Shown: positions 1-64,000 of the stretch, one piece after another | Layout: each line of letters begins with the position of its first letter | Position numbering within the stretch: position 1 is the first letter of the stretch | Assembly (NCBI RefSeq): GCF_048771995.1 | Contig: NC_133028.1 | Coordinates: forward strand, 2,066,501-2,130,500 | DNA from: Taeniopygia guttata | Lineage: Eukaryota; Chordata; Aves; Passeriformes; Estrildidae | Reading direction: 5' to 3' | DNA length: 64,000 nucleotides | The notes under the pieces: model-generated | Database searches by the model: none | The model's input: the letters and a program-made list of their open reading frames with translations, nothing else | What the model was told of the DNA's origin: nothing | Position numbers and translations under genes: made by a program

Positions 1-11
1 TGTCCCATCCC

Positions 12-450
12 ATGTCCCATCTTCCTGTCCCATATCCCATCCCACATCCTGTCCCATCTTCCCGTCCCATGTCCCATCCCATATCCCATCCCATGTCCCA
101 TCCCCTATCCTGTCCCATATCCCATCCTATATCCCATGCCATATCCTGTCCCATATCCCGTCCCGTGTTCCATCCCATGTCCCATCCCATATCCCATCTG
201 ATGTCCCACCCCATATCCCATATCCCATCCCATATCCCATATCGCATCTTCTATCCCATCCCATATCCCATATCCCATCCTCTATCCCATCCCATATCCC
301 ATTTGATGTCCCATCCCATATCCCATACCTCATATCCCATATCCCATATCCCATATCCCATATCCCATATCCCATATCCCATACCCCATATCCCATCCCC
401 CATATCCCACCCCATATCCCATCCCCCATATCCCATATCCCCTATCCCTC
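12..450. repeat. CCCAT-type minisatellite
   Basis: Tandem array built on the pentamer CCCAT, with longer units alternating CCCAT and ATATC. It is open in several frames on both strands only because the unit has no stop codon. It continues off the left edge of the window. Confidence 0.95.
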
Positions 451-1116
451 CCCATGCCCCACCCGTGCCCGTGGCAGACCCACGGGCACCGGAGCCCCCT
501 CCCCGCGTTCCCCTGCACCAGTGCCACCGGGGGCTGCCGGTGCTCGGTGGCCGTGCCGCCGGTGCCGCTCGCCCGGTGGCGGGGGCGGCTCGGTGCCACG
601 AGCGCTCCCGTTACCGGCGCGGCCGCTCCGAGCACTCCCAGGGTTCCTCCCGGTGCTGCGGGGCCGGTGGGGTCCCGGGGGCGGCACTTTCCCAGGCTCT
701 GCCATGACCCCGCTGCCCGCAGGAAGGTGCCCCCCTCGCCAGGCCGGCGGGCATCCCGGTGCCAGTGCCGGTGCCCACATCCTCAGGAAACGGGCAGGAA
801 ACACGGGGGTGAGGGGGGCACAGGGTGGGGTGGGCACGGGAGGGCTCAGCGTGGGCACGGGAGGGCTCAGCGTGGGCACGTCAGAGCCCCCCGGTGTCAT
901 TTAGAGCCGCTCCGGCGGTGACAGGAATTAAATCGGATTTTCTCATCAGCCTCATCCCGGCGCTTCGGGACAGGGAACGTGTCTGATCTCGGGATGGGTG
1001 GGGCGGCTCGTTCCTGTCGCGACAGCTCATTCCCGTCGCGACAGCAGCGTGCCCGTGCCGCAGGACACGGAGGGGATGGGGTGGGCACCGCAGGGATGGA
1101 TGGTGCCCATGCCATG
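450..1116. other. Gene-free GC-rich spacer
   Basis: GC-rich DNA between two CCCAT arrays. I see no conserved protein in six frames and no splice-flanked exon. A short tandem duplication of a GGGCACGGGAGGGCTCAGCGT-like unit lies at about 830-880. Confidence 0.5.
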
Positions 1117-1520
1117 CTATGCCATCCCATTAATCCCATGCCATCCCATGCCATGCCATCCCATCCCATGCCATCCCATGCCATCCCATTAATCCCATCC
1201 CATGCCATCCCATGCCATCAATCCCATCCCATCCCATCAATCCCATCCCATCCCATCAATCCCATCCCATGCCATCCCATGCCATCAATCCCATCCCATG
1301 CCATCCCATGCCATCCCATCCCATCCCATGCCATCCCATGCCATCCCATCCCATGCCATCCCATGCCATCCCATGCCATCCCATGCCATCCCATGCCATC
1401 CCATGCCATCCCATCCCATCCCATCCCATCCCATCCCATCCCATGCCATCCCATGCCATCCCATTAATCCCATCCCATCCCATCAATCCCATCCCATCCC
1501 ATCCCATCAATCCCATCCCT
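1117..1520. repeat. CCATCCCATG minisatellite
   Basis: About 400 bp of CCCAT and CCATG pentamers with interspersed CCCATTAAT and CCCATCAAT variants. Same base unit as the array at the left edge, about 670 bp away. The two arrays probably share an origin. Confidence 0.95.
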
Positions 1521-3400
1521 GGGGGTGCCGTGGGGTGGTGGGAGGTCAGGATGTGGGGCAATACTGGTGCCCACCCACCCCATCCCCGTGCCCACCCAGT
1601 CCATCCTGGTGCCCACCCAGCCCATCCCCGTGCCCACCACGTTCAGGAGGCCGGGCACCCTTCACCTCTCACCCCAAAACCGAGCCCTGGGACCCTCCAG
1701 GCTGGGGGTGCCACCATCCTCAGTGGGTCCCACATAGCCAAGGAGCTCTTAAGGGTCCTGTCCCCTCTGGTCGCTGGGGACCCCCCGACAGCCCCCCAGG
1801 TTAAAGACAGGGGGACGGGGGCTCAGGTTTCCCTCTCTGCCCGCCTGGAGCCGGGGGACATTAACCCCCTCGGAGCATGACGGGCCGGGGGGACATCAAA
1901 GCGCCTCCAGCCTGACCGCGCCTCGGGGGTACGGGAACATCCCCCCAGTACCTGCCCCTGCCCCCCTGGATCCCCCAAACCTCATCTCCCCCCTCTCCGG
2001 GGCAGCCCCCGTGGGCGCTGGGGCCAGGCCGTGGGCGGGGGGCTCATTTACCAACGTCAGCCCCGCAGTTGGTTTGAATTAGGCTCCTCCGGGGCTGGCG
2101 CTGATAAGGGAGGGGGTGCAGGGCTTGGGGGGGGCGTGGGGGGCTCCGGGGGGCTTCCTGCTCTGTCTGTAACTGGCTGCCAGAGCCGCTGCTGACAGAC
2201 ACAGGGACAGCCCCCTCCATCCATCCATCCATCTGTTCCTCCGTCCATCCGTCCACCCACACGCAGTCCCCGTTTGGACCCCCGTCCTGCACCCCCAGCC
2301 CTCTTTGGGGTCCCCATCCTGCCCCTCCACTCCTCCGGCCCCGTTTGTCACTCCCACACTGCACCCACAGCCCTCTGGTGCCAGTCGGGATCTCTGTCCC
2401 ACCCCTCCAGCCCTGCATCCTGATTTAGGATACCCCACCCATCCTTCTGATCCCATTTGGGACCCCAGTCTTACCCCCCAATCCCTGTGGCCTTGTTTAG
2501 AACACCCATCCTGCTCCCCCACACCTCCAGCCCTGTCTGGGACATGCCCCAAACCCTCTGGCCCTGTTTGAGCCCTCCAGCCCTACTGAGCCCCCCATTT
2601 GCTCCTCCAATCCTATTTAGGACCCCCATTCCACAACCCCGCTCCAGCCTCATTTGGAACCCCAATTCTGCCCGCCCACCCATCCAGCCCCAATTGGGAC
2701 CCCCATACCCGAATGGCCTCGCAGCCCCCGGGTTTCCCTTCGTCCCTGCCCGGTGAGCGATGACCGACAGCTGAGCCGGGCCGGGCCGTAACCGGATCCC
2801 CCGGCGGCGGCGGCGCGGGGCACCGGGGATGAAGGATGGGTCACGGTGCACCCGGTGCCGCACCCATCCCGGTGGGTCCCGGACCGTGCCCACCACAGCT
2901 CGGCCCCCGACAGCCGCCCGGTACAGCCCGGTACCGGCACCGCGGGGCTTCGAGCCCCGTGCCGCAGCCAGGGCCCCTCCGGAGCCGCGTTCCCGGGATC
3001 ACCGGGATCATCACCGGGATCATCACCGGGATCCGGCACCTGTTCCTCCCGCAGCCGTGGGTCCCAGCCGCACCCCAGGGACACCCGCGCCCCCGGGACC
3101 CCCCGCCCGCAGCTGTGCCCGCGAGGATCCAGATGGCGGAATATTGTCCCGGGCTAATTAGGGCCGCGCGGGGCGGGGGCGCTGCGAGCAATCAAAGGGC
3201 CGATGAGTTCATTAAGGCTCATTATGTAGGGCGGGACACGCGGCGGGAGCCGTGACGGGATCGATGCGGGGAGTGGGGACCGGGGGGGCTGCACAGCCCC
3301 CCAGCGCACCCCCGGCACCCCACGACTCAGCCCCCATGGGTGCAGCCCATCCGGGGGTCACTGAGTCCCCACAGCAGCTCCCCTCAGACAAAGCAGGGGC
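1521..3400. other. Intergenic region 3' of PCGF1 with candidate regulatory islands
   Basis: No coding exon is recognisable. In mammals LBX2 lies on this side of PCGF1, but no homeobox is seen here. Two less GC-rich, non-repetitive islands stand out: about 2045-2110, and about 3130-3245, the latter with AATTAG, ATCAAAG and ATTA motifs. A (CCAT)n run sits near 2215. Confidence 0.45.
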
Positions 3401-3422
3401 TCGGTTGTGGCTTTTCCACAGT

Positions 3423-3428
3423 TTTATT
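3423..3428 (-). terminator. PCGF1: PCGF1 polyadenylation signal
   Basis: AATAAA on the minus strand, about 90 nt beyond the PCGF1 stop codon, so the 3' UTR is very short. Confidence 0.75.
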
Positions 3429-3518
3429 CCAAAAATAAATTCGAAGAAGGGTATAAGTTATGGGGGTGGGGGGGCGGGAGCAGGGCTGCACTGGGGGGGC
3501 AGTGCCCACCCCCCACCC

Positions 3519-6500
3519 CTACCTCCTCTTGTCCTTGATGCTGTAGTGCAGCAGGAGGGGTGCAGGCTGTGGGGCAAAGAGGGGGGGTCAGAGCTGGGGG
3601 GTTCCAGCCAAGGACTCCCCTTGGGACAGAGACCCCAGATCCCAGCCCAGGGAGTGCCCCCGGGGTAGGGACTCCAAGCCTCAGACCCCCCCAATCCCAG
3701 CCCATGACCCCAAACCGCAGCCCAGGACTCCCTCCTAGGGCAGGGATCCCAAACTTCAATCCAGGGACACCCCATTCTCAGTCCAAGACCCAAAACCCCA
3801 GCCCAAGATCCCCTTGGGGCAGAAACCCCAAACCCCAGCCCAGAAGTCCCCTGGTACAGGGACCCCAATCCCAGCCCAGGGACTCCACCACAAACTTGGC
3901 CAACCCCTTTGGGGACCCCCCAGATCACCACTGCAGCCACTGACATTAAAGATCCTCAATCCCTCAACGCCATAACACCCCGAACCACCCCCAGAGGGTC
4001 ACCCTACCCCTCCCCCGGCAGGGTGAACCCCAAAACCAGCGGCTGCCATCCCTTAGGATGGATGCTCACCTTGCCAAACCAGCGCGAGAGCCAAAGCTGC
4101 TTCATTGTCATGTGGTCGGGGAGGGGCTCGTTGTCAAACAGGATCTGCACCTGCACGGGGAGGCTGCATCAGGGGGGCAAGGACACCCCTGGGGGCTGGG
4201 ACCCCCCCCATGGACCCCCACTCACATGCTGCAGGGACAGCCCCAGCCGGTGGCACAGGACCCTCCGCAGGTGCCGGATCTGTGCCCGCACCGAGCACCT
4301 CACGTATTTCTGCTGTGAGGGGCACACAGAGGGTTGGGGGGCTGTGGGGGTCTCCAGGGACCCCACACACCCCTGCCAGGGCTCTGCAGGGACCCCCACT
4401 CACCTGCAGCATGGCCTTGCTCTTGTCCTTGCTGGAGCTATGGTGGGAAGAGAAAGGGACACGTGTCCAGGGTCTCACGGTCGGGGGTCATGCCCGGTGT
4501 CCCCTGTGTCCCCTCCCCACCCCACAGAGGGGCTGCAGTCCCCGACTCACCTCAGTTTCTCCAGGCAGAGCGAGACGTGCTCGTCGTAGCGGAAATAGTG
4601 CGCGCGCGAGTGGTCAAAGGTGCTGTAGGGGAGCCCCATGGGGTCACCCCCCACCGTGTCTGGGGACACAGGTGGCACCGTCAGCCCCCTGTGCCCCCCA
4701 CACCCCCCCAGCACCGCCCTCCCGTGCCCCCCTGTCCCACCGCCACCGCTGGGCTGCGTCACCCGGTCGAGGCCACGGGACTGGTAGAACTCCCGGATCC
4801 GCTTCTCCTCACCTGCAAGGGACGGGTGGCTCAGGGACACCCTGGGGCCATCTGCTCCTGAGGGTGGTCCCTGGCTGTACCTCGTGTCCCCTGTACTGTG
4901 CTGCATGCCGTGTCCCCTGGGCCCCCCATGTCCCCTGTACTGTGCTGCATGCCACGTCCCCTGAGCCCCCCATGTCCCCTGAGCCCCCCGTGTCCCCCAT
5001 GTGCCCCGTACTGTGCTGCTTGCCATGTCCCCTGAGCCCCCCATGTCCCCTGTACTGTGCTGCATGCCATGTCCCCTAAGCCCCCCACGTCCCCCATGTC
5101 CCCTGAGCCCTTCATGTCCCCTGTACTGTGCTGCATGCCATGTCCCCTGAGCCCCCCCATGCCATGTCCCCTGAGCCCCCCCATGCCATGTCCCCTGAGC
5201 CCCCCATGTCCCCTGTACTGTGCTGCATGCCATGTCCCCTAAGCCCCCCACGTCCCCCATGTCCCCTGAGCCCTTCATGTCCCCTGTACTGTGCTGCATG
5301 CCATGTCCCCTAAGCTTCCCATGTCCCCCCAAGTCCCCTGAGCCCCCCATGTGCCCCATACTGTGCTGCATGCCATGTCCCCTGAAACCCCCATGTCCCC
5401 TAAGCCCCCCATGTCCCCCCAAGCCCCCCTTGTCCCCCATGTCCCCTGTACTGTGCTGCATGCCATGTCTCCTGAGCCCCCCATGTCCCCTGAGCCCCCC
5501 ATGTCCCCCATGTCCCCCCAAGTCCCCTGAGCCCCCCATGTGCCCCATACTGTGCTGCATGCCATGTCCCCTGAGGACCCGATGTCCCCCATGTCTCCTG
5601 AGCCCCCCATGTCCCCTGAGCCCCCCATGTCCCCCATGACCCCTGAGAATCCCATGTCCCCTGTACCGTGCTGCATGCCCTGTCCCCTAAGCCTCCCATG
5701 TCCCCCCAAGTCCCCTGAGCCCCCCATGTGCCCCATACTGTGCTGCTTGCCATGTCCCCTGAGCCCCCCATGTCCCCTGAGCCCCCCACATCCCCCGAGC
5801 CCCCCATGTCCCCCGTACTGTGCTTCATGCCATGCCCCCTGAGCCCCCCATATCCCCTGAGCCCCCCATGTCCCCCCAAGTCGCCTGAGCCCCCATGTCC
5901 CCTGTACTGTGCTGCATGCCATGTCCCCTGAGCACGCCATGTCCCCCATGTCCCCTGAGCCCCCCACATCCCCCCAAGTCCCCTGGGCCCCCCATGTCCC
6001 CTGTACTGTGCTGCATGCCATGTCCCCTGAGCCCCCCATGTCCCCTGAGCCCCCCATGTCCCCCATGTCCCCCGTACTGTGCTGCAGGCCGGGCACCAGC
6101 TTGTAGACGATGTCCTGCATGACCCTGTCCAGTTTGAGGTTGAGCAGCGGCTGCGTCTCGTGGATCTTGGTGTTGCACATGGGGCAGTACTTGCTGGTCT
6201 GCAGGTACTTCACGATGCAGCTCTTGCAGACTGGGGACAAGGACAGGTGTGAGGGGACATGGACAGGTGTAGGAGGGGTGGCACCACACCCCCGTGGGAC
6301 TCACAGCCCCCCACCCAGGTGGGGAAGCTCACAGGTGTGCAGGCACTCGGTGATGGTGGTGGCGTCGATGAAATACCCGGCGCACAGGAAACACACGATG
6401 TGCTCGTTCAGCTCCTTCATCTTCACCTTCACCTCCTCCTGCGGGGACACCTCACTGTCACATGGAGCATCCCAGACCACCCCCACCTGTCACCTGGAAC

Positions 6501-7311
6501 CCCTTAGCCCAAGGATCCTCTCCTGCCATTCCCTTAACATGCTAAAAAAATCGGATTTTGGGGAGTTGCGCCTCATGTTTTGCTTTAATATGCCAGAAAA
6601 CGGATTCTGACGGGCTGGCCACCCCCGTCCTGTTAAGATATGTAAGAAAATGGGACTTTGTAGGGATTCCCCACGTCTTCCTTTATTATACCAGAAAATG
6701 GGATTTTGAGAGGCTGGCCTCACTGTCTTATTTTAATGGGAAAATGACAGAAAATGGGATTCTGGGGAGCCACGCCTCCTGTTTTCTCTTATTATTTCAG
6801 AAAACAGGATTTAGGGAGGCTGTGCCTCCTGCCTTCCATTATTACGGCAGAACACGGGATTTTGGGATGCTGCACCCCCTGTACGGCCTTAACATACCAG
6901 CAAACAGGACTGAGCACTCTGTATTCCATTATTACGCTAGAAAACTAGATTTGAAGGGGGCTGGATGCCCTGTTTTGCCTTATTATACAAAAAAATGGGA
7001 TTTTTGGGGGTCCGGGGACACCCCCCAACCCAGTGCCTGCCCCGAGCCTTGGCCACGCCCCCTTCCCTTGGCCCCGCCCCCGCACCGCCCCTCGGTCTCA
7101 CAGCGCCCCCCAGCGGCGCCACCGCGCCACCTCCCGTCCCCTCCCGCGCTGGCCCCCGGTGTCGCCGCCACCGCCTCCTCCCGCTGCCTCCCGCCCTCCC
7201 GGTAGGGCCGCTCGCCTCGTTCCGCAGCGGGTCCATCTTGTAGACGGCCTGGAGCTGGTTCCGCAGCCGCATGGCGATGGCCATCGGGCCCCCCTGAGGA
7301 GGCGACGCCAT
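3519..7311 (-). CDS. PCGF1: PCGF1, Polycomb group RING finger protein 1
   Basis: RING subunit of the variant PRC1.1 complex. With RING1/RNF2 it ubiquitylates histone H2A, and it works with BCOR and KDM2B at CpG islands in the nucleus. Nine coding exons: 7216-7311, 6333-6438, 6078-6230, 4747-4812, 4551-4659, 4404-4437, 4226-4312, 4070-4150 and 3519-3566. They sum to 780 nt, giving 259 aa, the same length as human PCGF1. Residues about 48-86 form a C3HC4 RING ending in KYCPMC. The C-terminal RAWUL domain includes [11 protein letters not shown] and WLSRWFGK, and the protein ends in KDKRR. The start has a strong context in the CpG-island exon. Intron 1 has a GC donor (GAG|GCGAGC). Intron 3 is almost wholly a tandem array. 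Transcribed divergently from TLX2, as in mammals. Confidence 0.97.
4850..6070. repeat. Complex minisatellite filling PCGF1 intron 3
   Basis: About 1.2 kb of composite units of roughly 40-100 bp. They combine CCCCTGAGCCCCCCATGT blocks with a block reading CTGTACTGTGCTGCATGCC. The second block nearly matches the exon 3 end plus splice donor at 6071-6090. I count about fifteen copies besides the true donor. Confidence 0.93.
6535..7010. repeat. Diverged tandem repeat in PCGF1 intron 1
   Basis: Roughly nine diverged copies of a unit of about 50-55 bp with the core AGAAAATGGGATTTTGGG, followed by a GC-rich part and a TTATTA tract. The copies differ more than in the other arrays, so this one looks older. 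Confidence 0.8.
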
Positions 7312-7710
7312 CTTAGAGCCGCCTCCGCCTGTGGCCTCGCGCACTTCCGTGTTCGGGGCGGGGCCGCAGCGAGCGGCGGGACTACAACTCCTAGCGTGCC
7401 CCGCGTGTCTCGAGCCGCGGCGGGCAGCGCAAGCTCGGCCCTATGCTGATCCTTCCCCGCAACCCACGGGGAGAGGCGCGGGATCCCGAGAGCCCCCGCC
7501 CTCGTCCGTGAGGGGGAACCGCCGGGAGCCGCCGCCACCGGACCCGCCGTGTTTAGGGGAGGGTGTTCACGGCGCTGGCCAATAGCGAGAGGGCGCGCTC
7601 TTGACGGACAGCAGCGGCAGCCAATCAGAGAGCGCTCTGCGTGCGCGGTGCTGAGGGAGACCGCCAGAGGGCGGCAGAGCAACGCGGGGGAACGGGAGGG
7701 GCGGGGGGGG
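7030..7710. promoter_or_regulatory. CpG-island promoter of PCGF1
   Basis: Very GC- and CpG-rich DNA covering PCGF1 exon 1 and about 400 bp upstream. It contains ATTGGC/CCAAT-like motifs near 7578 and 7620 and no TATA box. This is typical of a housekeeping promoter. The boundary is judged by eye. Confidence 0.6.
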
Positions 7711-7714
7711 CGGG

Positions 7715-8795
7715 AGTCTGAGGGGGTTTGAGGGGGTTTGAGGAGTTCTGAGGAGTTCTGAGGAGTTCTGAGGGGGTCTGAGGGGATCTGAGGGGGTTTG
7801 AGGGGGTTTGAGGGGGTTTGAGGGGGTCTGAGGGGGTCTGAGGGGGTTTGAGGGGGTTTGAGGGGGTTTGAGGGGGTCTGAGGGGATATGAGGGAGTTTG
7901 AGGAGTTCTGAGGGGGTCTGAGGGAGTTTGAGGAGTTCTGAGGGGGTTTGAGGGGGTCTGAGGGGGTCTGAGGGAGTTTGAGGAGTTCTGAGGGGGTTTG
8001 AGGGGGTCTGAGGGGGTCTGAGGGGGTTTGAGGAGTTCTGAGGGGGTTTGAGGGGGTTTGAGGAGTTCTGAGGGGGTCTGAGGGGGTTTGAGGGGGTCTG
8101 AGGGGGTCTGAGGAGTTCTGAGAGGGTTTGAGGAGTTCTGAGGGGGTTTGAGGGGGTTTAAGGAGTTCTGAGGGGGTTTGAGGGGGTCTGAGGGTGTCTG
8201 AGGGGGTTTGAGGAGTTCTGAGGGGGTTTGAGGGGGTCTGAGGGGATCTGAGGAGTTCTGAGGGGGTTTGAGGAATTCTGAGGGGGTTTGAGGGGGTCTA
8301 AGGAGGTTTGAGGGGGTCTGAGGGGGTTTGATGAGTTCTGAGGGGGTTTGAGGGGGTTTGAGGAGTTCTGAGGGGGTTTGAAGAGTTCTGAGGGGGTTTG
8401 AGGGGGTCTGAGGGTGTCTGAGGGGGTTTGAGGAGTTCTGAGGGGGTTTGAGGGGGTCTGAGGGGATCTGAGGAGTTCTGAGGGGGTTTGAGGAATTCTG
8501 AGGGGGTTTGAGGGGGTCTAAGGAGGTTTGAGGGGGTCTGAGGGGGTTTGATGAGTTCTGAGGGGGTTTGAGGGGGTTTGAGGAGTTCTGAGGGGGTTTG
8601 AAGAGTTCTGAGAGGGTTTGAGGGGGTCTGAGGGGGTCTGAGGGGATCTGAGGGGGTTTGAGGAGTTCTGAGGGGGTTTGAGGGGGTCTGAAGGGGTTTG
8701 AGGGGGTTTGAGGGGGTCTGAGGGGGTTTGAGGAGTTCTGAGGGGGTCTGAAGGGGTTTGAGGGGGTCTGAGGGGGTTTGAGGGGGTCTGGAAGC
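7715..8795. repeat. 10-bp G-rich minisatellite upstream of PCGF1
   Basis: About 108 copies of a decamer, mostly AGGGGGTTTG with variants AGGGGGTCTG and AGGAGTTCTG. The variant order shows a longer period: units from about 8161 to 8390 recur 220 bp later, from about 8381 to 8610, almost unchanged. The plus strand has repeated G5 runs and could form G-quadruplexes. It begins directly beyond the PCGF1 promoter. Confidence 0.95.
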
Positions 8796-10080
8796 TGCGA
8801 GGGGACACGAGGGTCGGGCTAGTGGGGCGCTGGCAGGGTTGGGGTGTGTGCCCCGGCACTTTGGGGTGCTCGCAGGTTGGGGTGTTGGGGTTCAGGCAGG
8901 TTGGGGTGCTGGGGTGTCGCTGGGGTACCAGCGTGCTGACGGTTTAGGGTGTCGCGCTGCTGACATTTGGGGTGCCGGGGTGCTGCCAGTTTGGGGTGCC
9001 GAGGTGCTGCCACTTTGGGGTGCCAGCGGAGCCGCCCGCGGCCCCACCCGGAGCCACGCTAATGAAGGTTTGGCTCAGGGGAAGCAGCGGCCGCGCTAAT
9101 GCGGAGCCGAACCGAGATCCCCACGACCCCTCAGAGCCCCCCACGGGCAGAGGAGCACGGCGGGACCCCCGAGCAGGGGCTGGCACCCAGCATGGAGCTC
9201 CTGGCACACAGCCGCGCTGCCACGACCGGGAACTGTGAGGTTTTGGGGCTCCTGGATGCGTCCCGGTCCTGGTCGTGATCCCGGTGCCGGTCCCGGTTCG
9301 GGTTACGGGTCACAGACCGCTCAGCTCCCTCAGTGTGCCCAGTCCAGTCGCGCTGTCCCCCCTGCCCGACCGGAGTGGTCACCCCGGTGCCAGCCCCTCG
9401 TCCCGGGAGGCGCACGGTGTGTGGCCGAGCCCCGGCACCGCACCGGGAGCAACACGAGCCCCTCCCGGTACCGGAGCACCGGCGGGCAGAGGTTCCGGAC
9501 CAGCCCCGGCCCGGGAGGTGAGAGCACGGCGGGGGCCGGTGACCCCCGGCTGGGGAGGGTCCGGTCCCATCTGTACCTGCCAGGAGCCATCCGGGGAGGG
9601 GCGGGGGTCACAGCGGGGCCAGCGCGGCCCCGCGGCCGTGAGGAGAACCGGCACCGGCACCCGGTAACGGCACCGGCACCCGGTAACGGCACCGGCACCG
9701 GCACCGCCAGTCCCGGCCGGGCGAGGAGCGGGCTCTGTGGGTGCCTCTAGCTTGGGGACCGAGGGCGGAGAGCCCGTCCCCGGTACTCCCGGAGCCTCCC
9801 CCGCCAGGCGGGCACGGGCGAGGCCGCGGATCCATCTCGCCGTTAATAATTGATGGCGGGAGCCGGCGGGGCTGCGCGGGGCTCCGAGGGCGAAGCTTTT
9901 AAGCCCAACCCTGCTCAGATATTCAGCTCCATTTCCGCGGCAGGGCCGGGGCGGCTCCTTCTGGGAAGAGCTGCCGGGCGTTTTCCCGGCCGGAGCCTCG
10001 CTGGGGCTGAGCCGGACACGCTCCTGACCCAATTTGGGATTCCCCCAAGGAAGGCAGAGGGTCCCCAAGTTGAGCAGGGC

Positions 10081-10300
10081 TCCCTGTTAGATCCGTCAGG
10101 GTGGATAGGGGTCCCTATTAATCCCTCTGAGGTGGGCAGGGGTCCCTATAGGGTCCCTGTTAGACCCAGCAGGGTGGATAGGGGTCCCTATTAATCCCTC
10201 TGAGGTGGGCAGGGGTCCCTATAGGGTCCCTGTTAGATCCGGCAGGGTGGATAGGGGTCCCTATTAATCCCTCTGAGGTGGGCAGGGGTCCCTATAGGGC
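10081..10300. repeat. 73-bp tandem repeat, three copies
   Basis: The units begin TCCCTGTTAG at 10081, 10154 and 10227, an exact 73-bp period, and are nearly identical. They lie upstream of TLX2. Confidence 0.9.
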
Positions 10301-12699
10301 AGCGGGGGTTGGGTGCTTATGGACTGAGCTCTTGCCTAATGCACCGAGTACATCTGCAGAATCCAATTAACCTTCGCTAACGAGGCCCTGAGGCACGCGG
10401 CTGTCAGCGGCCACCAGCCACCGGCACACCGGGACGGGCACCTGCAGCCCCCCGGCCGGGGAGACCCCACAACACCCCCAGTGGGTGTCGGACCCCAGGG
10501 AGATGGGGTTGGGGTACGCGGGCACTGATCCCGCTGAGCAGTGAGGCAGGAGCTGCCTGTCCTGCAGGGAGCAAGAATGGGGGGCTGTGTGTGCCCCCCA
10601 CTCCCACAGCACTCCCTCCTGCCCCCTGCTCCATCCCTCACCCCACCGAAGTTGGCATCCATCCCCTCTGCAGCCCCCCAGCAGCCGGGGGTCGGTGTCA
10701 CCCGTGCAGCCACCCCCGCACCCGTGTGGCACCCGGCTCCTCCCCGAGGACACCGCGCAGCCGCCGCCGGTCACCGTGACGTCCGAGTGGGCCGCAGTCA
10801 CCCCGGTCCCGTCCCGACTTCATCCCGACTCCATCCCATCCCATCCCCATCCATCCCCGTGCCAACCGGCTCGGGGTGGGCACCGCGCCCACCGGCTGCT
10901 GCCGCCTCACCCCGCGCACCCCGTCCCGGTGCCGGCGCCCGCGGCGGGCGGGCGGCGGGGGGCACCGGGAGTGTTTCATGCGGTTAAGAAGTGTCTGATT
11001 GAGGCAGGAGGCGCCAGCAGCTCCCCCGGGAGCCGCAAGCCAAGGACTGGAGGACCAAATGCAGGCTAAAGTAATCCAATCTGGGCTGGTTCATCTAATT
11101 AGCCCAGAATTAACCCAGCAGCCAGAGAGGAGCTGACTGTCCCTCCAGTTTGCCAGCGGGTTTGGGGGGAAGCGGGAGGAAGAAGGGGACGTCCAGCGGT
11201 AATGAGATTACCGGGGGGAGCGGGCGGGAGCGGGTGTGCGGCAGCCTCTGGCCGGTGGGAACGTGGGGCCCTGCCAGATCCCCGCCGCTCCATCGCCGTG
11301 ATGGCCGGGACACCGGGCACGGACCCGTCCCGGTGACCCGCGCCCCGGCAGCAGCTCCTGAGCCCCGCACCGGGGACGTGGCACCACCGGCAGCCCCGGG
11401 GCTATGGTGGGGAACGGGAAAATGAGTCCCGGTAGCTTCGGGCAGCACCTCCGGGTGAGGCGAGCAGAGGGCAGACCCCCCAGACCCCATGAGTGACCCC
11501 CCAGACCCCATGTGTGACCCCCAGACCCCATGAGTGACCCCCCTGCTCTCAGGGGCACAGGGGCGTGCAGGGAGATGCTGGTGCAGCTCTGGCGGTGGTG
11601 CTGCACTGGCTGAAGGCTGATTCCCTCCTGGAACTGGGAAAATGTCCCTTTTTTCTGTCCCATCCCCTCCAGCTGTCACTGGCACCCACAAGAACTGTCA
11701 GCCCCAGCCCCACGGGATGCCAGCGGGCACACACCGAGGTCCCTGCTGGAGTTGAGAAATGAGGAAGGGTCTTTACTGGCCCATTGGGGGGTTCCGGGTG
11801 CAGGGACCCTGCCTGGTCCCCAGGGTGACTCCAGGTGGCCCAAGGATCACTGGGAACACAGAGCCAGTGGCACAAGGTGGTGACAGTGAGGGGTCCCTGG
11901 GTGGGAAACACCCTACAGCAGGGTGGGAAGGGGCTCAGAACTCCTTGAGCACCCTCAATTCTTCCTGCACCTTCCAGGGCAGCCCTGCTGGAAGCTGCGG
12001 GGCAGGGGGGGCTGCTCCGGCCGGGGGTGCCGCCTGCAGCCCCCCGTGGGCGTGGGGCGGGTCCTGGCGCCGGGAGAACCCGCATTGCCCCGGGCCCCGT
12101 CACAGCCCCCCGATCCATCTCCCAGCCCGGCAGATTCCAGCCCCTGGGCACGGCAACATCTGCCTCCTGCTCCGGCTTCAATTAACCTGCCGCCTCCTCC
12201 TCCTCCTCCGGTACCCGCCATTTCCTCCCGCTGCCACTGTCACCGCTGTCACTGCCACTGTCGCCGCCACGGGGTCACTGCGGGTCCCTCTGTCGCAGCA
12301 AACCCGGAGCCGGTGGATCTTTCCAGGTGGAAAAGCCACAGTGGGAGCGCTGGGATTTGTCCTGGCACCTGCGGGGTTGCGAGCAGGAAAAGCCAAAAAA
12401 AACCGCGGCGCTTTTGTGTCCCCCTCCCCTTCTGGGCACACGAAGCTCCGTCGGTGCCCCGGTGTGGAGAGGAGCAGCTCGGCCGTTCCCGGTGCCGTGC
12501 TGGGCTGTGGGCACGGCCGAGGGTGGCACAGGGTGTGTGCCAACGCGGTCCCGGTTCCCGCGGCCCCACATGGCACCGCCCGGTGCCCCCCGGTGCCCCA
12601 GGGGTGTGCGGTGCCCCCGGAGCGGCAGCTGCAGCCCCCGGTGCTGCCGTGATTTACAGGCGCAGGCCCCGGTAATGTCATTTACCCCAGACCGGTGGC

Positions 12700-14350
12700 G
12701 CCAGCCGCCTCCGCCCCTCCAGCCCCTGTCCCGGGGCCGTGACCCGCTCGGGAGCCGCCGGGAGCCCACCCGTGGGGCCGCCGTGTCGCGATAGTCGTCG
12801 GAAGACCCGACCCAGCCAGTGCCGCGCTCTCTGCTGCCGTTACCGGGCTGGGCTCTGTGACCGGGAAAGGCGGGGCGGGGACCGGGGTCCATCCCAGGGA
12901 ACGGCGGGTCGGGAACCGGGGTCCATCCCAGGGAACGGCGGGTCGGGAACCGGGATTTATCTCCGGGCATGGCGGGGTCAGGGGGTGTCGGACTTCACCC
13001 CCCTGCACAGTTTGGTCCGTGGAAAACGGGCTCCGTGATACCGGGAACGGCAGGTCCCGGGGAAGGGGGTTCACGGCCCGGGAACTGAAGGTCGGCGTGG
13101 GGTCGGTGTCCCGGGAGAGGCGATTTCCCGGGAACTCCGAGGAGATTGGGATCCGTGTCCCGGGATGTGTCCGTGTTCTGTGAACGGCGGCGGGTCGGAA
13201 CAACCCCCGGGTCCCCACACCGGGCTCCCGGGCCTCCGGATCCGTTCGCTCCCGTACGGACGGGCTCGGGGGGAACCGGGCTCGGTGCGAAGCCTGTGCG
13301 GCTCCGTGCGCCCCGCGGTAACGGCGCTGGGGCAGGGGCCGCTTCGTGCGCCCACGGGGCTGCGGACGGAGCGGGGACGCTGCGGGTGACGGTGAACCGG
13401 GTAGGCGGCCCGGTGGACGCCCCGGTGGGGGCGATCGGGTACGGAGCCCGTCGGTGCGCGGGGGACGTGCGGGACCCGTGCGGGGCGCGGGCGCTCGGGA
13501 CCCGACGGGCCCGTCCGCTTGTCCCGGAGCCGGGGCGGGGACCGGGAGCGGCGGGGACGGGGTGGGGGGGGGGTGGGGGGGGGGTGTCCCGGGGAGGGGG
13601 CGGGGCCCCGGGCTGTCAATCACGGGGCGCGGCCGCCAATCAGGGCGCGGGCGGTGGGAGTTCGGCCGGTCCGGATGGAGCGGGGCAGAAAAGCGCGTCC
13701 CGCCAGGGCCCGCAGCCCACCCGCGCTCCCGCCCCGGGGCCGCCAGCGGCGGCGAGCCATGCCCCGCACCCTGCCCCGGGCCCGCACCCGCAGCCGGTAC
13801 CTGCCCCGCACCTTGCACCGCGTCCCGCCCCGCACCGGCCGCTCCCGCCGCCCCCCGGCCATGCCCGCGTCCCACCGGCTCTGAGCGCGGCCGGGATGGA
13901 GCGGGAGGGCGGCGGCCCCGGGCCCCCCGCGCCCCACGAGCCCATCAGCTTCGGTATCGACCAGATTTTAGGCGGCCCCGAACCCACGGGGCCGCACCGG
14001 GCGGCGGCAGAACCCGACTACGGGCTCTACGGGAGCGGTTACGGTGCCGGCGGTCCGCTCGGCTCCTACAACCTCAACATGAGCATGAACGTGAGCGTGA
14101 ACGTGACCCCCGCGCCCGCCGCGCCGCCCGCCGGAGTCATCCGCGTCCCGGCGCACCGGCCCGCGCCCGCCGCGCCCGCAGCGCCCGCCGCGCCGCCACC
14201 GGGGCCCGCGCTGCCGGGGCTCACCTTCCCCTGGATGGAGACCACCCGCCGCATCGCCAAAGACCGGCTCTCCGGTGAGCGGGGGAACGGCTGCTGGGGC
14301 TCCCGGGGCTCAGCGGCACCGGTACCGTCGGGGCAGTGCGGTCCGGGGAT
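12700..14350. promoter_or_regulatory. CpG island over TLX2 promoter and exon 1
   Basis: Dense CpG sequence running through the TLX2 start and exon 1 into intron 1, as expected for a developmental homeobox gene controlled by Polycomb. The limits are approximate. Confidence 0.6.
12845..12975. repeat. About 40-bp tandem repeat, three copies
   Basis: Three copies of a unit containing GGAACGGCGGGTCGGGAACC, in the CpG island upstream of TLX2. Confidence 0.75.
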
Positions 14351-17321
14351 CGGACGGGGGGGGCGGGGACCGTGCGCTCCACAGGTTCCCGCAGCGCCCG
14401 GTTCTCACCCGCCGCCGTCGGGGCCTGCGAGAAAACGGTCGGGGTGGACGCGGCTACCGGCGGCTCCACCGCGGTACCGGGCAGGGTCCGGCGGCTGCGG
14501 GTGGAGCCCGGGAGTCGCAGCGGGCTCCGGTCTGGAGCTCTGCTTCATGTCCGGTGCCTTCCCCGGTTTGGAGGTGGCGGTGGTGACCCTGTGCCACCGT
14601 AACAGGGCGGTTGTGGGGGGCAGGGGTGTGGAGTGGGAGCTCTGAGGGGGCTCCCCTGGAACGGAGAGTGGGGTGGGGGCTCTGCGGGGTGTGAGATGTG
14701 ATGTGGGGGCTCCGTGGGGAAACGGTGCAGGGTGGGGGAAGCACCGTAGGGGTGAGGACAAAGCTCATCCATGCACGGAGCAGATGTCCCACACCTTGTG
14801 AAGCCCAGGGGATGGGGACGGTGGTGGAGCAGTAGCTGTGGGGTGGCTGTGATGGGATCCTGGGTCTGAACACGGTGTCAGTGGTGTGGGAGAGGCCGTT
14901 GTGGATACCGCTGAGTGCCCTGCTGGGGGCTGGGGGTGTTGTTTGCAGCACCCGAGGAGCAGGAGGGGTGCTGAGGTTGGGGTCCCGGGCACTGGGACCG
15001 TGTGTGGGTGCTGGGGACCCCCGGCCTGGCTCAGCTCTGCTCCCACCCAAGATGGCGGCACTGCCACGTCCCCATCGTGTGGCTGTGTTTGGGGACAAAG
15101 CTGGAGGCCATGCCGGGCCAGTGGCCATGTGGGCGATGGGGCAACGTGGGGCGAGACATTGGGGACATGGGGGTCCCACCTGGGCACCAGCAGACCCGTG
15201 ATCACCTCCCGGCCTAGCCGCCATCGCGGCGGTGACGAAGCACCGTCCCCGCGCCAGGGTGGCGGGTGGCGGGTGACGTCCTCGTCTCCTGCCTGGCGCC
15301 AGCGTTGGCTGGATGGGGCGGCCCCTCCCCGGCACGGGCTCTCCCAGCCGCAGCCATCACTCAGCACCACCGGCCTTGGGGTGGGCCGCGGGCAGGAGGC
15401 GTCTGGTCCCGGCGAGGGGAGGGGGAACGGGGCCTCCACCTGCGTCAACCGTGTCCGCCCCCGCCGGCGGCCAGGCGGCCTCCTGGGTGTGGGTGGGAGG
15501 GAGTCTGTGGGTGCTGGGGGCCCCCTGGGGTGCTGTGGGCTGTACCCACATCCCTGTGGCTCCATGGCCAACCACGGTCCCGGCCGTGCCCATGCGGTGC
15601 TGGCCCTGGTGATGGCCGTGGTGATGGCCACAGTGCCATGGCGCCATGGGGACGTGGTGCTGTAGGGTCATGGCTTGGCTGAGGCCACTGCCAGAGTAGG
15701 AGGGACACGGGGCCAAGCCTTCACTTTCCTTCATGCTGCTTCACTGTTCTGACGCTCCCTGCAGCTCTGGCATCTTCTGGGGCACATTGGTCTCACTGGG
15801 GCTGGCCCACACCTCAGCTGGGCAAGGGACATCCCCTTCCCAGCCCCTGGCAGTGGCCACCCAAGGAATTGCTGACCCATGGAAAGAGACTTTCTGCCCC
15901 CAACACCTTCTGTGTCCCCATCCCCTCACGGGCAGGGCTGGGCAGCCCCTGCAGGGCTCGGTGTGAGGGGAGGCACCAGTCCTGTGACCATGCCACCCCA
16001 TCCGCCCCGACATTCCGGTGCCACGCGGCTGCAGGAGTGACCGTGTCCCCCTCCGCTGCTCACCCAGGCCATCCCCATGTCCCCAAGCCCCCCGGCATCC
16101 CCCCGGTGTCCTGCTCTGCTGTTCTTTGCCGATGTCACCCCCAGCCCCTCTCACCCCGCTGTCCCCACAGCCGCGCTGTCGCCCTTCGCGGTGACGCGGC
16201 GCATCGGGCACCCGTACCAGAACCGGACGCCGCCCAAGCGCAAGAAGCCGCGGACGTCCTTCTCCCGGGTGCAGATCTGCGAGCTGGAGAAGCGTTTCCA
16301 CCGGCAGAAGTACCTGGCCTCGGCCGAGAGGGCCACCCTGGCCAAGGCTCTCAAGATGACGGACGCCCAGGTCAAGACCTGGTTCCAGAACCGCCGCACC
16401 AAGTGGAGGTAACGGGGCTGCCCTGGGGTAACCGCCACAGCCGCGATGGTCACACCGCGCTGGCAGACACCTCAGTGTGTCCCTCTGGCAGCCACCTCAA
16501 TGGGTCCCTCTGGCAGCCACCTCAATGTGTCCCTGTGGCAGCCACCCCGATATCCCTCTGACATCCCAATATCCCTCTGGCATCCCAATATCCCTCTGAC
16601 ACCCCAATATCCCTCTGGCAGACACCCCAATATATCCCTCTGGCAGCCACCCTGATATCCCTCTGACATCCCAATATCCCTCTGGCAGCCCCAAACCCCA
16701 CATCCCTCCAGCAGCGAGCCCCACATTTTGGGGCCCCGAGGCTGGCACTGGGACGGACTGGGGATGGATGGCACGGGCTGCCTGTCACTGTGGCAGTGCC
16801 AGCAGCAAGGGGACAGGCACAGCGCTGTGGGGCAGGTGGCAGTGCCAGCACTAAGGGGACAGGGACAGCGCTGTGGGGCAGCGGGCAGTGGCAGCAGTAA
16901 GGGGACAGGCACAGCGCTGTGGGGCAGGTGGCAGTGCCAGCTGTAAGGGCACAGGGACAGCGCTGTGGGGCAGGGGGCAGCAGTAAGGGGACCGGCACAG
17001 GTGACAGGTGGCAGTGCCAGCTGTAAGGGGAAGGTACAGCACTGTGGCACAGGTGACAGGTGGCAGTGCCAGCTGCTGCCCGTGCCACCGGCGGCTGTGT
17101 GCAGGCGGCAGACGGCGGAGGAACGCGAGGCGGAGCGGCAGCAGGCCAACCGGCTGATGCTGCACCTGCAGCAGGAGGCGTTCCAGAAGAGCCTGGCACA
17201 GCCGCTGCCGCAGGACCCCCTGTGCATGCACAACTCCTCGCTCTACGCCCTCCAGAACCTCCAACCCTGGGCCGAGGACAACAAGGTGACATCGGTCTCG
17301 GGGGTGGCCTCCGTGGTGTGA
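13896..17321 (+). CDS. TLX2: TLX2, T-cell leukaemia homeobox 2
   Basis: NK-like homeodomain transcription factor, needed in mammals for enteric neurons and other neural-crest derivatives. Exons 13896-14274, 16171-16408 and 17105-17321 give 277 aa (human 284). An eh1-like repressor motif, [11 protein letters not shown], lies at residues 15-25. A PBX-type FPWME motif precedes the homeodomain. The homeodomain (about residues 149-208) contains [10 protein letters not shown], with the threonine that marks TLX proteins. The C-terminus WAEDNK...SVSGVASVV matches TLX2 better than TLX3, and neighbours PCGF1 and DQX1 confirm it. The N-terminal [10 protein letters not shown] stretch resembles TLX1 and fish/frog forms. 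Intron 2 carries two tandem arrays. A 499-codon open frame across exon 1 is mostly chance reading of CpG-rich DNA. Confidence 0.97.
16470..16690. repeat. CCCTCTGGCA tandem repeat in TLX2 intron 2
   Basis: Units of about 20-23 bp alternating CCCTCTGGCAGCCACCTCAA and CCCAATATCCCTCTGACAT forms, starting about 60 bp after exon 2. Confidence 0.85.
16780..17070. repeat. About 45-bp tandem repeat in TLX2 intron 2
   Basis: About six copies of a unit with GTGGCAGTGCCAGC, AAGGGGACAGG and CAGCGCTGTGGGGCAG. It ends about 35 bp before exon 3. Confidence 0.85.
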
Positions 17322-18133
17322 CGGGGCCACCCCTGGGTGCTGCTGATGTGCCGGGAGGTGGCACTGGGAGCCCCGGTGGGATCTGAGGCTGGATGGTGGC
17401 AGGGAAGGAGCTGCGGCTTCCTGAGAGCCCCTCCCCGCCATGGAGAGCCCCCCAGGAGCATCCAGGAGCGAAGCTGTGCCCTTGTGGTTGGACTCAGAGC
17501 TTCACCAAAGCCCACCTGGAGCCCAGGGGTGGGCACCCATGCCCTATGGACCTCTGCAGCCCCCTGCCTAACCCCCAGATGTCTGCAGCACCCTGCTCAT
17601 ACCCGTGGCACCCAAGGGACACCTGCAGCTCCCTGCCCGCACCCCTGGGAGCCCAAACGTGGTCCCCCACACCTGGCAGGGTTCTGCAGCTCCGTGGGTC
17701 ACTCTGAGCTCCTTGTGAGCCCCACCCGGAGCAGGGCAGGGCGTGGATGTCCCACTCCTGGTGCTGGAAGCCCCCCACCCTGCCAGCGGGGTCTCACCAC
17801 TTGCCTTATCCCGGGTGGAAATTGCCACCTCCGGCTTCCATGATTTGTCCAGCCTGACCCCACCCTGAGGTGGGACAAACTGAAGGTCTGAGCCCCCAGA
17901 CCCGGTGTGGACGTGCCCTTGCAGCCCCCCACCACGGGCTCGGGGTGCCCCCCATACCGACGGATCGCACCCCCCCACAGACTGAACCTTGGTGTGACCC
18001 ACAGGACACTCGTGGGGTGCAGAGGGGCTGAACCCCCCCTTCTTCTGCCACATCTCTGCACCCCTCCCCAGTGACCCCCTAAGTGGGGCTTCCCCCTGCC
18101 AGGACCATCCAGCCCGGCTCTAACCTCTGTTGG

Positions 18134-18180
<47 letters not shown>

Positions 18181-18387
18181 GGAATGAAGGGTGTGGGGAG
18201 ATAACAACGGTGACCTTGACCCACCCCACTGCTACCCGCGCTGCTGCAGCCCCTCACCCCACTTTTGGGGGGCCAGGCTGCTGCGGGCTCCCCCTCTCCG
18301 TTGCTCTCGGGAGGGTGGGACAGCCGGTACCGGCGGGATTGGCCGCGGTTCCGTGACGCGGAGGGGTGGGACCGCAGCAGCACCGGG
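17322..18387. other. Spacer between TLX2 and the intermediate-filament gene
   Basis: No exon recognised. In particular, no coil 1 or head region of an intermediate-filament protein is visible in any frame. An (ATG)n microsatellite lies at 18133-18178. CpG density rises from about 18290. Confidence 0.5.
18133..18178. repeat. (GAT)n microsatellite
   Basis: About fifteen perfect GAT/ATG triplets, about 210 bp upstream of the start of the intermediate-filament gene. Confidence 0.97.
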
Positions 18388-19238
18388 ATGAGCGCGGCCG
18401 AGGGCCGGCCCCGGTGCCGCTGGGGCGGTGAGGCGGTGCTCCGTGCCCGTGCTGAGGCCGCCGGTTACCGGAGGCTGCTGCGAGCCCGAGCCGCCGAGGT
18501 GGAAGCGTTACGGGGGGCGGTGGGCGCGTTACACCGGCAGCTGGAGGGGCTGCGGGACCGGCGGAGCGGGGAGCTGGCCAAGTACCAGGTGCGGGATTTG
18601 GGGGGGCTGGGGGCGCCTGGGGGGTTGGGAGGGAGCGGGGGTGGATGTTTTTTTGGGGAGGGGGCGGTGCTGGAGCTGGATGCCCGGAGGGATGGGGAGA
18701 AGGGGGGTGGGGATGGGGAGGGGCGGGGGTCAGGGGTCTGCATGGGATGGGGGAGTCCAGGTGGGACTGGGAGGTGGGGTTTGCGTGGGTGTCCCTGTGC
18801 GTGGGTGTGGGTGCGGGGATCCCGTGGGTCCCTGTGGGGTGGGGGCTTAGGGGTGCATATAGGGCGGGGGTCTCCCCGGGGATCCGTGCGGGGTGGGGGG
18901 TGGATCAGGGAGTCTGTGTAGGTGGGGGTCCAGGGGATCGGGGGTCGGACCGGGGGTCGCCCCGCGGCCCCGGCGCTGCTGACGGGCCGGTTCAGGAGCG
19001 GGTGGCGGAGCTGGAACGGGAGATCGGGGCGGCGGAGGCGGAGATGGCCCGGTGCCTGCGGGAGTACCCGGCGCTGCTGCGGCTGCGGATGGCGCTGGAG
19101 GCGGAGATCGCCGCGTACCGGTACGCGAGGGGGGCGTGGGGGGTACGGGGGTGGGCGAGGGGCTCAGCCCGGCCCTTCTTTCCCAGGGAGATGCTGGAGA
19201 GCGAGGAGCTCCGCCTGGGCGGTTTGGTCCCGCCGTGA
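18388..19238 (+). CDS. Short intermediate-filament protein, rod end only (neurofilament-type introns)
   Basis: Exons 18388-18588, 18996-19120 and 19187-19238 join in frame to give 125 aa. Residues about 15-118 align with the second half of coil 2B of type III/IV intermediate filaments: [17 protein letters not shown], then [26 protein letters not shown] and a degenerate terminator EMLESEE in place of KLLEGEE. The middle exon is 125 nt and both introns fall where neurofilament/internexin (type IV) genes have them, after a tyrosine-glutamine and within AAYR. Head, coil 1 and the start of coil 2 are absent, and nothing upstream supplies them. Open frame, consensus splice sites, a CpG start region and a polyA signal argue for an expressed gene. 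It could also be a decayed remnant. It could act as a capping or regulatory rod fragment, but function is unknown. Confidence 0.75.
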
Positions 19239-19512
19239 CCGGAGCTCTGGAGCCCCGGTCCCACCACCGGACCCACGGTCCCGGGAGCGGATCCTCAGCA
19301 TCACCACCGGACCCCGGTTCCTCCGCCGGACCCCAGACCCCCACGATTCCCTGGGACCCTCTGGAGCTCTCTGGACTCACGGAGCCCCGGTCCTTCTGCC
19401 CCCCGGTTCCACGGGTGCCCCGGGAGCCCGGGAGGGCAGCGCCCGGGGGGACACACGCTCACCAGCCTCTCCGGGGTGGGGGTCCCGGCCCAGACCCGCG
19501 TGGAAACACCTC

Positions 19513-19518
19513 AATAAA
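19513..19518 (+). terminator. Polyadenylation signal of the intermediate-filament gene
   Basis: AATAAA about 275 nt after the stop codon, on the same strand. Confidence 0.7.
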
Positions 19519-19993
19519 GCCCCGTGGCATCACCCGGAGCCGGCCCGGCTGGAGGGGGGTGGGCAGCACCCCCGGCTGTGCTCCAGGGGTCTGTGGGGGG
19601 CTCCGTGGGAAGTTCATGGAGGGGTGGGGGTTCCCTCCTGCCTGAGGGTGCAGCACCTCACAGGGACACTGTGGGGTCACAGCTTCGGTAAAACGGAGCT
19701 GGGGTGGTCGCTGATCCCCCCACTGCCAGCAGCACTTTAGGGTCAGGATGGGATCCTGCTCCCCGGGGTGCTTCTCCTGTTGTCCCACCACAGTCCCCAC
19801 AAAGGAGGCAGAGCTGGGTGGGTTTTTGAGGCTTGGGGGAGTTCAGGGAAGCTGGGCAGGACACTCTACCCCGCCTGTCCCCGAGTGGAGCCTGTCCCAG
19901 CCTTGCAGATGGACCCCAGGGCTGAGCCTTGTGCCAGGGGGAGCCCACACAGACACCGAGCAGGGTTTGTGGTGGCAAAGCCAATCCCAGGGT

Positions 19994-19999
19994 TTTAAT
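19994..19999 (-). terminator. Polyadenylation signal of the p40-like gene
   Basis: ATTAAA on the minus strand, about 92 nt beyond the stop of the IL-12 p40-like gene. Confidence 0.55.
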
Positions 20000-20090
20000 A
20001 GGGGGAAAAAAAAATCCTTTTTCCAAGCTGTTAAGGCATGGGAGTTGTGGGGAAAGCAGGTTTGTGGGGTCAGCACCCTCAAAACCGCCG

Positions 20091-22493
20091 TTATTGGGGT
20101 GCATCGAGGCCCATCCAGGCACTCCAGGGGCTCCAGGCCGGGGGGGTGTAGGGGTCCCGGCAGCTGATCCGCACCCACCCTGCTCCCACCGGCACCGGCG
20201 TCTCCTCTGCACCCTCCACGAACTGCTCAACCTGCAAAAGGGGCAGGGCATGGCATGGGGGGACCCTCGGGGAGGGGGACACCGGCACCCCCCGAGCCTG
20301 GCAGCGCTGCGGGGAGCAGAGGTGACACCCAGGGGTGACACTGATCACCCCAAGAAGGGAAGAGGCAGAGTGAGGAGGGGCCATGGCACAGGGTGGGCAC
20401 ATGGGGTACCTGCACAGGGGCAGAGATCCCCCCATACCTGGCTGCCGTTGTGCAGCTCGTACTGCAGGTGGTAGAGCAGCGCAAAGTAGGACTTGGGGAG
20501 CGGCCAGGAGGCCGGGGGGGCCCAGGCCAGGTGGAGCTGCTCCCCTCGCTGCTGCAGGATCAGCTGCTGGGGCGGCTCAGGACGCACTGTGCACACAGAA
20601 CAGGGGCTGAGACCCCCCCACAAAACCTCCAGCACCTCTTGGACACCCCCACCCCACTTCTCCTGCCCTGAGCTCACCGATGTCACGCAGGAAGAAATGC
20701 CTGGAGAGGTTGAGGTAGGAGGTGTCCGAGAGCCCCTCCAGGTGCAGCTGCAGCGGGCGCAGCTCCTCTCCGAAGGGGCAGAACAAAGTGTCTGCCAAAC
20801 TGGTGCTGAACTGGTCCTGCTCACTGGCCACCGGTACCCACGGCCCCACGGAGCCATCGCTGTGGGCAGGGAGGTGTGAGCAACCTCTAGGGGAGGGTGG
20901 TGGGGGTGCTGGGGTGGGTTTGGGGGGTCCCAGGGCACCCACCTGCGTATGAGGCGGGCACGGAAGATGGCAGAGGGGGGCCCGGGCCAGGAGCAGTGGA
21001 AGGAGCCGTTGTAGGACTCGGCCTGGCAGGACACGTTGAGCTCCTCCTCGCCTGAGGGGTTGAGGGATGGTTGGTCAGGGGCTGCATGAGGCCAGGAGCA
21101 GGACCCCCTCCCTGCATGGCACTGGGGGGGCTCCCCTCGGCCCCACAGCCCTCATGGCCTTGGGCTGGGCATGAGAATCTCCTGGTCCTCATGCCCATGA
21201 CAATCTCCTGGTCCTCATGGCCATGGGCTGGGCATGAGAATCTCCTGCTCCTCATGGCCATGAGAATCTCCTGCTCCTCATGGCCATGAGAATCTCCTGG
21301 TCCTCATGGCCATGAGAATCTCCTGCTCCTCATGGCCATGGGCTGGGCATGAGAATCTCCTCCTCATGGCCATGAGAATCTCCTGCTCCTCATGGCCATG
21401 GGCTGGGCATGAGAATCTCCTCCTCATGGCCATGAGAATCTCCTGCTCCTCATGGCCTTGGGCTGGGCATGAGAATCTCCTGCTCCTCATGGCCATGGGA
21501 ATCTCCTGCTCCTCATGGCCATGGGAATCTCCTGCTCCTCATGGCCATGAGAATCTCCTGCTCCTCATGGCCATGGGCTGGGCATGAGAATCTCCTGCTC
21601 CTCATGGCCATGGGCTGGGTGTGAGAATCTGCTCCTCGTGGCCATGAGAATCTCCTGCTCCTCATGGCCATGGGCTGGGCATGAGAATCTCCTGCTCCTC
21701 ATGGCCATGAGAATCTCCTGCTCCTCATGGCCATGGGCTGGGTGTGAGAATCTCCTGCTCCTCATGGCCATGAGAATCTCCAGGTCCTCATGGCCATGGG
21801 CTGGGCATGACAATCTCCTGCTCCTCATGGCCATGAGCTGGGTGTGAGAATCTCTTTGCCCTCAGCCCCCCACCCCCTGCACCCCATCACCCCCGTCCAG
21901 GCCCCTCCGTACGGGTGCTGCTGAGCACCACGTAGGTGGTGTCCAGCAGGTGACCAGGGCCAGCCCAGCAGCTGTAGTTGCCCGTGGCTGGCAGGTCCAA
22001 GCCGACGATGGTGAGCTTCTGGCCCTCAGGAACCAGTTCAGCCATGGGTTCCTCATCCCCGTTCAGTGTCCAGTAGATGTGCTGCTCTGAAGTGTCACAT
22101 CTCACCACCACGTCCTGGTTGAGCTTCCCCACCTGGACTGGAGGTGAGAGGCAGAGCCTGTGGTCAGAAGTGGGTTGTGGTAGGGGAAGATTGTCCCCCA
22201 AACCACCATGGGACCGGGTGTCCCTTGGCCTCACAACCTTGTCCCACGGTTCTCACCCTGCTGCTGCACTCCAGATCCATCCCCCCACTCCCTCACCCCA
22301 TTCCCACCCTCTGATCTCCCAGCAGAGCTGTGCAGCCCCTCAGAGGGATGTGGGTTTGGGATGCCCCCCACTCTCCTGCTCCCCCCACCACGGCCTCCCC
22401 TATGCCCTGGGAGCAGCACTCACACTTTGGGGGGAAGGCAGTCAGGGGTTCTGCAGGCACAAGGAACAGCGCCAGTCCCACCAGCACCAGCAT
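20091..22493 (-). CDS. IL12B-like: IL-12 p40-like secreted cytokine subunit (IL12B paralogue)
   Basis: Soluble receptor-like cytokine subunit; p40 pairs with p35 or p19 to form IL-12 or IL-23. Exons 22424-22493, 21913-22137, 20943-21051, 20678-20859, 20438-20586 and 20091-20231 give 291 aa (human p40 is 328). The order is signal peptide (MLVLVGLALFLVPAEP), Ig domain (C37, C80, YSCWAG), then two fibronectin-III domains. The first has SCQAESYNGSFHCSWPG (human CEAKNYSGRFTCWW). SRHFFLRDIVRPEPP matches human SSFFIRDIIKPDPP, KSYFALLYHLQ matches HSYFSLTFCVQ, and WSPWS lies at residues 278-282. The intron after the signal peptide and the acceptor placed exactly before ATG also fit an IL12B-type gene with a noncoding first exon. 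In mammals, IL12B lies in a different syntenic block (human 5q33) from PCGF1-TLX2-DQX1 (2p13), so this is a paralogue. EBI3 lacks the Ig domain. Confidence 0.9.
21160..21850. repeat. About 30-bp minisatellite in p40-like intron 2
   Basis: Array of CATGAGAATCTCCTGCTCCT and CATGGCCATGGGCTGGG units occupying most of the intron between the Ig exon and the next exon. Confidence 0.93.
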
Positions 22494-22610
22494 CTGGGAA
22501 GGGAAAGAGCAGGGACATCACCCAGCAGAGTGGCACAGCCAGGGCAGAGCCCCCAGCCCTGGCAGCAGCATCCCCCTGAGACCCCCCAAACCCTCCTGGT
22601 CTGTGCCTAC

Positions 22611-22724
22611 CTCTGCGTGTGCCTCTGGTGGGCTCAGCAGAGCCAGGGGCTGTGGTCTTATAGTGGGCTGGACTCCACGGGGCTGCCCCAAGGTGCAGTC
22701 ACAGCAGCATCACAGTTCCCAGAA
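22611..22724 (-). promoter_or_regulatory. Likely promoter and noncoding first exon of the p40-like gene
   Basis: On the minus strand a CTATAAGA TATA-like box lies at 22656-22663. A good splice donor (CAGAG|GTAGGC) at 22611 would end a short untranslated exon that splices to the acceptor directly before the ATG. A perfect STAT/GAS palindrome TTCCCAGAA lies at 22716-22724, about 55 bp upstream of the TATA box. That would fit interferon- or cytokine-driven expression. Prediction from motifs only. Confidence 0.5.
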
Positions 22725-23870
22725 GTGCAGAATGGGACGCTCAGCCCCTCGCCTCCCACCCACACCACTGCTGGTACTTCCCGGGGCAGGGGGCAGCACA
22801 CACGCCCTGCCCTGGAATGCCAGAGGATGGGTCCCCCTGGGAACACCCACCGGGCAGCTGGGATGGTTTTGGGTGGTCCCAGCTCTCTCAGAGGGGTCCT
22901 GAGCCCCTGCAGCACCTGAGGGGCTGCACATCGCTGTGTGCTGCACAGAGCCCCCACAGTGCCCTGCTATGGGGTGGGGGGAGCTCTGAGGTCTATCAGC
23001 ACCTGTGCCAGGGGGCTGGAGAGGGGCAGCTCAGGGCTGGGCACCTCTGGGTGGGTTTCCACAGGGGCTCAGGTTGTCACAGCCCTTCCCTCCCCTCCTT
23101 GGGTTGCTGCATATCCCATGGGATGCTGTGCAGAGATGAGGACACAGGGACAAAGCTCATCATGGTCACCAGCTGCCCCTTTGCCACCCCACTGATGCCA
23201 GCCCGTGTGGGGGGCACGCAGCAGACCCCAGCCGGGTGTGGGGGGTGAGTGCTGCACACTTTCATGTACTTTCTGCAGTTCCTAGAAAGCAAAGGGGAAC
23301 TGTGGGAGGCTGGGGGAGCCCAGCTCTCACCTTTTGAGGCACTGGGACACCAGAATAGGGCAGCGGGACCTCCAAGGCCCCTCCCTGAGCACAGCCAAGC
23401 CCTTGTGCGTGGGCTGTGGGGACCCCCCAGGCCCCATGCAGCAGCCCAGCCCTCGGCTGCAGCACTGGGGGGTAGCCCAGCAGGGGAGGGAGGCAGGGAT
23501 GGGGCGCCTTGCCCGGGGGTGCACCCGTGCCCCGCTCTGTTTGGGGGAAGCAGGCGCCGCCAGCAGATGGTTTGGGGGCCTGCTCGCCCCCACCTCGCCA
23601 ACCACAGCTTCCTCTTGGCTTCTGCAGAAGAACCACAACCAGGGAGGGGAAGTCCTGATGCAAAGGACAGGGGTGTCCTCAGCACCTCGGCGTGGCTGAG
23701 GGGAGAGAGGCCTCACAGACAGAAACCATCCCTGGGAGATGGGAGGAGCAGGGACAGAGCCCACCCTGGCCAGACCCCTCTGTGGTGATGTCTCACAGCA
23801 GGATGGACCCCACCCTGGCCAAACCCCTCACTGCAGTCACGGACACGAAGCCAGGAGCAAAGGTCACAAA
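22725..23870. other. Spacer between p40-like gene and DQX1
   Basis: About 1.1 kb of non-repetitive DNA with open frames on both strands but no recognisable domain. It probably holds the upstream region of the p40-like gene and the DQX1 3' flank. Confidence 0.4.
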
Positions 23871-23872
23871 AC

Positions 23873-23878
23873 TTTATA
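23873..23878 (-). terminator. DQX1: Possible DQX1 polyadenylation signal
   Basis: TATAAA variant hexamer on the minus strand, about 355 nt after the stop. No canonical AATAAA was seen nearer. Confidence 0.35.
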
Positions 23879-24232
23879 CAGGAGGAGGGACCCGTGCGTG
23901 GCCCCTTAGCCCCGGGTGTGGGGGGAGCGGGATGGGTGATACCTCCAGCCCCACAGCACCGTGGGGAAAGATGGGGTGAAGGACCCCAGTGGGGAGGGCC
24001 CACAACACTCCCCGGGCTGGGGCCAGCACTCTCCAATCCACGCTCTGAGGTGCTGGACTGCTGGCCCACGACTGAGCGCGGCGCGGCGCTGAGGCAGTGC
24101 CAGCCATGCCCGTGCCTGCCCGGGACAGCCCCTGCGGCCACACAGCCCCCCTGGGACCTCCCCGGGGCTCCCCTGTCCCCAGGGTCACGGCCAAGCCCAG
24201 GCAGCCCCACCGCGGGGCTCCGGTGCTCCGGC

Positions 24233-31295
<7,063 letters not shown>

Positions 31296-32199
31296 GGCGG
31301 GGACACCGGAGCTGCGAGGGCGGGCGGGGGTGGAGCGGGACCGGCGCTGACCCACCCCCGCCTACGTCCCGGGAAGGCGCCCGGTGCAGCCCAGTGCCAC
31401 GTCCCGTCCCGCGGATACCGGGGACGGATGGGTGCGGAGGGGTGACACGGCCGCGGAGATTAGGAACAGAACCGGAGTGTGGGTGGGGGGGACCGGGAGA
31501 ACGGGCAGGGAACCGGGAAAGGGGATGAGGCACCGGGGGAGCCCCGCAGGATCGAGCGGAGCGCGGAGACCGGACAGGGCTGTGCGTGGGGACCGGAGCG
31601 AGGCAGCGCACGGGGGTTGCGGGACAGGGCGGACACCTTGCGAGGGTCGGTCCCGAACGGCACGGGCCGGACCGGGTCGGCGGAGCACCTGTACGGGACG
31701 GTCCGGCCCGGTGCCGGTGCTCAGGTGCCCGGTGCGGATCTCAGCGAGTCGGGGGGCGGGTTAGGGGCAGGTCCCCCGCACCCCCTCCGGGCCGCGGCCC
31801 CGGTTCCCGCCCCGGTTCCGGTTCCGGTTCCGGTTCCGGTCCCGCCGCTCACCTGCGCGCGCCATCGCGGGCCCCGCCTGGCGGCGCGGTCACGTGTCCA
31901 GCGGCAGCCAATCAGCGGCCGCACCGGGCGGGACCCGGATGTGGCGGCGGCACCGGAGCGGGCGGGGCCCGCGGGACTCCCGGTGCCGCTCCCGCCTCCG
32001 CCCTCCGCCGCCAGCTCCGCTGTGCCCCTCCCAACCGGGCACGGCTGCAGCCCGAGCCCGCCCACAGCCCCCGTTCGCACCGGGATTCCCGGTACCGGAC
32101 TGTGTCCGGGCGTACCACAACCGGGCGTCTTGTGCTGGTGTATCCCATAGCAGTGCCGGGTATTGCTATGCGGGACATCCTATACTGTTGTCTGTGTAC

Positions 32200-32440
32200 C
32201 GGAGCCGGGCATGCCGTACCGGTACCGGTCCTTCCGTACCGGTGCCGGTCCTTCCATACCGGAGCATCCCGTAATGGTGCTCGCCATACCGGCGCTGTGC
32301 ATCCCGTAATGGTGCTCGCCGTACCGGTGCTGGGCATCCCGTACCAGCTCGCCATACCGGTGCTGAGCATCGCTGCCGGAACGGGGCATCCCGTACCAGC
32401 ACGGGGTGTATCGGTGCCGGGCATCCCGATACCGGGCAGC
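32200..32440. repeat. CCGTACCGGTGC-type degenerate tandem repeat
   Basis: Repeated GTACCGGTGC, ATACCGG and GCATCCCGTA blocks with a period near 45 bp, within the DQX1/DOCK intergenic CpG island. Confidence 0.8.
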
Positions 32441-32987
32441 CCGTACCGGTGCCTCGCACCCGAAGCGGCTCCCGGTGGGACCGGCAGGTGGAGCTCCGTG
32501 ACCGGCGAACGGTCTGTCCGGTCCGGCTCGGCCTGACCTGAGCTCCCGGCGGGGCCGCGGGGGAGGGACCGGGCACCGGGCAGCACCGGCTGGGGTGGTG
32601 ACACCGGATTGGCACCGTGTTCTGCCCGTTTTTGGCTGATCCCGCACCCACCGGGGTCCCTCTGGGCCGGTTTTGCTCAGGGGGGTCTGTCCTGGCCATG
32701 GGGGTGACCTGTGGGGTGGTGGCAGCACCCAGGGGTGACCCTGTGCCTGGTGCCACCACAACCCATCCCAGTGCCCACAACAATTCACCACCCACAACTT
32801 CGGTTGGGTGGCCCTGAGGGCTCCATCCCCACCACGCCACTCGTGACGGTGGCAGATGAGTGGGGTGGCACCCCAACACTTGAGGAAGCGGCGGTTTCAC
32901 AATTTGGGGGTACACGTGACACGGGGACGGTGGCGGGAGGAACCACCCGTGGCTCTGCAGCGACACGTCCCCGGTGCCCCGGTGACC

Positions 32988-35900
32988 ATGGCGCCCTGGC
33001 TGCCCACCAAGGAGAAGTTTGGCGTGGGTGAGTGGGGTCTGGGGGGTTCTGAGGGGGGTTCCAGTTGGTTGGAGGGGCGCAGGGATGAGGTGACATCCAC
33101 ACGGTGGTGGCGGTTGGGTGATGATGGTGGTGCCACTGTGAGGTGATGCCAGGAGGGCACCAAGTCCCTGCAGGGCTGGTGACAGAAGGCACAGGAACGG
33201 GGACAGTGCCAGCAGGACCCACGCAGCAGCCTTGCAGCACCCCCACTTTGATCCCCCCGTGCCCTGCAGCAGCCCTGGGCACCCCCACTCTCTGCAGCAC
33301 CCCCATTTCTGCTGGTTCTGGCAGCCCTTTGCTTCTTCCCTTTTCTTGTGGGGCCGTTTCCTGCACCCTTCCTCTGCATTTTCTGCAGTGCTGGAGCAAA
33401 AACTGAGCTGCTGCAGGGTCCTGGCAGGGTCCTGGGCATTGTCTGAGCTGCTGCAGGGTCCTGGCAGGGTCCTGGGCAGTGCCTGAGCTGCTGCAGGGTC
33501 CTGGCAGGGTCCTGGGCATTGCCTGAGCTGCTGCAGGGTTCTGGGCACCTCCTGAGCTGCTGCAGGGTCCTGGCAGAGTCCTGGGCATTGTCTGAGCTGC
33601 TGCAGGGTCCTGGCAGGGCATTGCCTGAGCTGCTGCAGGGTCCTGGGCACCTCCTGAGCTGCTGCAGGGTCCTGGGCATTGTCTGAGCTGCTGCAGGGTC
33701 CTGGCAGGGTCCTGGGCACCACCTGAGCTGCTGCAGGGTCCTGGCAGGGTCATGGGCATTGTCTGAGCTGCTGCAGGGTTCTGGGCATTGTCTGAGCTGC
33801 TGCAGGGTCCTGGCAGGGTCCTGGGCATTGCCTGAGCTGCTGCAGGGTCCTGGCAGGGTCCTGGGCATTGTCTGAGCTGCTGCAGGGTCCTGGCAGGGTC
33901 ATGGGCATTGTCTGAGCTGCTGCAGGGTCCTGGCAGGGTTCTGGGCAGTGCCTGAGCTGCTGCAGGGTCCTGGCAGGGTTCTGGGCAGTGCCTGAGCTGC
34001 TGCAGGGTCCTGGGCACCTCCTGAGCTGCTGCAGGGTCCTGGGCACCTCCTGAGCTGCTGCAGGGTCCTGGCAGGGTCATGAGCACCCCCTGAGCTGCTG
34101 CAGGGTCCTGGCAGGGTCCTGGGCACCACCTGAGCTGCTGCAGGGTCCTGGCAGGGTCCTGGGCATCACCTGAGCTGCTGCAGGGTCCTGGCAGGACATT
34201 GTCTGAGCTGCTGCAGGGTCCTGGGCACCACCTGAGCTGCTGCAGCTCCCAGCATGAGGAGCTCAGGGTGATAGGAGGGCTCCCGGTGCCCAGGTGGGTC
34301 TGGGGGTGCTGCAGGATGAGCTGGCCCTGCCTGGAGCTCAGGGTGGGCACAGGAATGGTGCTGGCAGGGACCCCTGGGTGCAGGGACTGTCCCCCAATCT
34401 GGGGACCAAAGCAGAGCTGTCCCTGGGGCCAGAAATAGCGACAGGGACAACCACAGCACAGCCAGGCAGGAAGCTGCTGGTCACCAAGAGCACCGCCCTC
34501 CTCCCCTGCCACCAGCTCTGCTGTCCCCAGACCTGTCCCTGGGCCACCAGACACTGTCCCTGGACCACCAGACACTGTCCCTGGACCACCAGGCACTGTC
34601 CCTGGACCACCAGACACTGTCCCTGGGCCACCAGACACTGTCCCTGGGCTACCAGACCTGTCCCTGGGCCACCAGACACTGTCCCTGAGCCACCAGACAC
34701 TGTTCCTGTGCCACCAGACCTGTCCCTGGGCCACCAGACACTGTCCCTGGGCTACCAGACCTGTCCCTGGGCCACCAGACCTGTCCCTGAGCCACCAGAC
34801 ACTGTCCCTGGGCCACCAGACCTGTCCCTGGGCCACCAGGCACTGTCCCTGGGCCACCAGACACTGTCCCTGGGCCACCAGACCTGTCTCTGGGCCACCA
34901 GACACTGTCTCTGGGCCACCAGACACTGTCCATGGGCCACCAGACCTGTCCCTGAGCCACCAGACACTGTCCCTGGGCCACCAGACCTGTCTCTGGGCCA
35001 CCAGACACTGTCTCTGGGCCACCAGACACTGTCCATGGGCCACCAGACCTGTCCCTGAGCCACCAGACACTGTCCCTGTGCCACCAGACCTATCCCTGTG
35101 CTACCAGACCTGTCCCTGGGCCACCAGACCTGGGCAGGGGCTCAGCTGGCACTTGCCTCCCTGCACTGCTTGTGCCAGGAGCAGGACCACCAGCACCCAG
35201 GGTGTGGGTGGCAGGCAGAGGGGTCCCTTATGGAACCCCTGAGTGCCAAAAAGGGGCTGGGGGCTTCTGCTGTGCCTGGGTTTGGGGTCAGGCTGCTTGG
35301 GGGTCTCATGCTGGTTGTGGGGCTGCAGCCCTTCCCCATCTCTCAGGGCTGAACAGGGGGCACCCATGGGGGGCTGGTTATGGGGTGCAGGTCCCCAAGG
35401 CTTGGGGGGGGCTGGTGAGGGGCTCCAGGAAGGGATCCCAACTCCCATCCCCTCTTCCCACAGCCGTGTGGAACTTCCCCCGCACCAAGGAGCATCACCT
35501 CCCGCTGCAGATCGGGGAGATGGTGCACATCCTGCAGGCCTCTGAGGGTAAGAGCACCCTTGGGTGCACCCCAGCATGGGTTCCTGCACCTCCTTTGTCC
35601 CCAAAACGGGGCCTGGCTGATGATGTCCCCTCCCCTTGCAGGCTGGTACTGCGGGTACTCGCTCCGGAACAGGGCTGCCCGGGTAGGTGAGGGGGTGCTG
35701 GGGTTTGGGGGGCACTGCTGGTGGCATTCTGTCCCTGCTGGGTGTCTGGGAGGGGGTGCTGGGTTTTGGGGGGGCACTGCTGGTGGCATTGTGTCCCTGC
35801 TGGGTGTCTGGGGGGGGGCTGCCCGGGTAGGTGAGGGGGTGCTGGGGTTTGGGGGGCACTGCTGGTGGCATTTTGTCCCTGCTGGGTGTCTGGGGGGTGG

Positions 35901-38900
35901 GCAGAGGGGGCATAGATAGCAGCTTGCCCTGTCCATGGGGGGACGCTGGGGTTTGGGGGGGCAGAGGGCATTCCAGGCTGGGCACCCTGTGGCATTGGGA
36001 GCCCCCAGCTGTGCCCACCTGAGGGAAATCTCCCATCCTGGGGGTGCTGATGGATTTATCTCCCTCAGGGCATCTTCCCAGCCTCGCTGATCCGGCTGAA
36101 GGGCACCGTGGTGGAGCAGCGGGGGTAGGTACAGGGCAGGGGCAGGGGCAGTGGGTCCCTGCGGTGCCAGGGCACTCCAGGGCTCCCTGTGCCCCCCACA
36201 GGGTGCAGGACAGCGTGGTGCCCTCCGAGATGCCCACGGTGCAGGAGATCACCACCACGCTGCGGGAGTGGGGCACCATCTGGAAGCAGCTCTATGTGGT
36301 GAGGGTTTGGGGGGTCTGGGTGTGGGGTGGGGGGATCTGGGAGCAGTTTTGGGGGCACCCCCATGACCCCGTGGTGCCCCCACAGGCCGGGCAGACGGAG
36401 CGCTACGGGCAGGTGAAGAGGATGATGCAGGAGCTGCTGGAGCAGCGCTCGCAGCTGCTCTCGGGGACGCTGCCCAAGGACCAACTCCTGCGGCTCAGGA
36501 AGGAGGTGACGGGCACGATGGACTATGGCAACAAGTGAGAGCGGGCACGGGGCACAGGGACACAAATCTGCCTCTGGCACGGGCTGATGGGCACTGCCTG
36601 GTGTGCCCATCGTCCCAGCTGGCTGTCCTGGGGTGGCTGGGTGCTGGAATCCGTGATATTGATGATTCCAGGATTGTAGAAAGTCTCTGTCTTTCAGCCC
36701 CGCTGCCAAAGAAAAGCCATAATTGGTCTGTGCTGGTTTCAAGGTTGTTTATTCTGTTTATCTCTAACATGTTCTGCTGCCCTGCCGCAGCTCTGTCCTG
36801 CAGGGCAGCGTGTGGGGCTCTGCCCTCAGTGGGATGGTACAAACATTATATACCAGAAACTACCTGTGCTGGATTTACAATATATTTAATATATATATAT
36901 ATTTAAATATATTTAATATATTACAATAACGTGCCAATATCTGTCGTCTACATTGAACAGTGTATCCCCAACCTAAACCCAGACCCAAGTTTATGGTCTA
37001 TAATATTGCAAACATTATATCTGGTACATAATGTTATAAACATAATATACCAGAAACCATCTGTGCTATATTTACAATAATGTGCCAATGTAACATCCCT
37101 CAGTGGCATGTTACAAACATTATATACCAGAAATTACATGTGCTGTATTTACAATATATTTTATATATATATATTTAAATATACATATTTAAATCTATTT
37201 AATATATTACAATAACGTACCGATATCTGTCACCTACATTGAACAGTGTGTCACCAACCTAAACCCAGTCCACAGTTTCTGGTATATAATGTTACAAACA
37301 TAAATATATATATATATATATACCACAAACTACCTGTGCTGGATTTACAATAACGTGCCAATATCTGTCACCTACGTTGAACAGTGTGTCCCCAGCCTAA
37401 ACCAACAGAAAAATGCCAACACCACAGTGAAACATGGAGGGCATGAAGAAGGAGGAAAAGGACAAGGCACACCCAATTTCCTCCATCTTGTCCCCTTTGA
37501 ACCCCTTATCTAGAATCATAAAATTTTACTTTTGCACCCGTGCCACACTTAATTATTACTGATATCAAACACTCAGAGCTGGTAATTCATCCTGTAAGAT
37601 TGAAAACTCTTTTCCATGGACAGAGATCACAGACAGTGTCTCTGGGGGCTCTGTCCAGGGGGGTTCCTGACCCCTGCCAGGGTCCCAGGGCAGACAGAAG
37701 GAAGCCCTGGATGCCACCAGCTGCTCAAGCCACCCGGCCGAGGGTTATGGCTGGGCCAGGAATGTTCCTGGTGCTGCCAACTCCTGTCCCCTTTGCCAGT
37801 GGCGTCTGAGGGGACAGGAGGTGCAAGGACACGTGAGTCCTGGGGGGACACACAGCCCCGTGTGGCCCCACTGCTGCCTCACCCCGTGCCTGCCCCTGCA
37901 GGATCCTCGCTCTGGACCTGGTGGTGCGGGATGAGGAGGAGAACATCCTGGACCCTGACAGGAGCAGCGTCATCAGCCTCTTCCAGGCTCACAGGAGAGC
38001 AGCACAGACCCTCACCCAGCGCATCCAGGAGGAGACGGTGAGGCCGCTGCCAACCCTGCACCCAGAGCTTGATATCCCCTGTGCCAGGGGATGTGCCAGG
38101 GGATGTGGCAGGGGCTGAGCCGTGGGGCTGAGCCACCTCGTGCCCCCCAGAGCTCGCAGCAGAGAGCAGCCGGCCATGGCACCCATGGGTGCACTTCGCC
38201 CTCCCACAATCTCTACCTCTGCGTGCGGAACTTCGTCTGCCACATCGGGGAGGAGGCGCAGCTCTTCATGGCCCTCTACGACCCCGGCCAGCAGCGCATC
38301 ATCAGGTGGGGTCCTGGAGCTCAGGACAGACCCCTGCCCTGCTGGATGCTCGGCCTGCTGTCCCCTGTGGTGTTCCCCACCCATCCAGAAGGACCCAGCG
38401 GGTGTCCCAGGGGGAGGGGGCACTGGGCATGGCGTGCCAACCATGCAGCACATCCCATGGCACAGCCCACAGCTCCTCCTGGCACTGGTGAAGTGACCAG
38501 CGCGGTGACTGGGGACACTGGTGGGCTGTGGGGTCGGTAGGGGCTCTGCCACCCCGGTGCCCACCTCAAGCATCACCCACCCCACAGCGAGAACTACGTG
38601 ATCTGCTGGGCCAGCACCGGCGTCCCCCAGGACATCGAGCTGCTCAACAACCTCAAGGTCGTGTTCACGGTGAGTGGAGACCCCCGGGGGAACCCCACTG
38701 CTGCCTCCCACCTCCCCCTCCTGCAGATCTGCTCCCACCCACAGCATTTGGGGTGCCCCGTGTCCCCCTTCCTCCCGCATCAGCCCCGCTGCTCGTGTAC
38801 CCCCATCCCCTTCCCAGATCCCTGACGTGGCACCCGCCCTGGCGGTGCCCCTTGGGGTGCCCTACCGGTGCCGGGGGTCTCGGGGTGCCCCGTTCCCGCT

Positions 38901-41900
38901 CGTCCCACGCCCCTCGGCACCCGCTGCTGACTCAGCGCTTTGGCTGCTGACCCCCGGGACACCGCGGAGCAATCGAGATGCAAATGAGGCAAGGAAAATC
39001 AATGTTAATGAGCAGCATCAGCACTTCGGCTCCGCTGCCTCCCTCTGCTCTGCTCGCTGCTGATGTCCCCGCGTGTCCCCACGCGTTGTGGCGTGTCCCC
39101 ATCCCTTGTCCTTAGCGCCGCTGGAAGGTTTTGGCGCAGGGGCAGCACCCGAGGGACCCGATCCCCTCCCCAGTGTCGCCGGAGTTGGGTACAGGGCCAC
39201 CCTGACATCCTTATGCCATGCCAGCTTGACCCCCGCTGGCCCAACTGCCTGGTCTAGGGTGACCTGTTGTCACCGTGGGTCCTGCCATTGTCCCCACCGC
39301 GGGGTTTTGGGGCTCCTGGGGTGCACAGAGACCCCCAGGGCAGCGGGGCTGTGTGCCACTGTCCCCACGGTGCGGGGCAGCGGGGTAGCTCTGTGCCCAC
39401 GGGCACGCCGAGATCACCTGGCACTGGCATGTCCCCTGCGGTGCTGCCAGGGTGACACGGCCCCTGTCTGTCCCCCCAGGACCTGGGCAGCGCCGACCTG
39501 AAGAGGGAGCGGCTGTTCCTGGTGTGCCAAATCATCCGGGTGGGGCGCATGGACCTGCGGGACAGCCACAGCCGCAAGCTCAGCACGGGGCTGCGCCGGC
39601 CCTTCGGCATCTCAGGTGGGGCTGGGCTCCCCAGGGACACCCGTGCCACCACCCTGGCACTGCCACCACCTCTGCAATGTCCCCGGGCTGCTCCTGCTGT
39701 CCCTTTTCCCTGCCTGCAGACCGCAGCTCTCGGAGGGGCTGTCCCCACGCTGTCCCCTCTGTGCTGTCCCTGCCCCAGGGACGCAGCACCCACCCTGTCC
39801 TGGGTGGGAGTGCCACCCCTGCCACGGTGCCACCTCTGTGTCACTGCAGTGATGGACATCACCGACATCACCAAGGGGACGTGTGACAGCGACGAGGACA
39901 AGCAGCACTTCATCCCCGTCCACCTGTGAGCCCCGAGGGTGGGGGGAGTGCTGGGGAGCAGCACCCCAAAGCCTGGCTGGCATGGGGACACCGGCTGCCA
40001 GGGGACAAGAGGGACAAGGACCAAAGAGAAAAGGTTTTTCTCCTAAATGTGGCATTTCCAGGGTGGCTGCTGATGGTGATTTCCTTCACAACATGATCCG
40101 GAAGGCGGTGGAGGGGAAGGACATCAACCACAAGGGACAAGGTAGAGACCCTGTGTCCCCTGGGCCATCTGCTTGTCACATGAGGCAGTCCCTGCAGGGT
40201 CCAGGACTTGGTGGCTCCTGTCACGGTGGTCCCTGCAGGGCTCTGGGTGTCCCTGAAGATGCTGTGGGGAGACCTGAGCCAGGTGAGGAAGGACCACCCT
40301 CACCTGGTGGATCGCTGCACGGCCGTGGCTCGCAAGCTGGGCTACCCCGAGGTCATCATGCCAGGCAAGTGCTGGGGGGGGACAAGCCTGGGGGTCCCTG
40401 GGGATGGCAGTACGGTGGCAGGACCTGGTGTGATCACCTGGCTGTGTCCCCCAGGTGATGTCAGGAACGACATCTACCTGACCCTGGTGCAGGGTGAGTT
40501 CGACAAGGGCAACAAGAAGACGCCGAAGAACGTGGAGGTGACCGTGTGTGTCTGTGACGAGGCAGGAAATGTGGTGCAGGTATGGCGGGTGTCCCCTGTG
40601 TCACCTCACCTCAGGTAGAGCCAGCAGCTCCAGCAGCAAGGCTGGAGGAGCCTCTTGGCCCACTGGAGCTGCCTGGAATGGAGATCTGGGAATAGAATAA
40701 AGATATGGGAAAGTGCTGTGAAGGGACAGAGAAAAAATTGTCCTCCCTTGGGGACAGCCTGGCCGTCCCCAGTGCCCCCCGGCATCCATGCCCAGGACAG
40801 GAAGGAGCTGGGGGCAGGCAGGAGGGCAGGGAGGGTCAGACCCAAGTGTCACCTCCCCAGGCTGGCTCTTGCCTCTCTCCAGGCGTTGTGACACCGGTTC
40901 TTGCCGGGCTCCTGAGGGATGGGCTGGAATTGCTGAGGGTGGTGCCCTGATGTGCCCTGGGGGGCCATGTGTCCCCTCAGAGGTGGCACCAGACCTGGTG
41001 GAGGTGGAGGGGAAGGAGTTTGGCAAGGTGTGGGCAGGGAGGGGAGTCTGGGGCATGGGAATTGTCCCTGCCTGGGAGGCCATTTGGGCTAATCCTGAGG
41101 TGTCTCCTCCTGCAGAACGTGATCCACGCTGGAGCAGGGGACAGCCCCAGCAGCCACTACCGCTCTGTTGTCTACTACCAGCAGCGGCACCAGCGCTGGA
41201 TGGAGACCCTGAAGGTCTGGGGATCCCTGGGCACAGGGGCTGGGGTGGGACAAGGCTGCAGCCCCCCCCAGGCTGTGCCCCTCACTCGTCCTGCTGCTGT
41301 AGGGGAGTCCCTTTTAGGGCAGACGTTTTGGGGTCCCATCTCAGGGATGATGGAGGTGCTGCTGGGGTCACAGCATGTCCCCTGGATGGACACCCAGCAT
41401 GACCAGTGCTGGGGAGGGTGGCACTGCAGCCCTGTCCCCATCCCAGTGTCCCCAGTTCAGCCTCACTGGTTGACTGGGAAGGCTGTGGGGTTGGTTTACA
41501 GCAGTGGATGGCCTGGCACAACCCCTGCCTGGCACACAGGGGCTGTGTGCCCACGCCCTGCCCTCACCTTGGCACACATTCCCACCCAGATTGCTGTTCC
41601 CATCGAGGACGTCCACAGGACCCACCTGAGGTTCACCTTCCGCCACCGCTCCTCCAGCGACTGTGAGTGTCCCTTGCTCCAGGCCTTCCTCCCAGCCCTG
41701 CCTGTCCCTTCCTGCAGATGTGTCCCTGGTCCCCTCACCTGCCCCCCGTGTGTCCCCCCAGCCAAGGACCGCAGCGAGCGGATTTTCTCCATGGCCTTTG
41801 TGAGGCTGATGCGCCCCGATGGCACCACGCTGCGGGATGGGGAGCACGACCTGGTGCTCTACAAGGTATGGGGGGGACCACAGAGCCCCCTAAAGTGGGT

Positions 41901-44900
41901 TGGGGGGCTGTGGGACAGCAGCACTTCTGGGGCCGGGGTGCCAGTCCCTGCCTGAGGCACGGCGCTGGTGGCACGTACCCAAAGTCCCCGAGGCTTTGCG
42001 GTGCCTCCCCGCTGTCCTCGCTGTCCTTGGTGGCACACAGCATCTCCAATCCCCGTGCTGCTCCTTTGGAATGACAAGTTTTGTTCGGGAGGAGGTGATT
42101 TAAGCCTTTGTGACGGGCAGGGAACGTCCCCGTGGTGTGGCTGCGCTTCACCTGATTTCACCAGCCCTGGCACCGCTCGGGTTTGCTCCCAGAGAGTGGA
42201 AGGGAGGCAAAATCGCTGTTCATTGGGGAAAAAACGCTGTCAGCTTTAATCTGAAGGTCTCCTGAAGGCGCTGCCCCCTTACCTGGTGTCCCCTCCCCAG
42301 ACTGGCATCGCTGTGACCAGAGGAATGGGAGGCACAAGTTGGTCCCCGCTGCCACGGCGAGCTCTGGGCTCTTCCCTGTGTGTTGAGACCTTCTGGGGTC
42401 CCTTTTGGGGTCCCTTTTGGGGTCCCTTCTGGGGTCATGGAGCTCCAGTGTCCCTGGATGGGGGGGTCACCTTCTCCCCTGGGCTGCTGCATGGGAGTGG
42501 TCTCTGATTTTGGCAACGTGACCACAGTTTCTCCAGGCAGAGCCACGTCCCTCCCCAAATCTGCCTTTTTTTGGGATGAGACAACCTGCTCCTGCCTGCT
42601 GTGGCATTCCAGGACGGGGACAGACCACGCTGTTCCTCCCTGAGGCTCCTGCACATTTGAAATCATTATTATGTCCCTCCACCCTGCTTTATTTTTGGGT
42701 AAAAGACCCAAATTCTTTAACTGCTGCCATGGCCCTCGGCGCTGGCCCTGGTCCCTGCCTCTTTGGGGACTGTCCCCTCCACAGCAGCAGCACTGAGCAC
42801 CTTTGGGACGTGCCATTGCTGGCTTTGGCAGTGAGATCAAACCTCCCACACCTCCCTGCTAGGAGAACAAACCCCCCAAACCTCCCTTCTGGGTCTGTGC
42901 TCCCCTCAGAGAGCTGTCCCTGCCCTCCTGAACCTCTCCCTGCAGGCACGGGGGGCTGAATTCTGGGAGTCAGAAGCTATTTCATCTTTTTGTCTCTGCT
43001 TGCCAGAGGAATGTGAGTGAAGGGCTTTCAGCTGCTCAGACCTCTTGATCTCCAGCTGCTCTGAGCTCCAGACAGTTTTTCCCTGCGTGGGCACAGCCCT
43101 GGGAAGGAGCACAGGCTCTAGATGTGTCCTGGAAAGGAAAATCCAGCAGCAAACAGCTCTGTCACCTCCATCCCACCTTCAGCACCTTCACCATCACCCT
43201 GCCAGGCTGCAGGCAGGGAAGGGTGGATGTCTGTGAGCTGCAGCCTGGCTGCCTGGCTCTGCTCAGCCCCCACATCCCAGGCTGGCCAACGAGCAGGGAA
43301 AGTCACTCAGAGTCACCCCAGTGAGTCCTCCTGCACGGAACATTTCCACCCTACAGCAGGGGACACAGAAAAAGGCTGGTTTGTGGCTGTGGAGGCCCTG
43401 GCGTGCCCATAGAGGGTGACAGCGATGTGGGACTGGCTGTCCTGGACACTTGGGTGGTGTCCTGCCCCATGTCAGTGTCCTACTGCATGTCCATCCCTGC
43501 AGAAGTGTTGAATTTCCAGCCTCAGACTCCTCTTGGTCACTCTTGTCCTGTCCCTGTCACTGTCGAGGCAGGATGGGAATGAGAAGACTCTGACCAGAAG
43601 CTGCTGAGAGTAAAACTCAGATTTATTCATAATACACTGCTCATTTATACAGAGCTTTGTGAGGACCAAATCCACTTGTTCTGAAGTGAAAACCATTTAA
43701 AGCATTGGTGTACAGTGCTTGATGCACAGTGATAGAACTTACCTATAAACAATGTGAGAAACAAGAGAGATAAAGAATTATTTACATTCTCTCCAGCTCT
43801 TTTCCAGGCTTCTGCCTGGCTAGAAACTCTTGTTTCTCTCTTTGACTGAATCTGAGTCCCACATGTCCCCACTGTGGGACAGATGGGGTTTGGTGGCTCC
43901 CCCAGCCGATTGTCCCAGCTGAGCAGGGTCCCTCAGGGAGCACCTTTGTGGGATTGATGGGCACCCAGGGGTGGGATGAGGGTGCTGTGTGGTGGGATCC
44001 ACCAGCCATGGGGTCAGAACCGAGCCCCTGGGGCCAACCCCATCACCGCGGGGCTCCGGTTGTCACCTTGTGCCCTGCAGGGTGACAGCAAGAAGCTGGA
44101 GGATGCCAGCGTGTACCTGTCCCTGCCCTCGGAGCGGAACCTGTCGGAATCCAAACTCCTCTCTGGTTCCTCCTTCCGTGTGAGCGGGGCCACGCCGGCT
44201 TTGGCCGTGTCCAGCCGGGACAGCTTCCAAATCTCCACTCTGGTCTGCTCCACCAAGCTGACCCAGAATGGTGAGTCCTGGTTCCCCACGGCGGGGGCGG
44301 TGGGGCTGTGTCCCCTCCCTGGTGGACTAAATTTGGGATATTTGGCTCTCCAGTGTTCCTCACGCTGGGACAGGGAGCTGAGGGCAGTGGGGGCAGTGAT
44401 GCTCAGTCGCTGTTTGGCCGTGGTCAGGATGGCCAAGGCTGTTCCTGGGGAGATCAGCTCCATCTGGGCATTTTGGGGGGCTGCCATCCACGGGAGAGGA
44501 GCAACAGCGAGTGGAATTCCCACTTGAATGTTGTCGGAATCTGTGGGTATTGGTGATTCCAGGATTGTAGAAAGTCTCTGTCTGTCAGCCCCATTGCCAA
44601 AGAAGAAGCCATAATTGGTCTGTGCTGGTTTCAAGGTTGTTTATTCTGTTTATCTCTAACATGTTCTGCTGCCCTGCCGCAGCTCTGTCCTGCAGGGCAG
44701 CGTGTGGGGCTCTGCCCTCAGTGGGATGTTACAAACATTAAATACCACAAACTACCTGTGCTGGATTTACAATAACGTGCCAATATCTGTCACCTACGTT
44801 GGACAGTGTGTCCCCAGCCTAAACCAACAGAAAAATGCCAACACCACAGTGAAACATGGAGGGCATGAAGAAGGAGAAAAAGGACAAGACACACCCAATT

Positions 44901-47900
44901 CCTCCATCTTGTCCCCTTTGGACCCCTAATCTAGAATCCTAAAATTTTACTTTTGCACCTGTGCCACACTTAATTATTACTCTTATCAAACACTCAAAGC
45001 TTGCAATTCATCCTGTAAGATTGAAAACTCTTTTCCATGGACAGAGATCACAGCCAGTGTCTCTGGGGGCTCTGTCCAGGGGGGTTCCTGACCCCTGCCA
45101 GGGTCCCAGGGCAGCCAGGGCAGCCAGAGGGAAGCCCTGGATTCCCACAGGCACTGTGGTTTGGTGTGCAGGGCTCAGGGATGAGGCTGCTCCATTAATC
45201 CCTTTGCTGCATCCCAGTTTTGTCTGCCACAGCCACGACCTCTTTAAAGCTTGTGCTGTATGGCCCTGGCATCAGGGGGTCTCAGCGCTGTGTGAGGGGG
45301 ATCTGGCTGCTCCTGGGCATGGGGGAGCTGGGGTTGGTGACATTGGGGTCTGACAGCGAGTGCTCAGTGCTGAGTGCCCCATTCCTCCTGCCCAGTGAAC
45401 CTTCTGGGGCTGCTGAAGTGGCGCTCCAAGCCCAGCCTGCTCTGTGGCAACCTCCAGAAGCTGATGAACGTGGATGGAGGGGAGGTCATCAAGGTACGGC
45501 CAGGATTTGCTCCCCCACCTCTCTCCCTGGGCCCCATGCCCAGCAGCGGGGTCTTGGGCTGTGCTGGGATCAACCCTCGAGCCCCCACAGCCCCCGTGTC
45601 CCCCCAGTTCCTGCAGGACACGCTGGATGCCCTGTTCTCCATCATGATGGAGCACTCAGACACCGATGTCTACGACACCCTCGTGTTTGACGCCCTGGTG
45701 AGCAGAACCTGTGTGGGTCTGAGCCCCCCCAGTGCAGGGTGGGCACTGGTTGGACTGGGGCAATGGGATTTGCTGGGCTGAGTGACCCAGCAGAGGGCAG
45801 GGCTGGGTTCTGGGGGACGCTGCCCCTCTGGGGGACAATCCCAGCGTTGTTCAAAGGGTGGGTCAGGGTGGCTGAGCTGTGTCCCTGCCTGCTGCCCTCA
45901 GGTTTTCATCGTGAGGCTGGTGGCTGACAGAAAGTTCCAGCATTTCAACACGGTCCTGGAGGCCTACATCCGCCAGCACTTCAGCGCCACGCTCGCATAC
46001 AAGTGTGTCCCTGGGGCTACGGCAGCGGGAGGGACAGCTGGGACAGCTGGGACAGGGAAGGGACAGGGAAGAGACAGTGCTGGGACAGTGCTGGGACAGT
46101 GCTGGGACACTGCTGGGACAGCTGGGACAGCTGGGACACTGCTGGGACAGGGAAGGGACAGGGAAGGGACAGTGCTGGGACAGCTGGGACACTGCTGGGA
46201 CAGGGAAGGGACAGTGCTGGGACAGCTGGGACAGCTGGGACACTGCTGGGACAGGGAAGGGACAGGGAAGGGACAGCTGGGACAGCTGGGACACTGCTGG
46301 GACAGGGAAGGGACAGGGAAGGGACAGCTGGGACACTGCTGGGACACTGCTGGGACAGTGCTGGGACAGTGCTGGGACAGCTGGGACAGGGAAGGGACAG
46401 TGCTGGGACAGCTGGAATGGGGCTGGGACAGTGGGGACAGGGGGGACAGGGCTGGGACAGGGAAGGGACAGTGCTGGGACAGCTGGGATGGGGCTGGGAC
46501 AGTGCTGGGACAGGGAAGGGACAGTGCTGGGACAGCTGGAATGGGATTGGGACAGTGCTGGGACAGCCAGGATGGGGCTGGGACAGGAAAGGGACAATGC
46601 TGGGACAGCTGGGATGGGGCTGGGACAGTGCTGGGATGGGGCTGGGACAGTGCTGGGACAGCCAGGATGGGGCAGGGACAATGCTGGGACAGCTGGAATG
46701 GGATTGGGACAGTGCTGGGACAGCCAGGATGGGGCTGGGACAGGGAAGGGACAGGGAAGGGACAGGGAAGGGACAGCTGGAATGGGATTGGGACAGTGCT
46801 GGGACAGCCAGGATGGGGCTGGGACACTGCTGGGACAGGGAAGGGACAGGGCTGGGATGGGGCTGGGACAGTGGGGACAGGAGGGACAGGGCTGGGACAG
46901 CTGGAATGGGGCTGGGACAACACTGGGACAGGGAAGGGACAGTTCTGAGACAGCTGGAATGGGGCTGGGATGGGACTGGGACAGCGGGGACAGGGGGGAC
47001 AGGGCTGGGACAGGGAAGGGACAGTGCTGGGACATCTGGGATGGGGCTGGGACAGCCAGGATGGGGCTGGGACAGGGCTGGGATGGGGCTGGGACAGCCG
47101 GGACACTGCTGGGACAGGGAAGGGAAAGTGGTGGGACAGCTGGGATGGGACAGGGAAGGGACAGTGCTGGGACAGGGCTAGGACAGGGAGGGACAGGGCT
47201 GGGATGGGGCAGGGACTGTGGGGACAGGGAGGGACAGGGCTGGGACAGCGGGGACAGGGGGGACAGGGCTGGGACAGCTGGGACAGCTGGAATGGGGCTG
47301 GGACAGTGCTGGGATGGGGCTGTGACAGTGGGGACAGGGGGGACAGGGCTGGGACAGCGGGGACAGGGAGGGACAGCTGGAATGGGATTGGGACAGTGCT
47401 GGGACATCTGGGATGGGGCTTTGACAGTGGGGACAGGGAGGGACAGGGCTGGAACACCCACAGCCAACCCTCCCCGCAGGAAGCTGCTGTCGGTGCTGAC
47501 CCAGGCCGTGGAGCAGGCGGGCCGGGGGGAGCCCTGCGAGTCCCTGCCGGGCACCTTCAAGGCCCTGGAGTACATCTTCAAATTCATCCTCCGCTCCCGC
47601 AGCCTCTTTGCCCAGTGAGTGCTCCCAGTGCTCCCAGTGCTCCCAGTGCTCCCAGTGCTCCCAGTGCCCCCAGTGCCTCCCAGTGCCCCCAGTGCTCCCA
47701 GTGCCCCCAGTGCTCCCAGTGCTGCCAGTGCTCCCAGTGCCTCCCAGTGCTCCCAGTGCTCCCAGTGCTCCCAGTGCTCCCAGTGCTCCCAGTGCTCCCA
47801 GTGCCCCCAGTGCCTCCCAGTGCTCCCAGGGCTCCCAGTGCTCCCAGTGCCTCCCAGTGCTGCCAGTGCTCCCAGTGCCCGCAGTGCCCCCAGTGCTCCC

Positions 47901-50900
47901 AGTGCTCCCAGTGCCCCCAGTGCTCCCAGTGCTGCCAGTGCTGCCAGTGCTCCCAGTGCTCCCAGTGCCCCCTGTGCTCCCAGTGCTCCCAGGGCTCCCA
48001 GTGCTCCCAGTGCTCCCAGTGCTCCCAGTGCCCCCCAGTGCTCCCAGGGCTCCCAGTGCTCCCAGTGCCTCCCAGGGCTCCCAGTTCAGCCCAGTGCCTC
48101 CCAGTGCCTCCCAGGGCTCCCAGTTCAGCCCAGTGCCTCCCAGTGCTCCCAGTGCTCCCAGTGCCCCCAGTGCTCCCAGTGCCTCCCAGTGCTCCCAGTG
48201 CCTCCCAGTGCCTCCCAGTGCTCCCAGTGCCTCCCAGTGCTCCCAGTGCTGGCAGTGCTCCCAGTGCCTCCCAGTGCTCCCAGTGCTCCCAGTGCTCCCA
48301 GTGCCCCCAGTGCTCCCAGTGCTCCCAGTGCTCCCAGTGCTCCCAGTGCCCTCAGTGCCCCCAGTGCCCCCAGTTCCTCCCAGTGCTCCCAGTGCTCCCA
48401 GTGCTCCCAGTGCCTGCCAGTGCTCCCAGTGCTCCCAGTGCTCCCAGTGCTCCCAGTGCCTCCCAGGGCTCCCAGTGCTCCCAGTGCTCCCAGTGCCATG
48501 TGCCAGCGCCCTGCTGGCTGTGGGGTCCCTGCCCCACAGTGACCCTCTGCCCCACAGTGACCCTCTGCCCCACAATGTCCCTGCCCCACAGTGTCCCTGC
48601 CCCACAGTGTCCCTGCCCCACAGTGACTCTGCCCCACAGTGACCCTGCCCCACAGTGACCCTGCCCCACAGTGACCCTGCCCCACAGTGACCCTCTGCCC
48701 CACAGTGACCTCTTCCCCACAGTGTCCCTGCCCTACAGTGACCCTGCCCTACAGACCCTGCCCCACAGTGACCCTGCCCCACAGTGACCCTCTGCCCCAC
48801 AGTGTCCCTGCCCCACAGTGACTCTGCCCCACAGTGTCCCTGCCCCACAGTGTCCCTGCCCCACAGTGTCCCTGCCCCACAGTGACTCTGCCCCACAGTG
48901 ACTCTGCCCCACAGTGACCCTGCCCCACAGTGACCCTGCCCCACAGTGTCCCTGCCCCACAGTGACCTTCTGCCCCACAGTGACCCTGCCCCACAGTGGC
49001 CCTGCCCCACACTGACCCTCTGCCCCACAATGTCCCTGCCCCACAGTGTCCCTGCCCCACAGTGACCCTGCCCTACAGTGACCCTCTGCCCCACAGTGCC
49101 CCTGCCCCACAGCCACCCCTGACAGGGAGTTTTCAATGAGCTCCTAAAATCCTCCCACGGAGGTGACATCCCACCCACCCCACGGAGGTGACAGCCCCCC
49201 CAGTGTCCCCACAAGCCTGGTGTCACTCGTTCCCCGTTCACATCCCAGTCTGGCTGATGGACAAACACCCCTCCCCTGGGCTGGCGTGGGAGAGGAGGAA
49301 ATCAGAGCTCTGATGTTCCTCTTTTGTTCCACCAAAAGCTGAATTGTCCCGAGGGAGCAGCGAGGTGGGCACTGAGGAACCCCCTCCACGCACACATGGC
49401 ACGGGGTGGGCACTGCTGGCACCAGGAGCAGTGGGATCACCCCATTGCCAGCAGTGTGGTTCAGCAGACAGCTGGTTTTGGGGGCATGAGGGTTTTGCCT
49501 CCTCCACCACCCCAAACCCAGGGTGTGTTGGGGTCCCTGTGCCCCCCAGCACTGTCACACCTCACTTTGCCCCACCCTGGGGTCTGAGCCTGTCTATCCT
49601 TGCCTCTTCCACCCCTTCCCTGCAAGGATGATTGAGGCTTGTCCCCAACTTTGGGACACCTCCCTGTGTCCCCTCAGCGCCCCAATGGCACCGTGGTGAT
49701 GTCTGGCCCTTGCTGCTTCCTCCTTGCTGCTTCCTCTGGCTGCTTCTCCTTTTTAGCCACCGCTGAGGGTGGCAAAACTTTCCCTGCCACTGCTCATTGC
49801 CCCCTGTGGATTTTCAGGCCAGGGGCTTGGAGCAACCCATGGCAGGGGTTGGGACTGGATGGGTTTCAAGGGCCCTTCCAGCCCAAACTTGTCCATAATT
49901 CCAGGATTTCCTTTCCTAGCTGGTGGCTGGATAATTTTTCCTGCCAATTCTTGGTGTCAGTGATGGGGGAATTGCCTCAAAAGTGCCCATTCCTGTGCTC
50001 ACACCTCAGCTTTGCACATCCCATGGTTAAAATTCCCTCATTCAGTTTGCTCTGAGGGGGGCTGGAGGGCTCAGGAGGTTCCTGCTCAGGTGGGATGGGG
50101 CTGAGCTGCTTAGAGAGGGTTTTGGGCTGCAGAATCATGGAAAAGAGGCTTTTTTTAAGAAGAAAAAATGAATTTTTGTGTCTGTGGACGTGGTGGGGCA
50201 GTGGCTGTGGCAGTGCCAGGGGTCACCCCTAGATCCAAACGTTGTGAACTGGGATGCCAGGGAGGGTGTGTGGCGTGGTGACAGCGTGGTGACAGCACAG
50301 TGACCCTGGCCACTGCAGGCTCTACGAGGGGAAGGAGGTGGCCGAGTTCCAGCACTCCCTGCAGAGGTTCTTCCTCGCCCTGAACCAGCTGATGGCGTCC
50401 CCGCTGGAGGGTCCCACACTGCTGTCCCAGGTAGGGGTGGGGCAGCACTGGGAGGGCTCAGCTGTGCTGTGAGGTGGCAGGGAGGGTGCCCAGGCCAGGC
50501 ACCGGCTGTCCCCAAGCTGGGGTGACACTGTGCTGCTGTGTCTGTGCTCGTTTTTGGGGTGACGCTGTCCATCCTGTGTGCAGAGCTCGGGAGGAGCTGC
50601 CACCCTGTGTGCTGCCTCTCTGTCCCCAGGGTCCCTCCTGGTGCACCCTGAGACCCCAAACCCTGTCCCCAGGGTCCCCCCAGGTCCCCAGGGTCCCTCC
50701 TCATGCACTCTGAGACCCTCAGCCCCTGTCCCCAGAGTCCCCTGACCCCAGGGTCCCCCTCCCCTGTCCCCAGGGTCCCTCCTTGTGCACCCTGAGACCC
50801 CCAGCCCCTGTCCCCAGAGTCCCTCCTCATGCACCCTGAGACCCCCAGCCCCTGTCCCCAGGATCCCCCCTCGTGCGCCCTGAGACCCCCAGGCCCTGTC

Positions 50901-53458
50901 CCCAGGGTCCCCTGTCCCCAGGGTCCCCCCATTGTGCACCCTGAAACCCCAAGCCCCCATCCCCAGAGTCCCCTGTCCCCAGGGTCCCCCTCCTGTCCCC
51001 AGGGTCCCTCCTGGTGCACCCTGAGACTCCCAGCCCCTGTCCCCAGGGCTCTGGGGGCCCTGTTTGAAGGCAGCTCTGCGGTGTCTCTGCAGGGAGCAGC
51101 TCTGAAGTATCTGCCCTCCATCCTCGACGACGTGTTTGGGATCTTTGACTCCTCCACTCTGGGGTAGGGTCCCTGTGTCCCCACCCTGTGTCCTGCCCAG
51201 CAGCTGCCACCGCCACCTCTGTCCCTGCACCCAGCGCAGCGCTGAGGGCAAGGGCAGGCAGGGGGGTCTGGCATCACCTCCTGATCCCCTTCCCAGTGCA
51301 AAAATGGCAGAGTTCTGCTCAGTTTATCAGCTGCCTGTGCTTGGGCAGGGCTGAGCCTGAGAACTCGGCCCTAGCTGGGTTCCTTTTGGGGAACTGCCCC
51401 ATCGAGGGGGTCCCCCCACCCACCAGCCCCATCCTGAGCAGGACCTGGAGCTCCTGCTGTCACTGCTGTCCTATGGCAGGGCCATCCTGCGGGATTTTGT
51501 GGGGAAGCTGCTGCCCCAGCGCCTGCTGAAGCAGAAGCTGCAATCCCTGAGTGACATTGCCACCAGCAGAGCCTTCCAGTCCCACGGTGAGATGGGTCCT
51601 GCTGGCACTGCCTTGCTGAGCTCCCCCAGAGGCCATGGCACAGGCTGGGACCCCTCCTCTGCCTCGTGCCCGGGGTGGCACCACAATTGGGGACAATTCC
51701 CTCATGCCCATGCCCCCCTGTGCCCCGCAGAGTGCCGGGAGCTGGTGCTGCAGGCGGCCCTGCCCATCCTGCAGGAGCTGATCCAGGCAGGGGAGGAGGA
51801 GGACGCCTGCATCCAGCTGCTCAGCAGCATCCTGGAAGTGCTGTGCCAGGCCCAGAAGGTAAATCAGGAATCTGTGACCCAGCCAAACCCCTCTCAGTGG
51901 GGTTCAGCACCAGTTCCTGGTCAGGATATTGGGGGTGTCACCGTCCCAGCAGGGTGGGACACAAACCTGGTGCTTTCCACCTCAGCATGTTTCTGCTGGG
52001 TTGTCTGACATCCACACGAGTGGGGAAGGGATGACACCGACCTGAGGGTGGTGGGGACATCACCAGCTCTGCAGGGCTGGGAGGGAGGGAGGAAGAAATC
52101 GAGGGGAGGGAAGAAGGTGAGGGCACATCGATAATGGATGGTGGAAGATCTGGAGAGACATTTTGTGGTATTGGCCAATTGTCTACTGGCAAACCGACCA
52201 AGAGGGTTGAGAATGGCTTTTCTGGATTTGAATAAGTCAAACAAATGTTATCCAAGCCTGATGCATTGGCCAAGGTCACTCAAACATTGGGTTTTGGTTT
52301 GATTTATGGGCTGGATCACGTTATTTAAGGCAAACAATGAAGTAATAAGGCATAAGTATGATATTTGATTTAGTTTAATATTTTTCTTTGGTTTCCTTTC
52401 TGATTCAAGGCACTTTTTCTTTTTTCTCTTTTCCCAATTCTATTTTGGGACAGGCCAAACGTAATTAAAATTTCAATGGCCTTATACCTGATATGAAATC
52501 CTGCTGGTCAGTGATTACCGGTCAGCCCCTGGGCAGTATCACACTCCAAAAGGAAGAGTGATGGCTCCAAACACGAGGCAGGGACATGGTGGGCACCCAC
52601 CCACCCAAATGTGGCCCGTCTGGGATGGGCTGGGGCCATTCCTGGGGGTCTCATCTCTGTTTCTGGTGATTGCAGAGCGCAGAGGGGCTGCGAGCGCGGC
52701 ACAAGGACCGTGGGGACGTGGAGCTGGTGAGTGTCCCTGCAGCAGCACGGCACTTTGGGAATGCTCAGGGCTCTGTGCTCTGCCTTTTCAGGGCCTTCCT
52801 CTCTGTTCCTGCCCTCCCTGGATGCTCAGGGGTCCCTCCTGGGGGCTTGGGAGGTTCAGGTGTCCCACCTGCAGTGCAGTGACTGGTGCTGTGGCAGCTG
52901 AGCTGGACACTGTGTGCTGGGAGGGTGAGGTGGTTCTTTAACCCCCACAGCACCAGGAAGCCCAGGAATGGGCTGGAAAGCTCAGAAATTGTGGAGAAAT
53001 GTCTCATGGACTTTTAAACCTGAAGTAGCCTTTATGGAGAGTGTGGTGGGGCGCTCTGGGGCGAGGATTTTGCTCTTGCTTCAACCCCATGAGAGCTGAA
53101 CCCACCTTTACCTGCCCAGCGCCATGCCCATCATGCTCAGCCATCCTTGGCTGTCCCCATTGTCCCCAGCTGGGTGGCCACCATGCCAGGGAGGCACACA
53201 GAGATCCCAAATCCCGTATTTATACAGGAGCACATTGCCCTGCTCTGACTCCAGCTCCATTCCCGTGTCACCACCCCAGTGCCACCCAGAAGGAGCCAAG
53301 CTGGGACACATCCCACAGCTGGGACACGCCCTGCCATGGCCCTGCCACCTCTTCCCTTGCAGGCACAGGTGAAGAAGCACATCCAGATGGTCCTGGAGCA
53401 GCTGCTCCACACAGTTAACCGCAGGGTGATCGTGCTGGAGCGGGAGAACCCGCTGAGG
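32988..53458 (+). CDS. DOCK2-like: DOCK-A family Rac GEF, DOCK2-like, N-terminal half (continues past window)
   Basis: Atypical guanine-nucleotide exchange factor family that activates Rac with ELMO at the plasma membrane. Exons: 32988-33027, 35464-35547, 35642-35682, 36069-36124, 36202-36298, 36386-36534, 37902-38037, 38151-38305, 38588-38669, 39480-39615, 39850-39925, 40062-40141, 40239-40364, 40455-40579, 41116-41214, 41590-41662, 41762-41865, 44081-44270, 45396-45493, 45608-45697, 45902-46002, 47480-47614, 50319-50430, 51093-51163, 51480-51586, 51731-51858, 52676-52726, 53363-53458. The frame is open for 946 codons. An SH3 domain spans about residues 11-66 and the DHR-1 (C2) lipid-binding domain starts near [19 protein letters not shown] (residue 420). 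[23 protein letters not shown] and [14 protein letters not shown] favour DOCK2 over DOCK1/5. The catalytic DHR-2 lies beyond the window. Intron 13 has a GC donor (CCAG|GCAAGT). Confidence 0.93.
33405..34250. repeat. About 40-bp minisatellite in DOCK intron 1
   Basis: Over twenty copies of a unit reading CTGAGCTGCTGCAGGGTCCT plus GGCAGGGTCCTGGGCATTG. Copies with one or two CTGGCAGGG blocks alternate. Confidence 0.96.
34520..35130. repeat. About 21-bp minisatellite in DOCK intron 1
   Basis: Array of CACTGTCCCTGGGCCACCAGA units with shorter CCTGTCCCTGGGCCACCAGA variants. It is open in both orientations and gives spurious frames of up to 761 codons together with the array before it. Confidence 0.95.
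35672..35900. repeat. 144-bp tandem duplication including the DOCK exon 3 end and donor
   Basis: The sequence GGCTGCCCGG|GTAGGTGAGG, ending exon 3 at 35682, recurs at 35817-35836 with the following intron sequence. A partial copy of the intron part lies between them, so intron 3 holds an exact decoy donor 144 bp downstream. Confidence 0.9.
36636..37722 (-). mobile_element. Solo LTR with expanded middle, ERVL-like avian family
   Basis: Solo LTR in DOCK intron 6, antisense to the gene, with its AATAAA on the minus strand at about 36748. Closely related to the LTR at 44.5-45.15 kb but about 450 bp longer, because an AT-rich segment (TATATACCAGAAACTACCTG and following bases) is repeated about three times at 36835-37390. 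No internal retroviral genes. Moderately young by similarity to its sister copy. Confidence 0.8.
38925..38985 (+). promoter_or_regulatory. Intronic MARE and octamer motifs
   Basis: In DOCK intron 9, TGCTGACTCAGCG (38925-38937) is one base from a perfect Maf recognition element and includes an NF-E2/AP-1 core. ATGCAAAT (38978-38985) is a perfect POU octamer. Both sit in a non-repetitive island reaching about 39060. Such sites are typical of blood-cell enhancers. Confidence 0.45.
43540..43864 (-). mobile_element. Probable solo LTR, family uncertain
   Basis: AT-rich block of about 325 bp in DOCK intron 17. On the minus strand it starts TGTGGGACTC, has a TATAAAT motif and AATAAATCTGAGTTTTACTC near its end, and finishes in ACA. 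This fits a short class II-type avian LTR. No internal genes. Ends approximate. Confidence 0.6.
44529..45150 (-). mobile_element. Solo LTR, ERVL-like avian family
   Basis: About 620-bp LTR in DOCK intron 18, same family and orientation as the copy in intron 6, including the AATAAACAACCTTGAAACCA region and the CTTCCTCTGG start region. Solo, with no internal genes seen. Confidence 0.8.
46020..47455. repeat. GGGACAG minisatellite in DOCK intron 21
   Basis: Nearly 1.45 kb of GGGACAGTGCTGGGACAGCT, GGGACAGGGAA and GGATGGGGCT blocks. It starts about 20 bp after exon 21 and ends about 25 bp before exon 22. The GA-rich strand is the coding strand. Confidence 0.97.
47615..48500. repeat. CTCCCAGTG minisatellite at the start of DOCK intron 22
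   Basis: About 885 bp of the 9-mer CTCCCAGTG with CCCCCAGTG and CTCCCAGGG variants. It begins within the splice donor of exon 22 (GCCCA|GTGAGTGCTCCCAGTG), and each unit repeats the donor core CCCAGTG. Confidence 0.96.
48530..49115. repeat. CCCCACAGTGACCCTG minisatellite in DOCK intron 22
   Basis: About 35 units of 15-18 bp reading CCCCACAGTGACCCTG or CCCCACAGTGTCCCTG. Each unit holds a CCCCACAG acceptor-like tract. Confidence 0.95.
49810..49915 (+). mobile_element. CR1 LINE 3' end fragment
   Basis: CATGGCAGGGGTTGGGACTG followed by GGGCCCTTCCAGCCCAAAC matches the conserved CR1 tail (GGTTGGAACTAGATGATCTT, GGTCCCTTCCAACCCAAAC). Diverged, truncated copy in DOCK intron 22. CR1 is the dominant LINE of birds and reptiles. 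Confidence 0.8.
50620..51055. repeat. CCCTGTCCCCAGGGTCC minisatellite in DOCK intron 23
   Basis: Units alternating CCCAGCCCCTGTCCCCAG and GTCCCTCCTTGTGCACCCTG. It ends about 40 bp before exon 24. Confidence 0.9.
52080..52510 (-). mobile_element. Possible retroviral env fossil fragment
   Basis: AT-rich island in DOCK intron 26. On the minus strand a short open stretch reads like the surface part of a retroviral envelope ([20 protein letters not shown]). No gag or pol nearby. Broken remnant, probably old; the assignment is by general resemblance only. Confidence 0.4.
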
Positions 53459-53949
53459 GTGAGTCCCGCTGCGCCGCTCCCCTTCGGGTCACACGGGGGA
53501 TATGTCACTGATTTTGGGGGGCTGGGTGTGTGTGAATGGCTCTGCTCCTCGCCAGCCCTGCTGCCAGGACCCAGCAGGGTGGGGATGGATGCCGGGGAAG
53601 TGCCCGGGGGGATGCAGGGGGAAGTGGAACCGTGCTGGGTTCCTGCTGGAGTAGGGGTGAGTGGGTTTGGGGGTGCAGAGGTGTAGAAAAAGCTGGTTGG
53701 GGAGCAGAGAAGGGTTTGGGCCACGTTATCTGGAGAACAAGCTGCCAAACACAGCGAGCCGCCGCGGTTTTACACGCCAAAAACATGTGAGCAGCACGCT
53801 GGGCACACGCCAAGGGAGGGGGAGAGAGCCGGGGCCACCGGGGGTTCGGGCTCTTCTTTGGGGACATGGTGACAAACCCAGGGCTGCAGTGCGGTTTAGG
53901 GTGGGCGATGAGCCGTGTTGGTGTGTGTGGTGGGAGCTGGGAGCGGGGA

Positions 53950-54345
53950 ATTGCCGTGCCGTGCCGTACCGTGCCGTACCGTGCTGTGCCGTACCGTGCC
54001 ATACCGTGCCGTACCGTGCCATACCGTCCATCATCCATCCATCCATCATCCATCCATCATCCATCCATCATCCATCCATCATCCATCCATCATCCATCCA
54101 TCCATCCATCATCCATCCATCCATCCATCATCCATCCATCCATCCATCCATCATCCATCCATCATCCATCCATCCATCCATCCATCATCCATCCATCCAT
54201 CCATCCATCATCCATCCATCATCCATCCATCATCCATCCATCATCCATCCATCCATCCATCCATCCATCCATCATCCATCATCCATCCATCATCCATCCA
54301 TCCATCCATCCATCATCCATCCATCCATCCATCATCCATCATCCA
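53950..54345. repeat. CCGTACCGTG and (ATCC)n array
   Basis: A short decamer run (CCGTACCGTG) passes directly into over 300 bp of CCATCCATCATCCATCCATC. Two adjacent simple arrays with different units. Confidence 0.95.
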
Positions 54346-54450
54346 GGGAAATCCAGGGAAACAACCTCTTCCCCCTCCTCATTCTCACCCTCCTGGCGAA
54401 CAGAAGCTCACAGGCGGGAGAGGATTAACAAAAATAGCGTCTCCTGGGAA

Positions 54451-54456
54451 TTTATT
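54451..54456 (-). terminator. Polyadenylation signal of the INSYN2-like gene
   Basis: AATAAA on the minus strand, about 165 nt after the stop codon. Confidence 0.65.
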
Positions 54457-54619
54457 GAATTCTCCTTCACTCCAGCACTGCTCCCTCGCCCTTCCCACCC
54501 CCGAGCTCCCCGGCCTTCAGCGGAATGGTTGAAAATAGAAACGCTGGTGCTGCCCAAACCCCACCGTGGAGGGAGGGGAGGTGGGCAGGGGGGCAGCGCT
54601 GGCACGGTGCCCCCCGGGC

Positions 54620-57600
54620 TCACAGGAACCAGAAGCATTTGCGGCGGGATTTCTTCACGTCCAGCTTTGCCGGCAGCCTCGGCACGGGTGAGGGCTCCTG
54701 CTGGGGGGGTGAGGGGGTCCCCGCCGCCCCCAGAGCCACCCCCAGAGCCGCCGGGGGGGAGCTCGGCCCCGTGTCACCCTCGATGTGGCTCAGCACCCGC
54801 TGGAAGCGACCCTCCTGCTGTCGGAAATCGTGCTCCACGCTGCGGCAGCGGGACCGAGGGGACCGTGTCAGGGGGCAGCGTGGCATCCCCTTGTCACAGC
54901 CCCCCCAGCTGCCACTGCCCCCCGCTTGCCACGGCCCCCCATCTGCCATGGCCCCTGGTACCCCAAACACCGCCCCTGGTACCCCAAACACCGCCCCTGG
55001 TACCCCAAAACAGCCCCCGGGGAGCTCAGTGTCCCCAAACAGCCCCCGGGGAGCTCAGTGTCCCCAAAACAGCCCCCGAGGAGCTCAGTGTCCCCAACAG
55101 AGCACACAGGGAGCTCAGTGTCCCCAAAACAGCCCCCGAGGAGCTCAGTGTCCCCAAAATAGCCCCTGAGGAGCTCAGGGTCCCCAAACAGCCCCCGGGG
55201 AGCTCAGTGTCCCCAAACAGCCCCCGGGGAGCTCAGTGTCCCCAAAACAGACCCCGAGGAGCTCAGTGTCCCCAACAGAGCACACAGGGAGCTCAGTGTC
55301 CCCAACAGAGCACACGGGGAGCTCAGTGTCCCCAAAACAGCCCCCGGGGAGCTCAGTGTCCCCAAACAGCCTCAGGGGAGCTCAGTGTCCTCAACAGGGC
55401 ACACAGGGAGCTCAGTGTCCCCAAACAGCCCCAAGGGAGCTCAGTGTCCCCAAAACAGCCCCCGGTGTCCCCGCAGCCCCCTCAGTGTCCCCGCATCCCT
55501 CAGTGTCCCCAAAACAGCCCCCGGTGTCCCTGCACCCCTCAGTGTCCCTGCAGCCCCCGGTGTCCCTGCAGCCCCCGATGTCCCTGAAGCTTTGGTGTCC
55601 CCGCATCCCTCAGTGTCCCCGCATCCCCCCGAGGTGCGGGCTGGCTGCTGGCAGCCACGTGCTGCGATGTCCCCTCCCAGGGAAATCGCCTCAATCTCCT
55701 CACAGCAGCCACGTCCCATCTCATCAGCGCGGTGCCACCCGGTGTGCCCGGGAATGTGCACATGGCACTGCCACCCCGCACACGGGGAGCCCCCCAGCTG
55801 CTGACACCTCCTGTCACCTCCTGTCACCTCCCCTGGCGAGGACAAGAGTGTCCCAGCCACTTCTAGAGAAAAGGGTGAGGGGTGCAGCACAGGGAGAGGC
55901 CTCAACTCCCCTGCAGTGACACAAGGAAGGGTTGGCACCGCCGTGGGATGGGACAGACAGGTCTGATCCCCTCCATGGGCCATCCCTGGGGTCTGCTGCT
56001 GGGGGTGCTGCCCCTTGTCCCTCACCTGTGTCCCCCCAGAGCCTCTCCTCATCCCATGGGTGGTGGCAAAAGCCACAGCGAGTCCCCAGTGGGAGCCTGG
56101 CTGTCCAGGGAGCCACCTCCCCCAGATGTGACATTGTGCTGCTGCCACACTGCTGCAGACAGGCTCGTCAGGCCTAATTAGACTAAAATCCCCCAAGGAG
56201 TGGGGAGCAAGTGGGTGTGGGGAGCAGGAGCGCTGAGGCAGCACCGCCACTGAGCGCAGGGACACCAGGGGACCCCCCAGCCGGGCACCCCCAGCCTGAG
56301 GTGCCCCAAGGAGGGGGCACAGTGCTCACAGAGGGTGGCAGGGCAGTGGCACATGTGCACTGTGGTGATCAGGCACTACAGAGCTACACCATGTCCTACT
56401 AACAGCAAAAGGGGGACACAGCTGGCCAGCCACCTGCACTGCAGAGGGACAGCCAGAGGGACAGAAGGACACCCAGGGCTGCCTGGAAGGGCAGCAAGCT
56501 TTAGCAAAGCTGCAATCCTCCCAGTTCCCCCTCAGATGATGCTGGGAGGGCACGAGATGCCTTTTCCTACACACCAAATGGGGTCTGAGGAGAAGGCAGC
56601 AGAGGAAGGGGCTTCCAGAGCCCAGGCCTGTGTTCCCAAAGCTCAGCGAGGGGCAGGAACCCATCTGCAGCCTCTGTGCAGAGCTGCACGGGGACAGCAG
56701 GATGCAGCCTGCATTTGGAGCAAGAGAGGCTTCCCCAATAGATTGTTGGTGCAGGAGATAAATGCTCTGCCATCCTGCCAGGGCAGCCCCTTCCAGATGC
56801 TGCTCCTCCATGGAGATCACCCTGGCTGATCCTCATCTGCGAGGGCTGAGTGACAGCCCAGACACCCAAAAGCGCTCTGTGTGTGGTGTCCCCAACACGG
56901 GGACAACCTTGTCACCCTCCCTCCTGCCTCACAGCCAGGGGAGAAGTCTGGGGGTGCAGGGGATGCTCGGAGCCAGGGCTGGCCCTCACCTGTAGATGAT
57001 GCAGGCACAGTCCCGGCACGTCCCGCAGTTGGCGATGTCCTGCCCGGTCCGGTACGAGTGTCGCCTGGGACAGAGATGTGACATGAGCTTGGACACCTGC
57101 TCTGGGTCTGTCTGTGTCCCCTGCTGCCCCTCCAGCAGCCAGGAGCAGGACTGTCCTCCCTGGAGCCCAGCTCCTTTTCTTCCTGGGATTCAGACCCTCT
57201 TGTCCCTGTATCTCCTGAATCCCACCCCCTTTCCTCTCTGGGATCCATCTCCTCCCTGGATCCCAGCTCCTTTCCTCTCTGGGATCCATCTCCTCTCCTC
57301 CCTGCATCCCAGCTCCTTTTCTTCCTGGGATCCATCTCCTCTCCTCCCTGCATCCCAGCTCCTTTTCTTCCTGGGATTTAGACCCTCTTGACCCTGTATC
57401 TCCTCCCTGGATCCCCCCCCTTTCCTCTCTGGGATCCATCTCCTCCCTGGATCCCAGTTTCTTTTCTTCCTGGGATTCAGACCCTCTTGTCCCTGTATTT
57501 CCTGAATCCCAGCTCCTCTTCCTCTCTGGGATCCATCTCCTCCCTGGATCTCAGTTCCTCTTCCTCTCTGGGATCCATCTCCTCCCTGCATCCCAGCTCC

Positions 57601-60600
57601 TTTTCTTTCTGGGATTCAGACCCTCTTGTCCCTGTATCTCCTGAATCCCAGCTCCTCTTCCTCTCTGGGATCCATCTCCTCTCCTCCCTGGATCCCAGCT
57701 CCTTTTCTCCTTGGGATTCAGACCCTCTTGTCCCTGTATCTCCTGAATCCCACCCCCTTTCCTCTCTGGGATCCATCTCCTCCCTGGATCCCAGCTCCTC
57801 TTCCTCTCTGGGATCCATCTCCTCCCTGAATCCCACCCCCTTTCCTCTCTGGGATCCATCTCCTCTCCTCCCTGGATCTCAGTTCCTCTTCCTCTCTGGG
57901 ATCCATCTCCTCTCCTCCCTGGATCCCAGCTCCTTTTCTCTTTGGGATTCAGACCCTCTTGTCCCTGTATCTTCTGAATCCCAGCTCCTCTTCCTCTCTG
58001 GGATCCATCTCCTCCCTGGATCCCAGCTCCTCTTCCTTTCTGGGATCCATCTCCTCCCTGGATCCCAGCTCCTTTTCCTCTCTGGGATCCATCTCCTCTC
58101 CTCCCTGGATCCCACCCCCTTTCCTCTCTGGGATCCATCTCCTCCCTGGATCTCAGTTCCTCTTCCTCTCTGGGATCCATCTCCTCTCCTCCCTGGATCC
58201 CCCCCTTTCCTCTCTGGGATCCAGCCCCTCTCCACCCCTGTGACCCCAATTAACACCAAGCCAGGCGCTTCTCTGATGGGATCACACCAGTGCAGGGCAC
58301 AGTGGCATCTCCCAACCCTTCCTGCTGTGTCCTGCCCTCCCCTCCCTATCCCAAACCTCATCCCAAGGGTCCCCACGCCTGCAGCCCCCAGGTCACCTCA
58401 CACCTCCCCACACCTGGTGCCAGGGAGGGAGCACAGGGCACACGGTGCTGCCCTGGCAGATGGGCACAGGGAGATGTTCCAGGCTAATGCTCCTTCTGCT
58501 CTGCCCAAAATGAGCCCTGTGAATGCTGTTGGTCCCTTTGGGACCCCTTTTCTCCATGTCTCCATTGCCCCTTCAGGGCTGTGGATTTTGGGGGCACAGC
58601 TGAAAGAACACGTCCCACATACACCTCACATTTCCCCGTTGAAATCTTCCTCCTGTTACTCGACCTTGACCACGGTTGTTCTCAGCCCTCAGAAACTGGG
58701 TCTGTTAATGCACCAAATTACACATTGCAATGGGGATTTATTCTGCCAGCACCTGAATTAGATCATGAGGTCCTTTATACAGACATATATATATATATGT
58801 GGTAGGTAAATGTGTATGTGCCTGTGGCGTTGTACAACAACCCCCCTCTGCTGGGAGAGCTCATCCTGGGATAGTATTTCACGTTTTACATATAAAAATT
58901 CTTGTGGGATGTTGCTGGTGGTCAGTGCCAGGATGTCTCAGGGCTGGTGGCCCTGCTCTGGTGTGCAGTGGGCACAGGGGATGTGACCTGTGGCAAACGA
59001 GGCTCTGCTGTTCTGCAGGATAAGGACACCAGGAGAATGTTTTATGTGATTTTCTATCCCTGGATTTCCTGTCTCTGGGCATCTTTTGTTGCTTATTTGT
59101 AATAGTAAACAGAGTTGAGGTCTTAATTAAGCACTGCCAGTGCTCCAGGGGTGGCACAGGGGCAACAGCCAAAGGCATCTGATTTAACAGCTGGATCCCA
59201 GAAATCTCAGGCATCAGGAACAAGCCCCAGGGATGGTACAGGAGATGCCAGGCCCAGCACCTCTGGGGGGTTTGTTGGTTGCCCTCGTGTGAGATGAGTT
59301 TGGAGCATTTCAGATTAAGACCTAGAAGACCTTCCTCAATTTGGCAGATCTGCCTGGAGGGCCAAGGAATGCTGGCCTGGGGATAATTCCCTGCCCCTTG
59401 GAGCAGCTCCTGAGCAGCAGGGCAGGATGGGGGTGCTGGGCACCTCCCCGGGGTGCAGCCAAACCCATCAAGAGGGCACCAGCCGCTGGATTTGTGCCAA
59501 AGGTGCCTCCGTGGATGGGGCAGGGATGTGGTGCCTGGCTAAGCCATTGGGATGTGACATTCTAGATCCCTGCTCCCAGTGCCCAGTGGAGAAATCAGCT
59601 GCAGCACCCCCTCACACCCCACACCTGCACCCCTGGGCACCGTGGGCACACGAGACCTTGGCACCAACACGAGGAGCCACACTCAGGTGGACAGCAGCTC
59701 CGAGTTTCTCAGAGGGGAACACCCCAAGGAGGCAGCAGCACCCAAATTTCTGTCAGGGTCTCTCATCCTCCATCCCCAACCCTCACGGACATTGTCCCCA
59801 CAGCTCTGTCCCCTCCTACTCACCCATCCCGCTGCGCCTCCTTCTTCTCCAGGTCCTGGATGACATCCAGCAGCACCCGGATGGTTTGCTGGCTGGTCTC
59901 CAGCACCCCTTCCAGGGACTGCAGCTGGGAATGCAGGTCCCCCTGCTCCCCGGGCCCTCGGGGGGGCTGTCCCTGAGATGTCCGGCCGTCCTCATCCCTC
60001 GCCGGTGCTCCCACCGGCCCCTTGGCCACCACCACCAGCTGCAGAAGGTCCTGGACGGGGTGTGGCGTGTCCGTCTCCTGGGTGGCTCTGTGGGGCTGTC
60101 CGTGCCGGGGGGTCTCTGCTGTCCCCACGCTGGTGTCCTGTGGGGCTGTGGCCAGTGGCTCCGTGGGTCCTGCCCAGCCGTGCCAACCCGGAGCTGGCGG
60201 GGCACAGCAGGGTCCCCCACGGAACGTGGCACAAAGCTGGTGCTGGGGTGACGGGTGGTCCCGCGTGGGGTTGCCCTGAGCTGGCTGTCCCCTGAGGAGT
60301 CCCTGCGTGTCCTGGCCGTGGGGCAGGGTCCTCTCCGAGCCGCTCCGACCGAGCCCCCGCTGCTCACCGGGTGGCCGGGGCTGGCCGCAGGGCACGGAGG
60401 CGGGGCGGGGGGTGACACCGTGGTCACCCCGAGGGTTCCCCCGGAGCTGGGCACGGAGCTGGGCACGGACCGGGGGTGGCGGGCAGGGCTCGGGGGTGCA
60501 GCTTTGCAGCGGAGGGGCGCAGCGGGCAGCGGGGCAACCCCGGTAAGGGGGAGGGGGGTCCCTGGGTGGTGGCGGCGGAGGTGTGCGCTGCACCTTTGCG

Positions 60601-61112
60601 TGCTGGGCGAGCACCACGGGGCCATCGCGGGTGGGGAGATCACCGGGGACCCGCGTGGGCAGCACGGCCGGTGGTAGTAGCGCATCCTCCGCCACATCGC
60701 AGACGCTCTTGCTGCGGGGCTGGGGGGCCGGGAAGGGTTTCTGGAGGCTGGGCGAGGTCTGGATGGCGGCGCTCATGCACATCTTCCTGGGCATGGGCAG
60801 CGTCAGCGAGCCCGGCTGCGCCTGGGGCCAGCTGCGCCGGGAGGCACGGAGAGCCGCCGGCTCAGGGGGGTCCCTGGGGGGCGGAGAGGCACGTAGGGTG
60901 TTGTGACCGGGGCCGGTCGCGGACTCGGGTGGGGTGCCGGCATCCACCAGGTCCTTGAAGCGGACCTGCTGCGTGCGGTTGCGGCGGCGCTTGAGGCGGC
61001 TCTCGATGTCGGGCGAGTCGCGGTTGAGCAGCACCGAGCGCACCGTCATGGCTTTCTCCTGGCTGCCCTCGCCCCCGGGGGCCGCACCGGGCACGGGCTC
61101 ACGGCTGACCAT
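54620..61112 (-). CDS. INSYN2-like: INSYN2 (FAM196) family protein nested antisense in the DOCK gene
   Basis: INSYN2 proteins are components of the inhibitory postsynaptic density (gephyrin-associated). Exons 59824-61112, 56990-57064 and 54620-54839 give 527 aa. Family blocks in order: MVSREP start; basic [17 protein letters not shown] (about 40-55); [10 protein letters not shown] (116-125; human VQTSPDLKK); a long proline-rich linker; coiled coil [20 protein letters not shown]; then exon 2 [15 protein letters not shown] plus RDCACIIYS, almost identical to INSYN2A; then [20 protein letters not shown] and the aromatic C-terminus KCFWFL (human KLWFL). A splice acceptor at 61370 (minus) just upstream of the ATG exon indicates at least one noncoding 5' exon. 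INSYN2A sits inside DOCK1 and INSYN2B inside DOCK2 in mammals, in this same antisense arrangement. Confidence 0.93.
54955..55640. repeat. About 29-bp minisatellite in INSYN2-like intron 2
   Basis: Units reading GGAGCTCAGTGTCCCCAAAA plus CAGCCCCCG, with ACAGAGCACACAGG variants, grading into shorter CCCGGTGTCCCTGCAGC units from about 55460. Confidence 0.94.
57170..58225. repeat. Composite minisatellite in INSYN2-like intron 1
   Basis: Blocks TCTCTGGGATCCATCTCCTC, CCTGGATCCCAGCTCCT and TGGGATTCAGACCCTCTTGT in variable order over about 1.05 kb, starting about 105 bp upstream (on the gene strand) of the middle exon. It yields a spurious 457-codon frame. Confidence 0.94.
58226..59823. other. Rest of INSYN2-like intron 1
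   Basis: Moderately AT-rich DNA without an exon or array. A short (TA)n run lies at about 58782-58798. No transposon could be named with confidence. Confidence 0.45.
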
Positions 61113-61480
61113 GGTGCTGCGGCGGGGCGAGAGGGGCCGAGCACCGGCGGCCGGAGCCTTGGGAGGTTGGGGCGGCGGGCAGCTTCATCCCGAGCCGCCA
61201 CGGACCGGGGATAGTTGGTGGGATGTGGGCGAGGGGTCTCCGGGCATGCTGCCCGCCGCCCGCCCCTACAGCCCCCGGCACGCCGCCCCGACAGCCGTGC
61301 CCGGTACCGCGGCTCCCCGCCGGTGCCCGCAGCCCATCATCCCGCCGTGCCCTCCCGTGGCTCCCGGACCTGCGGGGACAAAGAGAGGTGCGTCAGAACC
61401 GGCCACGCCACCGCGGCCCCCGAGGACACGAGTGTCCCCGTGGAAGTGCCGGCCTCTCCCAGCTCGGCCCCGGCATCAGC
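60350..61480. promoter_or_regulatory. CpG island over the first coding exon of the INSYN2-like gene
   Basis: CpG-rich sequence covering the N-terminal coding part and the 5' UTR acceptor at 61370. It may hold an alternative promoter. Limits by eye. Confidence 0.4.
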
Positions 61481-64000
61481 AAACGCGAAGAGACAGGCTT
61501 TGATGTGCGGCGCTGCCTCCTCAGCACAAAGGGAGAAGGGAAAAGAAAGCCCTTTAGCATAAACACGTTCCGAGTTCGCAGCTCAAATCAAGCAGAAGCG
61601 GTTGGTAAAAATAGCTTTGCCTCGTTGGTTGGTGCCTCCTCGTGTGCGGGGTGCGGGCAGGGCAGGGCAGGGCCGTGAGGGACGGACAGACGGACATGGG
61701 ACACCCGCCGGACACGGGCACAGCTCTGCGGGGCATGGGCAAGGCGTGGGGCACCCACCCAGAACGGGACACGGAGGGGTGGGCATGGGATGTGTCCTGC
61801 CGAGGGCATGGCCAGGGTGACACAGGGGACGTGTCACGCGTGGTTGTGGCCGGACTGGGCACCAGAGGTGCTGGCTGGGGGACCAGCTGTGTGAGCAGTG
61901 GCGAGGCAGTGGCTTGGGGACACGGAGTCACTTCAGACACGTGGGAGAGAGCAGGAGGGAGAAGCTTCAGTGAGGCAGGACCCGGGCTCACAGCGGGGAT
62001 TGCACCCGGCTAGATCCCCATTCCTGCCATCGTTCCCGCATGGCTCTGCAGGGCTCCTCCTCCCCACACCCGCAAGGGGAATCCCTCCTCTGCCCTGTCC
62101 CAGACGTACCCCCAGCACCCCGTGCCCACTGTGCCCCCCCCAGCCCATCCCACTGCCCGGGCACCAGGAGCAGGGGGCACAGCGGGAGCCCTGCTGGGAT
62201 ATCCCGGAGCCCCAAAACCAGAGATTCCAACCGCAGCGAGCAGTGGTTTGGCTTTGTCGCACCCGACCGCAGCTCCCGCAGTGTCCCCGCACCCCCTCGC
62301 TGGCTCCGGACGGACAGACGGCTCAGACACCTGGAGCAGCAGCCCGGAATCCCCGGTGGTGGCACAACCGAACTTCCAGCGCTGCCTGCCGGTGCCCCGT
62401 GCCCCCGGAGCTCTCAATGCCCACCCTGTGCCCACCCCAGCCCCGCACATCCCGCTCCGTGCCTTCGGGATGCTGCTCCATACTTCCCTACCCGAGCTTG
62501 GAGCCGTGCCCAGACACCCGGAGATGTCTGCGAGGCAGGACCAGACGGCGATGGGATGGGGCTCCTCGTTAGTATGGACAGCAACAGGCGGAGGAACGAG
62601 CTGCAGCCAGAGCAGCAAGTCCTCGCTTCCTGCATCACCACATCCCTCCTGGCACGGCCCACGGGCACCCACGCTGGCCTGGGGTATCCGTGCCATCCTC
62701 AGCCACCCCTGTCACAGGCATGGGGTCAGCTCTCTCCTTGTGCCACCAGAGTTTGGTGTCCCTGGCAGCATCCTCAGCTGTGCTGTGCCAGGGAGGGCAA
62801 CACAGGGCAGAGGGAGCTGCTGGGCACATCTCCGTGCCAGCCTGATCCAGAGGGATCCTTAACGGGGCCTCACCGGAGCTCCCTCGGCCTTCCCCGAACC
62901 ACCAGGAGATCAGAGACGAGCCACAAGGACAGAGGGAAGCCTATAAATTATACATGGAGCAGCTCCGGTTGGGAACGGCTCTGAGGATGTCAAACAGCCA
63001 CGCCAGGACCCTCCCACCCATCCCTGGGTTTTCTCTGTGCTGCTGTTGGATTTAGTGCTGTCTGCTCCGAGTGTGGGGAATGAGTCCAGCTGTGGGGCAG
63101 GAGCAGGATGGTGCCATCTAGGCTCTGATGAACTCTCCCTGAACCTGAGGAACCTGCTCTGCTCGTGGCTCCAAAGGATGTCTCAGATGCATCTGGCACC
63201 CAGCGCTCTTCAAGCACATTTATTGAGCAGTGGTGCTCAGCACCCCAATCCTGAGGCTGCTGGAGCCCCTCCAAGTTCCTGAGCCCACCATAGCCCCTTC
63301 CAAAGTCTACTCCAACAGGACCCCAAGGCTGTGGTCGCTCTTCCCTCCAGGACAGACCTGTGCAAACCCCTCGAGGCCAAAGCAGGAGCCCTGATGCTCC
63401 ACGCTGATGGACATTGGGGTCATCCTTGGAGTGGTCATTGGATAGATACCTCAGGAGAGCCCAGTGGGTGGGACAGGGAGCCACAGAGCCCTGCAGGGCA
63501 ATCTGGGGGATGCAGGAGGGCTGGAACCACCCAGGGGATGCGTTTGGTGCTTGAGTGATCCCCTCTGAAGGAGGGCAGCATGAAGCAGCCAGGCCGGTCA
63601 GCGCGGGGCTGAGGAGAACACGGCTCATCAAACCCATTTGCTGCCGGCCTTGATGAGGTTCCAAGTTTGGTCAGTGGAGGTAAAAGCCTCGGCAGAGCAG
63701 GCTCAGATTACTGTGAGGCATTTGACATTTCAACAAAGAAAGCAGGATGATCCCAAAAGCAGAGCAGCACACTTTAAGTGGGTTAAAACCAGCAAACCAA
63801 CACCTCTCTGCTCAGAACCGGCCCTGACCACAGAGGGAAACTGAGGAAAGGGGAGAAAATGAAGAGCCAGGAAGGAAAAAGGACAGCTCAGAGGAAGGCA
63901 AAGGCTGTGCAGGATGAGGCTCTGAGTGGCAGCTCCGAGCTCCGTTCATGGCAGCTGGAAATGCATGTTGGCAGGTCAGGGAAACAACTTCCTTGAAAAG
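61481..64000. other. Upstream flank of the INSYN2-like gene, still inside the DOCK intron
   Basis: No coding exon of either gene recognised. The noncoding first exon of the INSYN2-like gene may be here. A 224-codon minus-strand open frame near 63.0-63.7 kb has no recognisable domain and no splice context. Confidence 0.4.

Follow-up and report, generated by a model that had tools for sequence, protein, structure and literature searches.

Proteins of the DOCK-A subfamily associate with ELMO and use their DHR2 domain to activate Rac, and INSYN2 proteins are factors of the inhibitory synapse. INSYN2B sits in a DOCK2 intron; we know of no INSYN2 gene in DOCK5. In the excerpted text of PMC7203823, DOCK2, INSYN2B, FOXI1 and TLX3 share one region. 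The portion of PMC2446394 available to us describes the TLX1, TLX2 and TLX3 regions, together with a fourth on human chromosome 8, as having arisen through two genome duplications; DOCK2 and FOXI1 are assigned to the TLX3 region, PCGF1 and DQX1 to the TLX2 region, and the TLX2 neighbour lists in that portion name no DOCK gene. In excerpts of PMC6135963, the GnRH3 locus is given as DOCK1-FAM196A-FOXI2, and DOCK5 lies beside GnRH1.

The window analysed here, a 64-kb stretch of zebra finch (Taeniopygia guttata) DNA, holds a DOCK-A gene on the plus strand, which we call DOCK-X, and an INSYN2 family gene on the minus strand, INSYN2-X. A sequence-only reading of this DNA had proposed a DOCK-A gene of 946 codons, and our exon model returned the same count: 28 exons on the plus strand between 32988 and 53458, the 5′ half of the gene, join into 2838 nt with no stop codon, and Pfam recognizes DOCK domains in the product. 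Exon 1 (32988–33027) provides the start codon and 13 protein letters, to be compared with the MAPWLPTK start of the Accipiter and Charadrius relatives, and exon 28 (53363–53458), the last in the window, ends at a phase-0 donor, GTGAGT. Splice sites are GT-AG in 26 of the 27 complete introns and GC-AG in intron 13, which follows exon 13 (40239–40364); the phases agree throughout. Because the final model was picked for an open frame and for lengths matching DOCK relatives, a fit on which the exon 25 acceptor in particular rests, the missing stops are no proof by themselves. The other two frames of the joined exons contain 37 and 15 stops, the exons line up one by one with DOCK proteins of other birds, and the two top-scoring relatives (among the best 120 of 1001 matches) cover the full query at 83% and 90% identity. 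DOCK_N, DOCK-C2 and TPR_DOCK lie far above their Pfam cut-offs and SH3_2 just below its own (21.7 versus 21.8 bits), giving the N-terminal order of a DOCK-A protein, SH3, DOCK_N, DHR1 (C2) and TPR. For the part of the protein that follows, the DHR2 motif VDPAVMGG is present in 30 of 56 models longer than 1200 aa (matches P0001–P0111) and missing from 26, 21 of which are labelled partial; three Pfam families found in several DOCK-X relatives are, we take it, the DHR2 lobes. Between Charadrius DOCK-X and falcon DOCK2, identity is 64% in the 3′ half and 57% in the 5′ half.

INSYN2-X is a complete three-exon open reading frame running from 61112 down to 54620 and encoding 527 residues that end in CFWFL and a stop. 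Its coding exons, placed by the reading frame and by the alignment of relatives, are exon 1 (59824–61112, with the start codon at 61112), exon 2 (56990–57064) and exon 3 (54620–54839, with the stop codon), all on the minus strand. Pfam FAM196 scores 190 bits (cut-off 27), and residues 388–527 align to profile positions 363–489, the conserved C-terminal part, as in INSYN2 family proteins. The best relative among the best 120 of 298 matches, Taeniopygia guttata P0235, is 97% identical over the full query; the zebra finch entry A0A674GH00 (‘INSYN2B protein-like’) is equal in length to INSYN2-X, shares 97% of its residues and aligns to exactly the three exons. The assignment of the minus-strand gene to the INSYN2 family in the sequence-only reading is thus confirmed. 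Judged by the identity of relatives over the whole query, neither this reading frame nor that of DOCK-X is explicable by chance.

The two genes had been given a common span of 32988–61112, with the INSYN2 gene in the 28th visible intron of the DOCK gene. The span is right as an outer span, and INSYN2-X does lie on the opposite strand after visible exon 28, in intron 28 (53459–64000), which is open-ended in the window; the far end of that intron, and with it the closure of the nest, falls outside. DOCK of Accipiter gentilis (P0003) aligns to the window up to residue 954 of 1537 and that of Charadrius vociferus (P0016) up to residue 903 of 1655, both ending at exon 28; their later parts match nothing in the 64 kb, where no DOCK exon beyond exon 28 was found. 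Since the DOCK proteins of relatives run past exon 28, we infer that INSYN2-X is nested in a DOCK-X intron, provided that the bird’s DOCK-X has a 3′ half like that of its relatives. DOCK and INSYN2 matches fall on equally long contigs in four of ten species (Accipiter gentilis, Chelonia mydas, Protopterus annectens and Pitangus sulphuratus), and a single contig is therefore likely in these; the six in which the lengths differ (Cuculus, Hirundo, Caloenas, Dromaius, Eudromia and Agelaius) seem to draw on different assemblies and so neither help nor hurt. Some DOCK2 models read through the donor at the residue equivalent to the end of DOCK-X exon 28, which shows that the position of the host intron is common to DOCK2 and DOCK-X.

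The proposed placement at a PCGF1-TLX2-DQX1 locus agrees with the neighbours that we found. A 54-residue RING piece on the minus strand (6070–6231) has PCGF1 as its best match. A plus-strand homeodomain (16230–16403) matches best a chain named ‘homeodomain-containing protein’ and second human TLX2; from its place, this homeobox gene would be TLX2. A DHX15-like helicase on the minus strand, with an N-terminal piece at 31002–31295 and a DEAQ motif at 28538, would be DQX1, to go by motif and place. Pfam searches of ten long open reading frames in the left half of the window returned nothing in nine and, in the tenth, weak RING and collagen-like matches, both below their cut-offs. Sixteen stretches of the window, in which the median CpG observed/expected ratio is 0.33, pass the cut used for CpG richness. 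One of them (30751–32750, ratio 0.84) lies between the start of the minus-strand helicase and DOCK-X exon 1 and is a possible head-to-head promoter region, and another (60251–62000, ratio 0.76) covers the 5′ end of INSYN2-X and is a possible intragenic promoter.

To which DOCK lineage the plus-strand gene belongs was addressed with two trees, both unrooted and built from vertebrate DOCK-A sequences, with DOCK5 represented by one human row and DOCK1 by two cartilaginous fish rows (plus a human DOCK1 fragment in the larger tree). In the 30-row, 1015-column tree, the window protein belongs to a clade of 12 members (birds, turtles, a crocodilian, lungfish and sturgeon) supported at 100/100. DOCK2 has a clade of its own, likewise at 100/100, whose 15 proteins span cartilaginous fishes to birds and include a mammal, and DOCK1 and DOCK5 make up the other side, leaving DOCK2 as the nearest known paralogue of DOCK-X. 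A quicker 37-row tree recovers the same groups, with an SH-aLRT value of 100 for the DOCK-X clade. The rows chosen for DOCK-X, the window included, number 14 in the larger and 12 in the smaller tree, and 111 listed matches score best to DOCK-X; dropped between the two were X_Corvus and X_Crocodylus (odd letter make-up), D2_Corvus, D2_Eleginops, D2_Rhincodon, D2_Lynx and the human DOCK1 fragment. Approximately unbiased (AU) tests rejected every alternative grouping, namely amniote DOCK-X with amniote DOCK2 (297 log units worse, p-AU 1.6e-32), all DOCK-X with bony-vertebrate DOCK2 (82 units, 1.6e-19), DOCK-X with DOCK5 (94 units, 6.5e-07) and DOCK-X with DOCK1 (95 units, 7.6e-11), p values that are not to be read strictly because the clades were named after the tree had been seen. 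DOCK-X is accordingly ruled out as an orthologue of DOCK2, outside whose clade it falls, of DOCK1, by the AU test, and of DOCK5, which the Protein Data Bank ranking had suggested, by tree and AU test together. All ten species chosen for having been named in both match lists hold DOCK-X and DOCK2 as different proteins: eight birds (Falco, Corvus, Meleagris, Junco, Probosciger, Aquila, Calidris and Chrysolophus) and two turtles (Gopherus and Pelusios). Ordinary DOCK2 models are also present in zebra finch. A place among DOCK2 orthologues in a genome with no second DOCK2, the outcome named beforehand as contrary to a further paralogue, did not occur. The clade, the AU tests and the ten species with both genes support DOCK-X as a fourth DOCK-A paralogue beside DOCK1, DOCK2 and DOCK5, as the sequence-only reading had supposed, and its lineage is apparently older than the split between sharks and bony fishes.

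The relatives of INSYN2-X are spread more widely. Species named among the best 120 of 298 matches include birds, turtles, lizards, salamanders, caecilians, lungfish, paddlefish, gar, teleosts, sharks, skates and a chimaera. Within these 120, a VRS(A/V)L signature occurs in 114 and the IYSVEHDFR stretch of the window protein in 95, and none is without both. The contig with the INSYN2-X match differs in size from that with DOCK2 in Heterodontus, Phrynocephalus, Lissotriton, Perca fluviatilis, Polyodon and Platysternon, and from that with DOCK1 in Cetorhinus and Narcine; this difference in all eight species speaks for a third locus, the short contigs of Polyodon and Platysternon proving little on the point. 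INSYN2-X is probably a third INSYN2 paralogue. It had been suggested that the further DOCK and INSYN2 paralogues survived in birds. They are present in birds, but the statement is too narrow, since the INSYN2 relatives range from sharks to birds and DOCK-X extends to turtles, crocodilians, lungfish and sturgeon. No mammal is named among the best 120 of 298 INSYN2 matches (nine of the 120 being unnamed) or among the best 120 of 1001 DOCK matches, and no DOCK-X from lizards, amphibians or teleosts appears among the best 120 listed. As these sets hold the best 120 matches of searches that admitted candidates of 0.55–1.75 times the query length, such absences are weak; that of mammals supports, without proving, a loss of the pair there.

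We consider it very probable that DOCK-X and INSYN2-X represent, at TLX2, a family of DOCK-A/INSYN2 pairs duplicated from one antisense-nested ancestor in early vertebrates. The ancestral chromosome would already have carried an antisense INSYN2 gene inside a DOCK-A intron, and its duplication in early vertebrates would have given rise to the set of pairs, with DOCK-X as the nearest paralogue of DOCK2 and the fourth DOCK-A gene. With a DOCK-A gene at TLX2, a gap in the paralogon is filled. The earlier suggestion that the nested arrangement predates the vertebrate genome duplications is compatible with the published TLX paralogons and with the tree, because DOCK2, cartilaginous fishes included, lies on one side of a branch and DOCK-X on another; as an argument it depends on parsimony, and the tree behind it has no root. 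SLC4A5 and MTHFD2 presumably lie near TLX2 in humans. Both are placed beside DOCK5 in chicken and gar in excerpts of PMC6135963, and the human TLX2 region may therefore mix parts of two paralogons.

Among the other explanations, the one that survives best traces DOCK-X and DOCK2 to a local or segmental duplication that preceded the jawed vertebrates, in place of genome duplication. The unrooted tree would allow this, since all it shows is a split apparently older than that between sharks and bony fishes, but we regard it as unlikely: the neighbouring TLX, LBX, LOXL, DOK, FGF-NPM, KCNIP and SLIT families form paralogons already in print (PMC2446394, in the portion available), and the division of DOCK-X and DOCK2 from DOCK1 and DOCK5 is the pattern expected from two rounds. 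Next comes decay, in which the bird’s DOCK-X would be a pseudogene or a 5′ fragment without its 3′ half and INSYN2-X the only active gene. The 3′ half does lie outside the window, the window protein has a long end branch in the 30-row tree (0.15 versus 0.022 for Accipiter), and several DOCK-X models of other species stop at the equivalent of exon 28. Against these points stand 946 stop-free codons with all splice sites present, and longer bird models that continue past this exon, 30 of the 56 carrying the DHR2 motif, and we hold decay to be improbable. That an ordinary DOCK2 and INSYN2B moved to the TLX2 locus, or were recently duplicated there, can be dismissed as extremely improbable, for although the bird, turtle and lungfish proteins are mostly named DOCK2 or DOCK2-like (three bird models DOCK1), many INSYN2 relatives are named INSYN2B-like and DOCK2 is the nearest known paralogue, DOCK-X has its own clade, already occupied by lungfish and sturgeon proteins, the AU tests reject both DOCK2 groupings, and each of the ten species carries both genes.

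If a paralogue of common nested origin behaves like its relatives, DOCK-X would be an ELMO-bound Rac exchange factor, with SH3, DHR1/C2 and TPR regions and the DHR2 seen in other species, and INSYN2-X, like INSYN2A and INSYN2B, would be a scaffold factor of inhibitory synapses. INSYN2-X might be transcribed from its own putative CpG-rich promoter in the host intron, toward the 5′ half of DOCK-X. As that promoter would fire against the direction of the host, interference is likely: the two transcripts may collide, strong expression of one limiting the other.

In several species, DOCK2 and DOCK-X models break off right after the equivalent of exon 28, with a short tail. Where homology gives out before residue 1200, the end falls at residues 903–916 in 8 of 55 X-like models and at 930–945 in 13 of 34 DOCK2-like ones (one of these 13, P0086, being a lungfish DOCK-X placed by score); the length filter of the search confounds this clustering, as may pipelines that do not call nested genes. 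X-like models end most often at residues 761–768 (27 of 55), which probably stems from one annotation project. The ends at exon 28 may reflect early termination, and ordinary explanations exist in the length filter and the gene callers. A bolder version of the nested origin, in which the pair predates the vertebrate genome duplications, the guest INSYN2-X, which lizards, amphibians and teleosts also keep, outlived its host and the host intron serves as a conserved early stop, collision with the antisense gene yielding a short DOCK without the exchange domain, seems to us unlikely, if slightly less so than a local duplication.

Both genes are already in databases, mostly as ‘DOCK2-like’ and ‘INSYN2B protein-like’. 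In the open-access literature, which leaves subscription journals mostly outside, we recognized no paper on a third INSYN2 gene, a fourth DOCK-A gene or the pair, and found none on a DOCK ohnologue in birds; neither INSYN2C nor FAM196C appeared in the search results. The main text of a paper on missing avian genes (PMC12954441) contains no mention of dock, tlx2, insyn, pcgf1 or dqx1, and the excerpts of PMC8805411 and PMC9492544 hold nothing decisive on either gene. The vertebrate gene set would gain a fourth DOCK-A and probably a third INSYN2 paralogue. Because both genes carry the names of others, two genes may be conflated in orthology tables and in expression data for bird DOCK2. With three host/guest pairs at paralogous loci, it becomes testable why opposite-strand nesting survived genome duplication and what consequences mammals had from the apparent loss of one pair.

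Set beside the known systems, the locus compares as follows. Many of the entries called ‘DOCK2-like’ (birds, turtles and lungfish) and ‘INSYN2B protein-like’ (sharks to birds) are these two genes, but the names come from annotation, and no paper recognized in the open-access literature treats them as a separate paralogue pair. DOCK5 ranks first among Protein Data Bank matches to the window protein (1029.5 bits), an order that probably arises from runs of the letter X in that database’s DOCK2 chain; the human DOCK5 chain is only 52% identical and its grouping with DOCK-X is rejected. DOCK1/INSYN2A (FAM196A) is alike in that DOCK-X is 56% identical to two cartilaginous fish DOCK1 proteins and in that the two genes stand together in the gene cluster of the GnRH3 locus (PMC6135963, in excerpt), and unlike in that one clade with DOCK-X is rejected and DOCK1 pairs with DOCK5. 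The closest system is DOCK2/INSYN2B at the TLX3 locus, which shares the domains, 53–60% identity between the window protein and the DOCK2 rows, the intron position after an exon ending in ...NRxVI...L(I/R) and, from the available portion of PMC2446394, linkage to a TLX gene. It differs in that DOCK2 forms a separate clade, DOCK-X has PCGF1 and a DEAQ-box helicase as its neighbours, and both genes occur in the same species.

INSYN2-X, the guest gene, is present in lizards, amphibians, teleosts and sharks (relatives P0297–P0354). No DOCK-X from these groups was found among the best 120 DOCK matches listed, in a search with a length limit of 1655 aa, outside which longer DOCK models fall. The guest may have outlived its host, DOCK-X, in these lineages.

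In the tree, the end branch of the window DOCK-X is 0.15, whereas that of Accipiter DOCK-X is 0.022; the four bird DOCK2 rows in the same tree have end branches of 0.015–0.029. DOCK-X of this passerine seems to be fast-evolving.

Several DOCK-X and DOCK2 models from other species (P0070, P0086, P0099, P0117, P0119 and others) run exactly as far as the exon preceding the INSYN2 gene and then close with a short read-through tail. Such ends could reflect intronic polyadenylation or an annotation effect. The equivalent exon in the window is exon 28, with its donor at 53459. Minisatellite-like tandem repeats are abundant in the introns of the locus (33403–34224, 34527–35129, 46037–47456, 47618–49112, 54027–54345, 55003–55465 and 57340–58230) and may account for its broken gene models in other birds. 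Two further stretches in DOCK-X introns, 36650–37700 and 44540–45140, resemble each other, both containing ...ttccaggattgtagaaagtctctg..., and probably represent a dispersed repeat.

DOCK-X and the minus-strand DEAQ-box helicase gene are arranged head to head, separated by a single CpG-rich stretch (30751–32750) that is a possible two-way promoter for both genes. Within DOCK-X, intron 13 begins with a GC donor (gcaagt) at 40365. Exon 27 includes a stretch of 17 residues (52676–52726) that is absent from human DOCK5 in their alignment. A similar stretch is present in Accipiter DOCK-X, but the Charadrius and lungfish DOCK-X models lack it.
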